From NCBI RefSeq assembly GCF_001528745.1, contig NZ_BCNS01000080.1, positions 62,001 through 126,000 of the forward strand: 64,000 nt of DNA. Direction: 5' to 3'. The translations under genes were made by a program, and so were the position numbers. The notes under the pieces were generated by a model, which saw nothing but the letters and a program-made list of their open reading frames with translations, was not told the DNA's origin and ran no database searches. The DNA is from Marinobacterium profundum (GTDB taxonomy: Bacteria > Pseudomonadota > Gammaproteobacteria > Pseudomonadales > Balneatricaceae). Of this stretch, positions 1 through 64,000 are shown in pieces (the first letter of the stretch is position 1; each line of letters begins with the position of its first letter).

Positions 1-1155
1 CTGCACCACGAAGAGGTTCATGCCCACCGGTGGCGTAATCATGCCCAGCTCGCACATCAGCACTATAAAGACACCAAACCAGATCGGGTCAACGCCCATG
101 GCCATCATGATGGGATAGGTAATGGGAATGGTCACCACCTGCATCGACAGCACATCCATAAACATGCCCAGGCACAGGTAGAACACAATCAGCACCAGCA
201 GCAGCCCGGTGGTTGAGAGCCCGAAGGACACCACCCAGGCGGTGAGATCATCCACCACGCCGGTCAGGCTGATGGTGAGGTTGAGGATAAAGGCCGCGGT
301 AATGATCAGCAGAATCATGCCGGTGATGCGCGCCGTCTGTATAAAGCAGTTCTTGAAGAAATCCAGACTCAGGCGGCCGGATGTCCAGCCGAAGAAGAGA
401 GCCGCCATCACGCCCAGGGCTGCGGATTCGGTGGCCGTGGCAATCCCCAGATAGATGCTGCCCATGACGATGCCAAAGATCACCGCCGGCGGAATCAGGT
501 TTTTCGACAGGCGCAGCTTGTCTTTCAGCGAGACTTTTTCTTCGCGCTTGCCCTCTGGGCCCCAGTTGGTCACGGCTATATAGCCCATGAACAGCAGGCT
601 CAGCAGGATGCCCGGCAAGAGACCGGCCATAAACAGCTTGCCGATGGAGTTATTGGTCAGGGAGCCGTAGATCAGCATGTTGACGCTGGGCGGAATCAGT
701 ATGCCCAGGGTGCCGCCGGCGGCCAGGCTGCCCAGCGCCTGTTTCATGGAATACTTGCGATCCCCCAGGGTTGGCAAGGCGACTGTGCCTATGGTGGCGG
801 CGGTGGCCACGGATGATCCGGAGGTGGCAGCGAAGAGCGCGCAGCAACCTATATTGGTGTGGATAAGCCCGCCCGGCAGGCGCCCCAGCCAGGCCGCCAT
901 GGCCACGTACATGCGATCGGCAATGCCGCTACGCAGCATTAGCTCGCCCAGCAGTACAAACAGCGGAATGGCGGTGAGGATATTCTCGTTGTGCACGCTC
1001 CAGATCACAGCCCCGGTGGACTCCAGAAAAGGCCAGCCAAACACGATACCGCCCCCCACCATGCCCACCATTGCCATGGTGACTGCTATCGGCAACCCCA
1101 GCAGCAGCATGGCCAGCATGGCGAAGAAGGTCAGAAATACGATGGAGATACTCAT
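1..1155 (-). CDS. TRAP transporter large permease (DctM family), 3' end cut by window edge
   Basis: This is the large membrane subunit of a tripartite ATP-independent periplasmic transporter, which moves an organic acid-type solute inward using an ion gradient. I translated 385 codons from the ATG at 1155 down to base 1 without a stop. The protein is almost wholly hydrophobic with about 10-11 membrane segments. It ends, as visible here, in the family hallmark E-L-G-M-I-T-P-P-V-G-M-N-L-F-V, so about 40 C-terminal residues are missing compared with the usual 425. The start overlaps the stop of the small permease gene (ATGA), which implies translational coupling. It is the last visible gene of the operon that begins with the dihydropyrimidinase. 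The substrate is not predictable from the sequence. Confidence 0.93.
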   Translation of the reverse strand, partial: MSISIVFLTFFAMLAMLLLGLPIAVTMAMVGMVGGGIVFGWPFLESTGAVIWSVHNENILTAIPLFVLLGELMLRSGIADRMYVAMAAWLGRLPGGLIHTNIGCCALFAATSGSSVATAATIGTVALPTLGDRKYSMKQALGSLAAGGTLGILIPPSVNMLIYGSLTNNSIGKLFMAGLLPGILLSLLFMGYIAVTNWGPEGKREEKVSLKDKLRLSKNLIPPAVIFGIVMGSIYLGIATATESAALGVMAALFFGWTSGRLSLDFFKNCFIQTARITGMILLIITAAFILNLTISLTGVVDDLTAWVVSFGLSTTGLLLVLIVFYLCLGMFMDVLSMQVVTIPITYPIMMAMGVDPIWFGVFIVLMCELGMITPPVGMNLFVVQ

Positions 1156-1871
1156 TTTACGGCCCCCGCAGTGCCCGTTACGCCTGCCGTTGCCAGCGAT
1201 GCCTGAGTGCGACTCGCTGCCGATTCTTTATTATTGGCGCCTTTCTTAGCGCTATCTTCAGCACTGTCTTCGGCGCCGTCTTTGGTTTCAGCCTGGGCGT
1301 CGCCCGAAGAATGAGAGCGCTGCTCAAAGTCTTCCAGTTCTTCCTTCACTTCCTCGGACACACCCTTGGGGTGGAACTCGATATTCAGGGTGTCGTGATT
1401 GCCACTGCACAGCAGCCAGGTGGCGCGCAGCGCAAAACCGACGGACACCAGTGCAAAGGTTGCAATACTGGCAAACCAGACACCCTGTGGATAAATCAGC
1501 GGTGTGGCCCAGGGCGTGGCCGCCGTGCTGCCGTAGTCGTGGGTTTCACCGATCACCTTGTAGGTGGTCCAGCACAGGGTGGCCGCGAAAGCCGCCATCA
1601 GTACCGCCGACAGCCAGTTAAGCAGCGTCTGCATCTTGCGCGGCAGCAACTCATGGAACAGATCAATACGAATATGGGTACGGCCCAGCAACGCCAGCGA
1701 AAAGGCCAGGGTGCCACCGACGGCCAGGGCATAGCCGCCGAGCTCGTCGGCGCCCTGCAACGACATGCTGAAAAACTTGCGCAGAATCGTTTCGACCGAG
1801 ACCAGCACGGACAGCAACAAAAACACTGCGCCGAATACCATGCTGGCGATCGTCTCTATAGGTTTCATCAA
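1152..1871 (-). CDS. TRAP transporter small permease (DctQ family) with long acidic C-terminal tail
   Basis: This is the four-helix small membrane subunit of the first TRAP transporter. Membrane segments lie near residues 8-28, 47-65, 87-107 and 128-150, and the family stretch around G-G-T-L-A-F and R-T-H-I-R-I-D (residues 52-70) is present. The protein has 239 residues where 160-180 is usual. The excess is a hydrophilic tail from about residue 160, rich in Glu, Asp, Ser, Ala and Lys with an A-E-D-S repeat. The domain order is therefore DctQ then a probably disordered cytoplasmic extension. The gene lies between dctP and dctM and overlaps dctM by 4 bases. A terminator-like hairpin separates it from dctP. 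Confidence 0.92.
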   Translation of the reverse strand: MMKPIETIASMVFGAVFLLLSVLVSVETILRKFFSMSLQGADELGGYALAVGGTLAFSLALLGRTHIRIDLFHELLPRKMQTLLNWLSAVLMAAFAATLCWTTYKVIGETHDYGSTAATPWATPLIYPQGVWFASIATFALVSVGFALRATWLLCSGNHDTLNIEFHPKGVSEEVKEELEDFEQRSHSSGDAQAETKDGAEDSAEDSAKKGANNKESAASRTQASLATAGVTGTAGAVK

Positions 1872-1891
1872 GACACCTCACTCAGGTCATG

Positions 1892-1928
1892 AAAAAACGG
1901 GCCGGGGCTTTTAACCACCACGGCCCGT
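1892..1928 (-). terminator. Intra-operon terminator-like hairpin between dctP and dctQ
   Basis: Read on the minus strand there is a perfect 8-bp stem (ACGGGCCG / CGGCCCGT) followed directly by six T. It sits 13 bases past the dctP stop and 21 bases before the dctQ start. It could partly stop transcription after the binding-protein gene, which would give more DctP than permease, as is common in binding-protein-dependent transporters. Confidence 0.7.
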
Positions 1929-1940
1929 GTCAGTCAGCTG

Positions 1941-2978
1941 TTAGAGCCCTACGGACTCGCCGAGCACTGCTTTCCAGTCAGCCGAGCACTGCGGATTGGT
2001 CTTGTCGCAGACTTCGGACCAGGTTGGGTAGGAGACTTCCTTTACACCGTTGCGCAGCAGCGCCATGTCAGTGTCACTCACTGGCACGCCGACCAGGTCG
2101 AAGCTGGTACCTGTGTCGCAGGGCGTGGCGCCCACGTTGCAGCGCCCGGCATCATCGAACAGCTCCTCGGAGTAAGCCCAGATATCATCCACCAGGGTAT
2201 CGAAGGCACCCTGCAGGGTGGTCTGTTGCTCAGGCGAGAACTTGTTCCAGGTGTCCAGGTTGATGCCGTAGCCATTGAGCGCCATCTGGAAAGCCAGTGG
2301 CAGTACATGGGTGGTCACTTCCGGCCAGCCGGCGGAGTTGGCAGAGCTTGGGCCTGTGATGGCACAGTCCACCACACCCAGCGCCAGGCTCTGGTGCACG
2401 TCGCCAAAGCCCAGCGGCACCGGAATGCCACCCACGGACTCGACGAACTGCGCCAGATTCTGGTCATAGACCCGCACCTTCAGCCCCTTGACGTCCGACA
2501 GGCTGGCAATGGGGTGATTGCAGAACAGCACCTGGGGGCCAAAGGGCCAGACACCCAGCAGCTTGGTGTTGAAACGCTCCTGCAGACGCGCATCCACCAC
2601 CTTGCTGTACTTGTCGGCCACGTCCCGTCCGGCCTTGTAGTCCGGGCTCAAACCCACCAGATCGAGACCCAGGATGGTGGGTTCGTCACGGGAGACCTGG
2701 GACATGCGCAGGGATACCAGATCGAACATGCCGGATTTCAGTACCCGCAGTTCCTCCACGTCCTTGATGCCGGTGGTATCCAGCGGCTTGTAGTTCACCT
2801 CTATGGGCAGGCCGGTTGTCGCCTGCAGGGTTTCAAAGAAGGGTTGCTCCTTGTTCTTCTGGATAAGGCCGGTGGCCAGGGGCTGACCCACCACCCTCAG
2901 TTTCACCGTTTCTTCTGCCATCAAAGGTGCGCTGATTACACAGGCACCCAGTACTGCGGCCAGTATGGTTTTTTTCAT
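1941..2978 (-). CDS. TRAP transporter substrate-binding protein (DctP family)
   Basis: This is a periplasmic solute receptor that delivers its ligand to the DctQ-DctM pair downstream. Residues 1-21 form a Sec signal peptide with cleavage after A-P-L-M-A. The typical DctP core follows, with G-L-K-V-R-V-Y near residue 171 holding the ligand-binding arginine. Length (345 residues) is normal. It is unusual in its cysteines, which include C-N-V-G-A-T-P-C and C-D-K-T-N-P-Q-C in the last 80 residues and suggest two short disulphide loops. A 10-bp perfect stem lies between it and the upstream aminotransferase gene. The ligand is unknown; the operon context suggests a cyclic ureide, N-carbamoyl amino acid or related acid. 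Confidence 0.93.
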   Translation of the reverse strand: MKKTILAAVLGACVISAPLMAEETVKLRVVGQPLATGLIQKNKEQPFFETLQATTGLPIEVNYKPLDTTGIKDVEELRVLKSGMFDLVSLRMSQVSRDEPTILGLDLVGLSPDYKAGRDVADKYSKVVDARLQERFNTKLLGVWPFGPQVLFCNHPIASLSDVKGLKVRVYDQNLAQFVESVGGIPVPLGFGDVHQSLALGVVDCAITGPSSANSAGWPEVTTHVLPLAFQMALNGYGINLDTWNKFSPEQQTTLQGAFDTLVDDIWAYSEELFDDAGRCNVGATPCDTGTSFDLVGVPVSDTDMALLRNGVKEVSYPTWSEVCDKTNPQCSADWKAVLGESVGL

Positions 2979-3078
2979 GACAATGACTCCTTATTTTTAT
3001 AATCGAGCTGTCAGGACAAGGGCCTGCAAGCTGCTCCGCGGTATGCGGTCGAGCATTTCGTCTTGAATGACGAAGGCT

Positions 3079-3102
3079 GGACGCGGGCCAGAGCCCGCGT
3101 CC
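3079..3102 (-). other. Intercistronic hairpin downstream of the aminotransferase gene
   Basis: A perfect 10-bp inverted repeat (GGACGCGGGC / GCCCGCGTCC) with a 4-base loop lies just after the aminotransferase stop codon. There is no T-run on the minus strand, so it is more likely an mRNA-stability or processing element than a terminator. Confidence 0.5.
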
Positions 3103-3109
3103 GTGTATA

Positions 3110-4315
3110 TCAGGCGACCCGCTGCTGCTGGCTGCGCTGCCCGCCTGCGGCCACCTCGGCCAGATAATCCAGCGCCGCCTGTACGCCGCCCTTGGTGTGG
3201 GCAATGCCTGCGGCGCTGAGGCCCATCTCGACGCCCGCCAGGGTGCCAATCAGGGTGAGGTCGTTAAAATCGCCCAAGTGGCCGATGCGGAACACCCGGT
3301 CCTGCAGCTTGTTCAGACCGGTACCGAGGGACATATCGAAGTGTTCCAGAATCACCGCCCGCAACCGGTCGGCGCTCTCGCCTTCGGGCATCAGTACGGC
3401 GGTAAGCACATTACTGTGTTCAGAAGGCACCAGGCTCAGTACTTCCAGCCCCCAGGCACGTACCGCACGGCGGGTGGCTTCGCTGAAGCGGGCATGACGC
3501 GCAAAGACATTCTCCAGCCCCTCCTCCTGCAGCATGGCGATGGCTTCCTTCAGGCCGTACAGCAAATTGGTGGCCGGCGAATAGGGAAAATAGCCCTTGG
3601 CGTTGTGCTGCAGCATTTCGTCCCAGCCCCAGTAGGAGCGTGGCAGACCGGCGGTTTTTGAGGCTGCCAACGCCTTGGAGCTGATGGTGTTGAAGCTCAG
3701 GCCCGGCGGCATCATCAGACCTTTCTGGGAACAGGTGATGGCGACATCCACACCCCACTCATCGGTACGAAAATCCACCGAGCCCAGGCCCGAAATGGTA
3801 TCCACCAGCAGCAGCGCCGGATGGCCGGCGGCATCGATGGCACGGCGCACGGCCGCCACATCGCTGGTCACGCCGGTGGAGGTTTCGTGATGCACCACGC
3901 AGACCGCCTTGATGCGGTGATCGCTGTCGGCGCTCAGGCGCTGCTGTACCGCCTGGGGATCAACGCCGTGGCGCCAGTCACCGTCGATAAACTCGGCATC
4001 CAGCCCCAGTTTTGCCGCCATGCCGTGCCAGAGAGTGGCAAACTGGCCGGTTTCGCACATCAGCACCCGGTCACCGGCGCTGAGGGTATTCACCAGCGCG
4101 GCTTCCCAGGCACCCGTGCCGGAGGCCGGATAGATCACCACCGGATTCTCGGTTTTGAATATCTGTTTCATGCCGGCCAGAACACTTTTACCCAGTTCGG
4201 CAAACTCGGGCCCACGGTGATCCATGGTGGGTTTGTCCATCGCCCGCAGAATGCGATCAGGCACATTGCTGGGCCCAGGTATCTGCAAAAAATGGCGGCC
4301 ACTTCGGTAAGTCAT
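3110..4315 (-). CDS. Class V aminotransferase, serine/alanine-glyoxylate type
   Basis: This is a PLP-dependent aminotransferase of fold type I, class V, probably using glyoxylate or another 2-oxo acid as amino acceptor. The start at 4315 is preferred because AAGGAG lies 7 bases before it; a longer reading to 4369 adds 18 unlikely residues. The 401 residues match serine-glyoxylate aminotransferases. Features seen are P-G-P-S-N-V-P (13-19), S-G-T-G-A-W-E (65-71), the Asp in L-V-D (172) and the PLP lysine in S-Q-K-G-L (K198). The close relative PucG/UGXT (ureidoglycine-glyoxylate aminotransferase) acts in purine ureide breakdown, and the neighbouring dihydropyrimidinase-family gene makes that an alternative. 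The exact substrate cannot be told from the sequence alone. Confidence 0.88.
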   Translation of the reverse strand: MTYRSGRHFLQIPGPSNVPDRILRAMDKPTMDHRGPEFAELGKSVLAGMKQIFKTENPVVIYPASGTGAWEAALVNTLSAGDRVLMCETGQFATLWHGMAAKLGLDAEFIDGDWRHGVDPQAVQQRLSADSDHRIKAVCVVHHETSTGVTSDVAAVRRAIDAAGHPALLLVDTISGLGSVDFRTDEWGVDVAITCSQKGLMMPPGLSFNTISSKALAASKTAGLPRSYWGWDEMLQHNAKGYFPYSPATNLLYGLKEAIAMLQEEGLENVFARHARFSEATRRAVRAWGLEVLSLVPSEHSNVLTAVLMPEGESADRLRAVILEHFDMSLGTGLNKLQDRVFRIGHLGDFNDLTLIGTLAGVEMGLSAAGIAHTKGGVQAALDYLAEVAAGGQRSQQQRVA

Positions 4316-4401
4316 TCGCGATCTCCTTGTTGTTATATAAAACGCTCGATGACAAGTTGGCGCGGGCACAGGCCCGGCCAGCAGGTATGGATGAAACAGC
4401 G

Positions 4402-5886
4402 CTAGCGGACTCGCGGCTTGGCCATTTCAGGCCGGCCGCAGTGCAGAAAACGCCCGCGCCCCACGGCATTGCTGGGTACACCCGCGCCCCAGACCACTTC
4501 GCCACGGGACAGGGTGGTCTCGGGCCAGCCGGTAATCTGCATGCCCTCGTAGGGGGTGTAATCCACGTCGTGGTGCAGCTGTTCGTTGCGGATAGTGACC
4601 TCGCGCTGCGCATCCCAGATCACCAGGTCGGCATCTGCCCCCACGGCGATGCTGCCCTTCTGCGGATAGAGGCCGTAGAGCTTGGCGGGGTTGGTGGAGG
4701 TGAGTTCGACAAAGCGGTTGATGCTGATGCGCCCCTTGCCCACGCCTTCTGAAAACAGCAGTGGCAGGCGCGTTTCCAGCCCCGGAATACCGTTGGGGAT
4801 ATAGTGGAAATCCACTTCCTTGCCGCCGGGCTTCTTGCCCAGCGGATCTTCGTAATTAAAGGGCGCGTGGTCGGACGAAAAAATAGTGAAGAGGCCATCG
4901 CTGAGGCCATCCCAGATCACCTGCTGGTTGGCCTTGTCCCGCGGCGGCGGGCTGCAGACGCACTTGGCGCCCTCATAGCCATCGATGCCCAGGTCTTCGG
5001 CGGTAAGAAACAGGTACTGCGGGCAGGTTTCAGCAAAGACGCTCAGGCCCTGACCCCGCGCCCAGCGGATCTGCTCCACGGCTTCCGCGCCTGAGACATG
5101 CACGATCAGAATCGGTACATCCACCAGCTCCGCATAGGCGATTACGCGGTGGGCAGCTTCCCGTTCCACCAGCATGGGGCGGGCGGCGGCGTGGTAGCGC
5201 GGTTCGGTATGACCCGCCGCCAGCAGACGCTTGGTCAGCCAGCTGATGCAGTCGGAGTTTTCGGCGTGAATCATGGCCATGGCGCCTTCGTTGCGCGCCA
5301 CGCTGAGTACATCAATGATCTGGCCGTCATCGAGCTTCAGGTCGTCGTAGGTCATGTAGATCTTGAACGAGCTGCAGCCCTCGCGGATCAGCTGTGGCAG
5401 CTCTTCCTTGAGTACCTTTTCGGTGGGGTCTGTGACGATCAGGTGAAAGGCGTAATCCACCAGTGCCTTGCCCTCGGCACGGCTGTGATAATCCTCCACC
5501 GCTGCGCGCAGCGACTGGCCTTTTTCCTGGGCCGCAAAGGGAATCAGGGTGGTGGTGCCACCGCAGGCGGCAGATCTTGTGCCGCTGGTAAAGTCATCCG
5601 CCATCTTCATGCCTTCCGGCATCGGCTGATCCAGATGACAGTGGGCATCCACGCCGCCTGGCAACACCAGCTTGCCGCTGGCATCGATCTCTTCACGCCC
5701 GGCGGCCAGGTTTTCACCCAGGGCAACAATGCGCCCATCACGGATGCCGATATCGCAGTAGGAAGTATCGGCGGCGGTGACCACCTGACCGTTGCGGATC
5801 ACCAGATCAAACTGGGCCTGGCCCGCTGATGCTGAAGGTGCAGTTGAAGATTGGGCTGAAGGTGCGATAGAAGACGGCTCGGACAT
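4402..5886 (-). CDS. Dihydropyrimidinase / D-hydantoinase
   Basis: This is a cytosolic binuclear-metal amidohydrolase that opens cyclic ureides such as dihydropyrimidines, hydantoins or related rings to N-carbamoyl amino acids. The start at 5886 follows GAGAGGA; an upstream ATG at 5934 has no such signal. It has 494 residues. Metal ligands fit the family: H82 and H84 in H-C-H, carboxylated K175 in F-K-I-Y-M-T-Y-D, H207, H263 and D339 in S-S-D-H-A-P-F. Y-I-P-N-G-I-P-G and Y-T-P-Y-E-G mark the dihydropyrimidinase branch rather than allantoinase. Residues 3-24 form an odd Ser/Ala/Pro-rich leader before the amidohydrolase fold. It is the first gene of the operon with the aminotransferase and TRAP genes, and a conserved AT-rich motif lies 114 bases upstream. 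Confidence 0.92.
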   Translation of the reverse strand: MSEPSSIAPSAQSSTAPSASAGQAQFDLVIRNGQVVTAADTSYCDIGIRDGRIVALGENLAAGREEIDASGKLVLPGGVDAHCHLDQPMPEGMKMADDFTSGTRSAACGGTTTLIPFAAQEKGQSLRAAVEDYHSRAEGKALVDYAFHLIVTDPTEKVLKEELPQLIREGCSSFKIYMTYDDLKLDDGQIIDVLSVARNEGAMAMIHAENSDCISWLTKRLLAAGHTEPRYHAAARPMLVEREAAHRVIAYAELVDVPILIVHVSGAEAVEQIRWARGQGLSVFAETCPQYLFLTAEDLGIDGYEGAKCVCSPPPRDKANQQVIWDGLSDGLFTIFSSDHAPFNYEDPLGKKPGGKEVDFHYIPNGIPGLETRLPLLFSEGVGKGRISINRFVELTSTNPAKLYGLYPQKGSIAVGADADLVIWDAQREVTIRNEQLHHDVDYTPYEGMQITGWPETTLSRGEVVWGAGVPSNAVGRGRFLHCGRPEMAKPRVR

Positions 5887-5997
5887 GGTGATTCCTCTCT
5901 CGAAGGCGGTATTCCGGCCCGCCTCTGCTATCAATGCAAAGGCTCTGGCGCCGGACCCGCTTTCCGTTCATTAAGCGTTAAAACTATCCTACCCCCG

Positions 5998-6011
5998 ATA
6001 TAATTATGAAT
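5998..6011. promoter_or_regulatory. Putative operator, AT-rich motif copy A
   Basis: The 14 bases ATATAATTATGAAT are identical to a block at 11880-11893, and the core 12 recur at 12450-12461. Copies A and B lie at the same distance, 114 bases, before the start codons of their operons. The motif is an AATT-N3-AATT type dyad. I infer that the GntR/FCD protein encoded at 12624 binds it. Confidence 0.5.
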
Positions 6012-6199
6012 GCAATATATTTTATTCCGCATAAAGATAGCGGTAACAATCAAACCAAGAGACTGATTTAAAAGACTATTTATCGAATTAAGTGTGGTTT
6101 AGCGGTGTATAAATACGGAAAATAAATGCCTGACAGGCGGTGCTATCGGAGCCAATACAGCGGAATGCCCATCACGAATAGCCAAGCACCCGCCACTGA

Positions 6200-6330
6200 C
6201 GCGACCCCGTGAAAGTGGACACCCAGTTAGGTCGCCCACTCGAAGGCCGCTGGTTTATCCTGATTCCCGGAATTCGCAGGCATATCTTCGAAATTCGCCT
6301 GGGGCTCATTTCCCGGAATTCGCAAGCTCA
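6200..6330. mobile_element. Possible insertion-sequence end remnant with direct repeats
   Basis: The 15-mer TTCCCGGAATTCGCA occurs twice (6264-6278 and 6310-6324, 46 bp apart). A degenerate third copy lies between them, and a GAAAGTGGACACC block is just upstream. Multiple terminal repeats of this general look are found at the ends of IS21-like elements. No transposase gene remains, so this is a weak call. Confidence 0.3.
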
Positions 6331-6382
6331 TTCCAGGCTACACACGACAACCCGTAGGTTGGCAATGAGCGTAGCGAATTCC
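6315..6382. repeat. Long imperfect palindromic repeat
   Basis: GGAATTCGC (6315-6323) pairs with GCGAATTCC (6374-6382). Inside, GCTCATT pairs with AATGAGC, and a CAGGCTAC/GTAGGTTG arm follows. The layout resembles the dispersed extragenic palindromes with a GTAGGTTGG...GAGCG.AGCGAA pattern seen in many gammaproteobacteria. Confidence 0.6.
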
Positions 6383-6543
6383 GACACCCGTAGCGCCCGC
6401 GGTGGAAAACAGTTCAAAGGTGCAAGGTCTGATGTTCGCTACGAAAGCACACCAAGCACCCAGCAGTGTGCTGCTCAGGTATTGAGGCTGCTTCAGGAAA
6501 GGGAGTCAGGAAAAAGGAAGGGCCAACAGAAGCTGACCCAATA

Positions 6544-7452
6544 TCAGCGTCGCAGGCGCGGCGCCAGCAGGGAGTCGAACAGCAGTTGCAGCAAATGAAA
6601 CAGAATGCAGCTGATCACCGCCACGCCGGTGGAGGATCCCAGCCCCACCAGCACAGACACCGCAACGGGCAATGTCTTCTGCGAGGCCGTCAGCATCAGG
6701 GCGCTGCGCTCGCCTGCCTCAAGACTCAGCAGCCGTGCCGCCAGCATGCACAGCAGCAACAGCAGGCCATGCAGCACGAACGCCAGCGCAGCTATGCCGG
6801 CCAGCGCAGTCAGGGATAACTGATAGAGCGCCGCCTCGCTGGCTGACAGGGTGATCCAGACAGTCGCTATTACGCTGACCGTCGGCACCACCCCGAGCCA
6901 GGGAGCCTGTACCAGGGCACCCAGCAGTGGTCGCAGCAGCAGCCCGAGCACAAAGGGCAACAGCACGATTTGCAGCAGCTTGAACAGCAACGGCCAGGGC
7001 GACAGCTCAATGCTGCTGCCCACCAGGGGGCTGAGTAATAACGGAATGGTGAGAATGCCGAGGAAGCTCAGCCCCAGGGTCATGAACAGCGCCCAGATCG
7101 CCTTGCCACCGGCCACCCGGGTCAGCACTATGCAGGATGACAGGGTCGGCGGCACCAGCGCCATCACCAGCAGACCCAGGCCAAGGCTCGTATCCACCCC
7201 GCTGCCGCGCACGATCAGCCAGCCCAGCAGCGGTGACAGCAGCAGGCTGATCAGAGCCGCGGCGACAAAGGTGGCGCCAAAGCGCGGCTCAGGCCTCAGG
7301 CCCGAGAGCCGTGTTTGCATGCCGTTGATCAGGAAGATTAGCGCCACCAGCAGCGCCGGCAGGCCCAGCTGATTGAGCGCAACGCCAGGCCCTGGCAACA
7401 GCAGCGCCGCCACTATGGCAACACAGAGACCCAGTGGCAAAAACCAGACCAT
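6544..7452 (-). CDS. Bile acid:sodium symporter (SBF) family transporter, YfeH-like
   Basis: This is an inner-membrane secondary transporter with about nine or ten helices and 302 residues. The start at 7452 is chosen because AAGGAG lies 7 bases upstream; an upstream start at 7497 would add 15 polar residues. Family features are the Pro-rich break V-P-P-T-L-S-S-C in one half and S-Q-K-T-L-P-V-A in the other, where the two re-entrant helices cross. It belongs to the SBF-like branch that includes E. coli YfeH. The substrate is unknown, and solutes other than bile acids are usual in bacteria. It stands alone, bounded by repeat-rich intergenic DNA on both sides. Confidence 0.85.
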   Translation of the reverse strand: MVWFLPLGLCVAIVAALLLPGPGVALNQLGLPALLVALIFLINGMQTRLSGLRPEPRFGATFVAAALISLLLSPLLGWLIVRGSGVDTSLGLGLLVMALVPPTLSSCIVLTRVAGGKAIWALFMTLGLSFLGILTIPLLLSPLVGSSIELSPWPLLFKLLQIVLLPFVLGLLLRPLLGALVQAPWLGVVPTVSVIATVWITLSASEAALYQLSLTALAGIAALAFVLHGLLLLLCMLAARLLSLEAGERSALMLTASQKTLPVAVSVLVGLGSSTGVAVISCILFHLLQLLFDSLLAPRLRR

Positions 7453-8094
7453 GACACGCTCCTTCGCACCTACCGAATGGGGGACACCGCCAGGCATGTT
7501 TGCGTGATCGGTTGGTAGCGGAGTTTAAAGGGGTGCACCCCATCATGGAAGCATTGGGCGGCACCTGCTATCCGAAACCGGTGATGGGTTGCGCGGCGCT
7601 CATGCCTCGCCGTATCCGTTTTATTCCAGCGGATTACGCCTCTGCACCCATCCTACTCGTCTGAACCGAACTCCGCAGGATGGGTGCAACCGCCCTGCCG
7701 CTTGCCCGACCGGCCCGCACCGGGTTATGCGGCGGTGTAACCCATCATCGATGCTATCAGCCAGCATGCGCGGCCCGAAACCGGTGATGGGTTGCGCGGC
7801 GTCATGCCTCGCCGTATCCGTTTTATTCCAGCGGATTACGCCGCTCCACCCATCCTACTCGTCTGAACCGAACTCCGTAGGATGGGTGCAACCGCCCTGC
7901 CACTTGCCCGACCGGCCCGCACCGGGGTATGCGGCGGTGTAACCCATCATCAATGCTATCGGCCAGCAGGTGCCATCCGGAAAACCTGATGGGTTTCGCG
8001 GCGTAGAAACCCCTCTATCCCCGTTTTATTTTCGCACCGTTACCCACGTCACCCATCCTCCCCATATGCACAGCAACCCGTCATGGCAAACGGA
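7453..8094. other. Intergenic region filled by tandem palindromic repeats
   Basis: No gene is supported here. Most of the 642 bp is the 203-bp tandem duplication and its third partial copy. The open frames in it change between copies without keeping a protein. Confidence 0.75.
7572..8065. repeat. 203-bp tandem repeat with embedded long hairpins (2.4 copies)
   Basis: Copy 1 spans 7572-7774 and copy 2 spans 7775-7977. They are nearly identical, for example both start CCGAAACCGGTGATGGGTTG. A third, diverged partial copy runs to about 8065. Each full copy contains CACCCATCCTAC facing a GTAGGATGGGTG or near-identical arm across an 18-base loop. A larger pairing of GATGGGTT..CGGCG with CGCC...ACCCATC is also present. 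Such GATGGGT/ACCCATC palindromes are typical of dispersed repeats in proteobacteria. Confidence 0.85.
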
Positions 8095-8826
8095 TCAATC
8101 AACCTCGCTGAAGAGTGACCCCCAGCCCTTGATGCGACGGGTATCGGCGCCGGCGAGCTTCATGCCCTTCCACAGGCCAGTAGCGATGCTGTCGTAGATC
8201 GGAATCTGCAGTTCCTTTTCAAGCTGCGCCGCTACACGGGGGCCGCGCAGGTTGGTGCAGAAGATAGTGATGGCATCGGGTTTGCTCTCGGCGGCCACGG
8301 CACGCACCATATCGGCAATGGTTTCCTCGCTGTACTCGGAGAAGGAAAAGTTGCCCTTGTCCCCCAGATGACGCTCGGCGATGCAGTTAAAACCCGCCTC
8401 GCGGTAGTTGGTGATGATTTTTTCCTGCACATCGTCCAGATAGGGTGTCACCAGGGCGAAGTTCTTTACCCGGGTCTTGTGGAAGATTTCATTCAGCGCC
8501 AGCACCGAGGTGCAGGCGGGGATGCCGGTTTCGGCCTGCAGCACTTCACAGAGTGCTTCGTCATCCCCAAAGCCGCGCCAGCCCGATGAAGTGCCGTTCC
8601 AGGTGATGGATTGCACCCGCGCATCGGCCAGCAGGCGTGCCGACTGCAAAAAAGGCTCGTTGTCGAACTGGCTCAGGGCCTGATCACGCAGGGAAATCTC
8701 GGTCACCTTGAGACGGCCAAAATGGGCGCTGACATCCGGCAGGTCGTGCAGCATCTCGGCGGTCAGTGGTTCCAGCACTGTATTGGATGAGGGCGTCAGT
8801 ACGCCCAGCAAGGTACGTTGGTTCAT
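8095..8826 (-). CDS. Maleate isomerase / arylmalonate decarboxylase-like protein (Asp/Glu racemase superfamily)
   Basis: This 243-residue cytosolic enzyme belongs to the Asp/Glu racemase superfamily. The N-terminal T-P-S-S-N-T-V-L-E-P (11-20) is typical of the maleate cis-trans isomerase and arylmalonate decarboxylase branch. The C-terminal-half cysteine is present (C190 in I-F-C-T-N-L-R-G). The N-terminal-half cysteine is absent: the matching loop reads N-G-T-S-S-G-W (77-83), as in arylmalonate decarboxylase, which works with one cysteine. Decarboxylation or isomerisation is thus more likely than two-base racemisation. It is the last gene of the second TRAP operon, 82 bases after dctM. That suggests the transported solute, perhaps a dicarboxylate or substituted malonate, is its substrate. 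Confidence 0.82.
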   Translation of the reverse strand: MNQRTLLGVLTPSSNTVLEPLTAEMLHDLPDVSAHFGRLKVTEISLRDQALSQFDNEPFLQSARLLADARVQSITWNGTSSGWRGFGDDEALCEVLQAETGIPACTSVLALNEIFHKTRVKNFALVTPYLDDVQEKIITNYREAGFNCIAERHLGDKGNFSFSEYSEETIADMVRAVAAESKPDAITIFCTNLRGPRVAAQLEKELQIPIYDSIATGLWKGMKLAGADTRRIKGWGSLFSEVD

Positions 8827-8908
8827 CGATATTTTCCTTCTTCTTTATATAGTCAGCCTGGAGCGCCCGCGGACGCTCCGGGATCAGTGTCATTAAGTAG
8901 TGGACGGG

Positions 8909-10189
8909 TTAATACCCCAGGGCACGGGGCAGCGCGGTCACGATATCGGGGAAGATCCAGCACAGCGCCAGCACCAGATACTGCAGCACGATAAAGGGCC
9001 AGACCGATTTCAGCAGTTCCCCGATGGATATCTTGGAAATACCGCACATCACGAACAGCAACACCCCCACCGGTGGCGTCATCATGCCCACCACCAGATT
9101 CATCACGAACAGGAAGCCGAAGTAGATCGGATCTATGCCGTAGGCCAGCGCTATGGGGGCGAACAACGGTGCCAGCATGATGTAGGCCGCATTCGACTCC
9201 AGGAACATCCCCACGATCAGCAGCATGCCCATGACCAGCGCCAAGAACACCATAGGATCGGCGGTAAAGCCTTGAATGAATTGCGACAAATGCAGCGGCA
9301 GCAGATCCAGCGTGAACACGAAAGTCACGGGTTTCGCGAAGGCAATCAGCGCCCCCACTACCGCAGACGTCAGGGCGGCGCGGAACATGCAGCCTGGAAT
9401 GGCGGCGATTTTCAGCTTGCGAGTCACGAACAGCCCGACCAGCAGGGAATAGATCACGGCGATGGCCGCGCCCTCGGTGGCGGTGAAGACCCCGCCAACG
9501 ATGCCGCCGATTACCAGTACCGGCATCAGCAGAATCACCCCGGCGCGGCGGCTCTGACGCAGTACATTGCGCCAGCTGAAGGGATCGCCGGTGGGCTCAT
9601 AGCCTTTGCGATATGACATCCAGGTCGCCAGACCCATCATGCCGACGGTCAGCAGAATGCCCGGCACTACACCGGCCATAAAGAGACCACCCACCGAGAC
9701 GCTGGAGCCAGCCATCAGGGCATAAACGATCATGGCCGCACTGGGCGGAATGATAGGCCCAAGGTTCGATGCCGAGGCCACCACGGCGGAGCCGAAACCG
9801 TTGTCATAATGCTTGCGCAGGGACGGCATCATGGTGGTGCCCAGGGCACTGGCACCGGCTACGGCGGCACCGGTGACCGAGGCAAGACCCAGCCCGGACA
9901 GAATGGTCACATGGGCCAGCCCGCCCTGCACCCGGCCCACCACGGCATTGGCGAAGTCGATCACACGCTGCATGATCTGGCCGCCCACCATAAATTCGCC
10001 GGCCAGCATAAACAGCGGAATCGCCATCAGCGGGAAGGAATTGACCGCATGCATCATGCTTTGGGGCATCAGCGCCAGATCGATATCACCGAAAACAAAG
10101 GCGCCGAGCGCCGAAAAACCCAGCGCAAAGGCCAGCGGCATGCCCAGCAGCGCCAGCACGAAGAATATGCCAATGGATACAAGAACCAT
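8909..10189 (-). CDS. TRAP transporter large permease (DctM family)
   Basis: This is the large membrane subunit of the second TRAP system, 426 residues and full length. It has the usual dozen or so hydrophobic helices. Family motifs include L-G-P-I-I-P-P-S-A-A-M in the middle and M-M-T-P-P-V-G-V-L-L-F-V near residue 380. Its start overlaps the stop of the small permease gene by one base (TAATG on the minus strand), which implies coupling. A small inverted repeat (GGAGCG/CGCTCC, about 8862-8880) separates it from the racemase-superfamily gene that follows. Confidence 0.95.
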   Translation of the reverse strand: MVLVSIGIFFVLALLGMPLAFALGFSALGAFVFGDIDLALMPQSMMHAVNSFPLMAIPLFMLAGEFMVGGQIMQRVIDFANAVVGRVQGGLAHVTILSGLGLASVTGAAVAGASALGTTMMPSLRKHYDNGFGSAVVASASNLGPIIPPSAAMIVYALMAGSSVSVGGLFMAGVVPGILLTVGMMGLATWMSYRKGYEPTGDPFSWRNVLRQSRRAGVILLMPVLVIGGIVGGVFTATEGAAIAVIYSLLVGLFVTRKLKIAAIPGCMFRAALTSAVVGALIAFAKPVTFVFTLDLLPLHLSQFIQGFTADPMVFLALVMGMLLIVGMFLESNAAYIMLAPLFAPIALAYGIDPIYFGFLFVMNLVVGMMTPPVGVLLFVMCGISKISIGELLKSVWPFIVLQYLVLALCWIFPDIVTALPRALGY

Positions 10190-10734
10190 TATTCATCCCC
10201 CCAGACATGGGTACCCTGCCACACCAGAAACGCCAGGTGCAGGAAGGCATGGGTCATGGAGATAATCACCGCGATATAGAAAGCCGAAACGCTGAGTTCC
10301 ACCGTGGGCATCATCTCGCCCCAGGCGTCCTGCGCCACCAGCACCGCCTGCCACATCACCAGCAGCATCAAGCCACCGCTGAGCGTCAGCATCAGCCGCA
10401 TCAGACTTTCGCGAATACGCGAGCCGAACTGGTTGATCAGGATATCGATACCCACGTGTATGCCTTTCTTGATGCCGTGGGGCAAGGCCAGAAAGATCGA
10501 CCAGACGAAGGCCAGACGCGACATTTCATCGGCCCAGTCCAGCGAGTCACCAAAGAAATAGCGCAGCACCACCTGGGCCGTTACCAGCCCCGTCATCAGG
10601 GTCATCGCCAGCACAATAAGTCCATACGACAGTCCGTCGACGGACTTGAGCATCTGCTGATAGCGCCGCGCCAGCGGGGAGACCCTCAGGGCCTCCTCCG
10701 CCACCGGGGCTCCGCTAAAAAGCCGATCCGTCAT
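10189..10734 (-). CDS. TRAP transporter small permease (DctQ family)
   Basis: This is the small membrane subunit of the second TRAP system, with 181 residues and four hydrophobic segments near 36-56, 75-95, 117-137 and 152-172. The family signature W-A-D-E-M-S-R-L-A-F-V-W lies at about residues 62-73, followed by a G-I-H-V-G-I-D stretch. It is joined to both neighbours by one-base TAATG overlaps (dctP stop with its start, its stop with the dctM start). The three genes are therefore translated as a unit. Confidence 0.94.
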   Translation of the reverse strand: MTDRLFSGAPVAEEALRVSPLARRYQQMLKSVDGLSYGLIVLAMTLMTGLVTAQVVLRYFFGDSLDWADEMSRLAFVWSIFLALPHGIKKGIHVGIDILINQFGSRIRESLMRLMLTLSGGLMLLVMWQAVLVAQDAWGEMMPTVELSVSAFYIAVIISMTHAFLHLAFLVWQGTHVWGDE

Positions 10735-11768
10735 TACTGCACTTCCGCCAGTACGGCATCAATCACGTCGCTACCAATACGCTCCTTCAGCGCCTCTATC
10801 ACGGGTGCTGTGCGCTCACGCATCTGCTGACGCAGTTCGGGGGAAACCTGAACCAGCTCCATATTGGATGCCACCAGTTTGTCCCGCGCAGCGGTGTCTT
10901 CATCGGCAGCCTTGGTCCGCTGCCAGGCAACGGCTTCACCCATGGCTTCGCGCAATGCCTGCTGTTCAGGGGCATCGAGCTTGTCGAACTTGCGCTTGTT
11001 GGCCACCACCACGATAAAGTCAAAGAAGTGCGAAGTATCGGTCAGGTAGGTCTGCACCTCGTTGAACTTCTGCGTCTCGATCACGCTGTAGGGATTTTCC
11101 TGGCCATCGATCACGCCCTGCTGCAGCGCCGAGTAGACCTCATTGATGCCCATGGATACCGGGCTTGCACCCAGAGCACGGAAGGTAGAGAGGTGCGTTT
11201 CATTGGGTTGCAGTCGAATCTTCAAACCATCGAAATCCGCCAGAGTGCGGATCGGATGCTGACTGTTGGTGACCTGACGCGAGCCCAGTTCCATAAAACC
11301 CAGAGCCACAAAGCCCTTCTCAGCCAGTTTCTCGTTCAGCAGCGTCCCCACCGGGCCATCCACCACCTTGAAGGCTTCCTCACGGTTGGCGTACACAAAG
11401 GGCAGGCTCACCGCCTCCAGCTCCGGCACTATGCGGGACAGGTAGGACGCCCCCACCCAGGTCATTTCCAGTACACCGGAGCGTACCTGGTCGATATTTT
11501 CCTTGGCGCCGCCCAGCTGCATGGCCGGGAACACATCCACGGTCAGCGCCCCCTTGGATATCTCCGGCAGACGCGCCTTGAACTGCTCCATCGCCACACT
11601 GCTGGAGTGGGTGGTGGCAAAGTTACCCGCCAGGCGCAGGTTTTTTTCCGCCAGGGCGCTGGCCGAGAACAGCGTCGCCGCCACCAGCCCGGTCGCCAAG
11701 GTTGTACGGACACAGGCCCGTGTCAGATTATCCAGTCGGGATGGAGCCTTGTTATTATTTCGCATCAT
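10734..11768 (-). CDS. TRAP transporter substrate-binding protein (DctP family)
   Basis: This is the periplasmic solute receptor of the second TRAP system. The frame stays open to 11807, but AAGAGGA lies just before the two consecutive ATGs at 11768 and 11765, so translation begins there (344 or 343 residues). A long N-terminal signal peptide ends near S-A-S-A-L-A. The core has the usual F-D-G-L-K-I-R-L-Q-P-N-E (ligand-binding Arg) and G-A-S-P-V-S-M motifs. It is the first gene of the operon and is transcribed divergently from the gntR gene at 12624. Copy B of the AT-rich motif lies 114 bases upstream. The ligand is unknown. Confidence 0.93.
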   Translation of the reverse strand: MMRNNNKAPSRLDNLTRACVRTTLATGLVAATLFSASALAEKNLRLAGNFATTHSSSVAMEQFKARLPEISKGALTVDVFPAMQLGGAKENIDQVRSGVLEMTWVGASYLSRIVPELEAVSLPFVYANREEAFKVVDGPVGTLLNEKLAEKGFVALGFMELGSRQVTNSQHPIRTLADFDGLKIRLQPNETHLSTFRALGASPVSMGINEVYSALQQGVIDGQENPYSVIETQKFNEVQTYLTDTSHFFDFIVVVANKRKFDKLDAPEQQALREAMGEAVAWQRTKAADEDTAARDKLVASNMELVQVSPELRQQMRERTAPVIEALKERIGSDVIDAVLAEVQ

Positions 11769-11879
11769 GATTCCTCTTGGTTTCCAGCATATTACCGCCA
11801 ATCTCACCGGCCAGGCCCCCCTGTCGCTTGCTGGGTTCAGGGGGCTAACTGGCCAGATCGATCAGCAGTTCTTCACAAT

Positions 11880-11908
11880 ATATAATTATGAATTTCTAAT
11901 TACGAACA
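11880..11908. promoter_or_regulatory. Putative operator, AT-rich motif copy B with degenerate second copy
   Basis: ATATAATTATGAAT (11880-11893) is identical to copy A at 5998-6011. A weaker copy, CTAATTACGAAC, follows at 11897-11908, 15 bases on. This pair sits 114 bases before the dctP start, in the divergent region shared with gntR. I infer binding by the GntR/FCD regulator. Confidence 0.5.
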
Positions 11909-12059
11909 ATATATACACCAGCAGTTTTGGGATGACAAGCCATCATGCCCTTTTGCGTTGTCCCTTTTTTTCCAGTTCGTCCGGCTTGCACGGCAACAGT
12001 TTTTGGCCATCGCCTTGCCCCATATTTACCTGAAAGGCACGCAACATCCGTGCCTCGCC

Positions 12060-12292
12060 CTGCCCTTCCCCCTAGCACCTCGCCTCCTCGCACCTCGCCT
12101 CCTCGCACCTTTCTCCTAGCCCCTTTCCCCTCGCCTCTTTTTACCTCGCCTCGCACCTCGCCCCTAGCCCCTAGCCCCTTTTATCTTGCTCTTCCTCGCA
12201 CCTTTCTCCTCGCCCCTCGCCCCTCGCCCCTCGCCCCCATGCCCCCATGCCGCCATGCCGCCATGCCGCACCATAACGGAGCGCAAGAACAC
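12060..12292. repeat. C/T-rich heptamer-periodic repeat tract
   Basis: The tract is built of 7-base units such as TCGCCCC (four in a row), CCTAGCC, and CATGCCC/CCATGCC/GCCATGC. The block 12161-12203, read on the minus strand, is nearly identical to 13338-13372 and 37022-37075 on the plus strand. The unit length is not a multiple of three, and no protein is kept. Confidence 0.85.
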
Positions 12293-12314
12293 TCCACATG
12301 AACATACGGAATTA

Positions 12315-12331
12315 ATAATTCAATATTTTTA
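12315..12331. promoter_or_regulatory. AT-rich block D shared with the racemase operon promoter
   Basis: These 17 bases, ATAATTCAATATTTTTA, recur exactly at 20918-20934 upstream of the hydantoin-racemase-like gene. The block is related to copies A-C (TTCATAATT core). It is a possible regulator site, or part of a shared promoter. Confidence 0.4.
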
Positions 12332-12449
12332 ATTTACTTTAATATCGTAAGCCATTGTTTTTAAAGTACTAAAAAACAAAAAATCGGCGAGCGCCCCCCA
12401 TTGAGGCACGGACAGATTGACCTGCACCTAAGGCGTCACTATTATCAAC

Positions 12450-12461
12450 ATAATTATGAAT
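12450..12461. promoter_or_regulatory. Putative operator, AT-rich motif copy C upstream of gntR
   Basis: ATAATTATGAAT is the same 12-mer as in copies A and B and lies 163 bases before the gntR start codon. This fits autoregulation by the GntR protein. Confidence 0.45.
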
Positions 12462-12623
12462 TAAGTATTGCCAATCATGGTTTCGAGCGAACGCAGCAAC
12501 AGATGTTCGACACCGACAAACCGCACAGATCAGGCTGACAGGAACCGAAAGAGCCCGTTTTCAGGCGCTTTGCCGCCTTTGACCCCGGCCGGTTTGCGCG
12601 TCACAGAACAGAGGAAGAGAGGC

Positions 12624-13313
12624 ATGAATCAAAGCGTCCGGCTCACACACAGCGTACGGCGGCGCCTGCTGCACGAAGATGTTGCCGAACATTTGCGGAC
12701 CATGATCACCGAGGAAACCCTGGCTGAAGGCAGCCGGGTGGATGAGGTAGAACTCTGTGCCCTGCTGGATATTTCCCGCACGCCGCTGCGCGAAGCGCTC
12801 AAGGTATTGCAAAGCGAAGGCCTGATCAGCATCGAACCCCACCGTGGCGCCCGCGTCACCAAGGTGAACGAAGCCCAGCTCAACGAGCTGTTTGACGTTC
12901 TCGGCGGGCTGGAACGCCTGGCCGCAGAACTTGCCGCCCAGCGTGCCAGCGATGCAGAACTCGACGCCTTCAGACTGCTGAACCTGGAAATGGAAGCGCG
13001 CTACCGCGCCCGTGATCCCCGCGCCTACTTCGCCCTCAACCTGCAGGTCCACCAGCAGGTGATAGACCTGTCGGGCAACCGCCAGCTGCAGCGGGTACAC
13101 AGCCTGATTAGCGGCCGTACCCGCCGCGGCCGCTATTTCTCCACCCTGTCGGACGCCCACTGGGATGAATCGGTGCAGGAACACCAGGCGCTGGTCGAGG
13201 CTCTGCTGGCCCGGGACAGCCTGCGCGCCGGCCGTATTCTGTTCGACCACGTCAACAAGACCGGCGATACCATCCGCAGCATGATGCAGCCCCCGGAAAC
13301 GGCGCGGGCCTGA
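12624..13313 (+). CDS. GntR family transcriptional regulator, FCD subfamily
   Basis: This is a ligand-responsive DNA-binding protein of 229 residues. The start at 12624 follows GAGAGG; the frame is open further upstream to 12468 but has no better start. The winged helix covers about residues 13-80, with L-D-I-S-R-T-P-L-R-E-A-L as the recognition helix. An all-helical FCD domain follows (about 88-215), the part that senses carboxylate ligands, often with a bound metal. The gene is divergent from the second TRAP operon and has related AT-rich motifs before it. The same motif precedes the dihydropyrimidinase operon, so it may control more than one operon. Heptamer-repeat elements flank the gene in opposite orientation. 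Confidence 0.92.
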   Translation: MNQSVRLTHSVRRRLLHEDVAEHLRTMITEETLAEGSRVDEVELCALLDISRTPLREALKVLQSEGLISIEPHRGARVTKVNEAQLNELFDVLGGLERLAAELAAQRASDAELDAFRLLNLEMEARYRARDPRAYFALNLQVHQQVIDLSGNRQLQRVHSLISGRTRRGRYFSTLSDAHWDESVQEHQALVEALLARDSLRAGRILFDHVNKTGDTIRSMMQPPETARA

Positions 13314-13319
13314 CGGCCG

Positions 13320-13375
13320 CCAAGGAGCGAGGTGCGAGGTGCGAGGAAGAGCAAGGTGAAAGGGGCTAGGGGTTA
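13320..13375 (+). repeat. G-rich heptamer-periodic repeat element after gntR
   Basis: It begins 7 bases after the gntR stop. Units such as CGAGGTG (two in a row), CGAGGAA, GGGCTAG and GGGTTAG follow in 7-base steps. The 35-base core is nearly identical to one at 37022-37075 and to the minus strand of 12161-12203. Confidence 0.8.
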
Positions 13376-13482
13376 GAAACAGCCAACAAACAAACAAATA
13401 ACAATGCCGGAGGGGCTGGCTGAGTCATGGTAGAGACTCAGCCAGGCTGAAAACATCGCCAAGCCTGTGGTGGATAGCTCGC

Positions 13483-14601
13483 TCAGGCGCTGGCTGCAGA
13501 GGCATGTTCGGCAAAGTAGCGCTGGGCATTATCCAGATCTGCCCGGGGAGCCAGCATGGCAAATTCGAACTCGCGCAACGCGGTACCGCTGCGTGCACGC
13601 AGGACCCAATCGGGGTTGGCCAGTGCCGCCTTGCCAAGGGCGACCAGGGTCACCTGATGTTCATCCAGCAGATGTTGTGCCTGAGCAGCTTGCCCAACAC
13701 CGCCATTGGCGATCACCGGCAGGCCGCTGTAACGCGCCGCGAGGCTCGCCAGTGAAGCAGTGCCCTCGAATGCCGCCTGCTCGGCACCAGGCTCGGTAGT
13801 GTGAATATAATCAGTCCCCGCCTGGCCAATCGCCGTAAAGATCGCCGCAGCAGCGGCCTCCCCCTCAGGCCAGAGATGCTGGTCGTCGTTTACTTTCTTC
13901 TGTGAAATACGCACGCCAATCACGAAGTCTGCGCCTGTCGCCGCGCGCACCGCAGCGATAACCTCAAGGATCAGGCGCACACGATTTTGTGGGGTACCGC
14001 CATAGCCATCGGTGCGCTCATTGCTGCCGGCCGACAGAAACTGATCCAGCAAGTAGCCATTGGCGCCGTGGATTTCAACGCCGTCAAATCCTGCGGCCTG
14101 CGCCCGCTGTGCAGCTTGCGCAAAGCCCACGATAGCAACATCGATATCGGACTGAGTCATTGCTTTGGGGGTTGCATAGCCACCCTCTCCATCGTAGAAG
14201 CCCATCTGTTGCCCCTTGGGCTTAACGGCCGAAGGACCCGCCGTATCGCTATTAAAACCATTGAACTGTGACAGGGCACCGGCATGCATCAGCTGTGCAA
14301 TACTGCGGGCGCCAGCGGCATGCAGCGCCTGATTAAGCGGCTTCCAGCTCTCAGCCTGTGCCTGACAGGTCAGCCCCGGCTGGCCCTGGTAACCCTGGCT
14401 GTAGACCCGGTCCGTATAGAGACCTTCGGTAATGATCAGACCAAAGCCACCCTCGGCAAAACTATGGTAGTAGTCGAGCATCTGGGGGGTGAGCAGGCCT
14501 TCGGTGCCGGCGCTAACGCGGGTCATGGGGGCAACCGCAAGTCGGTTACCAAGGGACAGTCCGCCGAGGCGAGCGGGGGTAAACAGGCTGTTATCAGTCA
14601 T
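13483..14601 (-). CDS. NADH:flavin oxidoreductase, Old Yellow Enzyme family
   Basis: This is an FMN-dependent ene-reductase (372 residues, TIM barrel) of the NemA/OYE type, acting on activated C=C bonds of enones, nitro compounds or maleimides. The paired H178 and N181 that bind the substrate carbonyl are seen in H-G-A-N-G-Y, with Y183 as proton donor. R-T-D-G-Y-G-G follows as in the family, and the FMN loop P-M-T-R lies near the N terminus. A LysR-type gene is transcribed divergently 100 bases away with a dyad between them. This is the usual setting for OYE genes regulated by reactive electrophiles. The natural substrate is not known. Confidence 0.92.
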   Translation of the reverse strand: MTDNSLFTPARLGGLSLGNRLAVAPMTRVSAGTEGLLTPQMLDYYHSFAEGGFGLIITEGLYTDRVYSQGYQGQPGLTCQAQAESWKPLNQALHAAGARSIAQLMHAGALSQFNGFNSDTAGPSAVKPKGQQMGFYDGEGGYATPKAMTQSDIDVAIVGFAQAAQRAQAAGFDGVEIHGANGYLLDQFLSAGSNERTDGYGGTPQNRVRLILEVIAAVRAATGADFVIGVRISQKKVNDDQHLWPEGEAAAAAIFTAIGQAGTDYIHTTEPGAEQAAFEGTASLASLAARYSGLPVIANGGVGQAAQAQHLLDEHQVTLVALGKAALANPDWVLRARSGTALREFEFAMLAPRADLDNAQRYFAEHASAASA

Positions 14602-14636
14602 TTCCAGACTCCAATGTATTCAAGGTGGAGCCATTC

Positions 14637-14660
14637 TATTCATTGGCAATTAGTTGAATA
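14637..14660. promoter_or_regulatory. Candidate LysR operator between OYE and lysR
   Basis: TATTCA (14637-14642) faces TGAATA (14655-14660) across 12 bases, in the 100-bp divergent gap. This is the form of a LysR-type dyad. Confidence 0.4.
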
Positions 14661-14701
14661 ACCCCAATAATGTTAAGTCACCTTTAACGATTGGTAGTGC
14701 A

Positions 14702-15592
14702 ATGGCAACACTGAATCAACTGGAAAGCCTGCGAATCTTTCGCGCCATTGTAGAGGCAGGCAACTTTACCGCCGCCGCGCAGCGCCTCAACTGCACCCCG
14801 GCCTGGGTGTCGAAAACGGTTAACCGGCTCGAAGCCGAATTGGACAATACCCTGCTGCAACGCAGTACGCGCCATATTCGCCTGACTAGCGCCGGCGAGC
14901 GCTGTTACCAGCATGCGGTGCAGCTGCTCGATGGCTGGAAAGCACTGGAGGATGACCTGTCCCAGGACAGGCAGCTTGCCGCGGGCAAGGTCAGAATCAG
15001 CATGCCCATGTCGTGGGGGCTGAGCTACTTTGCCGGCATGGCGACACGCTTTATGCAGCAGTACCCCGATATTGAGCTGGATGCCCAGCTGGGGGATGAG
15101 TTCGTCAGTGTGCAGGAGGAACGCTATGATCTGGTGCTGCGCCTGGCCAGCGAACTGTCGGACAGCTCACTTATCTGCCAGCGGCTGGCGACTTACCAGC
15201 ATATTGCCTGTGCGGCGCCGGCCTATATAGAACGCCACGGCCAGCCCGCGACACCAACAGACATTGCCCGGCATCGGTGCCTGGTCTTCTGCCGCGGGGC
15301 CCAGATCTCGCCCTGGCGCTTTAACGACGGCCAGGTTGTTTACCCACCGACACGCATGCAATCGAACAACAGCCTGCTGTTGCGTGAGGCATTAGTGGCT
15401 GGCGAAGGCATTGCCCTGATCCCCGAGTTTCTGGTGACCGAGGACATAAAGCTCGGTCGGCTCGCCCCTGTATTGAGGGAGTACCAGAGCCCACCGCTGC
15501 ATCTCTATGCGCTGATGGTGAAAATGCCCCACCGACCTTATCCGCTACAACTGTTTCGCCAGTTTCTGCGCCAGCAGCTCGCCGGCGCCTGA
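14702..15592 (+). CDS. LysR family transcriptional regulator
   Basis: This is a DNA-binding regulator of 296 residues, the typical length. The ATG at 14702 is preferred over the in-frame TTG at 14654 because the helix-turn-helix then starts at the usual distance (residues 5-62, F-T-A-A-A-Q-R-L-N-C-T-P-A-W-V-S-K). The substrate-binding domain covers about 90-290. It falls in the branch often placed beside quinone or ene-reductase genes. It is divergent from the Old Yellow Enzyme gene, its likely target. Confidence 0.92.
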   Translation: MATLNQLESLRIFRAIVEAGNFTAAAQRLNCTPAWVSKTVNRLEAELDNTLLQRSTRHIRLTSAGERCYQHAVQLLDGWKALEDDLSQDRQLAAGKVRISMPMSWGLSYFAGMATRFMQQYPDIELDAQLGDEFVSVQEERYDLVLRLASELSDSSLICQRLATYQHIACAAPAYIERHGQPATPTDIARHRCLVFCRGAQISPWRFNDGQVVYPPTRMQSNNSLLLREALVAGEGIALIPEFLVTEDIKLGRLAPVLREYQSPPLHLYALMVKMPHRPYPLQLFRQFLRQQLAGA

Positions 15593-15615
15593 CTCAAGCC
15601 GATCATGGTGGCTGG

Positions 15616-16914
15616 CTAACCGATCAGGGACGGCAACCACATGGAGATGGGTTTAACGTAAGTTACCAGCAGTATCACGACCACCTCGCAGAGCACGAAC
15701 GGGATGGCATAGCGCGCCGCCGTGGCGAAAGGCACCTTGCCGAGCTGCGAGGCCAGGAAGAGCCCCACACCCACAGGCGGTGTCAGATGCGCCATGGACA
15801 GGTTCACCGTCAGCACCGCACCGAAATGCACCAGATCAAAGCCAATCGCCAGCAGAGTGGGCTTGAACAGCGGCACCAGCAGGTACATGGCGGCAATGGG
15901 CTCAAGGAAAGCCCCGGACACGATCAGCACCAGATTGAAGAACAGCAGAATCAGAATGGCGTTACCGCCGCTGATATCCAGAATGTAGTCGTTGAGCATG
16001 GTAGCCAGGCCCTGGGTCTGCATCACCCAGCCATAGACGGCCGAGGTCGCGATCAGCAGCACTATGACACCGATGGTACGGCCGGACTCGAAGATCACAT
16101 CGGGCAGCTGGGCAAAGGAAATCTGCTTGTACACAAAGCGATCGACCAGAAACAGATAGACCACGGCCACCGCCGCCGCTTCAGTCGCGGTGAAGATACC
16201 GGTATAGATACCGCCCAGGATAATCACCGGCGCCATCAGGCCCCAGAAGGCATCCTTGAAAGCGGCGAAAAATGTCGCCAGGTTGCGATCCTCGATATCC
16301 GCGCCCTTGTAGCCCCGTTTCTTGGAAATAAAGAGGACATAGCCACCCAGGATCAGCAGCATGGCCAGGCCCGGCCCGACACCGGCGGCAAACAGCTTGG
16401 GGATGGAGGTTTCGGTAATAACGCCATAGATGATAAAGCCGATGCTCGGCGGTATGACCACGCCAAAGGTGCAGCCGGCAGCGACCACGGCCACGGCAAA
16501 ACCACGGTCATAGCCGCGCTCCACCATGGGCCCGACCAGAAAGCTCAGCGCCGCCACTGTGGCGATGTTGGAACCGGACATCGAGCCCAGCATAGCGCCT
16601 GTGACCAGCACCGTGAGTGCAAGACCGCCCGGCAAGGGCCCCAGCATCATCTCGGCCAGGCGCACCAGCTTGATGGCGATGCCGGTGCGGGTAATCAGGT
16701 TGCCGGCAATAATAAACAGCGGTGTTGCCAGCAGCGGGAAAGAGTCCAGCGAGCCGGAAAAGATATAGGGCACCACACTCAGCGGCGCGATTTCAAACAC
16801 CACAAAGGCCATCAGGCCAGCAAGGCCGATGGATACAAAAACAGGGACGTTCAGGGCCAGAAAGCCAAAGAACACCATCAGGCCGATAATGGCCGGGTTA
16901 GTCAGTAACTGCAT
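15616..16914 (-). CDS. TRAP transporter large permease (DctM family)
   Basis: This is the large membrane subunit of the third TRAP system, 432 residues and complete. It contains A-G-C-T-F-G-V-V-I-P-P-S-I-G in the middle and H-L-T-P-P-V-G-V-G-L-F near residue 375. It lies 42 bases after the small permease gene rather than overlapping it. It is the last gene of the operon headed by the hydantoin-racemase-like gene, and its 3' end converges with that of the lysR gene. Confidence 0.95.
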   Translation of the reverse strand: MQLLTNPAIIGLMVFFGFLALNVPVFVSIGLAGLMAFVVFEIAPLSVVPYIFSGSLDSFPLLATPLFIIAGNLITRTGIAIKLVRLAEMMLGPLPGGLALTVLVTGAMLGSMSGSNIATVAALSFLVGPMVERGYDRGFAVAVVAAGCTFGVVIPPSIGFIIYGVITETSIPKLFAAGVGPGLAMLLILGGYVLFISKKRGYKGADIEDRNLATFFAAFKDAFWGLMAPVIILGGIYTGIFTATEAAAVAVVYLFLVDRFVYKQISFAQLPDVIFESGRTIGVIVLLIATSAVYGWVMQTQGLATMLNDYILDISGGNAILILLFFNLVLIVSGAFLEPIAAMYLLVPLFKPTLLAIGFDLVHFGAVLTVNLSMAHLTPPVGVGLFLASQLGKVPFATAARYAIPFVLCEVVVILLVTYVKPISMWLPSLIG

Positions 16915-16956
16915 AATTCAATCACTCGTAAGCTGGGGAAACCTGCAGGCGGCAGC

Positions 16957-17469
16957 TCAGTTCTGCTCATCTACCAAAGGCTTGTCGATTCGGTAGGCGC
17001 CCAGAATGAGACCTTGAATCGTGCGCAGGAAGGCCAGCGAAAACGCCAGGAACATGCCGCCGTTGATTACCCAGACCGGAATGCCGGTGGTCATGCTGGA
17101 CTGGCCACTCGCCAGGGCGCGCAGGGTGGTGCCGTAACTGAGCCAGGCCAGAAAACCGATAAACACCAGCATGCAGATGCCAACAATGACCTCGGTCACG
17201 CGCTGCCAGGCCGGTGGCAGCTTGTCGACCAGCAGCGGAATGCCGCCATGCTGGCCGGTTTTGCAGGCTGCTGCTGCGCCAAACAGGGCCCCCAACAGGA
17301 ACATGTAGCGGGCCAGCTCCTCCGACCAGGCAATGGAGTAGTGGAAAAAGAAGCGCGACAGCACCCCCATGAAGATCAGCACGACAATAGACCCGCAGAG
17401 CGTGACGACCGTAAATTTTTCCAGCCTGTCGAGCCAGCTGGTAGCTTTTGCAGCGACATATCTCATCAT
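16957..17469 (-). CDS. TRAP transporter small permease (DctQ family)
   Basis: This is the small membrane subunit of the third TRAP system. Translation most likely starts at one of two adjacent ATGs at 17469 and 17466, preceded by TGGAGA; the frame extends to 17496. It has about 170 residues and four hydrophobic segments. The family signature W-S-E-E-L-A-R-Y-M-F lies after the first helix pair. It is placed between dctP and dctM of the same operon. Confidence 0.93.
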   Translation of the reverse strand: MMRYVAAKATSWLDRLEKFTVVTLCGSIVVLIFMGVLSRFFFHYSIAWSEELARYMFLLGALFGAAAACKTGQHGGIPLLVDKLPPAWQRVTEVIVGICMLVFIGFLAWLSYGTTLRALASGQSSMTTGIPVWVINGGMFLAFSLAFLRTIQGLILGAYRIDKPLVDEQN

Positions 17470-17585
17470 CAGTCTCCAGTGGATGCGCATAGCCATGCTG
17501 TCAGGAATGCAGCCTGATCATTTCACACCAGACTCGCTCAGGGCGGGCAGCACCCGCCCCGGCTTAGCGTCTCAGTTAACAGCCC

Positions 17586-18623
17586 TCAGTTCAGCGCCTG
17601 CACCTGTGCTTCGACTTCAGTCACCAGCTCTGCCCCGACCTTTTCCTTGAAGGTGGCATAGACAGGCGCCACCTTGGCCTTGAAGCCCGCCAGCGCCTCG
17701 GCAGATGGCGTCTGGATAGTCACGCCCGCCTCTTCCATCACCTTGGCCAGATCCGCCTCTTCGCTGGCGGCCACCTCACGCTGATAGATCATGGCATCCT
17801 TGGCGGCCTGGCCCACCAGCGTCTGGTCTTCCGCCGACAGGCGGCTCCAGAACACATTGCTGGCCAGCATGCCGATGGCTTCGAAGGAATAATTCACCAT
17901 GGCAATGTTCTTGCTGACTTCATAGAAGCGCGATGAATAAATCAGCGGAATCGGAGAAATGCCGCCATCGATGGCGCCGGCCTGGAGCGCGGTAAATACT
18001 TCGGCAAAGCTCATGGCCACCGGCACCGAGCCAATGGCAGACCAGGAGTCGAGGTACAGCTCCAATCCCGGCGTGCGGATCTTCACGCCGCTGATATCAT
18101 CAACTGTCTCGATCGGGCCTGGGTTGGTATAGAGCTGAAAGAAGCTGCCGGAACCCCAGGCCAGGGTGCGAATCCCCTGGGATTCGAGTTTTGCAGAGAG
18201 TCTGTCGCCCACAGGGCCATCCATCACCGCCATGGCCGCATTGGTATCAGGGAAGATCCACGGCATGGATACCACCACGAAGTCAGGGTTGAGCTGGCTC
18301 AGCCAGGGAGTCGATTTCATGATGATATCGATGGCGCCGGCCTGGGCCATTTCCAGCTCCACGCGGTCATTGCCGCTAACCAGAGTACCGTTGGCATAGA
18401 CTTCAACCTTGTGTTTTGCGCCGCTGCGCTCCTCCACCAGCTCCTTGAATCGGTTGGCCGCCTTCACCCAGTTGGACGAATCCGACACAGTGGTGCTCAG
18501 GCGAATGGTCGCGGCGCTGGCGGAACCCGCAGCACAGAGAGCACCAGCGGTGATAACCGCAGCCGCCAGCAGGCTCTTTACGCGAGACTGTTTAAAAGCT
18601 GGCTGTTTCAGAGTTACGTTCAT
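17586..18623 (-). CDS. TRAP transporter substrate-binding protein (DctP family)
   Basis: This is the periplasmic receptor of the third TRAP system, 345 residues. The start at 18623 follows CAGGAG; the longer reading to 18665 is less likely. A signal peptide with a hydrophobic core at about residues 17-33 ends at G-S-A-S-A-A. The conserved I-S-G-V-K-I-R-T-P-G motif carries the ligand-binding arginine. V-A-M-S-F-A-E-V-F-T-A-L-Q is typical of the family. It lies 65 bases after the amidase gene in one operon, so its ligand is probably an amide, ureide or the acid formed from it. Confidence 0.94.
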   Translation of the reverse strand: MNVTLKQPAFKQSRVKSLLAAAVITAGALCAAGSASAATIRLSTTVSDSSNWVKAANRFKELVEERSGAKHKVEVYANGTLVSGNDRVELEMAQAGAIDIIMKSTPWLSQLNPDFVVVSMPWIFPDTNAAMAVMDGPVGDRLSAKLESQGIRTLAWGSGSFFQLYTNPGPIETVDDISGVKIRTPGLELYLDSWSAIGSVPVAMSFAEVFTALQAGAIDGGISPIPLIYSSRFYEVSKNIAMVNYSFEAIGMLASNVFWSRLSAEDQTLVGQAAKDAMIYQREVAASEEADLAKVMEEAGVTIQTPSAEALAGFKAKVAPVYATFKEKVGAELVTEVEAQVQALN

Positions 18624-18688
18624 GGTGTTACTCCTGTTGCGTTCAGTGTAGATGGCACAGGCCATCAGGTTTTTGGTGACTGTTTAAC

Positions 18689-20122
18689 TCAGCCGAAGGG
18701 CCATTTGGGCACGGCAAAGGCATGGCCCAGCGCCGCTTCTATCAGGTTGCCAAGCGCCAGTGCTCTGGCGTCCTGAAAACGTGGCACTATTATCTGCGCC
18801 CCCATCGGCAGGCCATTACTGGCCAGACCACAGGGCACCGAAAGGGCGGCATGAAAACTGTGATTGATGATCGGGGTAAAGACCGCGTGACCCCGGGCCG
18901 ATACCGCCTGGCCGTCAATGGTGTTGGGGCCAAGCTCAGTAAAGGCCCAGGCGGTACAGGGCGTGGTGGGGGTCAGCACCGCATCGCAGCACTCAAACAG
19001 CTGGGCCAGTGAGCGCTGTAACTGCGCTCGCTCAAAATACGCAGCTGCTACCGCGGTCCCGGACAGCGCCATGCCCTGCTCTATCTGGGCGCCAATATCG
19101 ACATCGAATTGATCTGGATTCTGGCGCCACTGCTCGCCGTAGAGCGCCGCTAATCCGGCAAACTGCAAGGTGGCAAAGGCTGCTTCACCAGCGCCCGGCG
19201 GCCAGACGGGATCGCGTTCTTCCACGAAGGCGCCGGCATCGCGCAGCAGCACCGCCACTTGCTCTATCGCCGCCGCTACCTCGGGCTCTACCGGTACGTC
19301 GAGCCCAAAGCGCGGGCTCAGAGCGATGCGCAGCCCTTTGACCGAGGCCAAAGCCGCGGCCGGATCATAGGCAGGCAGACCGACAGGGGCATCGGCATCC
19401 CGGGCATCAGCGCCCGCCAGTACCGGCAGCAGCAAGTTCAGATCGGCGACGGAGCGGCTCATCAGACCAATGACGCCGTTACCAAACAGCGGCTCCTGAA
19501 AACCGACCGGATGCGCAATCAATCCTGCGGAGGGCTTGAAGCCCACCACACCCGTATGGGATGCCGGGCGGCGCGTGGAGCCACCGCCATCGGTACAGAG
19601 CGCGAAAGGCCCGAGCCCCGCAGCCACTGCTGCCGCTGCCCCGCCTGAAGAACCGCCCGGCGTCATGTCCAGATTCCAGGGGTTGCGGGTCGGACCGTAA
19701 ACTTTATTCGTGGTCACGCCCTTGCAGGCAAATTCCGAGCTGTTGCTGTGACCCAGTATCAGCGCACCGGCCCGACGCAGGCGCTCTACCGCCACGGCAT
19801 CCGCAGGCGCCACAAAGTCGGCAAACAGCCGGGAACCCTGGGTGGTCTTTTGCCCCTGCACCCAGATAGTGTCCTTGACGCTAAAGGGCACACCCAGCAG
19901 GGGCGCGGGCTGCCCCGAGCGCTGCAAGGCTTCGAGCGCCGGCAGCTGACTAAGCACCGCCTGGGCATCGAAACGAATCAGCGCGTTGATCTGCGGATTA
20001 CGCTCGGTCACCGCGGCAATAAAGGCCTCGGCCACCTCGGCCAGGCTGAGCTCCCCCCGGGCGATGATCGCCGCAAGGCTCGCGGCATTCAGTGCTGGCA
20101 GACTCTGGGCAAGATGCCTCAT
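18689..20122 (-). CDS. Amidase signature family hydrolase
   Basis: This 477-residue cytosolic amidase (GatA/AtzF-like fold) hydrolyses an amide or N-carbamoyl bond. The Ser-cisSer-Lys triad can be placed: K83 in S-V-K-D-T, the Gly/Ser loop G-G-S-S-G-G (cis-Ser 158/159) and the nucleophile S182 in G-G-G-S-T-R. The usual T-D-T-G-G-S-I-R is here T-D-G-G-G-S-T-R, a mild change. It overlaps the upstream racemase-like gene by one base (TGATG), so the two are coupled, and the TRAP genes follow. It is not part of a GatCAB set, since gatB and gatC are absent. The substrate is unknown; hydrolysis of a carbamoylated or amidated product of cyclic ureide opening fits the context. Confidence 0.9.
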   Translation of the reverse strand: MRHLAQSLPALNAASLAAIIARGELSLAEVAEAFIAAVTERNPQINALIRFDAQAVLSQLPALEALQRSGQPAPLLGVPFSVKDTIWVQGQKTTQGSRLFADFVAPADAVAVERLRRAGALILGHSNSSEFACKGVTTNKVYGPTRNPWNLDMTPGGSSGGAAAAVAAGLGPFALCTDGGGSTRRPASHTGVVGFKPSAGLIAHPVGFQEPLFGNGVIGLMSRSVADLNLLLPVLAGADARDADAPVGLPAYDPAAALASVKGLRIALSPRFGLDVPVEPEVAAAIEQVAVLLRDAGAFVEERDPVWPPGAGEAAFATLQFAGLAALYGEQWRQNPDQFDVDIGAQIEQGMALSGTAVAAAYFERAQLQRSLAQLFECCDAVLTPTTPCTAWAFTELGPNTIDGQAVSARGHAVFTPIINHSFHAALSVPCGLASNGLPMGAQIIVPRFQDARALALGNLIEAALGHAFAVPKWPFG

Positions 20123-20868
20123 CAGCTGCGGTGCTCGATACGGGCTGCCAGGGCTGCACTGAGCCCAGTCGTATCCTTGGCGCCGGGACGTCTATAGGTA
20201 CCGGTTTCCGGCGCTTTCAAGTTCAAACTAACCAGCGCTTCGATCTGCTTGATGGCCGCCGCACAGCAATCGATCATCGGCACAGGCACGCGGTGGCGGA
20301 TACGATCCGCCAGCCCCGACAGAGGTGCACCGGCCAGCACTATCACATCAGCGCCGTTTTCCCGTACCGCTGCCAGGGCCAGTTCCGCCAGCAGGTCTTC
20401 CTTTTCCTCCCGCACTGCACCTATAGACTTGAACGGCTGATCCAGCATGCGGATAGCGCAGCAGCGGTCCTGCAGCTGATTCCACTCAACACATTCCTGG
20501 TACCAGGCGCCCAGTGCGGTGGAAAAGGTCACTATGGCGAATTTTTTGCCCAGCATGCAGGCGGTCAGCATGCCCGCCTCCGCCAGACCGACGATGGGAA
20601 TATCAAACAGCTCCCGCGCCGCTCCCAACCCAGGATCCCCGAAGGCCGCCAGAATGGCGCCATCTACCTGATCATGCTGCTGCGCCAGAATCTCCAGCGC
20701 AGCACTGGCGCCGATCACAGCTTCAGCCCGGTTGGCGATATAAGGCACACCGAAGGCACCCGTGGCAGGGATGATCTCGGTGCCCACCGCGGCATAGCGC
20801 GTTGCCACTTCGGTGAGCTGAGTGGTGAGAACTTCCGATGTATTGGGATTGAGCAAAAGGATTTTCAT
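20122..20868 (-). CDS. Hydantoin/allantoin racemase-like protein lacking both catalytic cysteines
   Basis: This 248-residue protein matches the hydantoin racemase (HyuE/HpxA) branch of the Asp/Glu racemase superfamily. It starts N-P-N-T-S near residue 7 and has the D-P-G-L motif at 78-81. In characterised racemases one catalytic Cys precedes F-G-D-P-G; here it is A75. The second Cys, in L-G-C-A-G-M, is replaced in L-A-G-A-P-L by G180 or its neighbour. Both acid/base residues thus seem lost, while fold motifs are intact. It may bind its ligand without racemising it, or use other chemistry. It is the first gene of the amidase-TRAP operon. Confidence 0.82.
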   Translation of the reverse strand: MKILLLNPNTSEVLTTQLTEVATRYAAVGTEIIPATGAFGVPYIANRAEAVIGASAALEILAQQHDQVDGAILAAFGDPGLGAARELFDIPIVGLAEAGMLTACMLGKKFAIVTFSTALGAWYQECVEWNQLQDRCCAIRMLDQPFKSIGAVREEKEDLLAELALAAVRENGADVIVLAGAPLSGLADRIRHRVPVPMIDCCAAAIKQIEALVSLNLKAPETGTYRRPGAKDTTGLSAALAARIEHRS

Positions 20869-20910
20869 AGGCGCCCCTGTAGCGGGTGTTTTTCATGATA
20901 CTGCCACCAT

Positions 20911-20934
20911 ATAATTCATAATTCAATATTTTTA
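20911..20934. promoter_or_regulatory. Putative operator/promoter block E of the racemase-amidase-TRAP operon
   Basis: The block starts 43 bases before the start codon. It contains ATAATTCATAAT (20911-20922), a near-complement of the A-C motif core. It also contains the 17-mer ATAATTCAATATTTTTA (20918-20934) found exactly at 12315-12331 near gntR. Confidence 0.45.
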
Positions 20935-21082
20935 GTTATGAGTTATAGATCTAAGCCTATGCACTATCCCCCGAACCCACCACAGGCTCGGCGAACCTTG
21001 CCGCTACCCGCCGGATAGGCACAGCGCAGCGAAGCCCATCAAGCCGCCAGCCCACCCACCAATGCGCCATGCCTGGCGTACA

Positions 21083-21112
21083 CAAAAAAAAGGCCCGCAT
21101 TGCTGCGGGCCG
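21083..21112 (-). terminator. Rho-independent terminator of the NCS1 permease gene
   Basis: On the minus strand there is a perfect 8-bp GC stem (GGCCCGCA/TGCGGGCC) with a 4-base loop, followed by eight T. It lies 43 bases after the stop codon of the permease. Confidence 0.9.
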
Positions 21113-21154
21113 AGGAAGTGCGAACTTGAACTATGTAATATACGCAGGCTTGAA

Positions 21155-22606
21155 TCAGGCCCGCTGTGCTGCTGGCACAGCCGCGCCGCGCATCAGCAAC
21201 CAGTGGATGGCACCACCCAGCAATGCGCCAATGACCCAGCCGTAGCCGGACAGCGCTTCCAGCGCTGGCACCCAGACTGTACCGATGGAAAAGACGCCCG
21301 CGACGCAGAAGCCCAGGATGGCCTTTTTGTTCCAGCCGCCGTCAAAGTAGTACTTGCCCTTGGGATCGGCCGAGAACAGATCCTGAATATCCAGATTGCC
21401 ACCCTTGATCAGGTAATAATCCACAATCATGATGCCGTATACCGGCGCCAGCACCGCCCCCAGAGTATCCACAAAACCGGCGATGCCGACCTGGCTGACC
21501 AACGAGACCCAGAGGCCGCCGATAAAGAACGCTATCACCGCCGTAATCAGCCCGCCCATGCGGAAGCTGATCTTGCTCGGCGCCAGGTTGGCGATGTCAT
21601 AGGCTGGCGGGATAAAGTTGGCCACCAGGTTGATGCCGATAGTAGCCGCAAAGAAGGTGATGGCGGCGACCACGGTGAGGAAGGTGTTATCCACCCGCGC
21701 GATAATATCGGTTGGGTTGGTCAGGGCTTCGCCGAATAGCACTACGGTGCCCGCTGTCACAAAGAGGGCAATAAAGGAAAACACTGCCAGGCTGACCGGC
21801 AATCCCAGCAGGTTCCCCTTCTTCATTTCCGACTCACTGCGCACAAAGCGCGAGAAATCACCGAAGTTGATCACCACCGCAGCAAAGTAGGCAATCATGG
21901 TGCCGACGATAGCCACGAAGGCGGAAAAGCTGCTGCCGGTGTAGTCCGAAGCGCCGCTGAAAATAGTGCCTACCGCATCCAGCAAACCGCCGCCGGCCTT
22001 GTACCAGATCACCGCCAGCAGTGCGAACATCACCAGATATACCAATGGGCCGGCCCAGTTAAGGAAGCGGGTAATCCAGTCGATACCCTGCCAGAACAGG
22101 TAAATCTGGAACAGCCAGACCAGCACAAAGGCGGTCCAGTCCACGGCGGTCATGCCGAGGAAGGTCGCGGTACTTTCGATGGTGAAGAGCGTATTGATCA
22201 GCAGCGCTATGGCGGTCGAGGCAAAGTAGGTTTGCACGCCATACCAGAAGATGGCGACGATACCGCGGATTACAGCGGGGAAGTTGGCGCCCCGCACGCC
22301 CATGCTGGCGCGAGCCATCACCGGATAGGGAATGCCATAGCGCACGCTGGGTGCGCCGGACAGATTCACCAGCCCCATGACGATAAAACCCGCCAGGATA
22401 ATAGCCGCAAACACCGCCCAGCCATTGAGGCCGTAGCTAATAAAGAGCGACGCCGCCAGGGTATAGCCAAACAGACTCTGGATGTCGTTAGACCAGACAT
22501 TGAATATTTCGAACCAGCCCCAGGTGCGTTTTTCCACCGGAATGGGCGCCAGATCCTCGTTGTACAAACTGCTGTCGATCTTTTTAATTGTTAGATTTTC
22601 ACGCAT
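21155..22606 (-). CDS. NCS1 family nucleobase/hydantoin/allantoin permease
   Basis: This is a twelve-helix sodium- or proton-coupled transporter of 483 residues, of the family that holds CodB, PucI and Mhp1. The N-terminal N-E-D-L-A-P-I-P and R-T-W family motif (about residues 16-28) and R-Y-G-I-P-Y-P-V (near 88-95) are present. S-G-Y-G-W-V-I-G marks the last part. The ligand cannot be told from sequence alone. The neighbouring hydantoin-racemase-like, amidase and dihydropyrimidinase genes make hydantoin, allantoin or a pyrimidine plausible. It is a single-gene unit with its own terminator. Confidence 0.9.
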   Translation of the reverse strand: MRENLTIKKIDSSLYNEDLAPIPVEKRTWGWFEIFNVWSNDIQSLFGYTLAASLFISYGLNGWAVFAAIILAGFIVMGLVNLSGAPSVRYGIPYPVMARASMGVRGANFPAVIRGIVAIFWYGVQTYFASTAIALLINTLFTIESTATFLGMTAVDWTAFVLVWLFQIYLFWQGIDWITRFLNWAGPLVYLVMFALLAVIWYKAGGGLLDAVGTIFSGASDYTGSSFSAFVAIVGTMIAYFAAVVINFGDFSRFVRSESEMKKGNLLGLPVSLAVFSFIALFVTAGTVVLFGEALTNPTDIIARVDNTFLTVVAAITFFAATIGINLVANFIPPAYDIANLAPSKISFRMGGLITAVIAFFIGGLWVSLVSQVGIAGFVDTLGAVLAPVYGIMIVDYYLIKGGNLDIQDLFSADPKGKYYFDGGWNKKAILGFCVAGVFSIGTVWVPALEALSGYGWVIGALLGGAIHWLLMRGAAVPAAQRA

Positions 22607-23179
22607 GGTTTTCCACCGATCTTATTAGGGCTGCTACGCCTGTGGGCTTGTGCCTACCCCGACCACCCCGGGCCGACATAACGCACTGAGCCATCATCCT
22701 CGATAGCCCTGCTTCAACATTACTGGAAACATTATTGTTAACAATGACAATAGAACACATATCGATTAAAAACAAAACAAAGATGTTTACAGAGATGTAC
22801 ACAAATAACCCCCAGCTGAATCGGCTTCATGCAGCCGAGACCAGACAGAACTGTTCACAAATGAGGGAAAGGCCACAGAATTGGACAAAAAGTCAGTTAA
22901 ATTGAGACAAGTTCAGAGAAATCAGGGGTTAGCCAACAAAGCCAGCAACTGCAAATGCTGCTGAAAATGGCGGCATGCCCACCTTGATGAGAGAGTATGA
23001 GGCGCAGGAAATTTCACTTTTCGTTAACAGTAGAGCCAACAATGAACGGCCGTACAGGTTTTGTCATTCAGCCTTTAGGTACTTTGAATGGGTCGCTTCA
23101 TAGTACGCCCAAGTCGCAATTGGACAGCGCCTAGCTTCAAGGGGAGAGGATACTACTTGGTCTACCGGACCCAAGCGAG
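22607..23179. other. Divergent intergenic region between NCS1 permease and fourth TRAP operon
   Basis: The 573 bp hold the promoters of both units. An exact palindrome, ATTGTTAACAAT, lies at 22734-22745 and a weaker related site, TCGTTAACAGTA, at 23021-23032. I see no gene here. Confidence 0.65.
22734..22745. promoter_or_regulatory. Perfect palindrome ATTGTTAACAAT, candidate operator
   Basis: This 12-bp perfect dyad has the TTGT-N2-ACAA form common for FCD-type GntR operators. It lies 128 bases before the NCS1 start and 435 before the fourth dctP. The GntR at 26062-26775 is a candidate binder. Confidence 0.45.
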
Positions 23180-24184
23180 ATGGAAATCATGAATTTAAAA
23201 CCTATTGCCGCCGCGCTCTTAACCCTTACAAGTCTGCTGCCCCTGAGCACACAAGCTCAAACCCGGATGGACTTTTCCAATGAGTACAATGCCAGCTCCA
23301 TACATGCCGAGGGCGACCTGTACTTTATTGAACAGGTCAAAGCACTAACGCAGGACCAGGTCGGTATCACGTTACATACAGGTGGAGCACTGGGTTTCAA
23401 GTCTGCCGACCATTTTTATGCGGTATCCGACAATGCAATTCAGATTGCAGACACACTGGCCGGTACGCTGAGTGGCATAGACCCCATTTTTCTGCTGTCC
23501 TCCCTCCCCTTCCTGGCGGAAAATGAAGATGAAGCTGAGGCACTCTACAAAATAGCGCGCCCCTATTACGAGCAGGTATTTGCCGACAACAACCAGGTTC
23601 TGCTCTACGCGTCCCCCTGGCCTGCCAGCGGCATCTGGGCCAAAAAGCCAGTCAACTCGCCGTCAGATCTGGAACAGCTCAAGATTCGCACCTATGACAA
23701 AAATGGCACCATTACACTGCGTGAAGCTGGGGCATCACCGGTTAAGCTTTCGTGGGCCGATGTAGTACCGCAGCTATCAACAGGCGGCATTGAGGCCGTA
23801 CTTACTTCGGCAGAAGCCGGAGCCAATGGCAGCTTCTGGGAACACCTGAATAACTACAGCGCTATTCAGTATGCGGTACCACTGAACATGGTGCACATGA
23901 ACAGGGACGAGTTTGACGGCCTCGAAAAGGAGCAGCAGCAGGCAGTTTTGGAAGCAGCCAAACGCACAGATGAGCATAACTGGCAGGAAGTACGTTCCCG
24001 CGTTGCCGCGAACTACCTGGAACTGGCTGAACATGATGTCGCTATCCAGAACCCTGTCTCGCCCGAGCTTTCCACTGCGCTTAAAAATGCCGCCAAACTG
24101 GCCATTGAGCAGTGGCTGGAAGCCGTTGGTGAGCGCGGAAAAACTATCATGACGCAGTTCGAGAAGAACGGCAGCGCTCAATGA
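23180..24184 (+). CDS. TRAP transporter substrate-binding protein (DctP family)
   Basis: This is the periplasmic receptor of the fourth TRAP system, about 334 residues. ATGs at 23180 and 23189 are both possible; neither has a strong ribosome site. The signal peptide ends near S-T-Q-A-Q. The ligand-binding region shows Q-L-K-I-R-T-Y-D-K-N-G (Arg near residue 172) followed by G-A-S-P-V-K-L-S-W-A-D. It overlaps the small permease gene by 4 bases (ATGA). The operon is on the opposite strand to the other three TRAP sets and ends beside a separate GntR regulator. Confidence 0.93.
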   Translation: MEIMNLKPIAAALLTLTSLLPLSTQAQTRMDFSNEYNASSIHAEGDLYFIEQVKALTQDQVGITLHTGGALGFKSADHFYAVSDNAIQIADTLAGTLSGIDPIFLLSSLPFLAENEDEAEALYKIARPYYEQVFADNNQVLLYASPWPASGIWAKKPVNSPSDLEQLKIRTYDKNGTITLREAGASPVKLSWADVVPQLSTGGIEAVLTSAEAGANGSFWEHLNNYSAIQYAVPLNMVHMNRDEFDGLEKEQQQAVLEAAKRTDEHNWQEVRSRVAANYLELAEHDVAIQNPVSPELSTALKNAAKLAIEQWLEAVGERGKTIMTQFEKNGSAQ

Positions 24185-24690
24185 TTCGACTGATCTGTCG
24201 CTGCATTAGCCCAGCCAATCGGCTGGCAGGGCTTCTGGCCATGCTGCTGATTGTTTACATAACCGGGCATATTCTGCTGGAAATCGTTATGCGCCTGTTC
24301 GGCACCTCGACCTTTGTGCTGGATGAGTTCATCGGCTATGCCGTGGCAAGCATGACATTTCTCGGGCTGGGCTATGCGCTGGAGCGCGGATCTCTGGTTC
24401 GCGTCAATGTATTGCTGGATCGACTTCCGACCAAGTGGCACTGGCTGCCGGATCTGATATCGACTCTGTCAGCTCTTGCAGCCTTTTCCTGGCTGGCCTG
24501 GTACTGGGGGCTCAATGTTTGGCGCAGTTATAAGCGTGGAACTCTCAGTGAAACCCTGGCTGAAACTCCGCTGTGGATTCCAGAGGGGATGGTACTGGTT
24601 GGCATGCTGCTGCTGTGTTTAACACTGCTGTCCCGCGCATTGCACCTGATTTCTGAGCGTTCCCTGCCTCCCAATACGAGCGTGAACTAA
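24181..24690 (+). CDS. TRAP transporter small permease (DctQ family)
   Basis: This is the small membrane subunit of the fourth TRAP system, 169 residues with four hydrophobic segments. V-L-D-E-F-I-G-Y-A-V-A-S takes the place of the usual W-x-E-E-x-x-R motif after the first helix. It is coupled to dctP by an ATGA overlap and to dctM by a TAATG overlap. Confidence 0.93.
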   Translation: MIRLICRCISPANRLAGLLAMLLIVYITGHILLEIVMRLFGTSTFVLDEFIGYAVASMTFLGLGYALERGSLVRVNVLLDRLPTKWHWLPDLISTLSALAAFSWLAWYWGLNVWRSYKRGTLSETLAETPLWIPEGMVLVGMLLLCLTLLSRALHLISERSLPPNTSVN

Positions 24691-25994
24691 TGGATACTGT
24701 GTTCGTTGCCGTCGGGGTCATAAGTCTGATTCTTATTGTGCTGGGTCTTGGAACCTGGGTGTTTGCCGGTCTCGTAATCGTGGCCCTGGGCTCGCTTGTC
24801 TGGCTCGGTGACTTCAGTTTCGATCGTGCAGGACTCATTCTGAGTCGTATCTTATTCCGGGCAGGAAGCTCCTGGGAGCTGTCTGCCATCCCGCTGTTTA
24901 TATTTATGGGGGAGCTGATTTTTCGCTCCAATATTTCCGAGCGCCTGTTCCGGGGGTTGGAGCCCTGGACGAACCGGATTCCCGGTGGAATTTTGCACAC
25001 CAACGTTGTGGGCTGCGCCCTGTTTGCGGCGGTCAGTGGTTCAAGTGCCGCCACAACCGCCACCATTGGCAAGATTACGACAACAGAGCTGGCCCGGCGC
25101 GGTTACGACCGCAACCTGTCCATTGGCTCGCTGGCAGGCGCGGGCAGCCTGGGGCTGCTGATTCCGCCATCCATAGTGATGATCGTCTATGGCGTGCAGG
25201 CCGAGGTATCAATCAGTCAGCTCTTTATGGCAGGTGTTCTCCCTGGCATTCTGATCGCACTGCTTTACTCCGGCTATATAGTCGCAGTAACGCTGCGCCA
25301 GCCTCACAAGGCACCTCGCAGCCAGGACGTAGCCACTACCTTTTTGCAAAGTCTGGGATTACTTGCCCCGGTACTGTTGCTCATTGCACTGGTGATGGGA
25401 TCCATCTACAGCGGCGTCGCGACACCGTCTGAGGCTGCGGCTGTTGGAGTCGCTGTTACGATTATCCTGCTGGGTGTCGAACGGCAACTGAGCTGGGACA
25501 TGTTTCGCGAAGCCTTAACGGGCACCGTTCTCAGTGCCACCATGGTGTGCAGTATTTTGGTGGCAGCAGCCCTGCTATCCACCGCTATGGGTTATCTGCA
25601 CCTGCCGCGGGAACTGGCAACCTATATTGCCAGCCTGGAACTGTCACCTGCCATGCTGCTGCTGGCACTGGCGCTGTTCTACATTGTGCTGGGCCTGTTC
25701 CTGGATGGGATATCGATCACGGTCATGAGCCTGCCAATCACATTGCCCATTGTTATTCAGGGCGGCTTTGACCCGCTGTGGTTTGGCATTTTCCTGGTAA
25801 TAATGGTGGAACTAGGACAAATAACACCACCGGTAGGGTTTAACCTTTTCGTCCTGCAGGGATTAACCGGCGAGCGGATTGGTCGCATTGCCTACGCCGC
25901 AATTCCATTCTTTGCACTCATGTGCACTGCTGCATTAATGGTGAGCATTTTTCCGGAAATTGTTCTGTGGCTGCCGCAACAGCTGACTGGTTAA
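24690..25994 (+). CDS. TRAP transporter large permease (DctM family)
   Basis: This is the large membrane subunit of the fourth TRAP system, 434 residues and complete. It carries G-S-L-G-L-L-I-P-P-S-I-V-M in the middle and E-L-G-Q-I-T-P-P-V-G-F-N-L-F-V near residue 375. It is the last gene of a compact dctPQM operon. The gntR gene at 26062-26775 converges on its 3' end. Confidence 0.95.
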   Translation: MDTVFVAVGVISLILIVLGLGTWVFAGLVIVALGSLVWLGDFSFDRAGLILSRILFRAGSSWELSAIPLFIFMGELIFRSNISERLFRGLEPWTNRIPGGILHTNVVGCALFAAVSGSSAATTATIGKITTTELARRGYDRNLSIGSLAGAGSLGLLIPPSIVMIVYGVQAEVSISQLFMAGVLPGILIALLYSGYIVAVTLRQPHKAPRSQDVATTFLQSLGLLAPVLLLIALVMGSIYSGVATPSEAAAVGVAVTIILLGVERQLSWDMFREALTGTVLSATMVCSILVAAALLSTAMGYLHLPRELATYIASLELSPAMLLLALALFYIVLGLFLDGISITVMSLPITLPIVIQGGFDPLWFGIFLVIMVELGQITPPVGFNLFVLQGLTGERIGRIAYAAIPFFALMCTAALMVSIFPEIVLWLPQQLTG

Positions 25995-26061
25995 TGACTC
26001 GCTGCAGGGGTAATGCGAAGGCATTACTCCTGCTTACCGGGCAACTCCTACAGCCTAAATT

Positions 26062-26775
26062 TCAGCTGAATATGCTTTGCAGATCAATGGCGCTGTGGGT
26101 GCCGGAAGTCAGGTCGAGCTGTTCTTCCAGGTGATTGAGGTGTTCGATCATCAGCTCCACCGCGCGGGTGGCGTCCTGCTGTTCAAATGCCTCTATCAGG
26201 CCGCTGTGCTCGCAGCAGGGATGCGTGGCGGTCTGCTCGGAATGGCGGGCACTGGCGCGCTGGTACTGGGCGATGATCAGTGAGGTTCTGGAAATGATTT
26301 CGCGCAGGAACTGGGTCAGTACCGGCTTGTCGGCCAGCTCGCCAATTTTGAGATGGAACTCGCCGGACAGACGGATACGCCGATTGAGGTCACCGTCGCG
26401 GTGGGCTTGCTCTTCCAGCTCGACATGTTCGATCAGCGCACGCTGCTTGTCGGCGGAGAAATTCAGCGCCAGCTCGCGTACCAGCTCGGTCTCGATCAGA
26501 CGCCGGGCCTGAAAAACCTCCCGTGCCTCCTTCACCGTAACCTTGGCGACATAGGCGCCACTGTTGGGCACCAGGTTCACCAGATTGTGGTGCGCCAGGC
26601 GCAGCAGTACCTTGCGGATACCCCCACGGCTGGTCTGGAAAACCTCGCACAGATCCTCTTCCTTGAGGCGGGTACCCGGCTGCAGCTTGCGCTCCATGAT
26701 GGCAGACCAGATACGATCGTATACGTCGTCTGCGCCGGGCTTGCTGTCACTTTTACGAATGCTGGTTTTGGTCAT
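26062..26775 (-). CDS. GntR family transcriptional regulator, FCD subfamily
   Basis: This is a 237-residue DNA-binding regulator. The winged helix covers about residues 15-85 (R-L-K-E-E-D-L-C-E-V-F, R-G-G-I-R-K-V-L-L-R-L). The FCD effector domain follows, with H-L-K-I-G-E-L and the C-terminal H-L-N-H-L-E helix. It is distinct in sequence from the GntR at 12624. It converges with the fourth TRAP operon and probably regulates it, perhaps with the NCS1 permease, through the palindrome at 22734-22745. Confidence 0.91.
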   Translation of the reverse strand: MTKTSIRKSDSKPGADDVYDRIWSAIMERKLQPGTRLKEEDLCEVFQTSRGGIRKVLLRLAHHNLVNLVPNSGAYVAKVTVKEAREVFQARRLIETELVRELALNFSADKQRALIEHVELEEQAHRDGDLNRRIRLSGEFHLKIGELADKPVLTQFLREIISRTSLIIAQYQRASARHSEQTATHPCCEHSGLIEAFEQQDATRAVELMIEHLNHLEEQLDLTSGTHSAIDLQSIFS

Positions 26776-26958
26776 GTTTCTATATCAAATGTCTTGATGC
26801 GAATAGGCCATCGGCAGTCATTGCACGACAGCGGTAACGATAGTGCGACTGAGAAGGTTTACACCCTGTTCCACAATGCCCGAGACCCATGCCGCTGTAC
26901 AATCTCTGCGGGCATTATTGCACAGCTGGCAGTAATAACCGGCGTTTGGCAGAACACT

Positions 26959-27684
26959 TTAGAGTGTATCGAGTTCGGGTAACTGCCAGTTTATCGGCGT
27001 GCGCCCACGGGCCTTGAGAAACGCATTGGCCTGGCTGAAGTGGCGACAGCCGAAGAAGCCCCGGTGCGCCGCCAGTGGCGACGGATGGGGGGAGTGCAAC
27101 ACAAGGTGACGCTGCGTATCGACAAAGGCGCCCTTCTTCTGGGCATAGCTGCCCCAGAGAATAAACACCACATCGTTACAGTGCGCATTAACGGCGTGAA
27201 TCACCTTGTCGGTGAAGCGCTCCCAGCCCCGTTTCTGATGGGACGCCGCCTGACTCTGTTCCACGGTTAATACCGCATTGAGCAGCAGTACGCCCTGGCG
27301 CGCCCAGCTTTCCAGACAGCCATGCTGTGCAGGCGCTATGCCAAGATCCGCCTGCAGCTCCTTGTAGATATTACGCAGGGAGGGCGGCACCTTGATGCCA
27401 GCGGGCACCGAAAAGCTCAAGCCATGAGCCTGACCCGGCTGATGGTAAGGATCCTGCCCCAGAATCACCACCTTCACATCCTCCAGCGCCGTGCTCTGCA
27501 GTGCATGCAGCCAGTGCTCGGGGGCAGGATAAATGTGCTTGCCGGCCTGCTGTTCAGCTTGCAGGAAACGCTGCAGCTCCAGCATGTAAGGCTGTTCAAG
27601 CTCAGGCCCCAGCAGTGCCTGCCAGTCCGGCTGCAGCGACAGTTGCATCTGCTTTTTATCGAGGGCGAGCCATTGCAGGGTCAT
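26959..27684 (-). CDS. ung: Uracil-DNA glycosylase, family 1
   Basis: This base-excision repair enzyme removes uracil from DNA by cutting the N-glycosidic bond. All family-1 motifs are present: G-Q-D-P-Y-H with the water-activating Asp (D78), [14 protein letters not shown] (the Asn that reads uracil), and H-P-S-P-L with the catalytic His. It is 241 residues long, slightly above the usual 225-230. The start overlaps the stop of the upstream membrane-protein gene (TGATG), so the two are cotranscribed. Confidence 0.97.
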
Positions 27685-28145
27685 CAGAGCTGTCCGCTGT
27701 CCTTGATCTCGCCCTTGGCATCACGCAGCGCCTTGACCACGCGACCGTGGTAAAGCGAGTAGTAACGCAGATTGCCTGGGGCATGGGCGAAAAAGCCCGA
27801 GATCAGAATCGCCAGCACGAACACAGGCGCCATCAGTACCGGCCAGGGTATTACCAGCCCCAGCAGAAACACTTTCAGCAGAATGGCCTGGCCTCGCAGC
27901 TGCAACAGCCAGACGCCGTCGCAGTACAGCTCGATCAGCACCATGGAGAGCCCGGCACCAAAGCCCAGCCACAGAAAACCGAGCCATTGCGCCGTGGGAA
28001 GCTGATAAAGGAAATGGCCGGCAAGGCCCGCAATTCCCACCAGATGCAGGCTGCGCAGCGCTATGTTGAGATAGCGCTTGCCCGGCACTTTGCGTGAAGG
28101 CGATGGGAACAGCAGACTGCTGCTGGCCCTATCCGTGACTCCCAT
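27684..28145 (-). CDS. Small inner-membrane protein of unknown function
   Basis: I do not recognise this 153-residue protein. After a polar N terminus of about 25 residues there are four hydrophobic segments near 30-48, 53-71, 82-98 and 101-119. A basic soluble end with [17 protein letters not shown] follows. It lies 28 bases after lysS and overlaps ung by one base, so prfB, lysS, this gene and ung may form one transcript. The position beside housekeeping genes suggests a conserved membrane protein, but nothing in the sequence gives a role. Confidence 0.75.
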
Positions 28146-28173
28146 AGTCGGCGTGCTCTGCCTAAACCCAGGC

Positions 28174-29691
28174 TTATGCCTGCGATTTTACCGGGCGCAT
28201 GGCCGGGAACAGGATTACGTCGCGGATCGACGGCGAGTCGGTGAACAGCATGACCAGACGGTCAATGCCGATACCCTCGCCCGCTGTCGGCGGCAAACCG
28301 TATTCCAGCGCATTGATATAATCGGCATCGTAATGCATGGCTTCATCGTCGCCGGCATCCTTTTCGGCGACCTGGGCGCGGAAACGCTCGGCCTGATCTT
28401 CGGCATCATTCAACTCGGAGAAACCGTTGGCCAGTTCGCGACCGCCAACAAAGAATTCGAAGCGATCGGTAACGAAGGGATTGTCGTCGTTGCGACGCGC
28501 CAGCGGGCTGACTTCGGTCGGGTATTCGGTAATGAAGGTCGGCTGATCCAGACGGTGCTCGACGGTCTTCTCGAAGATCTCGATCTGTACCTTGCCCAGA
28601 CCCCAGCTGTCCTTGACGTTGATGTCCAGGCGCTGCGCGATCTGACGTGCAGCATGGTCATCGGCCAGGGCCGCTGCGGTGATATCAGGGTTATAGTGCA
28701 GGATGGAGTCGAATACCGACAGCCGGGTAAAGGGCTTGGACAGGTCGTATTCGAAGCTTTCCAGCACTTCGCCTTCTTCGTTGCGCACCGTGTTGATCAG
28801 GGTAGTGGTACCCAGGACTTCCTGCGCAACGCTGCGCAGCATGTCTTCGGTCAGATCCATCAGGTCCTTGTAATCGGCATAGGCCTGGTAGAACTCGATC
28901 ATGGTGAACTCGGGGTTGTGTCGCGTCGACAGCCCTTCGTTGCGGAAATTGCGGTTGATCTCGAACACGCGCTCGAAACCGCCCACCACCAGACGCTTGA
29001 GATACAGCTCAGGCGCGATACGCAGGTACATGCCGATATCCAGCGCATTGTGATGCGTTACGAACGGACGGGCAGAAGCGCCACCCGGGATCGCCTGCAG
29101 CATCGGCGTTTCGACTTCCAGGAAGCGGCGCTCGGTAAGGAAGCGGCGAATGCCGGAAACGATGCCGGAACGCACTTCAAACACGCGACGCGAGTGATCA
29201 TTGGTGATCAGATCAACATAGCGCTGACGGTAACGCATTTCAGTGTCCTGCAGGCCCTTGTGCTTGTCGGGCAGCGGACGCAGGCTCTTGGTGAGCAGCT
29301 GGCATTCTTCCATATCGACAAAGAGGTCGCCCTTGCCGGACTTGTGCAGCACGCCGCTGATGGCAACTATATCGCCCAGATCCAGGGATTTGGCGAAGGG
29401 CCGCGCCGGCTTGTTGACGTACAACTGAATGCGGCCGGTCATGTCCTGCAGCACCAGAAAGGCGCCACGGTTCAGCATGATGCGACCGGCAACCGATACC
29501 CGATATCCCAGTTCTTCCAGTTCTTCCTTGGTCTTGTCGCCGTAGGCCTGCTGCAAATCCTGCGCATAGCTGTCACGGCGAAAGCTGTTAGGGAAGGCAT
29601 TGCCCTGTTCGCGCAGCGCGTTGAGTTTGTCGCGGCGCTCAGCGATAAGGCGGTTTTCGTCTTGCGCGACGGCTGGGGTAGTCTCGGACAT
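28174..29691 (-). CDS. lysS: Lysyl-tRNA synthetase, class II
   Basis: This enzyme charges tRNA-Lys with lysine. It is 505 residues, the normal bacterial length. The N-terminal OB-fold anticodon-binding domain spans about residues 60-150 (V-S-V-A-G-R-I-M). The class II core carries motif 2 (F-R-N-E-G) and motif 3 ([11 protein letters not shown]), with F-P-A-M-R-P at the C terminus. It lies 65 bases after prfB, the usual prfB-lysS pair of gammaproteobacteria. Confidence 0.98.
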
Positions 29692-29756
29692 CGGGGGAAC
29701 CTTAATCTGTAATACGTTGAATACGGGTCAATCGGGCCCGCCGGAGCGGGCCAGAC

Positions 29757-30851
29757 TTACAAGCCGGCCTTGAGGCTGGCTTCGATAAACATGTCCAGGT
29801 CGCCATCCAGTACGCGGTCGCAGTTGGATGTCTGCACACCGGTGCGCAGATCCTTGATGCGGCTGTCATCCAGCACATAGGAACGGATCTGACTGCCCCA
29901 GCCGATATCGGCCTTGGAATCTTCCAGAATCTGAGCGGCTTCAGAGCGCTTGAGCATTTCTAGCTCATACAGCTTGGAGCGCAGCTGCTTCATACAGAAG
30001 TCCTTGTTCTGGTGCTGCGAACGCTGACTCTGGCACTGCACCACCGTATTGGTCGGGATGTGCGTGATACGCACCGCCGACTCGGTTCGGTTAACGTGCT
30101 GACCACCGGCACCTGAGGCGCGGTAGACATCGACACGCAGATCCGCCGGATTGATGTCGATCTCGACGTTGTCATCGATTTCGGGCGACACAAAGACCGA
30201 AGCAAAGGACGTATGACGACGACCGCCGGAGTCGAACGGCGACTTGCGCACCAGGCGGTGCACGCCGGTTTCGGTACGCAGCCAGCCAAAGGCGTACTCA
30301 CCCTCGAAGCGGATGGTGGCACTCTTGATACCGGCAACATCACCGTCTGAGACTTCCACCAGCTCGGTTTTGAAGCCCTTGTCCTCACCCCAGCGCAGGA
30401 ACATGCGCAGCATGATGTTGGCCCAGTCCTGCGCCTCGGTACCGCCGGAGCCTGACTGGATATCCAGGAAGGCGTTGTTGATATCGGCTTCACCGGAGAA
30501 CATGCGCCGGAACTCGAGGGTTTCCAGCCGCGCAACCAGAGCTGCGACTTCCTTCTCGACTTCCGCCGCTGTGTCTTCGTCATCGTCCTCGACGGCCATG
30601 TCCAGCAGCTCGCGGGCATCAGCCGAACCGCTTGCCAGCGCATCCAGTGTCTGCACTACGTCTTCCAGCTGAGCGCGCTCGCGGCCCAGTTTCTGGGCGT
30701 TGGCAGGATCATCCCACACGGAGGGAGATTCTAGTTCGCGCGACACCTCTTCCAGACGTTCTTTCTTGACGTCATAGTCGAGATAAACACGCAGGGAGCC
30801 GGCGCGCTCGCCGATATCCTTCAAGGCGTTGATGATCGGGTTAATTTCCAT
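29757..30851 (-). CDS. prfB: Peptide chain release factor 2, without programmed frameshift
   Basis: RF2 ends translation at UGA and UAA. The 364-residue frame is continuous. The anticodon-like S-P-F tripeptide is at 204-206 and the peptidyl-transfer G-G-Q at 249-251. In most bacteria prfB has an in-frame UGA after about 25 codons, with a C-U-U-U-G-A-C slippery site, and needs +1 frameshifting. Here the matching codons (L24-D25 in R-V-Y-L-D-Y-D) read CTC GAC with no stop, and there is no purine-rich AGGGGG stimulator before them. Autoregulation by frameshift is therefore absent. lysS follows. Confidence 0.97.
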
Positions 30852-31219
30852 CGCTTGCGTTCAATACTCGCAGATTAGAAAAGGGGCGTATTTTAACTGA
30901 TCCGCCGGTGGCTTTAAATGATCTTTACCGCTGTCTGCGCCTGGCCGCCTATATCCAGGGTCAAACCCAGACGGCAAAAGCACGGTGAAGCCCCATTGCA
31001 GCACGTAACTAGCCCCATAATGCAGCCTCCGTCTCAATCACTGAAATCCGCCCAGCCCAGCCCCGCAGACAAGGGTTAGCCCAGCTAACTACCTAATTTG
31101 GAAGTATACTTGCGCCAGGGTGCGGCATTACAAATGCCGTAACAAGCTCAGGACAAAACCACGACCAGGCCAAATTCAAGCGACAGCCACAAGCAGTATC
31201 AGCGCAGAGGCAACGCCAT
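30852..31219. other. Intergenic region between prfB and nhaD
   Basis: This 368-bp divergent gap holds both promoters. A perfect 7-bp stem with a 3-base loop (CGGCATT/AATGCCG, 31123-31139) lies about 80 bases before the nhaD start, in what may be its 5' leader. I see no gene and cannot assign a known riboswitch. Confidence 0.55.
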
Positions 31220-32734
31220 ATGGATATACGCAGTGACAAAAGACTCACATTTAGTCCCACAGGCTCTGTCATGCTGAAAATTATCCCCGCCCTGCTGCTG
31301 GCGCTGGCCGCCCTCTTCGGCACCTCAGCTGCTGCCGCCACTGCCTCGGATACTGCAGCAACCGTCATGCCCGACTTCACCACCAGCCTGTACGGTGTGC
31401 TGGCCCTATGCATCTTTGTGCTGGCCTACATCTTCGTTATTGGCGAAGAGTTTTTCCTGCTGCGCAAATCCAAGCCCATGATCGTCGCCGCCGGCCTGAT
31501 CTGGCTACTGACCGGCATCGCCTACGCCGTAAACGGTGATACCGAAACTGCAGGCCCAGCGCTGCAGCACAATATTCTGGAATACGCCGAGATGTTCCTT
31601 TTCCTGCTGGCGGCCATGACCTTTGTCACCACTCTGGAGGAGCGCCAGGTGTTCGGCGCGCTGCGTTCCTGGCTGATCGTGCGCAAGTTCTCCCTGCGCC
31701 AGGTGTACTGGATTACCGGCGCCCTGGCATTTGCGCTGTCACCGGTGGCCGATAACCTGTCCACTGCCCTGCTGATGGGTGCCGTGGTGCTGGCCGTCGG
31801 TAACGGCAATCGCCAGTTCGTCACTGTGGGCAGCATCAATGTTGTTATCGCCGCCAATGCCGGCGGCGCCTTCAGCCCCTTCGGCGATATCACTACCCTG
31901 ATGGTCTGGCAGGAGGGTCTGGTGCCCTTCACCGAGTTTGGCCGTCTGTTTCTGCCCTCTTTGGTCAACTGGCTGGTGCCGGCGCTGCTGATGTACCGCG
32001 TGGTCGAAAAGGCACCGCCTGCAGCCGAGCATCACGGGGGCGTCTGCATGCGCCGAGGCGCCCTGGCGATTATCGGCATTTTCCTCGCCACCATAGTATT
32101 CTCGGTGCTGATCAACAGCAGCCTGAACCTGAGCCCGGCGCTGGGCATGATGACAGGGCTGGGCATCCTGAAACTCTACGGCTACTGGCTGGCAAGGCGC
32201 GAACCGGCTCTGCGCGATACCGGTCACCTGAGCCAGCACCAGGCGGAAAATATCACCAGCATGGAGTCCGTTCAGGGTGATCACACCGATGTGGTGCGCC
32301 GATTCGATATCTTTCATGTGGTCGAGCGCGCTTCCTGGGACACCCTGATGTTCTTCTATGGTGTGGTGCTGGCGGTGGGCGGGCTGGCCCAACTGGGCTA
32401 CCTGAGCCTGGCCTCGGAGCACGTCTATGGCACTCTCGGACCTACACTGGCCAATATTGCCGTCGGCTTGCTGTCGGCGGTGATCGATAATATTCCGGTC
32501 ATGCTGGCGGTGCTGCGCATGGCGCCTGACATGGATATGGCCCAGTGGCTGCTGGTCACCCTCACCGCCGGTGTCGGCGGCTCATTACTGTCTATCGGCT
32601 CGGCCGCGGGCATAGCCCTGATGGGCCAGGCCCACGGCGTTTATACCTTTATGAGCCATTTGCGCTGGACCTGGGCCATTGCCCTGGGCTACGCCCTGAG
32701 CGTACTCTGCCATCTGTGGATAAGTGGAATCTGA
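31220..32734 (+). CDS. nhaD: Na+/H+ antiporter NhaD
   Basis: This inner-membrane antiporter expels Na+ (or Li+) in exchange for protons, a key function in marine and haloalkaliphilic bacteria. It has about 12 helices in 504 residues (487 if it starts at 31271). The later start gives a clean hydrophobic leader ending at T-S-A-A-A-A, while AGAGG precedes the earlier ATG. Conserved NhaD features include S-P-V-A-D-N-L-S-T-A and G-G-A-F-S-P-F-G-D-I-T-T. The second core is V-I-D-N-I-P-V-M. Paired N/D motifs of this kind are typical of the ion transporter superfamily. The stop overlaps the start of the MFS gene that follows. Confidence 0.94.
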   Translation: MDIRSDKRLTFSPTGSVMLKIIPALLLALAALFGTSAAAATASDTAATVMPDFTTSLYGVLALCIFVLAYIFVIGEEFFLLRKSKPMIVAAGLIWLLTGIAYAVNGDTETAGPALQHNILEYAEMFLFLLAAMTFVTTLEERQVFGALRSWLIVRKFSLRQVYWITGALAFALSPVADNLSTALLMGAVVLAVGNGNRQFVTVGSINVVIAANAGGAFSPFGDITTLMVWQEGLVPFTEFGRLFLPSLVNWLVPALLMYRVVEKAPPAAEHHGGVCMRRGALAIIGIFLATIVFSVLINSSLNLSPALGMMTGLGILKLYGYWLARREPALRDTGHLSQHQAENITSMESVQGDHTDVVRRFDIFHVVERASWDTLMFFYGVVLAVGGLAQLGYLSLASEHVYGTLGPTLANIAVGLLSAVIDNIPVMLAVLRMAPDMDMAQWLLVTLTAGVGGSLLSIGSAAGIALMGQAHGVYTFMSHLRWTWAIALGYALSVLCHLWISGI

Positions 32735-33969
32735 TGACGACCCTGTTACGACTGTTCCTGCCCTTCGCGCTGGGCTATTTCCTGTCCTATCTGTTCCGCG
32801 TAGTCAGCGCCGTGGTGGCGCCTGCCCTCACCGCAGACCTGCAACTGGATGCCGCCACCCTGGGGCTGATTTCCAGTAGCTACTTTCTCACCTTTGCCGC
32901 CTGCCAGATTCCACTCGGAGCACTGCTTGATCGCATAGAGGTGCGCAAACTGGCCGCTGCGCTGCTGCTGTTTGCCGCGGCCGGCAGCCTGATTTTTTCC
33001 CAGGCGGAATCCGCCCTTGGGCTGCTCATAGGACGGGGGCTGATTGGCATAGGCGTGTCCGCCAGCCTGATGGCGGCCTTCAAGGCCTATGTCATCTGGC
33101 TGCCACCGGCGCGCCTGCCGCTGGTGAATGGCCTGCAACTGGCCTGCGGCGGGCTCGGCGCCCTGGCAGCAACCTCACCGGTGGAGTGGTTGCTGGGCAT
33201 CACCGACTGGCGCGGCCTCTTTCTGGGCATGGCGCTGCTGTGCCTGCTGGTATCCCTGCTGCTCTGGCTGCTGGTGCCCAAAAAACCAGTGACAGACGCT
33301 GTCAACGGCGACACTCAAGCCAAACTTTCGGTCGTACAGGTCATGCTTGACCCGCGTTTTTACCGTGTGGCACCTGCCTGCGTACTGTCCCAGGCCAGCT
33401 TTATCGCCCTGCAATCGCTCTGGGTCGGTGCCTGGCTGCGTGATGTAATGCTGCTGCCAGACGCCGAGGCCGCCGACGTGCTCTTTGTCTGCGCCGCCGG
33501 CATGGTGGCAGGCTTTCTGTTGATGGGGTTGATCGCCGACCGACTGCAGCATCTGGGGATTGCCCCACGCCACCTGAGCCTGGGGGGTATAAGCGCTTTC
33601 GTCTGCCTGCTGCTACTGCTGCAGCTCGACACAGGCGCCCCCAGTCTGCTGCTCTGGGGCCTGCTGGGCTTTTTCGGCACTTCGGGCACACTGATGTTTG
33701 CGGGCCTGGCGCAGCAGTTCCCGCCGAGCCAGAGTGGCCGGGTCAGTACCAGCCTGAACCTGGGAATCTTTGTCTTTGCCTTTGTGATGCAGTGGGGTCT
33801 GGGCGGCATTATTCAGCTCTGGCCCGTCGGCGATGCCGGCCAGTATCCGGTCATGGCCTACCGGGTCGCCTTTGGTATCGCCAGCCTGATATCCGCGGCG
33901 GGGCTGCTCTGGTATGGAGTCTGCGCGCTGCGCTCTCAGCCCGACAGGCCGAACGCCGCCAGCACCTGA
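32734..33969 (+). CDS. Major facilitator superfamily transporter
   Basis: This is a twelve-helix carrier of 411 residues. The start at 32734 overlaps the nhaD stop by one base (TGATG), so it is translationally coupled; the frame is open further upstream only antisense to nothing useful. It has the MFS loop 2-3 motif L-G-A-L-L-D-R-I-E-V-R-K at about residues 64-75. Overall similarity is to the nitrate/nitrite or organic acid porter type (Y-F-L-S-Y-L-F-R near the N terminus). The substrate is unknown. Its last 34 bases overlap the convergent flavodoxin gene. Confidence 0.87.
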   Translation: MTTLLRLFLPFALGYFLSYLFRVVSAVVAPALTADLQLDAATLGLISSSYFLTFAACQIPLGALLDRIEVRKLAAALLLFAAAGSLIFSQAESALGLLIGRGLIGIGVSASLMAAFKAYVIWLPPARLPLVNGLQLACGGLGALAATSPVEWLLGITDWRGLFLGMALLCLLVSLLLWLLVPKKPVTDAVNGDTQAKLSVVQVMLDPRFYRVAPACVLSQASFIALQSLWVGAWLRDVMLLPDAEAADVLFVCAAGMVAGFLLMGLIADRLQHLGIAPRHLSLGGISAFVCLLLLLQLDTGAPSLLLWGLLGFFGTSGTLMFAGLAQQFPPSQSGRVSTSLNLGIFVFAFVMQWGLGGIIQLWPVGDAGQYPVMAYRVAFGIASLISAAGLLWYGVCALRSQPDRPNAAST

Positions 33970-34463
33970 GGCAGCCAGCAGGCAAGCCGTTGATCGGTTT
34001 CGCTGCGCTGGCTGTCTTCATCCAGCGCAAGACCGACGAAAAGGCGCCTATCTTCACTTAGCGCCAGCGATGCTTTGAAGTCATAGTCATCGGAGCAGGG
34101 CCAGGCACCGACAATACGGGCACCCCTGGCCTGCAGGCGCTCATGCAGCAGACCCATGGCATCCAGATACCAGTCCGAATACCCCATCTGATCCCCCAGA
34201 CCAAAGAGCGCACAGACGCGCCCCTGCAGATCAAGCGTCTCCAGCTGCGGCCAAAGGTCCTGCCAGTCCAGCTGCTGCTCGCCAAAATCCCAGGTGGAGA
34301 TACCAAAAATCAGGTAACTGTAATCATCCACAGCCGCGAGTGCGGTGTCAGCTATGTCATGCAGATCAATCAGGCCTGGGCCTGCCAGCTGAAACAGACG
34401 CTCGGCGACATGGGCCGTATTGCCGGTGGTGGAGCCGTAGAAGAGCCCTATAGGTGCAAGCAT
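33936..34463 (-). CDS. Long-chain flavodoxin
   Basis: This is an FMN-binding electron carrier of 175 residues. The phosphate loop G-S-T-T-G-N-T-A (residues 10-17) is complete. The long-chain insertion (Y-S-D-W-Y-L-D-A-M region) and the FMN-flanking segments S-T-W-D-F-G-E and G-L-G-D-Q-M-G-Y-S are present. It belongs to the FldA/FldB group; which of the two cannot be settled. It is convergent with the MFS gene and overlaps it by 34 bases. It stands as a single-gene unit. Confidence 0.92.
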   Translation of the reverse strand: MLAPIGLFYGSTTGNTAHVAERLFQLAGPGLIDLHDIADTALAAVDDYSYLIFGISTWDFGEQQLDWQDLWPQLETLDLQGRVCALFGLGDQMGYSDWYLDAMGLLHERLQARGARIVGAWPCSDDYDFKASLALSEDRRLFVGLALDEDSQRSETDQRLACWLPQVLAAFGLSG

Positions 34464-34587
34464 GAAAATCCGCAGTGAAGCTCTGAAATAAAAAGTTGAA
34501 GTGACAAGCTGAAGTAAAAAGCCAGGCGGGGAAAATCAAGCGCATTCTGCCGAGCCCCAGGCTGCGGCAGAACCGGAAACGCGGGAA

Positions 34588-34914
34588 TTACTTGGGATTA
34601 AAGGATTCGAAACTGCTCTGGGTAATCTTGTCGATCGCAGAGCGCGCATCCTGCAGCGCCTTGAGATTCTGTTCACCCACGCTGCGCAGCGTTTCTTCAA
34701 GCTCCTTGGCGTAGGCCTTCTGCAGCTCCATCAGGTCCGATGCGTTCTGACATTTCTGCATTTCCCGCGTCTGCTGGATAGTCGCCTCGACGCAGGATTT
34801 GGTGCACTCCATCTGCTGGCGGGTCAGCTCTTCGAGCATTTTGGTCTGGATGTTGACAAGATCCTTGAACGGTTCCATCGATGTGCCGAACTGCTTGGTA
34901 AAGTCTTGAAACAT
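34588..34914 (-). CDS. Phasin family protein
   Basis: This is a small amphipathic helical protein of 108 residues. Phasins coat polyhydroxyalkanoate granules and control their size. The start at 34914 follows AAGGGTG; the frame opens to 34971 but the extra 19 residues are not typical. The N terminus M-F-Q-D-F-T-K-Q-F and the heptad-like helices (E-E-L-T-R-Q-Q-M-E-C-T-K-S-C-V-E) fit the family. No PHA synthase is in the window, so granule synthesis genes must lie elsewhere if present. Confidence 0.8.
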   Translation of the reverse strand: MFQDFTKQFGTSMEPFKDLVNIQTKMLEELTRQQMECTKSCVEATIQQTREMQKCQNASDLMELQKAYAKELEETLRSVGEQNLKALQDARSAIDKITQSSFESFNPK

Positions 34915-35088
34915 GGCGATCACCCTTGTTGAGGCGGGAACAAAGTCGCGACAGGCCTGCAGGAAACTCATAAAAGGAAGTAATACGATGATTCCTCACA
35001 AGTCTCTATAATACAGCACTCGAATCGGATTTGGGCAAGCTCAGGGTGGCATTAAGCGCCGGGCCCAGTCGACCAATCAGGAGTGGTT

Positions 35089-35481
35089 ATGCGTCTTTTA
35101 CACACCATGTTGCGGGTTACGGACCTGCAGAAGTCAATCTCCTTCTACACCGAGCTGATGGGCATGCGCCTGCTGCGTCGCAAGGATTATCCGGCTGGCA
35201 AGTTCACCCTCGCCTTTCTCGGCTACGGCGATGAGAAGGACACTACAGTGCTGGAGCTGACCCACAACTGGGATACCTCCAGCTACGAGCTGGGCACTGC
35301 CTACGGTCATATCGCCATTGAAGTGGACGATGTCTACGCTGCCTGCGATAACATCAAGACCCGCGGTGGCCAGGTCGTGCGCGAGGCAGGCCCCATGAAG
35401 GGCGGCACCAGCATTCTGGCCTTCGTCAAGGATCCCGATGGCTACATGATCGAACTGCTGGATCCCAAGCGCCTCGATTAA
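35089..35481 (+). CDS. gloA: Lactoylglutathione lyase (glyoxalase I)
   Basis: This enzyme converts the methylglyoxal-glutathione hemithioacetal to S-lactoylglutathione. The ATG at 35089 follows AGGAG; the GTG at 35083 is less likely. The 130 residues hold two beta-alpha-beta-beta-beta modules. All four metal ligands match E. coli GloA: H5, E56, H74 and E122. The short length fits the Ni2+/Co2+-dependent class rather than the Zn2+ class. It is a single-gene unit. Confidence 0.97.
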
Positions 35482-35686
35482 GCTGCAGCAATCACCTGCC
35501 GCGCGGTGCCCTGCACCGCGCAGTTGCCTGTTTTATCTGCACATTTCCGCCGTCTCCGGTTCTCTTTGTCAGCAGACATTGATCCAGCTTCGCCTGCACA
35601 CGTTTTATCCACGGCTTCGCGCCGCTATAATAGCCGCCATTCTGACTTCTGAAGTACCTCCGCGATCCAATGGAGCACCATTTCCA

Positions 35687-36493
35687 ATGAGCAAAAGAAC
35701 ACTCCTTGCCGCCGCCGGCCTGTTAATGGTTCTGTCCAGCACACCCCTGCTGGCGGCAGATCTGGGCCAGGCCAGCCGCGACTTTGAAAACAAGGACTAC
35801 AGCGCTGCGCTCGACGCCCTGGAGTCCCTGGGTAAGGAGGGCAACCCGGACGCCCTGAGCATGCTCGGGCAGATGTATGAAAACGGCTGGGGTGTGAAAC
35901 AGGATATCGAGAAGGCCGCCGCCCTGTTCAAGCGCGGTGCCAATCAGGGCCACCTGGACAGCGTTAACGGCCTGCGCCGACTGAAGAACATCGAATACCG
36001 TGAAGAACTGAAAAGCGTGCAGCTGAGCGCAGAAGCCGGCGATGCCAGCGCCCAGAATCGTCTTGGCGAAATGTACGAATTCGGCTACGGCATTGAGCGT
36101 GACCCCAATCTGGCTTTCAGCTGGTACCAGAGTGCCGCCGAGCAGAAGCTGGTTGTCGCTCAGCACAACGTTGGCCGCTGCTACAACTTTGGCACAGGCG
36201 TGAAACAGAACTTTACCGAAGCCGAGCTCTGGTATCGCGAAGCCGCCCAGCAGGGCCACATGGATGCCATGTTCTTTCTTGGCACCCTCTATTCCAATAA
36301 CCACGGTCTGGATCATAGTGCCGACACCAACGTGATTGCCTACGCCTGGATGCACAACTCGGCACAGCTGGGCAACGCTACCGCCGCGGCCATCGAAAAA
36401 CGTCTGCTGATGAAGCTCGACGAGCCCCAGACCGAGGCCGCCAAAACCCTGGCCGAAGAGTATCTCGACCAGTACGTGCGTCCCTTCAAGTAA
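35687..36493 (+). CDS. Secreted Sel1-like (TPR) repeat protein
   Basis: This 268-residue protein has a Sec signal peptide (residues 1-23, ending P-L-L-A-A). It then has at least four Sel1-like repeats of about 36 residues, seen as A-L-S-M-L-G-Q-M-Y-E-N-G-W-G-V, A-Q-N-R-L-G-E-M-Y-E-F-G-Y-G-I, A-Q-H-N-V-G-R-C-Y-N-F-G and A-M-F-F-L-G-T-L-Y. Such solenoids bind other proteins in the periplasm. The ATG at 35687 is chosen since it puts the signal peptide at the N terminus. The role is unknown. Confidence 0.87.
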   Translation: MSKRTLLAAAGLLMVLSSTPLLAADLGQASRDFENKDYSAALDALESLGKEGNPDALSMLGQMYENGWGVKQDIEKAAALFKRGANQGHLDSVNGLRRLKNIEYREELKSVQLSAEAGDASAQNRLGEMYEFGYGIERDPNLAFSWYQSAAEQKLVVAQHNVGRCYNFGTGVKQNFTEAELWYREAAQQGHMDAMFFLGTLYSNNHGLDHSADTNVIAYAWMHNSAQLGNATAAAIEKRLLMKLDEPQTEAAKTLAEEYLDQYVRPFK

Positions 36494-36568
36494 TCAGCTC
36501 CAGTCTGACATCAGGCCGCATCGACTCCCGCTGCGACCCGGTGTCGGCTCGCCGCGCCCGGAGACTTT

Positions 36569-37018
36569 ATGCATATCCCCTTTTCCGACAGCCGCGAGGC
36601 TGTACGCTCCGCCACTCTGGTGCGCCGGCTGTTGTCCATGCTGTACGACAGCCTGCTGGTTCTCGCGCTCTGGATGGTGCTCGGTGGTATCGGTGTGGCC
36701 ATCAACCACGGTGAGGCCGTGGAAGGCCCGCTGCTCAAGTCAGTGCTGTTTATATCCAGCTACCTGTTCTTCGCCTATTTCTGGACCCGCAGCGGCCAGA
36801 CCCTGGGGATGATCGCCTGGAACCTGCGTGTTGAGACCCTGGCGGGCGGGCGCATCAGCTGGACGCAGGCACTGATCCGCTTCCTGATAGCCATACCCTC
36901 GGTATTACTGCTGGGTGCAGGCTACTGGTGGATGCTGCTGAGCGACGAGAGGCTCAGCTGGAATGATCGTTTCTCAGACACCCGCGTGGTGCAGCTGAAA
37001 AAACAGCCCAAGTCGTGA
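36569..37018 (+). CDS. RDD family inner-membrane protein
   Basis: This 149-residue protein has three membrane segments (about 20-45, 55-75 and 105-125). The family's Arg-Asp-Asp pattern is seen as R-R-L-L-S-M-L-Y-D-S in the first helix, with S-G-Q-T-L-G-M-I-A-W and a C-terminal W-N-D-R-F-S-D-T. RDD proteins are of unclear function; some appear to move ions. It follows the Sel1-repeat gene by 75 bases and may be cotranscribed. A heptamer-repeat element begins 3 bases after its stop codon. Confidence 0.87.
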   Translation: MHIPFSDSREAVRSATLVRRLLSMLYDSLLVLALWMVLGGIGVAINHGEAVEGPLLKSVLFISSYLFFAYFWTRSGQTLGMIAWNLRVETLAGGRISWTQALIRFLIAIPSVLLLGAGYWWMLLSDERLSWNDRFSDTRVVQLKKQPKS

Positions 37019-37021
37019 GAT

Positions 37022-37130
37022 AAGGTGCGAGGTGCGAGGAAGAGCAAGGTAAAAGGGGCTAGGGGCTAGGGGCTAGGAAGAGCAAGGTAAAAAGGGGCAA
37101 GGGGCAAGGGGCAAGGGGCAAGGGGCAATT
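37022..37130 (+). repeat. G-rich heptamer-periodic repeat element with quadruplex-forming run
   Basis: The first half (37022-37075) is the composite element also found at 13338-13372 and, inverted, at 12161-12203. It contains GGGGCTA in three 7-base steps. The second half has five GGGG runs spaced exactly by CAA (37094-37125). The array fills the gap between the convergent RDD gene and lptG. Confidence 0.88.
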
Positions 37131-37159
37131 TGCCACTTTCATCTTGCCCCTTTTCACTG

Positions 37160-38221
37160 CTATTTGGCGCGCTGCAGCATCCATCCGCCCAGCAGCATAC
37201 ACACCAGAATAGGCGCCAGTACCGCCAGCCAGGGCGCGAAACCGTAAACGCTGCTGGCCGGCCCCATCAGATCCTGAGCAAACTTGAAGGTCAGGCCCAC
37301 CAGGATACCGACGATCAGGCGCTGCCCCACAGTGACACTGCGCAGCGGCCCGAAGATAAACGAAATACCGATCAGCACCAGTGCCAGTATCGCCAGTGGC
37401 TGCAGCAGCTTGCCCCAAAAGGCCAGTTCATAATCCACACTGCTCAGCCCCTGTTCGCTCAGATAGGCCGAAAATGCGCTCAGGCCGGTAATCGACAGAT
37501 CCACCGGTTCCACTACTATGACGGACAGCAGGGTTGGCGTCAGGCCCGAATTCCAGACTTCGCTCGCACGCTCCAGCACCTCGGTGCTATTCCCCAGAAA
37601 ACGGGTTTCACGGATGTCTTCCAGATTCCAGGCATTGTCGACGAACTCGCCGCGACGCGCATAACTCGCCGAGGCCAGATCCCGCTCACCATTGAGCTGA
37701 TAGCGGGTTACACCGAATATCACTCCATTGGGCTGTACGGCGTTGATATGGATAAAGCTGTCGCCTTCACGGTGCCAGACACCATAACGCGACTGCAACG
37801 CCTCGCCACCGGACTGCACCATGGCCCTGCGGCTCTGGGCGATCTGCTCGGTCTTGGGCACCACGTACTCACCCAGTATCAGTGCCACCAGCACCAGCAC
37901 CAGCACCGGCTTCATCACCGCCCCGACAATGCGCCCGGTAGACACGCCAGACGCGCGCATAACAGTCAGTTCGCTGTGGGAAGCCAGCATGCCAAGCCCG
38001 ATCAGGCAGCCGACCAGACAGCTCAGCGGCAGAAATTCATAGATGCGACGCGGCACCGTCATGCCCAGATACAGCAGCGCTTCCAGCATGTCGTAGCGCT
38101 CGTTGAAGGAATCCATCTCATCCACCAGCGAGAACAACAGATCCAGCCCCACCACCACCAGCATGACCACCATAATGGCACCCAGGACATGCTGAGCTAT
38201 ATACCAGTCGAGCTTTCTCAT
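37160..38221 (-). CDS. lptG: LPS export ABC transporter permease LptG
   Basis: This is one of two inner-membrane permease halves of the LptB2FG machine, which extracts lipopolysaccharide from the inner membrane and feeds it to the LptC-A-D bridge. It has 353 residues, with three N-terminal helices, a periplasmic beta-jellyroll (about 130-260) and three C-terminal helices. The start M-R-K-L-D-W-Y and P-R-R-I-Y-E-F-L-P coupling segment are typical. It overlaps lptF by 4 bases (ATGA) on the minus strand. Confidence 0.96.
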   Translation of the reverse strand: MRKLDWYIAQHVLGAIMVVMLVVVGLDLLFSLVDEMDSFNERYDMLEALLYLGMTVPRRIYEFLPLSCLVGCLIGLGMLASHSELTVMRASGVSTGRIVGAVMKPVLVLVLVALILGEYVVPKTEQIAQSRRAMVQSGGEALQSRYGVWHREGDSFIHINAVQPNGVIFGVTRYQLNGERDLASASYARRGEFVDNAWNLEDIRETRFLGNSTEVLERASEVWNSGLTPTLLSVIVVEPVDLSITGLSAFSAYLSEQGLSSVDYELAFWGKLLQPLAILALVLIGISFIFGPLRSVTVGQRLIVGILVGLTFKFAQDLMGPASSVYGFAPWLAVLAPILVCMLLGGWMLQRAK

Positions 38222-39327
38222 GCGCGCCTCCGTTTAAGACTCGGCAGGCTCGGCAAGCGCTGGCCCAGCCGCTCCCAGAAGTGTTCGGCAAAAATCAGAT
38301 TCAGCGCCAGAGCCAGAAAGCCGCCATGCACCAGCCACAGACTTATACCCGGAGCCTTACCGTCTTCCACCGCACCACGGGCCGCCCCCAGCAGCGTCAG
38401 ATAAAGCAGATAGAGCAAAATGGAGGGAATCAGCTTGGCAAATCGCCCCTGACGCGGATTGGTGCGACTCATGGGTACGGCCAGCAGCGTCACCACCAGC
38501 GCCAGCACGGGTAGCGAGAGGCGCCAGTGGAACTGGGCCAGGGCCGCATTACTGCCATCGGCCAGCAGCGCCAGGGTCGGCAGCGCCTCAAGTTCTGCAC
38601 TCTTCAATTCTGCCGCGGCATCCGGCAGGCGCACACCATACTCGCCATACTGAATGCGGCGATAGCTGGCGTCCCCCGGCACGCCTTCGTAGCGCACGCC
38701 ATCCTGCAACACCAGGAAGCGGCCCTTGTCCTGGGTATCGTAGCGATAGCCCCGCTCCGCCAGCACCACCACGGGCGCACCGCCCTGGCTACTGTCGGAA
38801 ATAAACAGACGCTCCAGCCCACCGGCCGCCGCATCCAGCGACTCGGTGTAGGTCACGCGATTGCCGCCTGGCAACGGCTGAAAGCGGCCCGGCACCAGCG
38901 TATCGAAGGCATTGATGTTGTCTCGCTGCAGGTACAGATCTGCCGTGCGCTGCGCCCCCAGCGGCGACAACTGCATGCTCAGCAACCCCACCACCAGCGC
39001 CACAATTGCGGCCGGACCAAGGGAATAAAGTACCAGCCGTTTCTGACTTATGCCGCAGGCCCGCAGCACCACCATTTCGCTTTCGAGATAGAGGCGCCCG
39101 AAAGCCAGCAATACACCCAAAAACAGCCCCAGCGGCAGAATCAGCTCCAGAAAGCCTGGCAACCGATAGAGCAGCATCTGACCCAGCAACTCGGGCGCAA
39201 GTTTGCCCGCCGCCGCATCACCGAGGTACTTGATAAAGCGCCCACTTACGATGATCATCAGCAGGATTGTGCTTACTGCAGCCGTGCTGATCAGTACTTC
39301 GCGGGTCAGGTATCGGAAAACGATCAA
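38218..39327 (-). CDS. lptF: LPS export ABC transporter permease LptF
   Basis: This is the partner permease of LptG in lipopolysaccharide export. It has 369 residues with the same three-helix, jellyroll, three-helix plan. It begins M-I-V-F-R-Y-L-T-R-E-V-L and includes Y-R-L-P-G-F-L-E-L-I-L-P and P-M-S-R-T-N-P-R-Q-G-R-F. The pair is divergent from pepA-holC-valS, an arrangement conserved in gammaproteobacteria. Gap to pepA is 241 bases. Confidence 0.96.
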   Translation of the reverse strand: MIVFRYLTREVLISTAAVSTILLMIIVSGRFIKYLGDAAAGKLAPELLGQMLLYRLPGFLELILPLGLFLGVLLAFGRLYLESEMVVLRACGISQKRLVLYSLGPAAIVALVVGLLSMQLSPLGAQRTADLYLQRDNINAFDTLVPGRFQPLPGGNRVTYTESLDAAAGGLERLFISDSSQGGAPVVVLAERGYRYDTQDKGRFLVLQDGVRYEGVPGDASYRRIQYGEYGVRLPDAAAELKSAELEALPTLALLADGSNAALAQFHWRLSLPVLALVVTLLAVPMSRTNPRQGRFAKLIPSILLYLLYLTLLGAARGAVEDGKAPGISLWLVHGGFLALALNLIFAEHFWERLGQRLPSLPSLKRRRA

Positions 39328-39505
39328 GACGTTTTACCTTGTTGGTCAGAGGACAAACTGCGCTATTCGCAGGGTTCGGCACAGGCCTGTGGGGCGCGCG
39401 TGCAGGCGCAGCAGACCCCGATGGCATGGCGGACACCGTCTGTGAATAACTCAGCGCATCCTAAGTTCAATGAATTCAAATAGTTTTAAATAGTTTATAG
39501 TGCAA

Positions 39506-39521
39506 AGCACTTTGGAGTGCT
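39506..39521 (+). other. Hairpin in the pepA leader
   Basis: A perfect 6-bp stem, AGCACT/AGTGCT, with a TTGG loop lies 48 bases before the pepA start and just after a TATAGT box that may be the -10 element. It could be a leader structure or an operator. Confidence 0.35.
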
Positions 39522-39568
39522 GCGGCATTATCCATAAATACGACTTTAAAGTCTTGTTTGGAGCCATC

Positions 39569-41077
39569 ATGGATTTCGAGATTGTAAGTGGCGCCATCGC
39601 GGCGCTGGAAACGGAACTGCTGATCGTCGGCGTCGAAGCCGACAATGTCCTGACCCCCGCTGCGGCCAATCTGGACAGTGCCAGTAACGGCTACCTGAGC
39701 GACATCCTTGGCGGTGGCGACATCCAGGGCAAGCTGGCCGAAAGCCTTCTGCTGCAGCGCGTCCCGGGCGTTACCGCCAAACGCGTTCTGCTGCTGGGCC
39801 TGGGCAAGAGCGACGAGCGTAGCGAACGCAGCTACCGCAAGCTGGTCAAGGCCGCCTTTGGCAGCATCAAGAGCATCCGCGCCACCAGCGTGACCTTCGC
39901 GCTGGACGTGCCCGCCACTCAGCAGAACGATCTGTACCGCCAGACCCGCCAGCTGGTTGAGTGGGGCACCGCCGAACTCTATCAGTACGATGAAACCAAA
40001 AGTCAGAAAGCCGAACCACTGCTGCTGGCACACCTGCATATTCTGCTACCCGACGACGACGTCGAAACCGGCGAGCATGCCCTGGTCGACGGCGTTGCCA
40101 TTGCCAACGGTGTATCGGTGGCGCGGGATGTCGGCAACCTGCCGGGCAACATCTGCACCCCTACCTACCTGGCTCAGCAGGCGATCCGTCTGGGTGACGA
40201 ATACGACAGCATCAGCACCAGTGTGCTGGATGAATCCGAGATGGAAAAGCTCGGCATGCACTCGCTGCTGTCGGTCGGCCACGGCAGTGATCAGCCCTCC
40301 AAGCTGATCGTGATGGAATACAAGGGTGCCGCTGACGCCAACGCCCAGCCCTATGCTCTGGTAGGCAAGGGCATCACCTTCGATACCGGCGGTATCAGCC
40401 TGAAGGGTGGTGCCGGCATGGATGAAATGAAGTTCGACATGTGCGGTGCCGCCAGCGTGCTCGGTACTATGAGCGCGGTGGCCGAGATGGCGCTGCCAAT
40501 CAACGTGGTCGGCATCATCGCCGCCGCCGAGAACATGCCCAGCGGCCGGGCCACCAAACCTGGTGATGTTATCACCACCATGTCGGGCCAGACCGTTGAA
40601 GTCCTCAATACCGATGCCGAAGGCCGTCTGGTACTGTGCGACGCCCTCACCTACTCCGAGCGTTTCAAGCCCAAGACAGTGGTGGATATCGCCACCCTCA
40701 CCGGCGCCTGCATAGTGGCGCTCGGTCACCAGGCATCAGGCCTGCTGGCCAACGACGATGCCCTGGCCAACGAGCTGCTGGAAGCCGGCGAATTCGCCGC
40801 CGACCGCGCCTGGCGCATGCCGCTGTGGGACGAGTACCAGGAACAGCTGGACTCCAACTTCGCCGATATAGCCAACATTGGTGGCCCGGCGGGCGGTACC
40901 ATTACCGCGGCCTGCTTCCTGTCCCGTTTCACCAAGAAGCTGCGCTGGGCTCACCTGGATATCGCAGGCGTGGCCTGGAACAGCAAGGGCAAGGAAAAGG
41001 GCGCTACCGGACGTTGCGTACCACTACTGAGCCAGTACCTGCTGGACCAGATCGAAGACAGCGAGCATGAGCACTAA
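39569..41077 (+). CDS. pepA: Leucyl aminopeptidase (M17), PepA
   Basis: This is a hexameric two-metal (Mn/Zn) aminopeptidase that removes N-terminal residues from peptides. In E. coli it also binds DNA in Xer recombination and carAB control. The start at 39569 follows GGAG. It has 502 residues. The C-terminal catalytic domain has G-K-G-I-T-F-D-T-G-G (metal-binding Lys and Asp) and the family signature N-T-D-A-E-G-R-L (about 347-354). It overlaps holC by 11 bases. Confidence 0.97.
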   Translation: MDFEIVSGAIAALETELLIVGVEADNVLTPAAANLDSASNGYLSDILGGGDIQGKLAESLLLQRVPGVTAKRVLLLGLGKSDERSERSYRKLVKAAFGSIKSIRATSVTFALDVPATQQNDLYRQTRQLVEWGTAELYQYDETKSQKAEPLLLAHLHILLPDDDVETGEHALVDGVAIANGVSVARDVGNLPGNICTPTYLAQQAIRLGDEYDSISTSVLDESEMEKLGMHSLLSVGHGSDQPSKLIVMEYKGAADANAQPYALVGKGITFDTGGISLKGGAGMDEMKFDMCGAASVLGTMSAVAEMALPINVVGIIAAAENMPSGRATKPGDVITTMSGQTVEVLNTDAEGRLVLCDALTYSERFKPKTVVDIATLTGACIVALGHQASGLLANDDALANELLEAGEFAADRAWRMPLWDEYQEQLDSNFADIANIGGPAGGTITAACFLSRFTKKLRWAHLDIAGVAWNSKGKEKGATGRCVPLLSQYLLDQIEDSEHEH

Positions 41078-41498
41078 AAACCGCGCTGACTTCTACATAC
41101 TGGCGGCGTCCGACGAGGACAGCCGCCAGCAGTTTTTCTGCCGCCTGAGCGAGAAAATTCTCGGCCTCGGGCTGCAGGTGTTTGTGCAGGTGCCGGATGA
41201 AATCCGCGCCGGCAGGCTCGACGAACAGCTCTGGTCCTGGCGGCCGGACAGCTTCGTACCCCACGCCCTGCAGGGCGCAACGCCCGAGGCACCGATCACC
41301 ATCGGCTGGGGCTCTGAGCTGCCTGCACACCGCGATGTCTACGTTAACCTTGGGCTGGAGCTTCCACCCGAGGCGCTGCAGTTCAAGCGCATCGTTGAAA
41401 TCGTGGTACAGGACGATGCCATACTTCAGGCCAGCCGCAGCAACTACCGTCTGTGCAAGGACCAGGGTCTGGAACTGCACCGCCGCGACATGCGCTAG
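41067..41498 (+). CDS. holC: DNA polymerase III chi subunit
   Basis: The chi subunit links the clamp loader of the replicase to single-strand binding protein. The protein has 143 residues with D-F-Y-I-L near the N terminus, L-D-E-Q-L-W-S-W and F-V-P-H-A-L in the middle, and R-D-V-Y-V-N-L-G near residue 90, as in HolC. The gene sits between pepA and valS as in E. coli and Pseudomonas, which supports the call. Confidence 0.93.
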   Translation: MSTKNRADFYILAASDEDSRQQFFCRLSEKILGLGLQVFVQVPDEIRAGRLDEQLWSWRPDSFVPHALQGATPEAPITIGWGSELPAHRDVYVNLGLELPPEALQFKRIVEIVVQDDAILQASRSNYRLCKDQGLELHRRDMR

Positions 41499-41645
41499 CT
41501 TCCCACTCCGAGTGCAATCCGCTACGCCCTACCTTGATCGGAGGGCAGCGGGTATAATCGGCCGATTCTTTCAGATGCCAGCGAGCCTGACCCGGTTGCG
41601 AACCGGATACAGCGACTCCCAAGAATTCCAGAGACGCCAATCGTA

Positions 41646-44501
41646 ATGGACAAGACTTACCAGCCCCACGACATCGAAAAATCCTGGTACAAAACCTGGG
41701 AAGAACGCAATTACTTCGCGCCCTCGGGTGAAGGCGATGCCTACAGCATCATGATTCCGCCGCCCAACGTCACCGGCAGCCTGCACATGGGCCACGCCTT
41801 CCAGCACACCATCATGGATGCGCTGACACGTTACCGTCGCATGCAGGGTCGCAACACCCTGTGGCAGGTGGGCACCGACCACGCCGGCATCGCCACCCAG
41901 ATGGTGGTAGAACGCAAGCTGGCGGCCACGACCGGCGAAACCCGTTACGACCTGGGTCGCGATGCCTTTATCGATAAAGTGTGGGAATGGAAAGAAGAGT
42001 CCGGCGGCACCATCACCGAACAGATGCGCCGCCTGGGCAACTCGGTCGACTGGCCGAACGAACGTTTCACCATGGATGACGGCTTCTACAAGGCCGTGCA
42101 GGAAGTCTTTATCCGCCTGTACGACGACAAGCTGATCTACCGTGGCAAGCGCCTGGTCAACTGGGACCCGAAACTGCACACCGCCATCTCCGACCTTGAA
42201 GTGGAGAACCGCGAGGTCAAGGGCAAGATGTGGTACCTGCGCTACCCGCTGGCCGATGGCGCCACTACCCTGGATGGCAAGGATTACATCGTTGTGGGCA
42301 CCACCCGCCCCGAAACCATGCTCGGCGACAGCGGCGTGGCGGTGAACCCGGCGGACAAGCGTTACCAGGCACTGATCGGCAAGTTCGTTGAGCTGCCCCT
42401 GGTCGGCCGCCGTATCCCCATCGTGGCCGACGACTACGCCAATATGGAAAAGGGTACCGGTTGCGTCAAGATCACTCCGGCCCACGACTTCAACGACAAC
42501 GAAGTTGGCAAGCGTCAGAAGCTGCCGCTGATCAACATCCTCACCCTCAACGCCGATGTCCGCGACCAGGCCCAAGTGTTCAACTCGGACGGCAGCGTCA
42601 ACACCGACGTCGACACTGCCCTGCCGGCCAAGTACCAGGGCATGGAACGCTTTGCGGCACGCAAGCAGATAGTCGCTGATTTTGAAGAACTGGGCCTGCT
42701 GGAGAAAATCGAAGAAAACGCCATGACCGTGCCCTACGGCGATCGCGGCGGCGTTGTTATCGAGCCCATGCTCACCGACCAGTGGTTCTGCGATGCCAAA
42801 ACCCTGGCCAAACCCGCCATCGAAGCGGTGGAAAACGGCGATATCAAGTTCGTGCCCAAGCAGTACGAAAACATGTACTTCTCCTGGATGCGCGACATTC
42901 AGGACTGGTGCATTTCCCGCCAGCTGTGGTGGGGCCACCGCATTCCCGCCTGGTACGACAACGCCGGCAACGTCTACGTCTCCAACTCGGCGGCCGGTGC
43001 ACGGGAAAAGTACAATCTGGCAGCGGACCTTGAACTGCACCAGGACAACGACGTACTGGACACCTGGTTCAGCTCCGCGCTCTGGACTTTCGGCACTCTG
43101 GGCTGGCCCGAGAACACCGAACGCCTGAAAACCTTCCACCCCACCGACACCCTGGTGACGGGTTTTGACATCATCTTCTTCTGGGTCGCGCGCATGATCA
43201 TGATGACCATGCACCTGATCAAGGATGAAGACGGCAAGCCCCAGGTGCCGTTCAAGACCGTCTACGTCACCGGCCTGATCCGCGACGAGAGCGGCGACAA
43301 GATGTCCAAGTCCAAGGGCAACGTGCTCGACCCGCTGGACATGATCGACGGCATAGGCCTGCCCGAGCTGCTGGAAAAACGCTGCGGCAACATGATGCAG
43401 CCCCAGCAGGCCGAGAAAATCGGCAAGCGCACCGAGAAGCAGTTCCCCGAAGGCATCTCCGCCCACGGCACCGACGCCCTGCGTTTCACCCTGGCGGCAC
43501 TGGCCTCCACCGGGCGTGATATCAACTGGGACATGAAGCGCCTCGAAGGTTACCGCAACTTCTGCAACAAGATCTGGAACGCTGCGCGCTACGTGCTGAT
43601 GAACACCGAAGACCAGGACTGCGGCCAGAGCGGTAACGCTGTCGACCTGTCGCTGGCGGATCGCTGGATCATCAGCTCGCTGCAACGCACCGAAGCCACA
43701 GTGACTAAGCAGCTGGACGACTACCGTTTCGACCTGGCCGCCCAGACCATCTACGACTTCATCTGGAACCAGTACTGCGACTGGTATCTGGAGCTGTCCA
43801 AACCGGTTCTGTGGGATGAAAATGCATCGCCAGAAGCCCTGCGCGGCACCCGCCGCACCCTGGTGCGCGTACTCGAAGCCGTGCTGCGACTGGCCCACCC
43901 GCTGATGCCCTACATCACCGAGGAAATCTGGCAGTCCATCAAGACCCTGGCCGGCACCCAAGGCGACACCATCATGCTGCAGCCCTACCCCGCGGCTGAA
44001 GACAGCAAGATCGATACCCAGGCCGAAGCCGATATCGAATGGCTGCAGGGCGTGATCACCGGCATCCGCAACATTCGCGGCGAAATGAAGATTCCGCCGT
44101 CCAGGGATCTGGATGTGCTCTTCACCAACGGCAGCGAAGAAGACCAGCGCCGCCTGGCTGACAACGCCTCCTTCCTGAAGAAACTGGCCAAACTCAGCTC
44201 CATCACCTGGCTCAACCCCGACGACGACGTGCCCATGGCCGCCACACAGCTGGTCGGCGATATGGAGGTGCTGGTGCCCATGGCCGGCCTGATCGACAAG
44301 GATGCGGAACTTGCCCGTCTGCAGAAGGAACTCGACCGTCTGCAGGGCGAGATCAAGCGGGTTGTCGGCAAGCTGTCCAACGCCAAGTTCGTCGCCAACG
44401 CACCGGACGAGGTCGTCGCCAAGGAACGGGAAAAGATCGCCGAGTCCCAGTCCGCCTTCGACAAGCTGAGCGAGCAGTACGCCAAGATCGAAGCGCTGTG
44501 A
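41646..44501 (+). CDS. valS: Valyl-tRNA synthetase
   Basis: This class I enzyme charges tRNA-Val and edits mischarged threonine. It has 951 residues, the full family length. The H-M-G-H form of the HIGH motif lies at 47-50, the editing domain in the middle third, and K-M-S-K-S at about 552-556. A C-terminal coiled-coil arm (about residues 885-945, [10 protein letters not shown]) binds tRNA. It ends the pepA-holC-valS unit, with a terminator 38 bases after the stop. A long open frame on the opposite strand is only a shadow of its codon usage. Confidence 0.98.
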
Positions 44502-44507
44502 GCCAGC

Positions 44508-44535
44508 GGTAGGCGATAAGCTGTAAGCCGTAAGC
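44508..44535 (+). repeat. Heptamer tandem array between valS and its terminator
   Basis: Four 7-base units follow one another: GGTAGGC, GATAAGC, TGTAAGC, CGTAAGC. The array starts 7 bases after the valS stop and ends 4 bases before the terminator. Confidence 0.75.
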
Positions 44536-44538
44536 AAC

Positions 44539-44575
44539 AAAAAGCCCGCGCTCCGGATGGAGCGCGGGCTTTTTT
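44539..44575 (+). terminator. Rho-independent terminator of valS
   Basis: The perfect stem AGCCCGCGCTCC/ GGAGCGCGGGCT has a short loop, an A-run before it and six T after it. With A and T runs on both sides it could work in both directions. Confidence 0.93.
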
Positions 44576-44699
44576 GTGCCGCCCTTTTACCGAACATGTC
44601 GAGCATCGAGTAGGTGGGCAATCACTCTACTGGCAACTGGAGCAATGAATTATACTGGCGGCTCAGCAGCCCGCATCGCCCTCTATCCCCGGAACCCTT

Positions 44700-45590
44700 A
44701 TGCGCTCACTCCCTCCCCTGACAGCACTGCGTGTTTTTGAAACAACGGGGAAGTATCTGAGCTTTACCCATGCGGCCAGGCAGCTGCATGTGACCCAGAG
44801 CGCCGTCAGTCGGCAGGTCAAGCAGCTGGAGGACTACCTGGGCGTACCCCTCTTTGTGCGCCTGCACCACAAGCTGGAGCTGACCGACGCCGGGCAACAG
44901 CTGCTTGCCAAGCTGGAACAGGCCTTTAACCTGATGGAAGTGGCGGTACAGGAATTACGCGACCCGAACCAGCGCCAGAAACTGAACCTGCTTGTTCCCC
45001 CGACCTTCGCCACGCGCTGGCTCGCGCCTCGCCTGGCCAGTTTTCACAGCAGCTTTCCAGAGCTGGAGCTGTCGATTCACAACAGCGCAAGCGAACACAG
45101 CCTCTTCGACTGCAGCATCCGCTTTGGCCACACGGCCAAACCCAGTCACTACAGTGAACTGCTTATGCTGGAGCAGCATCTCGCGGTCTGCGCCCCCGAT
45201 ATGATGGATAAGGCGCAACAGCTGGCCAAGTCCAACGCCAGCCTGCTGCATATCCTGGATCAGGGGGAGCGGCTTCCCGTATGGGAAAACTGGCTGCAGG
45301 CCGCCGGGATGAGCGATCAGGTCGATGTCAGCCGTGGCATGGAGTTCAGCACCCTCGATCAGGTTATCAACGCCGCCATTAACGGAGCCGGCTTTGCCAT
45401 CATCGACCGGCATATGATTACCCGCGAATTGAAATCCGGCACTCTGGTCGCCTTTAGTGACATAGAGGTCAGCGGCCCCTGCGGTTACTGGCTGGACATC
45501 AACGCAGAAAGACAGGGGCTGGCCAAGGTGATTCGCTTTAGCGAATGGCTGCGCGAAGTCACCGCAGAGTCGCCAACCCAGGCTCATTGA
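44700..45590 (+). CDS. LysR family transcriptional regulator, GcvA-like
   Basis: This is a 296-residue regulator starting M-R-S-L-P-P-L-T-A-L-R-V-F-E, the classic start of the GcvA branch. The helix-turn-helix (L-S-F-T-H-A-A-R-Q-L-H-V-T-Q-S-A-V-S-R-Q) is at about 18-40. The effector-binding domain follows. It stands alone upstream of the aldo/keto reductase-BCCT group, with which it converges. It is a candidate regulator of that group, but no shared operator was found. Confidence 0.91.
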   Translation: MRSLPPLTALRVFETTGKYLSFTHAARQLHVTQSAVSRQVKQLEDYLGVPLFVRLHHKLELTDAGQQLLAKLEQAFNLMEVAVQELRDPNQRQKLNLLVPPTFATRWLAPRLASFHSSFPELELSIHNSASEHSLFDCSIRFGHTAKPSHYSELLMLEQHLAVCAPDMMDKAQQLAKSNASLLHILDQGERLPVWENWLQAAGMSDQVDVSRGMEFSTLDQVINAAINGAGFAIIDRHMITRELKSGTLVAFSDIEVSGPCGYWLDINAERQGLAKVIRFSEWLREVTAESPTQAH

Positions 45591-45635
45591 GCCCGACCGT
45601 CGTCCGCAAGACTAAAGCTGCCACCCTTTCACCGC

Positions 45636-45666
45636 TCAAAAAAAAGCCCCGCAACAGCGGGGCCAA
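45636..45666 (-). terminator. Rho-independent terminator of the aldo/keto reductase gene
   Basis: On the minus strand the stem GGCCCCGC/GCGGGGC is followed by eight T. It lies 60 bases after the reductase stop and also faces the end of the lysR gene. Confidence 0.88.
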
Positions 45667-45725
45667 AATAGACAGCGGGTGCAACACTTAACACTTGAGC
45701 AGGATGCTTGAGCAAGGCTTTGCAA

Positions 45726-46745
45726 TCAGCCGGTAAAGGGTGCCATGGCCTGACGCGCAGTACGGGCGATACGCTTGCCGGACGTGTAATCATTGATCAG
45801 ATCACAGGGGGTGTAGTTGCGCTCCAGCTCGTAGAGTTCTTCGGCGCTGAGCTGCATTTCCAGCGCCGCCAGTGCGCTGTCAAACTGCGCTGTGGTATCG
45901 GCACCCACCAGCATTGACGAAACCTCGCGCTTGTTCAGTACCCAGGCCTGGGCGACCTGCGCCGGCAGGCAACCACGGGCATCGGCCACCTTGGCCACCG
46001 AATGGGCGATATCCCTTGAGGCCTGATCGTTATACATCTCGGCCGTAAAGAAATCCGTCTTGTTACGGGTCGATTGCAGATCACTGGTCAGAATACCGCG
46101 GGCCAGCGGGCTGAACACAGAAACGCCTATGCCCTGATCCATGCAGAACGGAATCATTTCCCGCTCTTCTTCACGGTAGGCACAGTTAAGCTGCAGCTGC
46201 ATATTGATCGGGCGTGCCCAGCCGTTCTTGTCACAGACCTGCAGGATTTTTGCCAGCTGCCAGGTATACATGGTGGACACGCCTATATAACGCGCCTTGC
46301 CTGCCAGCACTATATCGTTCAGCGCCCCCATGGTTTCTTCCAGCGGAGTCTCGGTATCGAAATAGTGCAGCATATAGATATCGACATAATCCATGCCCAT
46401 ACGCTGGAGCGAGTTGTCGATGGCGTTGAAGATGTTCTTGCGCGAGTGACCCTGAGCATTCACATCATCGCTCATGGCATAGCCCACCTTGGTGGTGATA
46501 ACCATGTCGTCGCGACGACCGATACGGCGCAACACATTGCACACCACTTCTTCACCGGCCCCGATGGAGTAAAAATCCGCCAGGTCAATAAAGTTGACGC
46601 CGTTATCCAGCGCGTGGCGAATAATGGGTTCGCTCTCCTTCTCGTCGAAGATCCAGGGCTTCCATTCTTTGGACCCCATATTCATGGTACCCAGACAAAG
46701 GCGGGAGACCTTCAGGCCAGACTGGCCAAGACGTACATATTGCAT
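45726..46745 (-). CDS. Aldo/keto reductase
   Basis: This is an NADPH-dependent carbonyl reductase with a TIM-barrel fold, 339 residues. The catalytic tetrad is present: D54, Y59 (F-I-D-L-A-D-F-Y), K86 (T-T-K-V-G) and H127 (M-L-H-Y-F-D). It resembles the YajO/IolS branch. It lies 110 bases after the BCCT gene in the same direction, as the third part of an aldehyde dehydrogenase-BCCT-reductase group. It may reduce or oxidise an aldehyde or ketone formed from the imported solute. The exact substrate is unknown. Confidence 0.9.
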   Translation of the reverse strand: MQYVRLGQSGLKVSRLCLGTMNMGSKEWKPWIFDEKESEPIIRHALDNGVNFIDLADFYSIGAGEEVVCNVLRRIGRRDDMVITTKVGYAMSDDVNAQGHSRKNIFNAIDNSLQRMGMDYVDIYMLHYFDTETPLEETMGALNDIVLAGKARYIGVSTMYTWQLAKILQVCDKNGWARPINMQLQLNCAYREEEREMIPFCMDQGIGVSVFSPLARGILTSDLQSTRNKTDFFTAEMYNDQASRDIAHSVAKVADARGCLPAQVAQAWVLNKREVSSMLVGADTTAQFDSALAALEMQLSAEELYELERNYTPCDLINDYTSGKRIARTARQAMAPFTG

Positions 46746-46855
46746 GTGAACCCCTCAAATATTAAATCAGAGCCGGCAGCCACCGGCTCATCCTTGCAAC
46801 GAAATTGCGTTACGATCCGGCGCCTCGGGCAACGAACCGCAGTGAATAAGAGTGC

Positions 46856-48448
46856 TCAGACAGCGGCAGGCTTGGCCAGCGGCCGTGCCAGCGCGGTGGT
46901 GTGCTCCACGCCCAGGGCGTCAGACTTGAGCTCCACGGTCCGGCCGTTAATCTCAACCCGGGCCGCCAGTTTTAACAGTGCAAAGGCCGCTCCGATGACA
47001 ATCAGCATGCCGGGCACCCCTGAGAGGTTAAACAGCATCTTGATGGCATCGACGCCGATATAACTGGCACTGATCCAGGCCACGAAACCGATAGCGCTGC
47101 CCCAGCACACCTTGATCCACAAAGGCGAAGTCAGATTCTGCGCATCGACACCCTTGATACAGAGACCGCCGATGGCATCGGTATTGGAGTCCGCCGCGGT
47201 AATGAAGGTAATCAGGCAGGCAAAGATAAACAGGCCGCTGAGTAACGTGCTGCCGGGCAGCTGATCAAACAGCACATAGATCACCGCCGCAAAGCCGCTT
47301 TCCTGATACGCGGCGTACATGATCCCGCCCTGGGTCGTATCAAAGAACAGGGACGAGCCACTGAAGATGCTGAACCAGAGGAAGCCGAACGCCGAGGGCA
47401 ACAGCAGGTTAACGATAATGAACTGTCGCACCGTATAGCCACGGGCTATCTTGCCCAGGAACAAGCAACTCAGCGGCGCCCAGGCAAACCAGCTGGCAAA
47501 GAATGCAACCGTCCACCAGCCTGGCCATTGATCGTTACCAGACGCACCCGTGACCAGATTGCGGGCAAAGAAATCAGACAGGTATACCCCAAGCGACTCA
47601 ACGCCCAGTGACAGAATAAACGCGGTAGGACCGACGATAAAAATAAACAGGGCGCCGGTGAAATACAGCCAGGTATTAATACGCGCCAGCGTCTGAATGC
47701 CGCGGTGCAGGCCTGAAGCGGCGGAGATAATGGCAGAACCGATAATGCTGATCGCGATGATGCCATACACCAGCGAACTCTTTTCGATCCCCAGCACCGA
47801 CTCCAGACCATCGCCAATAACCAGCAGACCCGACGTCAGGGTTGCCGCCATTCCCAGCACCACCGAGAACAGCGCCAGGCCATCGATCACCTGACCGCCG
47901 ACACCATCCACCCAGCGTCCCAATAACGGGCGCAGCATGGAACCGATAGAGAAACTCAGCTTCAGGTTATGGAACGCCAGCGCAAAGGCCAGCCCTGCGA
48001 CTGTATAAATGCTGTAGGGCGTGATGGTCCAGTGCACGAAGGTGGTGGACATGGCAAAGCGCATCGCTTCCGGGCTTTGCGCACTAATGCCCAGGGACTG
48101 AGGCGGCTCGTAGTAATGCAGAATGGGTTCAGCCACCGACCAGAACAGAATTCCCATGGCGATAACGGTGGTCAGGGATACGGCAAACCAGCGGAACGGG
48201 CTCAGCATAGGGCTGGCGCTTTCGCCGCCGATACGCACCCGGCCAATTGGTGCAAAAAAAGCATAGGCGGCCACAAAAACCATCGACAGGGCGCTGAGGT
48301 TAAAGAGCCAGGACAGATTGGTAATAATCAAATCATTGAGGGCCGAAGTGGCGGCAATGAAATTCTTCTCATCCATAATCGTATAGATGATCGTCAGGGC
48401 CAGACATATGAATGCGGGCCAGAACGTTATTGGTCGGATATTTTTCAT
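46856..48448 (-). CDS. BCCT family betaine/carnitine/choline transporter
   Basis: This is a sodium- or proton-coupled carrier of quaternary ammonium compounds, 530 residues with 12 helices. Seen are F-W-S-V-A-E-P-I-L-H-Y (the trimethylammonium-box segment begins near here), F-V-H-W-T-I-T-P-Y and the signature around W-F-A-W-A-P-L. It lacks the long charged C-terminal osmosensing tail of BetP. Nearby dehydrogenase and lyase genes suggest uptake for catabolism rather than for osmoprotection alone. Confidence 0.93.
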   Translation of the reverse strand: MKNIRPITFWPAFICLALTIIYTIMDEKNFIAATSALNDLIITNLSWLFNLSALSMVFVAAYAFFAPIGRVRIGGESASPMLSPFRWFAVSLTTVIAMGILFWSVAEPILHYYEPPQSLGISAQSPEAMRFAMSTTFVHWTITPYSIYTVAGLAFALAFHNLKLSFSIGSMLRPLLGRWVDGVGGQVIDGLALFSVVLGMAATLTSGLLVIGDGLESVLGIEKSSLVYGIIAISIIGSAIISAASGLHRGIQTLARINTWLYFTGALFIFIVGPTAFILSLGVESLGVYLSDFFARNLVTGASGNDQWPGWWTVAFFASWFAWAPLSCLFLGKIARGYTVRQFIIVNLLLPSAFGFLWFSIFSGSSLFFDTTQGGIMYAAYQESGFAAVIYVLFDQLPGSTLLSGLFIFACLITFITAADSNTDAIGGLCIKGVDAQNLTSPLWIKVCWGSAIGFVAWISASYIGVDAIKMLFNLSGVPGMLIVIGAAFALLKLAARVEINGRTVELKSDALGVEHTTALARPLAKPAAV

Positions 48449-48713
48449 ATCTCCCCCGAGTTATTGTTGTAGGTCAGAGAGGCTGACGTCCGGTACTTTT
48501 TTGAATCGTGGCCATATTGGCGCAACCGCTGCCGAAACAAAAATGACATAAACGCCTGTCACCATGACAAAATGTAATCATCAAAAGCACGCTGGCATTG
48601 CAGTACATTTGGCCCGGCTGCTATCACCGTGCCGGATAAAGCGCGCATGACTCAGCCGCACTCAGTTGAATCCCTACAGCCGGTTTACCGGACTATAATG
48701 CCGGGCCCTGATG

Positions 48714-48729
48714 GGGCGCCGAAGCGCCC
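48714..48729 (-). other. UUCG-capped hairpin after the aldehyde dehydrogenase gene
   Basis: On the minus strand the RNA would form GGGCGC-UUCG-GCGCCC, a very stable tetraloop hairpin 15 bases after the dehydrogenase stop. No T-run follows, so it may protect the 3' end rather than stop transcription. Confidence 0.55.
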
Positions 48730-48743
48730 TTTCAACTCCGGCT

Positions 48744-50249
48744 TCAGGCGTCGCCGAAATAAACCCAGACGCACTTGGTCTTGGTGTAGGACGACAGCGA
48801 GTGGATCGCCATTTCCTTGCCCCAGCCGCTCTGCTTGAAGCCACCGAAGGGGCTGCTAAGCCCGTAGCAGCCATAACGGTTAATAAACAGCATGCCGGCG
48901 TCAATCTGTTCCGCCACACGATGGGCACGGCCAACATTGGCGGTATAGATGCCTGCGGCCAGACCAAAGGCCGTACCGTTGGCCATGGCGACCGCTTCTT
49001 CAGTGGTATGGAATCTTGTACAGCACAGCACCGGCCCAAAGATCTCTTCCTGGGCGATACGCGCGTTTTGATCCACATTGGAAAAGATCGTCGGGCGAAT
49101 AAAGTAGCCGTTGGCGTTTTCACCTTCGGTATCCGCATAACCGCCGGCCACCAGCTCGGCTTCCGTTTTGCCGATCTCGATGTAATCCATGATCTTGTTG
49201 AACTGGGCTTCATTGCACTGCGGACCCTGCGTAACGCCGGCATCGAACGGGTTACCACATTTCACCGCATTGGCTTTTTCAATCAGTGCCGCGAGCACCT
49301 GGTCGTAGAGGCTGTCGTGGATCAGGAAACGGGTCGGCTCGGAACACTTCTCGCCCTTGTGGGAGAACATCACGGTGAAGGCGCGGTCGATGGCACCTTC
49401 AAGATCAGGCGTATCTTCAAAGAAGATGCAGGGGGACTTGCCACCCAGTTCCAGCGTTGTCGCCTTCAGGTTTGATCCGCCGGAGTTCTGTACAATCTTG
49501 CGCCCCACACCGGTGCTGCCGGTAAAGGAGATCTTGTGCACGTTATCGCTCAGGGTCAGCTGATTCGCCATCTTGCCGTCTGTCAGCAGCATGTTGATCA
49601 CGCCTTTGGGGAAGCTAAGGTGACGATCAATCAGCTCCATCAGATAAATCACCGTCAGCGGCGTATATTCGGAAGGCTTGATAATAACGGTATTGCCCAT
49701 GGCCAGCGCCGGCGCTATTTTCAGGCTCGCCTGGTACAGCGGGAAGTTCCACGGCGCGATCAGGCCGCATACGCCCACGGGTTCTTTCAGGGTGTAGTTC
49801 AGGAAACCATCATCCACCGGTGAGGTTTCGCCGTAATACTTGTCGGTCCAGCCGGCGTAGTAATCGAAGATATCCGCACAGGTCGGAATGTCATCCGCCA
49901 TGGATTCTGTAAACAGCTTGCCGTTGGCCAGGGTTTCCAGCACCGCCAGCTTTTCGGTATTTTCACGAATCAGGCTGGCAATCTGACGCAGCATGTTGGC
50001 GCGCTGCGTGCGGCTGACCTTAGACCAGACACCGTCCAGGTGACGCTCATGGGCCACTTGCGCGGTGTACTCAATCTGCTCGGCATCGGCCATGGCAAAG
50101 GCGCACAGCGTCTGGCGATTCGCAGGATTGCTGACGACCCAGCTGTCCTGGCTCGCACCGGCCACCCATTGTCCGTCGATATACTGATGTTTAGCCTGTT
50201 GCAGCCAGTCATTGGCCCAGGACAGGGGAATGCTTTTTGTAGTGTCCAT
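48744..50249 (-). CDS. NAD(P)+-dependent aldehyde dehydrogenase, betaine-aldehyde type
   Basis: This 501-residue enzyme oxidises an aldehyde to the acid. The catalytic Cys is C302 in G-E-K-C-S-E-P-T-R and the general base is E267 in L-E-L-G-G-K-S-P. The oxyanion Asn lies in P-W-N-F-P (166-170). F-T-G-S-T-G-V-G (242-249) binds the cofactor. The active-site segment departs from the common G-Q-x-C. The BCCT carrier gene follows 295 bases on and the aspartase-like gene precedes it. Substrates such as an amino- or trimethylamino-aldehyde fit this context, but that is inference. Confidence 0.92.
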   Translation of the reverse strand: MDTTKSIPLSWANDWLQQAKHQYIDGQWVAGASQDSWVVSNPANRQTLCAFAMADAEQIEYTAQVAHERHLDGVWSKVSRTQRANMLRQIASLIRENTEKLAVLETLANGKLFTESMADDIPTCADIFDYYAGWTDKYYGETSPVDDGFLNYTLKEPVGVCGLIAPWNFPLYQASLKIAPALAMGNTVIIKPSEYTPLTVIYLMELIDRHLSFPKGVINMLLTDGKMANQLTLSDNVHKISFTGSTGVGRKIVQNSGGSNLKATTLELGGKSPCIFFEDTPDLEGAIDRAFTVMFSHKGEKCSEPTRFLIHDSLYDQVLAALIEKANAVKCGNPFDAGVTQGPQCNEAQFNKIMDYIEIGKTEAELVAGGYADTEGENANGYFIRPTIFSNVDQNARIAQEEIFGPVLCCTRFHTTEEAVAMANGTAFGLAAGIYTANVGRAHRVAEQIDAGMLFINRYGCYGLSSPFGGFKQSGWGKEMAIHSLSSYTKTKCVWVYFGDA

Positions 50250-50489
50250 CTGATGCTCCGCTTAGCACTATCGATCGTTTAGAGGCTCGGTCGAGCAGCT
50301 CCCGCCAGAGTGGCCGGGAGAGTCGCAAATCAGAGGCATCAGGACCCGCCCTGCGGTGTCTGTCGATACCCCTTATCGTTGCAAAGGAGCATAAAAGTGA
50401 GGGGGATTAAGCACAATTGACATTAGGGTATGCCAGGCTGCAAAAAACTCATCCTTGCAGCCGACCCCAGGCCCAGGCCCACGACTGCC

Positions 50490-51833
50490 CTATTCATCAA
50501 GGTGCTGGCGAATCAGCTCCAGGTCGCCGCCGGCTTCCTTATAAATGCGGGAGGCATATGAATAGCCACGGGCCTTCTTGAGGCGCATAACGGTGGGAAT
50601 CAGGCTATTAACATTCGCAGCGTTGCGCTCAATATTGGGTTCGATCCCGTGCAGACAATGCTGCGTAAAGGCGCTAATACCGCTTTCAAGGCAGGACATG
50701 CTATCGAGCAGGTTGTTGATCACGATGGACTGCCAGGGCGTGTAATCCAGCTCCCCGTGGTCGTGGGTCATCTGCACCGAATAGCAGCGACCACAGGCCT
50801 GCATGCAGCACTGCACCAGGTACTCGGCGATGGTCGGATTAACCTTGCCCGGCATGGCCGAGGAGCCCGGCTGCACCGCGGGCAACGAGATTTCACCGAA
50901 ACCGGTCTGAGGCCCGGAGGCCATCAGCCTGAAATCCTTGGCGATCTTTAACAAAGCCCGGGATAGCTGATCCAGCCCGGCTGAAACGCGTATCAGCTTG
51001 TCGTGATTCTGCGAACTGTCGAACAGGTTGTCATTGTGCACAAAGCGCTCGCTTGCCATCAGCCGATTCAGCTGTGCGATGCAGCGCTCGAAAAATGCCT
51101 CCGAACTATCGCCCCGCCGGCCAATAATATTACCCCCCAGATTGACCGCATAAAGCGCATCCACATCCGCTTTCAGGCGCCTGCAATTGCGCTTCACCAG
51201 GGAGGAATAACCACCGAACATATCTGCAAAACTGATTTCAACGGCATCCTGCAAACAGGTACGGGATATTTTCAGCACCTGCTGCCACCGCAGCGCCTGT
51301 GCATCCAAAGTCTCGGCCAGGTGACCCAGCGCCGCTTCCAGCGCTTGCCATTGACTCATCACCGCCAGATGACAGGCCGTGCTCAGCGCATCACTGGTGG
51401 AGTTGTTCAGGTTCACATGATCATTGGGGTGAATGGGAGCGTAGGTCCCAAGCGGCTGGCCGAATGCATTGAGGTTGGCCAGGTTGGCGATGACCTCGTT
51501 GACATTCATGTTGCTGGATATGCCCCCGCCACCGTGAAAGGCATGCACCGGGAAGTACTCAGGCGGACTCTGTTCAAGCAGCAGGTCTATGGCGTCGACG
51601 ATCGCCTGACCCAGTTCAGGCTCCAGTTCACCGGTGAGCATATTGGTTCGCGCGGCCACCTTTTTAACCTGTAGCAACCCCCGCAGCAATTCAGGATAAG
51701 CAGAGAGTGGTTTCTCTCCATTTAGCGGGTACAGGTTGATGGCCCGCTGGGTTTGCACGCCAAAAAGTGCGCTGGCAGGCACCTCAAGTTCGCCGATAAG
51801 GTCATGCTCGATACGAAGGCTGTGACTCGTCAT
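50490..51833 (-). CDS. Aspartase/fumarase superfamily lyase (aspartate ammonia-lyase-like)
   Basis: This 447-residue lyase adds or removes an amine or water across fumarate or a like double bond. The superfamily motifs are present: G-G-G-G-I-S-S-N-M-N-V-N-E (101-113), H-P-N-D-H-V-N-L-N-N-S-T-S (135-147) and the signature loop G-S-S-A-M-P-G-K-V-N-P (323-333) with the catalytic Ser. It departs from true aspartases at N-L-G-G-N-I-I-G (usually G-G-T-A-I-G) and L-N-N-S-T-S (usually C-Q-S-T-N), residues near the amine pocket. It may act on an N-substituted or methylated aspartate. It lies 240 bases before the aldehyde dehydrogenase gene on the same strand. Confidence 0.87.
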   Translation of the reverse strand: MTSHSLRIEHDLIGELEVPASALFGVQTQRAINLYPLNGEKPLSAYPELLRGLLQVKKVAARTNMLTGELEPELGQAIVDAIDLLLEQSPPEYFPVHAFHGGGGISSNMNVNEVIANLANLNAFGQPLGTYAPIHPNDHVNLNNSTSDALSTACHLAVMSQWQALEAALGHLAETLDAQALRWQQVLKISRTCLQDAVEISFADMFGGYSSLVKRNCRRLKADVDALYAVNLGGNIIGRRGDSSEAFFERCIAQLNRLMASERFVHNDNLFDSSQNHDKLIRVSAGLDQLSRALLKIAKDFRLMASGPQTGFGEISLPAVQPGSSAMPGKVNPTIAEYLVQCCMQACGRCYSVQMTHDHGELDYTPWQSIVINNLLDSMSCLESGISAFTQHCLHGIEPNIERNAANVNSLIPTVMRLKKARGYSYASRIYKEAGGDLELIRQHLDE

Positions 51834-51993
51834 AGTGTTTTACTGTCCTGAATAAAACGAAAGAACCTCGCCTTATCAGAAACAAATACGACTATCGCGG
51901 CAAACTACAATTTTGCAGCCAGCCATGCAAAAAAGTCACAGGCGATACACCCCTGCAAATGCGCCAGGATCGGAGCTATCTGAATGATGATTT

Positions 51994-52026
51994 GTGATTC
52001 GTGATTCGTGATTCGTGATTCGTGAT
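51994..52026. repeat. GTGATTC heptamer tandem array
   Basis: Four exact copies of GTGATTC run from 51994 to 52021, with a fifth partial unit to 52026 and a degenerate one before. It lies 12 bases beyond the haemoglobin terminator. Confidence 0.92.
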
Positions 52027-52037
52027 CAGCAGGCGGT

Positions 52038-52073
52038 AAAAAGCCCGCTCTCCACAAGGAAAGCGGGCTTTTT
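52038..52073 (-). terminator. Rho-independent terminator of the truncated haemoglobin gene
   Basis: The stem AAAAAGCCCGCT/AGCGGGCTTTTT has a loop of about 12 bases, with A and T runs on the two sides. It lies 99 bases after the globin stop on the minus strand. Confidence 0.88.
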
Positions 52074-52171
52074 GGTATCCATGCATGACAAGGTCATAGG
52101 CGGCCTAAAGCCTGAACTTTAGCCGGCGCCGGCGCTATCCTGACCTGCCACCCAAGCCCACGACTGGACAA

Positions 52172-52531
52172 CTACACGAGCACAATCTGGGAGCGCATGC
52201 TGTAAAGCGCGAAGAGTACTTCCTCCTGTTCACGCTGCCCAATAGCATTTTTTTCGAGCGCCGCCAGTGCATCATCCAGCACCGCCATGAACTCCAGCGC
52301 GGAGATATTCATCCCCTTGTGTGCCGCCAGCATGTCTTTACCCTTATAGACATCGGGACCACCGGTACCTGCAATCAGGAAAGTCGCCGCCGCATTTTTT
52401 AGTGCGGGAATATCAGAATCAGCAAACCTTGTAGAAATAGCTTTATTTTTCAAATGATTATCGACGAGATCATGGGCTATTCGGGTAGCCCCTTCAATGC
52501 CGCCTAACCTGTCAAAAAGTAGATCGCTCAT
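52172..52531 (-). CDS. Group I truncated haemoglobin
   Basis: This is a small haem protein of 119 residues with a 2-over-2 helical fold, likely binding O2 or NO. L-F-D-R-L-G-G starts the chain. The proximal haem ligand is H71 in A-A-H-K-G-M-N-I, a motif typical of the family. Helix B usually holds a Tyr-Phe pair; here the region is D-L-V-D-N-H-L, so the distal pocket seems to lack the B10 tyrosine. It is divergent from an HxlR-type regulator gene 146 bases away. Confidence 0.88.
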   Translation of the reverse strand: MSDLLFDRLGGIEGATRIAHDLVDNHLKNKAISTRFADSDIPALKNAAATFLIAGTGGPDVYKGKDMLAAHKGMNISALEFMAVLDDALAALEKNAIGQREQEEVLFALYSMRSQIVLV

Positions 52532-52677
52532 AATAGTGCCCCACTAGGCTCGGATGCTGCGCTTAGGTGCTATATTTTTGAAGCCCCTACAAACTAGCAG
52601 TGGTTAAACACCTTGAGAACTACAGAATCTGTAGTGGCTATATAACCCTGTACGAGCTGCAAAACTGGAGATTCAGC

Positions 52678-53388
52678 ATGAAATCATACGGCCAGTTTTG
52701 CCCTTTGGCGCAGGCCACTCAGTTGCTGTGCGAACGCTGGACCTTGCTAATCGCCCGTGAATTACTCGCTGGCAGCTCCCGTTTCGGTGAGCTGCAAAAA
52801 GGCGTTCCGCTTATGTCGCCGACATTACTCTCAGCACGTCTCAAGACCATGCTCAAATCCGGAATCATAAAAATAGAGGGCGAAAAAGGCCATTACGACT
52901 ACAGCCTGACCCCGGCCGGGCAGGAGCTGCGGCCTATTGTCGAGCTCCTCGGTGCCTGGGGACATCGCTGGAAGCGCTCCAGCCTGGATAGCGCCGACCT
53001 GGATGCAGGCCTGCTCATGTGGGATATGCGCCGTAGCGTCGATCCTGCGGTTTTCCCCACGCATCGAATAGTGATCGAATTTCAATACGACGATGCCCCC
53101 AAAGGGGCAAGAAATTGGTGGCTGGTGTGCGAAAACAATGAAATTGACCTCTGCCTGACTGACAATGGCTATGAAATCGACAACGTCATTAAATGTTCGC
53201 TCAAAACGATGACCGCCGTGTGGATATGTGAATACGGCTTTAACGACGCGGTTAAAAGAGGCGATATCAAGGTTATGGGGAATCCGGAGATTTCCAAAAA
53301 ACTTCAAGACTGGCTTAGGTGCAGTCCCCTTGCGAAACTCGGATCGCTGGAAAAGCTGCCGGAACTGACCTGGAGGTCATCGACATGA
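52678..53388 (+). CDS. HxlR family transcriptional regulator with C-terminal SCP2-like domain
   Basis: This is a 236-residue regulator. The start at 52678 follows GGAG; the frame is open to 52600. Residues 5-100 form the HxlR winged helix (C-P-L-A-Q-A-T-Q-L-L-C-E-R-W-T-L-L-I). HxlR proteins are normally about 110-150 residues. Here a second domain of about 110 residues follows, whose pattern (I-V-I-E-F, W-W-L-V-C-E, D-L-C-L) looks like the sterol-carrier-type ligand fold often joined to HxlR. The globin gene is divergent and may be its target. Confidence 0.85.
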   Translation: MKSYGQFCPLAQATQLLCERWTLLIARELLAGSSRFGELQKGVPLMSPTLLSARLKTMLKSGIIKIEGEKGHYDYSLTPAGQELRPIVELLGAWGHRWKRSSLDSADLDAGLLMWDMRRSVDPAVFPTHRIVIEFQYDDAPKGARNWWLVCENNEIDLCLTDNGYEIDNVIKCSLKTMTAVWICEYGFNDAVKRGDIKVMGNPEISKKLQDWLRCSPLAKLGSLEKLPELTWRSST

Positions 53389-53576
53389 TCAGCCGCATAT
53401 AAAAATATATGCTGCAATGATGCTCACCTAAAAAATCAGTTCATAATATTGCAACAAATAAAAATAATCGATGGAATATCACTCCGATACTTATCAAAGA
53501 AAAGCCTTGGATATAAATAATTTGTACTACAAAACGCACTCAAACGTGGCTGTCAGCCATATAGTGTCACTACAGC

Positions 53577-54503
53577 TTATCTGCCCTGCTTGAGCATCAA
53601 ACTGCCACCCCATGCCTGTTCCAGCTCAGCAAGGTAACCTTTAAGCTGTTCAATAAATTGGGAAGCAAGGACGCTAGTTTCATTTTCCTTTAGATAGAGC
53701 AGACCAAAGGGCATAAAGCGTGCTGGTTCAAGCGGACGCAACGTCAAGCCCCTCAGATCCATTCCCTGAACCGCAAGCCGATCGATGATAGTAATGCCGC
53801 CGTGACTGCGTACAATCTGGCACGCCACCATGGAGGAAGCCGTTTCGATCTGGTACTGCGCTTCAAGGCCTGCGGCATTGAAGATGTCATCAACCTGCTG
53901 ACGCAGCAACAAGCCCGGTAGCAGGCCCACCAATCGCTCACCCACCAGATCCGCGGCGCAAAGCTGCTCCTGTGCTGCCAAAGAATGAGTTTCAGGCAAC
54001 AGTACTTCCGCCCGGATGTGATACAGGGTTTCGGTCACGATGGCGCTGTGCGTAACCGGCAAGGTAGCTATCGCAATATCGTAGCGCTTGCTGGCCAGCC
54101 ACTTTTCCATATCTCGCCGGCTATGCGTATCCACGGAACAACGCACGGTCGGATGCCGCTGGCAAAAACGTGCGATCACCGGCGCGACCAGGCCTGCCGC
54201 CAGGCGGGGCATCGCTACGATACGCAGCTGACGCTGCTCTTGGTGCTTTATTTCTGCCACGATCTGCGGAATTTCGTCGAACCCTTCCAGAATCCGCCGC
54301 GCCTCGCGGTAGAACAACTCCCCCTGCTCCGTCAACACGAGCCTGCGCCGGTTGCGGCTGAACAAGATCAGTTTGAGCTCGCCCTCCAGCACCGAGATTA
54401 ACCGGCTCACAGCAGGCTGGCTGAGACAAAGTTCACGGGCGGCAGCCGCCAGAGAGCCCGTCGTAACAACCAAACTAAATGCTCTCAACCCTTTGATATT
54501 CAA
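53577..54503 (-). CDS. LysR family transcriptional regulator
   Basis: This is a 308-residue regulator with the helix-turn-helix at about 15-40 (L-A-A-A-A-R-E-L-C-L-S-Q-P-A-V-S-R-L-I) and an effector domain behind it. It starts M-N-I-K-G-L-R-A-F. It is divergent from the tctCBA-lyase operon. A 7-bp dyad lies in the gap, so it is the likely regulator of that operon, probably with the imported carboxylate as signal. Confidence 0.91.
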   Translation of the reverse strand: MNIKGLRAFSLVVTTGSLAAAARELCLSQPAVSRLISVLEGELKLILFSRNRRRLVLTEQGELFYREARRILEGFDEIPQIVAEIKHQEQRQLRIVAMPRLAAGLVAPVIARFCQRHPTVRCSVDTHSRRDMEKWLASKRYDIAIATLPVTHSAIVTETLYHIRAEVLLPETHSLAAQEQLCAADLVGERLVGLLPGLLLRQQVDDIFNAAGLEAQYQIETASSMVACQIVRSHGGITIIDRLAVQGMDLRGLTLRPLEPARFMPFGLLYLKENETSVLASQFIEQLKGYLAELEQAWGGSLMLKQGR

Positions 54504-54564
54504 TTGTCACCTTTTAAAAGATCAGAAAAGCGGAAGTATAAACAACTTATTTGCAATATTTAAA

Positions 54565-54586
54565 TAACTTACCTTTTGCTAAGTTA
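54565..54586. promoter_or_regulatory. Candidate LysR operator upstream of tctC
   Basis: TAACTTA (54565-54571) and TAAGTTA (54580-54586) form a perfect 7-bp dyad with an 8-base spacer, 60 bases before the tctC start in the divergent gap with lysR. Confidence 0.5.
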
Positions 54587-54645
54587 AAAGCCTGTCCCGG
54601 CCCGGATCACTGCAACCACACAAAAAATAAAACTCGGAGCTAACA

Positions 54646-55626
54646 ATGCAACTAACCTCCTTCTTCAAAAGCGCGGCTACACTGATAACCGCAACCTGCC
54701 TCAGCCTGAGTGCCGCAACAGCGGCCCAGGCAGATACCTTCCCCAGCCGCCCGATCAATCTTGTGGTTCCTTTCAATGCCGGTGGCGGTGTTGATGCCTA
54801 TGCCCGTGCCCTGGCAGCCGGTGCCCGCGATCTTATTGACGTGCCAGTGGTTGTCGTCAACAAGCCAGGTGCCGGCGGCCTGACCGGCGCCCAGAGTGTC
54901 GCCACCGCACGCCCAGACGGCTATACCCTGCTGCTGACATCAGGCGGCTCTTTTCTGCTCAATACCATGCTTAACGCGTCCCCGGTGGATATGTTCGAGA
55001 ACTTTCAGTTTGTCAGCCAGATAGGTCAGCTTTCCACCGCGCTGATGGTCCCTGCCAACAGCCCCTACAAAAGTGCCAATGAGCTCATCGCAGCACTGCA
55101 AGAAAATCCAGGCAAGCTGCGCTGGGCCCACTCAGGCCGTGGCGGCTTTCACTACATCGCAGGTCGTGCCTTTCTGGAAAGCAACAACCTGACCGCACAG
55201 GATGTTCCCTTCAAGGGCGGCAGCCCGGCCCGCGCCGCTCTGGCAGGCGCCCAGACCGACTTCGGGTTTATGGGTATCCAGCAGGCGCGGGGATTTGGTG
55301 AACTGATTCATCCGCTGGCACTGGTAGCCGATGAACGTGATGGCATCATGCAGGACATCCCCACTTTCAAGGAACTGAATATCCCCTTCGTCAATATCGG
55401 CTCACCGGTCGTCGTCATGGCCCCCACCAAAACAGCAGCCGACGTGGTTGCACAACTCAACCAGTATCTGGAACAGATCACGGCCACCACGACCTTTGCT
55501 GAACTGATTGAGAAACAGGGCACCGCGGCACTCTACGCGCAGCCAGCCGTAATTGAGCAAAAAATGCTGGATATGCGCACCGCCAGCACACCCGTCATCA
55601 CCCAGCTGACAGGCCAGGTACAGTGA
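54646..55626 (+). CDS. Tripartite tricarboxylate transporter substrate-binding protein (TctC/Bug family)
   Basis: This periplasmic receptor binds a carboxylate. It has 326 residues with a signal peptide ending A-A-Q-A. The family start F-P-S-R-P-I-N-L-V-V-P-F-N-A-G-G-G-V-D follows. K-P-G-A-G-G-L-T-G (about 75-83) forms the carboxylate-binding loop. A GGAG ribosome site precedes the ATG. It overlaps tctB by 4 bases and heads a tctC-tctB-tctA-lyase operon. Confidence 0.95.
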   Translation: MQLTSFFKSAATLITATCLSLSAATAAQADTFPSRPINLVVPFNAGGGVDAYARALAAGARDLIDVPVVVVNKPGAGGLTGAQSVATARPDGYTLLLTSGGSFLLNTMLNASPVDMFENFQFVSQIGQLSTALMVPANSPYKSANELIAALQENPGKLRWAHSGRGGFHYIAGRAFLESNNLTAQDVPFKGGSPARAALAGAQTDFGFMGIQQARGFGELIHPLALVADERDGIMQDIPTFKELNIPFVNIGSPVVVMAPTKTAADVVAQLNQYLEQITATTTFAELIEKQGTAALYAQPAVIEQKMLDMRTASTPVITQLTGQVQ

Positions 55627-56102
55627 GCAGGGGCAGTTATTGCTGGACAGGTATCCTCGCCGGCGTAATTGGCCTGATTGCACTCTGGGCAAGCACCGGC
55701 ATCCCGGATCCGGTAGCCGGTGAAATTGGTGCCAAGCTGTTTCCTCAGGCGGTAAGCGCAGCCCTGATACTGATCAGTACACTGCTGCTGTGGAACGCCC
55801 GCAGGCTGCCAGCCAGCGATGCGCCCAGAGACTGGATGCCGCAGTCATCAACACTCCATGTACTGCTGCTGGCCACCCTCGGGTTGACGTACGTCGGGCT
55901 CATTGAAGCCCTGGGCTATGCGCTGGCCACACTAATCGCCAGTACTGCCGTCTTCCTGCTGTTTGGTCATCGCCGGCCACAGCGGCTCCTGCTGATGGCA
56001 GTGCTGGCGACTGCCGCGTATTACCTGTGTTTTTTCGTCGGTCTGGGCGTATATGACCCGCCGGGCTCGGTGCTGGATATTCGTGCCCTGCTCAGCAACT
56101 AA
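55623..56102 (+). CDS. Tripartite tricarboxylate transporter small permease (TctB)
   Basis: This is the small four-helix membrane subunit of the transporter, 159 residues. It begins with a helix at about 8-25, followed by F-P-Q-A-V-S-A-A-L-I-L-I, which is typical for TctB. It starts within the tctC stop (GTGA overlap, GTG start) and lies 21 bases before tctA. Confidence 0.88.
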   Translation: MSRGSYCWTGILAGVIGLIALWASTGIPDPVAGEIGAKLFPQAVSAALILISTLLLWNARRLPASDAPRDWMPQSSTLHVLLLATLGLTYVGLIEALGYALATLIASTAVFLLFGHRRPQRLLLMAVLATAAYYLCFFVGLGVYDPPGSVLDIRALLSN

Positions 56103-56123
56103 TCACAACAGAGACGCTATCTG

Positions 56124-57665
56124 ATGGACATACTAGTTGGATTCGCGACGGTGCTTTCCGACCCCTGGATTCTGGTCGCAATTGCACTGGCTTCAATCGT
56201 TGGCGTCGTCATCGGCGCCACTCCCGGCCTTACGGCCGCTGCCGCCATCGCCATGCTGCTGCCAGTGACCTACCATGTGCCGCCGCTCTATGCCCTGGCT
56301 TTTCTCTACGTCATTGGCAAGTCAGGCCGCTTCGGCGGCTCTATCGCCGCCATTCTGTTCAATACTCCCGGCACATCCGCATCCGCCGCCACCCAGCTGG
56401 ACGGCTATCCGCTCGCAGTCCAGGGCAAGGCCGGAAAAGCATTGAAAGTCGCCACAGTCTCATCGGTAATCGGCGATACCATTGGCGATCTGATACTGAT
56501 TTTTGGCGTGGCCTATGTTGCCCAGCTGGCGCTCAAACTTGGCCCCCCCGAATACTTCGCCATATACGCCATGGCCTTTGTGGTGATCGGCAGTGTGATC
56601 GGAAAATCCATGCTCAAGGGCTTGGCCAGCTGCCTGCTGGGAATTCTGGTAGCCCTGATCGGCCTTGATAGTGTGTCCGGGTACGCACGCTTTACTTTTG
56701 ACAGCTTTCAGCTGATGAACGGTATCGGCCTGGTGCCCGTCATGATCGGGATCTTTGTGCTCGGCGAGGTCTTTGCCCAGATGGACAGCATGAAAAGCGG
56801 ACAGGATACCGTGCTGCACAGTACTGCGCCCCAGTCGGCTGAAGATAGCCAGCTGAGCTGGATGGAATACCGCCCCTGTTTACCTGTCGCTATTCGCAGC
56901 GCCTTTACCGGTGGCCTGATCGGCATGTTGCCAGGGCTCGGTTCAGCCGTCGCAGCCTTTGTTGCCTATGCCACGGAATTCCGTCGCGCGCGCAACCCGG
57001 AGCAATGGGGCAAGGGCGCACTGGAAGGCATAGCCGCCCCGGAATCCGCCAACAATGCCGTATCGGGCCCGAGCATGGTACCGTTGCTGACCCTCGGCGT
57101 TCCCGGTAGCACCATTGGTGCCATTCTGATGGGTGTTTTCCTCATCCACGGTATCGAGATCGGCCCCACCCTGTTTCTGACCTCCCGGGAACTGATTTTC
57201 AGCCTCTTTGCGACTGGGCTGCTGGGCATCTTCTGCTACGGCCTGATCGGCTACTTCGGCAGCGGCTTTGTTGGCCGCCTGATCATGCGGGTGCCGCCCA
57301 ATATCATCTACCCGATGATATTCCTGACCGCCTTTGTTGCTGCCTATGCCAATCGTTCCAGCCTGTTTGATGTACTGGTGATGTGTGTCTTCGGGCTCGT
57401 CGGCTATGTGATGCGCAAGCTGGAACTGAGTACTGCGGCCTTCGTTATCGCTTTTGTGCTGGCCCGTGGCGCAGAAGAGTCACTGCGCCAGGCATTGCTG
57501 CTATCGGACAGCGGCGCCCTGGTGTTTTTCGAGCGTCCCGTCGCCCTGTTGTTCTTTGCCCTTGGGCTGGGAAGTGTCGGTTACCGCATGTATGGCCTCT
57601 ACCGCGACAAGCGCAAAGCCGCGGCGCTGCACAAGACTACAGGCAACGCCGGGGAGAGCTGCTGA
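56124..57665 (+). CDS. Tripartite tricarboxylate transporter large permease (TctA)
   Basis: This is the large membrane subunit, 513 residues with about 12 helices. It carries the family blocks G-A-T-P-G-L-T-A-A-A-A-I-A-M-L-L and Y-G/I-G-K-S-G-R-F-G-G-S-I-A-A-I-L, and the second P-G-L-G-S-A-V-A-A. Its stop overlaps the lyase start by one base (TGATG), so import and the following enzyme are translationally coupled. Confidence 0.95.
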   Translation: MDILVGFATVLSDPWILVAIALASIVGVVIGATPGLTAAAAIAMLLPVTYHVPPLYALAFLYVIGKSGRFGGSIAAILFNTPGTSASAATQLDGYPLAVQGKAGKALKVATVSSVIGDTIGDLILIFGVAYVAQLALKLGPPEYFAIYAMAFVVIGSVIGKSMLKGLASCLLGILVALIGLDSVSGYARFTFDSFQLMNGIGLVPVMIGIFVLGEVFAQMDSMKSGQDTVLHSTAPQSAEDSQLSWMEYRPCLPVAIRSAFTGGLIGMLPGLGSAVAAFVAYATEFRRARNPEQWGKGALEGIAAPESANNAVSGPSMVPLLTLGVPGSTIGAILMGVFLIHGIEIGPTLFLTSRELIFSLFATGLLGIFCYGLIGYFGSGFVGRLIMRVPPNIIYPMIFLTAFVAAYANRSSLFDVLVMCVFGLVGYVMRKLELSTAAFVIAFVLARGAEESLRQALLLSDSGALVFFERPVALLFFALGLGSVGYRMYGLYRDKRKAAALHKTTGNAGESC

Positions 57666-58939
57666 TGCACAGTTCAATACTTGACTGGCAACTGTATGAG
57701 GGGTTGTTTACCACCCAGGCCATGCGCCATCTGTACAGCGAGGACAGCACCTTCGCCCACTGGCTACAGGTAGAGCAGGCACTGGCCCTGTGCCAGGCCG
57801 ATCTCGGCATGATCCCCGCAGCCGCCGCCCGCGAGATTGCGGCACTGCGCCCCGAGCAGCTGGACCGCGTCGCGATTCAGCACGCCACGGCACAGGTGGG
57901 GCGCCCTATTGTCAGCCTGGTCAGCGAGATCAGCCAGCAGGTGAGCCCCGCCGCCACCGACTGGGTGCATTTCGGTGCCACAACCCAGGACATCATGGAT
58001 ACGGCGGCCATACTGCAGCTGCGCCAGGCACTGGATCTGCTGCAGGGACAACTGAACAGCACCGAGGCACAGCTACTGCGCCTCACTGAGCTGGGTCAGG
58101 ATATGCCTATGGTCGGCCGTACCAACGGCCAGCATGCTCAGCCCATGACCTTTGGTCTCAAGGCTTCGGTCTGGTTGCAGGAATTCAGACGTCACCAGCA
58201 GCGCCTCGCGGAAGTCCGTCCAAGGGTTCTGAGCATTCAATTGGCCGGCGCCGTTGGCACTCTTTCGGCCATGGGCCAGCAGGGACCGCAACTGCGCAGC
58301 TCTCTGGCAGCACGCCTGGAGCTGGCAGACTGCACCGTACACTGGCAGAACGCCCGGGACAGCATGGCCGAAGTCATGCAGTTTATCGGTCTGGTCGCCA
58401 CCAGTGTCAGCAAGGTAGGCAAGCAGCTCAACATGCTGGCCAGTACCGAAATCGCCGAAGTATACGAAGGCTATCAACAGGGGGCAGGCAAAAGCAGCGC
58501 CATGCCCCACAAGCGCAATCAACGTGGCTCCGAGTTTGCCGAAGCCCTCGGCCTGCTCGCCAGGCAGCGTGCCGGCGGCTGCTACGACCTGTGCATGCAC
58601 GAACACGAACGCTCCGGCGGTGCCTGGATCATGGAGTGGGTCCTGATTCCCGAGACCCTGCTACTGGGCGCAGGCGCGTTGCAGGCCCTCAACACGACGC
58701 TGGAAAAACTGCAGCTGGATGACGAGCGCATGCGCCAAAACATGGCGCTAACCGGCGGCCTGATCTATTCAGAGCACCTGGTTAACGAGTTGGCGGCCAC
58801 ACTAGGTAAATGCGAGGCCAAACGCATCGTTGAACTCGCCTGTGCCAAAGCCCAGGATTCGGGCCAAAGTCTGTGGTCCGTGATAGAACGGCAGCCCGAA
58901 TTTGTTGAGCTGCTAAACGTCAGGAAAATAGCGCCGTGA
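57665..58939 (+). CDS. Adenylosuccinate lyase/carboxymuconate cycloisomerase-like lyase
   Basis: This is a 424-residue member of the fumarase/aspartase superfamily, closest in pattern to PcaB and adenylosuccinate lyase. Seen are D-W-V-H-F-G-A-T-T-Q-D-I-M-D-T (99-113), G-R-T-N-G-Q-H-A-Q-P (151-160) and the signature loop G-K-S-S-A-M-P-H-K-R-N-Q (275-286). Two usual residues differ: N154 where G-R-T-H is common, and Gln in place of Pro after R-N. No other protocatechuate or purine genes are near. The tctA overlap implies that it cleaves the imported carboxylate, perhaps an N-substituted succinate giving fumarate. Confidence 0.85.
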   Translation: MHSSILDWQLYEGLFTTQAMRHLYSEDSTFAHWLQVEQALALCQADLGMIPAAAAREIAALRPEQLDRVAIQHATAQVGRPIVSLVSEISQQVSPAATDWVHFGATTQDIMDTAAILQLRQALDLLQGQLNSTEAQLLRLTELGQDMPMVGRTNGQHAQPMTFGLKASVWLQEFRRHQQRLAEVRPRVLSIQLAGAVGTLSAMGQQGPQLRSSLAARLELADCTVHWQNARDSMAEVMQFIGLVATSVSKVGKQLNMLASTEIAEVYEGYQQGAGKSSAMPHKRNQRGSEFAEALGLLARQRAGGCYDLCMHEHERSGGAWIMEWVLIPETLLLGAGALQALNTTLEKLQLDDERMRQNMALTGGLIYSEHLVNELAATLGKCEAKRIVELACAKAQDSGQSLWSVIERQPEFVELLNVRKIAP

Positions 58940-58989
58940 GTCATTGCTGCACAGCCACGGCGATACGCACTTATAGAAGCATGTCTGTA

Positions 58990-59886
58990 TCAGGCCCTCG
59001 CGATAGCGCGCCTGCGGCGCAGTTTGTACAGCGAGTCTACGCTCAGCAGGATCAGCGCCAGCCAGATCAGGCCGAAGGTCACCAGCTTTTCCGGGCTCAG
59101 GGGTTCGTCGTAGACAAACACCGCCAGCAGGAACATGCCGCTGGGGCCTATGTACTGAAAGAACCCCAGTGCCGTCAGGCTGATACGGTTGGCCGCCGCG
59201 GCAAAGCACATCAGCGGTACCATGGTGATGGGCCCGGCGGCAAACAGCAGCAGGTTGGTCCAGGCCGGATTGGCCATCAGATCGCTGGTCGGGCTGGTTG
59301 TGAACAGCAGATATCCCACGGCCACTGGCAACAGCAGGCCGGTTTCCAGCGCCATACCGGTAAAGCTGTCGACTCCGAGCTTCTTGCGCACCAGACCATA
59401 GAACGCAAAGCTGAAGGCAACCACCAGCGCAATCCAGGGCAGACGGCCAAACTGCACCACTTCAAACACCACGGCCAGCAGGCACAGAATCGCCGCGATA
59501 GTGCGCACCCGGTCGAGCCGCTCGCGGAAGAACAGCATGCCCAGCAGAATATTGATCAGCGGGTTAACGTAATACCCCAGGCTCACATCCAGCATGTAGT
59601 TGTTGTTCACCGCCCAGATAAACACACCCCAATTGAGCCCAATCAGGGTGGTAGAGGCCATCAACGCCCAGCGCGCACGGCTGTTGCGCAGGGTTGCCAT
59701 CAGCAGTTCGCGCTTGTTAAACAACGCAATCAGCCCCAGCGTGAGCAAAAAAGACCAAACAATGCGATGCGCCAGTATCTCGGGCGCGGCTATATGCTGC
59801 ATCTGCTTGAAATAGACCGGCGCTATGCCCCAGATCGTATAGGCCGTGAGTGCGTAAATCACACCTTTGCGGGTACTCTCGTCCAT
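58990..59886 (-). CDS. rarD: EamA family transporter RarD
   Basis: This is a ten-helix inner-membrane protein of the drug/metabolite transporter superfamily, 298 residues. The ATG at 59886 has a purine-rich GAGAG before it; a GTG lies at 59904. The RarD hallmarks are G-V-I-Y-A-L-T-A-Y-T-I-W-G, A-H-R-I-V-W-S and L-N-W-G-V-F-I-W-A-V-N, with S-L-G-Y-Y-V-N-P-L. E. coli RarD is linked to chloramphenicol resistance, but its natural substrate is not known. Confidence 0.94.
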   Translation of the reverse strand: MDESTRKGVIYALTAYTIWGIAPVYFKQMQHIAAPEILAHRIVWSFLLTLGLIALFNKRELLMATLRNSRARWALMASTTLIGLNWGVFIWAVNNNYMLDVSLGYYVNPLINILLGMLFFRERLDRVRTIAAILCLLAVVFEVVQFGRLPWIALVVAFSFAFYGLVRKKLGVDSFTGMALETGLLLPVAVGYLLFTTSPTSDLMANPAWTNLLLFAAGPITMVPLMCFAAAANRISLTALGFFQYIGPSGMFLLAVFVYDEPLSPEKLVTFGLIWLALILLSVDSLYKLRRRRAIARA

Positions 59887-60073
59887 AAGACTCTCGATTT
59901 GCACTACAGATTGTGTACGGAAAGATGCGCCAGTGTATCAGCTTATGGGGGCAACGCTAGGCTGTTTTGCCTACAGAAATAGCCGCCAAGGAATCGAGTT
60001 TCACTGGGCCAGCAGGACAGACAACAGATATATTCAGGCAGGTCGAAAGCGAATACAGCAGCAGGGAAGGAGC

Positions 60074-60120
60074 AGAAAAAAGGCCCCGGCATCATTGCAG
60101 CGCAATGAGTACCGGGGCCG
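60074..60120 (-). terminator. Strong terminator of the phoD gene
   Basis: On the minus strand GGCCCCGG pairs with CCGGGGCC. An inner CATTGC/GCAATG stem is enclosed, and six T follow. It lies about 40 bases after the phoD stop. Confidence 0.88.
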
Positions 60121-60136
60121 TCTTTCGCGTCTATCA

Positions 60137-60164
60137 CTTAAGGCTTAAAGTTTCAGGCTTCAGG
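60137..60164. repeat. Heptamer tandem array at the phoD stop codon
   Basis: Four 7-base units, CTTAAGG, CTTAAAG, TTTCAGG and CTTCAGG, run up to and across the phoD stop codon (60160-60162), just before its terminator. Confidence 0.65.
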
Positions 60165-61686
60165 CCGGTGTCAGCACCTGGGTAAAGAGGGACGCGTTCT
60201 CCAGATCCTTCAGGGTTACTGTCATGGCGCGGCTCTTGGGATCTATATCCACCTGGCCGAAAAACTGCAGCCCGGCAAAGGGCGACATATTGGGTTTTTC
60301 CGGTGCTTTCTGGTATTTCACCTGCAGGCCGAAGGTATCGTCCTGGGCATTGGGCCCGAAGGAACCGGCATTCAGGGGCCCGGACACAAACTCCCAGAAG
60401 GGCGAGAAGTCCTTCTCAGGCGCCTTGGCAGGATCATAGTAATGCGCGGCCGTGTAATGCACATCGGCGGTAAACCAGACCACGTTTTCGATACCGGCGG
60501 CCTTGATTTCCTTCAGCAGCCAGGCGATCTCCAGCTCGCGGCCACGGGCTTTACCGTTATCGCCGTTGGCCACGGCTTCCCAGTTGTCGCCATCCGCCAC
60601 ATGCAGGCCGATGGGCATGTCACAGAACACCGCTTTCCAGGTCGCCTTCGAGGCTTTGAGTTCATCCAGCAGCCACTGCAACTGATCCTGCCCCAGCAAT
60701 ACTGTATCGGCACCGGCGGCCACCTGCATGTTGGCGCTGTTAGGCCCGCGATAAGAGCGCAGATCCAGCATGAAACGATCCAGCAAGGGACCAAAGGGCA
60801 ACGCCCGGTAGATACGATCACTGCCCTGGGGGCCTGTCTGGCGCAACGGTGCGTAATCGAAGAAGGCGCGGCTGGCCCGTGCCTGCAGCAGGCCCACACT
60901 CTTGACCTGATAGCGCTCATCGCCGGACAGGTCCTTGGAGGCCGAGTAGTTGTTCACAACCTCGTGATCATCCCACTGCCACAGCTGGGCCACCTGACTG
61001 TTGAAGTGGCGCACGTTCTCATCCAGCAGGTTGTAGCGATAGCGGCCACGGAACTCGTTCAGGGTTTCAGCCACCTTGCTGACTTCCGGTGTCACCAGAT
61101 TTTTCCACAGCTTGCCATCTTCCACCTCGATGGACTCGGGGATGGGGCCGTCGGCATAGATGGTATCGCCGCTGTGAACGAAGAAGTCCGGCGCCTGATC
61201 CGCCATGGTGCGGTAGATTTTCATGCCACCAAATTCGGGGTTAATGCCAAACCCCTGCCCCGCCGTATCGCCGGACCAGAGAAAACGCACAGGTGCCGCC
61301 AGCAGTGGTGCTGTCATAAAACTGCCGTTAACCCAGTCAGACATTTTATCGTCTTCGGCATCGCGGTAGCCCACCCGTACAAAGATGCGCTCGCCGGCAG
61401 GCAGGCCAACGAGTTCGATCTGGCTGGTAAAGTCGCCTTGCGGCAGTGCCCAGGGGCCGCGCACAGCCACAGCATCGGAAAAGTCTTCACGGCGGGCCCA
61501 CTCAACCCACATGCGTGCGGGCCGGTCGCTGCGCCCCCAGACGATGGCGCGGTCGCTCAGCACATCACCAATCTGAATACCCTGCTCCAGCAAAGGACGG
61601 GAATCCGCCGCGGACGCCTGGGCCGCGTTCATTAGCAAGCCACAACCGAACAGGGCCGAGCCCTGCAGAAAATTACGTCTTTTCAT
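60160..61686 (-). CDS. phoD: Alkaline phosphatase D (PhoD family), Tat-exported
   Basis: This is a secreted phosphodiesterase/phosphatase of the calcineurin-like metallophosphatase fold, 508 residues, that frees phosphate from organic esters outside the cytoplasm. The N terminus has a twin-arginine signal (R-R-N-F-L-Q-G at 3-9) with cleavage near A-Q-A-S-A. A fibronectin-like N-terminal domain follows (to about 120). The metal-binding motifs are S-G-D-T, H-S-G-D-T-I-Y-A-D, W-D-D-H-E-V and A-D-V-H-Y. No Pho box was identified upstream. Confidence 0.93.
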   Translation of the reverse strand: MKRRNFLQGSALFGCGLLMNAAQASAADSRPLLEQGIQIGDVLSDRAIVWGRSDRPARMWVEWARREDFSDAVAVRGPWALPQGDFTSQIELVGLPAGERIFVRVGYRDAEDDKMSDWVNGSFMTAPLLAAPVRFLWSGDTAGQGFGINPEFGGMKIYRTMADQAPDFFVHSGDTIYADGPIPESIEVEDGKLWKNLVTPEVSKVAETLNEFRGRYRYNLLDENVRHFNSQVAQLWQWDDHEVVNNYSASKDLSGDERYQVKSVGLLQARASRAFFDYAPLRQTGPQGSDRIYRALPFGPLLDRFMLDLRSYRGPNSANMQVAAGADTVLLGQDQLQWLLDELKASKATWKAVFCDMPIGLHVADGDNWEAVANGDNGKARGRELEIAWLLKEIKAAGIENVVWFTADVHYTAAHYYDPAKAPEKDFSPFWEFVSGPLNAGSFGPNAQDDTFGLQVKYQKAPEKPNMSPFAGLQFFGQVDIDPKSRAMTVTLKDLENASLFTQVLTPA

Positions 61687-61803
61687 CTATCTGCCCTTGG
61701 GGTGCAAATCGATGAGAATAGGCCGCCTAGATGAACACCAGACAACAGGCAGATGAAGGTTTTTTGACTGAACGGTCAATCGATGACATTAACCGCAATC
61801 AGC

Positions 61804-63405
61804 TCAGGGCTGACAGGCGTCACTTTGGCTTTCGTTTTGGGTTTCAATTTGAGTGCGGCTGGTATCACAGGCCGACGACGCATCCGGCACGGCAAGGCTG
61901 AAGGCCGTTTGCAATTTGGGTTCAAGGTAGAGGCTATCCAGCTTCTGCGCTATGACTTCCCCAACAAAGATCTGTGGCTGCGAGGCGCTGATGTCCTCCT
62001 GCTGCTCCTTGTTGCTCACCCAGCTGTTGGCCAGATCGAATGCCTCAATAAAGCGCGGCTGCTGCGGCAGCGCCTGCTTGAAATAGGCGGTGCCAAAATA
62101 GGTGAAGTCGCTGTCGACACCACAGCCAAAGGAGGTTCTATCCGCCGCCGCCGCGGTAATCACCAGAGTTTCAGGGCTCTGCAGCGCCTCAATAAAGCCA
62201 CCGGAAAAGCAGCTCGACACCAGAATTACGCGCCAGCGGATACCGGCATCATCTAGCGCCTGGCGTACCTGCTGCGGTGTCAGGTCATTCAGCTCGATGG
62301 CACCGAACTCCAGCGAAAAGCGATGATCGCGGCTGCCATGGGAGGTCATAAACAGAAAGAGCACATCCTCGGCTGTATCCATTTTCTGCGCCACGCCCCT
62401 TAACCCCTGGGCCAGATTAGGCCTGTTGGCCAACGGATACTGACTCACCCGGGCGGGATTATTGGCCAGTATCAAAGAGCGACCGGCGGTATCGTACTGG
62501 CGATCGAACTGCTCGCGTACATACTCCACTTCCTTGAGAAACACATCCTCCAGCCCAAAGCCCCCCAGCGCCAGCAGATACAGATCTGTCACCCCTGGAC
62601 GCTGCGGCTGCAACGCCGCCAGGCTCTGCTGCATCAGGCCGGGCTGGGCATAGAAAACAGTTTCGACATCCAGCCTGGCCCTCGATGGCTGCGCCGCCTG
62701 CTCGGTGGCCTCATCGGTATACCAGAGCTCGGTGCGGGGCAGAACCCACAGGCTCGCCAGCAGCACCAGACTGTAAAAACCGCCGAGCACAAAGGCCCGC
62801 ATTGGCCTGGCCCCGGCAAAGCCATGCAGCAGCCGTACCAGAACCCGCCATTGCCATAGCAACAGAACGACAAAGAGCCCCCAGACCAGGCTGCCCGACA
62901 GCATCAGGTACTGCTGGGCCTGCCACAGCAGTTGCGATACCAGGGTTATCCACAGGGCCGCACTGAGAAAGGCGACCAGCAGCGGCGCAAAACCCGCCCG
63001 CGCAGCACCCGCCAGTCGCGTTACCAACAGCAGCATAAACAGGTTCAGCAGCCAGCTGGCACCCAGATAGTTGAGCCCGTAAGCATCAAACCGCGCCGGC
63101 GCTTCAGTACTCAGGTAGCTGCCGCCCAGTTCCAGCCCGAGCAACAACATGCCCAGCATCAGACACTGCTCCAGCCCGCTGTGCAGATCGGCCGGTGCCG
63201 GCGTATGCCCCAGCGCCAGCTTGATACCGGCGCGCAAATTCAGCCCCAGGGCGCCAAAAAGCTCAGGCTGCGTTTGCGCAGGGGAATTTAGCGCTGCGGT
63301 ATCGTCGGGCAAGGCGCCGTCGTCTTCCTGCGGATCAACGGCAGAAGCCTGTTCCGGCGTGGCCTGCACGGGCTGATCCCAGGCGTCGCGTGGTGAGTCG
63401 GTCAT
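61804..63405 (-). CDS. Membrane-anchored C13 (legumain-like) cysteine peptidase
   Basis: This 533-residue protein has three parts. Residues 1-75 are acidic and likely disordered. Residues 78-222 carry five membrane helices (about 78-97, 113-135, 140-160, 168-190 and 203-222). Residues 245-500 form a soluble domain of the C13 peptidase family, a caspase-like clan CD fold. The dyad is H356 in F-M-T-S-H-G-S-R-D-H and C399 in V-S-S-C-F-S-G-G-F. The soluble domain's position after an odd number of helices suggests it faces the other side from the N terminus. C13 family peptidases cut after Asn or Asp in eukaryotes; bacterial roles are largely unknown. It is a single-gene unit. Confidence 0.85.
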   Translation of the reverse strand: MTDSPRDAWDQPVQATPEQASAVDPQEDDGALPDDTAALNSPAQTQPELFGALGLNLRAGIKLALGHTPAPADLHSGLEQCLMLGMLLLGLELGGSYLSTEAPARFDAYGLNYLGASWLLNLFMLLLVTRLAGAARAGFAPLLVAFLSAALWITLVSQLLWQAQQYLMLSGSLVWGLFVVLLLWQWRVLVRLLHGFAGARPMRAFVLGGFYSLVLLASLWVLPRTELWYTDEATEQAAQPSRARLDVETVFYAQPGLMQQSLAALQPQRPGVTDLYLLALGGFGLEDVFLKEVEYVREQFDRQYDTAGRSLILANNPARVSQYPLANRPNLAQGLRGVAQKMDTAEDVLFLFMTSHGSRDHRFSLEFGAIELNDLTPQQVRQALDDAGIRWRVILVSSCFSGGFIEALQSPETLVITAAAADRTSFGCGVDSDFTYFGTAYFKQALPQQPRFIEAFDLANSWVSNKEQQEDISASQPQIFVGEVIAQKLDSLYLEPKLQTAFSLAVPDASSACDTSRTQIETQNESQSDACQP

Positions 63406-63539
63406 TACCCTGTTGCCTGTCCTGTTGACTGTATTGATGCGAATGGGGCCAGTGTTCGATGCAGTGTACGCCCAACCCCCTGGGCCTGGTCAGTGCCCCA
63501 TCACACTGGGCACGGGCAATGAGCAAGAGGCAGGATCTA

Positions 63540-63974
63540 CTACTCCAGTTTTTGCAGAATATTTTCCAGCGCCAGCAAGTCATCGACACTGAGCCGGCGC
63601 TCAAACTGCTGCTCAAGCACGGCGCCATACACCGGCCACATGCGCTGCAGCAACTCAGTACCCGCCGTGGTTATGCGCACAAGATTGCCACGGCCATCTT
63701 CAGCACAGGCATGGCGCTCCACCAGGCCTTCGCGCTGCAGGCGATCCACCAGGCGGGACAGGTTGTACTTCGTCAGCAAGGTCTGTGCACCAATTTCATA
63801 CTGGCGCAGCTCTCCCCCCGGCGCGCGTTTTAGTTCCAGCAAAACATCGTACCAACCCAGGGGCGGCAGTTTTGCGGCCTTAAGCGCCTTTTGCACCTGG
63901 TCGATCAGCGTCGTTTCGGTGCGTACCAGCCGGGCCCAGGTCGTAACGGTATGTTCGCGCAGTCGTGGCTTCAT
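63540..63974 (-). CDS. MarR family transcriptional regulator
   Basis: This 144-residue winged-helix dimer regulator starts at the ATG at 63974, with an alternative GTG at 63992. The DNA-binding part (about 60-105) shows L-L-T-K-Y-N-L-S-R-L-V-D-R-L-Q-R-E-G-L-V and the wing D-G-R-G-N-L-V-R-I-T. The helical dimer ends are V-R-T-E-T-T-L-I-D and the last 30 residues. The gene lies 134 bases after the C13 peptidase start on the same strand, with nothing else close. Its targets are unknown; such proteins often respond to phenolic compounds. Confidence 0.9.
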   Translation of the reverse strand: MKPRLREHTVTTWARLVRTETTLIDQVQKALKAAKLPPLGWYDVLLELKRAPGGELRQYEIGAQTLLTKYNLSRLVDRLQREGLVERHACAEDGRGNLVRITTAGTELLQRMWPVYGAVLEQQFERRLSVDDLLALENILQKLE

Positions 63975-64000
63975 GAAAACAAGTCTAGTCACATCCGGTT

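Follow-up and report, generated by a model that had tools for sequence, protein, structure and literature searches.

An A/T-rich palindrome before three catabolic operons and a GntR/FCD gene: probable operator of a small regulon

Five places in the 64,000-nucleotide stretch of DNA analysed here (the window) carry copies of a single palindrome, AATT-NNN-AATT, in its fullest form ATATAATT-NNN-AATTATAT, with one copy before each of three catabolic operons and two before gntR, the gene of a GntR/FCD regulator. Since this palindrome precedes the three operons as well as the regulator gene and is kept in six relatives, it very probably serves that regulator (GntR 12624), or a sister of it, as a binding site for joint control of the operons. 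We consider it likely that a small regulon has this motif as its operator, which GntR 12624 itself binds and uses for repression. The kind of system is ordinary, and it is well supported.

Gene context

The genes concerned are as follows.

1152..5886, minus strand, operon 1 (part inside the window; family search, DctQ from its ORF translation)
4402-5886, minus strand, dihydropyrimidinase, operon 1
3110-4315, minus strand, class-V aminotransferase, operon 1 (best NCBIfam match BhcA, below cut-off)
1941-2978, minus strand, TRAP DctP, operon 1
1152-1871, minus strand, DctQ, operon 1 (named by ORF translation alone)
8095..11768, minus strand, operon 2 (family search for DctP and the 8095 protein; ORF translations and gene order for DctQ and DctM)
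10734-11768, minus strand, TRAP DctP, operon 2 (family search)
10189-10734, minus strand, DctQ, operon 2 (ORF translation and gene order)
8909-10189, minus strand, DctM, operon 2 (ORF translation and gene order)
8095-8826, minus strand, arylmalonate-decarboxylase/Asp-Glu-racemase-like protein, operon 2 (family search)
12624..13313, plus strand, gntR, GntR/FCD (FadR-subfamily) regulator of 229 aa, the proposed binder and autorepressor
15616..20868, minus strand, operon 3 (family search for racemase and amidase; ORF translations and gene order for the TRAP genes)
20122-20868, minus strand, Asp/Glu/hydantoin racemase family, operon 3 (family search)
18689-20122, minus strand, amidase, operon 3 (family search)
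17586-18665, minus strand, TRAP DctP, operon 3 (ORF translation and gene order)
16957-17496, minus strand, DctQ, operon 3 (ORF translation and gene order)
15616-16914, minus strand, DctM, operon 3 (ORF translation and gene order)

Judging from the relatives, operon 1 continues outside the window with DctM and an amidase. On gene content alone, ureides are plausible substrates.

The palindrome and its position

The original prediction had described exact copies of ATATAATTATGAAT at 5998-6011 and 11880-11893, a 12-base core ATAATTATGAAT at 12450-12461 before gntR, and identical copies of the 17-mer ATAATTCAATATTTTTA at 12315-12331 and, before operon 3, at 20918-20934, and all of these were recovered. 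Overlooked at that stage was that a single palindrome underlies all five places, and that the 17-base block is half of the operon 3 palindrome, or of the distal gntR palindrome, with a common CAATATTTTTA flank. The form AATT-NNN-AATT, with its 3-nt half-site distance, is present at four of the five window sites, and at operon 1 one arm is altered (AATT-ATG-AATG). The 14-mer was also said to lie equally far from the start codon at operons 1 and 2; the distance is indeed the same at both (111 bases between, or 114 counting to the last ATG base), but in the seven genomes compared it ranges from 104 to 113 at operon 1, and the equal spacing was therefore rejected as a coincidence. The comparison set consisted of six same-genus genomes (inferred to be Marinobacterium) and our own, labelled G000-G006. 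The scores below come from a matrix trained only on 26 sites from the other genomes.

5998..6016, no strand, operon 1 operator ATATAATTATGAATGCAAT, score 28.9, 19/19 columns invariant
5986..6015, minus strand, putative operon 1 promoter, -35 TTGCAT (6010-6015), 18 nt, -10 TAGGAT (5986-5991)
11880..11898, no strand, operon 2 operator ATATAATTATGAATTTCTA, score 22.8
11910..11938, minus strand, putative operon 2 promoter TTGTCA-17-TATATA, read by eye, conserved block in 5 genomes
12306..12324, no strand, distal gntR site, GAATTAATAATTC palindrome, score 25.8
12417..12445, plus strand, gntR promoter TTGACC-17-TATTAT, promoter scan, 10/12 matches
12448..12466, no strand, proximal gntR operator ACATAATTATGAATTAAGT, score 27.2
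20909..20927, no strand, operon 3 operator ATATAATTCATAATTCAAT, score 32.2
20930..20948, no strand, second, weaker palindromic box TTTTAGTTATGAGTTATAG, score 11.6, 21 bp from the operon 3 operator

The operon 1 operator overlaps the -35 element and spacer of its putative promoter, which is a by-eye reading of a conserved block under the threshold of the promoter scan (the scan found none). The operon 2 operator, with an additional AATT half-site adjoining, lies directly downstream of a putative promoter that is likewise absent from the scan output. At gntR the proximal operator starts 2 nt after the -10 hexamer, and its position against a good sigma-70 promoter suggests autorepression. The distal gntR site lies 142 bp before the proximal one (141-143 in five genomes, 150 in G005, 145 in G004), and the weaker box beside the operon 3 operator is near-identical in G000, G001, G003 and G006.

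Rarity and conservation

The shared motif is far above chance: with up to two mismatches the window contains 4 matches where 0.12 are expected, and none of 100 shuffles reaches 4. Genome-wide, where our statements are based on pattern searches and selected stretches of sequence, its frequency is not that of background, as judged by three counts and a matrix ranking. The 5.64-Mb genome has 7 copies of the 10-mer AATTATGAAT, of which the window accounts for 4 (the reversed control has 6 copies genome-wide); a match in the sucC region (contig C117) has a matrix score of 2.5 and was taken as chance. A single copy of ATTCATAATTATATCG occurs in each of six same-genus genomes, G005 has two, and every copy lies within this cluster; the exact 19-bp operon 1 operator occurs once in every one of the seven same-genus genomes and in 0/109 other family genomes. 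By itself AATTNNNAATT is mildly over-represented (44 places versus 31 in the reversed control), and the five of these places that the matrix ranks highest are four window sites and a site before an FAA-hydrolase-family gene (29.9). Allowing 3 mismatches to the consensus ATATAATTNNNAATTATAT was too permissive, and the matrix took its place: among the matches listed, the consensus gave 29 places versus 8 in the reversed control of the own genome, no excess in G005, G006 and G002 (9, 10 and 7 versus 9, 13 and 13), and 109 versus 71 summed over the seven genomes.

Conservation before orthologous operons, which the original prediction implied, extends to 7/7 genomes for operon 1, operon 3 and the gntR side, and to 5/7 for the near site of operon 2, one of these five copies being degenerate. 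All 19 columns of the operon 1 operator are invariant across the seven genomes, as are 14/19 at operon 3, 15/19 at operon 2 (in five genomes) and 15/19 at the gntR-side site, versus 0/60 and 1/60 in the flanks of the latter (1/120 in total). The gntR-side site lies 155-157 bp before gntR in G000-G003, 311 in G005 and 397 in G006, and in G004 it precedes a copy of gcl (glyoxylate carboligase). The relatives-trained matrix places the five window sites at ranks 1-5 (scores 22.8-32.2, the next being 11.6), and the best score in 60 simulated windows averages 9.1 with a maximum of 18.0; because the matrix was trained on orthologues of the very sites it was tested on, this ranking measures persistence, not independence. 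Rarity and conservation together lend support to the interpretation of the operons as one probable regulon.

The FAA-hydrolase site, which is outside the matrix training, is conserved in all six genomes where the gene was found. A weaker site precedes ureA in four of the seven genomes and is absent in three. Glyoxylate carboligase was rejected as a general member, as neither the 12 full gcl loci over cut-off (best before a start 12.7, in G002) nor the four contig-end pieces of G004 and G005 (best 10.8) have a good site; the sole gcl copy with one is an extra copy beside dctP in G004 (26.1). Candidate sites elsewhere include C98:57123 (18.1), before an OpuAC-family ORF, C210:4805 (19.5), C104:811 (19.7) and C129:67715 (19.1). 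A scan of the genome's contigs gave two loci only.

The candidate regulator and its rivals

GntR 12624 has an N-terminal winged helix-turn-helix (PF00392, 54.2 bits, residues 17-78, 1.1e-14) and a C-terminal FCD effector domain (PF07729, 92 bits, residues 88-211, 4.8e-26), with relatives at 64-95% identity in five of the six other same-genus genomes. Eighteen NCBIfam models of named regulators match (PhnR, NanR, CsiR, LldR, GlcC, HutC and others) and none reaches its cut-off, the best being TIGR03338 with 108.9 bits against 271.5. Relatives in the PDB are distant (best 7xp0, 2.2e-20), and those on plasmids are all below 60% identity (best among the matches listed 44.7%; 1583 records). Aligned to what we take to be the E. 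coli FadR numbering, its specificity positions are Val42, Pro54 and His73. They are not the Arg, Ser and Gly that go with G/C in the operator (PMC4494728). In favour of GntR 12624 as the binder are these residues, the two sites that gntR has of its own, one of them right behind the TTGACC-17-TATTAT promoter, and the 3-nt operator centre, the usual half-site distance of the FadR subfamily (PMC4494728). Against it count TT/AA in place of the family GT/AC (consensus in PMC4494728) and the situation in G004, which retains the operon 1, operon 3 and gcl-side sites, yet where only a 51% identical GntR was found. Both contigs flanking the expected gntR place in G004 end there, so that gene loss and an assembly gap are both possible.

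A rival view has a paralogous GntR (C80:41778 in the own genome; 50-53% identical) as owner or co-owner of the operator, with two sister regulators acting on the same sites. All seven genomes contain this paralogue, whereas a GntR 12624 orthologue was found in six; in G004, which retains the sites, the paralogue is the only one of the two. It has an identical recognition helix (SRTPLREALKVL), and in both G004 and G005 it lies beside the place where operon 1 ends. However, its own promoter has only a weak, differing site, TATAATT-NNN-TATTC (about 12 in G000 and G001, 6.8 in G004), some of which may simply be a -10 TATAAT, and its gene in the own genome is some 20 kb beyond the window edge; we regard this explanation as unlikely, though worth keeping in view. 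Binding by a different regional regulator, LysR 14654 or GntR 26062, is quite improbable: the palindrome arms fit T-N11-A, the loose LysR binding pattern, but within the cluster G003, G005 and G006, which retain the sites, have no LysR gene in the interval from gntR to operon 3, and near the TRAP genes next to GntR 26062 there is no good site (best 6.5, near DctP4).

That the sites are A/T-rich and near promoters would also suit a core-promoter or upstream A/T element that no specific regulator recognises. Yet the palindrome stays the same while its position relative to -35 and -10 varies, from the spacer at operon 1 to behind the -10 at operon 2 and onto the -10 at the FAA-hydrolase gene (by eye), and behind the -10 at gntR (by scan); with the long form also rare in the genome, we give such an element very little credence. 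Chance resemblance among A/T-rich intergenic DNA could draw on the loose consensus matches elsewhere (109 versus 71 reversed over seven genomes, among the matches listed) and on AATTNNNAATT alone (44 versus 31), but is refuted, to the point of being negligible, by in-place conservation across seven genomes, the shuffles, the 10-mer rarity, the matrix ranking and the exact 19-bp operator counts.

Comparison with known systems and implications

BioR acts on biotin genes, and HpxS in allantoin and purine catabolism. The operators of FadR, PdhR, LldR and GlcC, of the FadR (FCD) subfamily, follow TKGT-N3-ACMA, from which BioR (TTATMKATAA) is named as an exception, and HpxS has a 2-nt half-site distance (PMC4494728). 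Our motif resembles the first four in being an A/T-rich palindrome with a 3-nt centre, found both at the gene of the regulator and at catabolic genes, with weaker extra boxes beside the main ones; unlike theirs it has no conserved GT/AC boxes, TKGT/ACMA being absent and TT/AA replacing GT/AC at all five window sites. It shares with BioR a FadR-subfamily setting and an A/T-rich palindrome off the GT/AC consensus, whereas palindrome and spacing differ. As with HpxS, a GntR protein would govern a ureide-type pathway that includes a racemase, but the 3-nt distance and the gene set are different.

In the mechanism we propose, a dimer of GntR 12624 would bind the (A/T-rich)AATT-NNN-AATT(A/T-rich) palindrome, overlapping or directly following the promoters of gntR and of the catabolic/TRAP operons, and would repress them until its FCD domain binds a carboxylic metabolite derived from the substrate taken up. 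Further members of the regulon would be the FAA-hydrolase-family gene at its separate place in the genome and, in certain species, ureA (urease) and one copy of the gene for glyoxylate carboligase. A broader scenario, possible but tentative, is that a genus clade of sister FCD regulators left GT/AC for an A/T-only AATT-N3-AATT code and split into paralogues whose operators are slightly shifted, jointly wiring ureide, urea and glyoxylate use. The shifted operators would be AATT-N3-TATT at the paralogue promoter and TAATTCATTATTCATAATTGG before a second TRAP operon, which in two genomes adjoins its own 36-37% identical GntR relative.

The analysis provides a testable regulon for an uncharacterised FCD regulator and links three TRAP transporters to hydantoinase, racemase and amidase enzymes, which narrows the search for their substrates. 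Through the additional sites, urease and an FAA-hydrolase-family enzyme are tied in as well, as is glyoxylate carboligase in one species. As an operator off the GT/AC rule, the palindrome may be useful for working out the protein-DNA code of the FadR subfamily.

Results and discussion

The copies of an AT-rich motif that the original prediction placed before three catabolic operons and a gntR gene proved exact in sequence and position, and on alignment all the sites form a single palindrome, AATT-NNN-AATT, with A/T-rich arms.

Palindromic sites in the window
Operon 1 (dihydropyrimidinase/aminotransferase/TRAP, minus strand): ATATAATT-ATG-AATGCAAT, one arm altered
Operon 2 (TRAP/decarboxylase-like, minus strand): ATATAATT-ATG-AATTTCTA
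gntR (GntR/FCD regulator gene, 12624..13313, plus strand), proximal: ACATAATT-ATG-AATTAAGT
gntR, distal: ACGGAATT-AAT-AATTCAAT
Operon 3 (racemase-family/amidase/TRAP, minus strand): ATATAATT-CAT-AATTCAAT

The 17-base block of the original prediction is real and belongs to the same palindrome with shared flank added. With up to two mismatches, the 14-mer form has four matches in the window versus 0.12 expected, a number reached in 0 of 100 shuffles, and is thus above chance there; the whole assembly (5,637,742 bases, of which the window is contig stretch C80:62001-126000) contains seven copies of AATTATGAAT (six of the reversed control), four of them at the four named promoters.

Conservation was assessed in seven genomes of the genus (G000-G006) with columns anchored on the sites, 19 site columns being compared with 60 per flank. 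Synteny of the cluster is mostly kept, with differences; in G004, operon 3 lies on another contig than operons 1 and 2. Across all seven genomes, 19/19 columns are invariant at the operon 1 site (flanks 6/60 and 13/60), 15/19 at the proximal gntR-side site (0/60, 1/60), 14/19 at the operon 3 site (8/60, 20/60) and 8/19 at the distal gntR site (2/60, 4/60). The operon 2 site has 15/19 invariant columns in five genomes (33/60, 5/60), a likely promoter lying among the upstream columns; its copy in G006 is degenerate (matrix score 14.4), and no near site was seen in G004 or G005, where the nearest lies ~360–380 bp upstream of dctP. The predicted conservation before orthologous operons therefore holds in seven genomes for operons 1 and 3 and the gntR-side site, and in only five for the operon 2 near site. 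The proximal site stands 155–157 bp from gntR in G000-G003, 311 in G005 and 397 in G006, and the gntR-side site of G005 is a full palindrome, ATATAATT-ATG-AATTATAT.

The two gntR operators (12306-12466) are 142 bp apart, a spacing of 141–143 in five genomes and of 145 and 150 in two distant ones; the pair could form a loop. Between operon 2 dctP and gntR lies a low-complexity tract of CCCCTCGCC-type units (12060-12260), replaced in G002 by a GGGCAA tandem repeat. An old-yellow-enzyme/LysR pair (13483-15592) separates gntR from operon 3 in G000, G002 and partly G001, and is not found there in G003, G005 and G006 (the G004 stretch is unassembled). A paralogous GntR gene (C80:41778-42407, L050; product 52% identical) adjoins operon 1 in G004 and G005; the paralogue's promoter carries TATAATT-NNN-TATTC in four genomes (G000, G001, G004 and G005).

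A symmetric matrix trained on 26 sites, all from the six relatives and none from the own genome, ranks the five window sites 1–5 (32.2, 28.9, 27.2, 25.8 and 22.8 bits; next place 11.6), and in 60 simulated windows the best score was 18.0 and the mean best 9.1. Since the window sites are orthologues of training sites, this ranking gauges persistence. A freer test is the genome-wide scoring of all 44 places with AATTNNNAATT (31 for the reversed control), a list that misses altered-arm sites such as that of operon 1: the five highest scores belong to four of the window sites and to C140:52452 (29.9), a place absent from training; after these come 19.5, 18.1, 17.3 and lower. The 18.1 site (L160, near 324) lies ~98 bp before an ORF whose product is a substrate-binding protein of the OpuAC family (glycine betaine type).

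A gene of the FAA-hydrolase family (PF01557) follows C140:52452 at ~130 bp, and GAATTAWTAATTAC, 3' of a kept TTGACAG, is retained in 6/6 genomes in which the gene was found (E 1e-60; not found in G004). Neighbours of this site (L132, 2953-2971) encode a protein of the multicopper-oxidase/cytochrome c kind and one with a metallo-beta-lactamase fold, the latter PqqB-like by eye. The fifth genomic AATTATGAAT, within ATTGCATTCATAATT, lies ~98 bp before ureA (PF00547; L108, 4394-4412), and this site is kept in G000-G003 and absent from G004, G005 and G006 (4/7). The sixth precedes a further TRAP operon; its DctP shares 71% identity with the operon 1 DctP. TAATTCATTATTCATAATTGG, or a closely similar form, stands there in 6/6 genomes with an orthologue (none found in G003). 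Its matrix fit is weak to moderate (10.5 to 23.9) and a 36–37% GntR relative adjoins it in G002 and G006, so that it may belong to that relative. The seventh, at sucC (named by eye), scores 2.5 and looks like chance. In G004, a gntR-type site lies 30 bp before a glyoxylate carboligase (gcl) copy cut by the contig end (L082, G004:C25:1-999; named from near-identity to pieces matching TIGR01504), and in G005 a remnant of such a gene lies between site and gntR (C10 near 64.4 kb).

Outside the genus, the exact 19-bp operon 1 operator, present once in each of the 7/7 same-genus genomes, occurs in 0/109 other family genomes, and with two mismatches in 7/109 versus 12 reversed-control matches (counted by hand). 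GntR matches at E <= 1e-42, with no more than 25 candidates scored in any one genome, come from 7/116 family genomes, all of this genus.

The promoter scan places TTGACC-17-TATTAT at 12417-12445 before gntR, with the proximal operator beginning directly after, a position that would suit autorepression. Putative promoters of operon 1 (TTGCAT-18-TAGGAT, its -35 and spacer covered by the operator) and operon 2 (TTGTCA-17-TATATA, operator immediately downstream) are conserved and were found by eye; the scan reported neither. No convincing promoter was found before operon 3, the sole scan match there facing the opposite way. Such placement of operators, overlapping a promoter or following it, points to repression.

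Residues of the gntR product were assigned to specificity positions by what we take to be the FadR numbering. The palindrome is probably bound, alone or mainly, by this product, as argued by the two sites at its own gene, a FadR-like 3-nt centre, the mid-cluster position of the gene, and Val, Pro and His in place of Arg, Ser and Gly at the specificity positions, which fits A/T at site positions 6/14 of PMC4494728. Against this stand an operator that lacks GT/AC boxes, the genome G004, whose match at E <= 1e-42 among at most 25 candidates scored is the paralogue only, and the identical recognition helix of the paralogue. Binding by the paralogue or by both GntR proteins seems to us rather unlikely.

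No literature match was obtained for a GntR with TRAP transporter, dihydropyrimidinase and binding site together, in a search outside which most subscription papers fall; titles and abstract openings yielded nothing relevant on Marinobacterium GntR or hydantoinase regulators, nor, among the matches listed, on Marinobacterium regulons. This silence is weak evidence of novelty.

The first gene of operon 1 encodes a dihydropyrimidinase/D-hydantoinase exceeding two NCBIfam cut-offs, and the aminotransferase of that operon is closest to BhcA, under the cut-off (462 vs 650). Operon 2 encodes an arylmalonate-decarboxylase-like protein (over the Pfam, under the NCBIfam cut-off), and operon 3 a hydantoin-racemase-family protein and an amidase (Pfam). 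FadR-subfamily proteins bind small ligands, for example carboxylic acids (PMC4494728). The sites at ureA and gcl would be consistent with urea and glyoxylate as products, and the substrate is thus likely to be a hydantoin or ureide.
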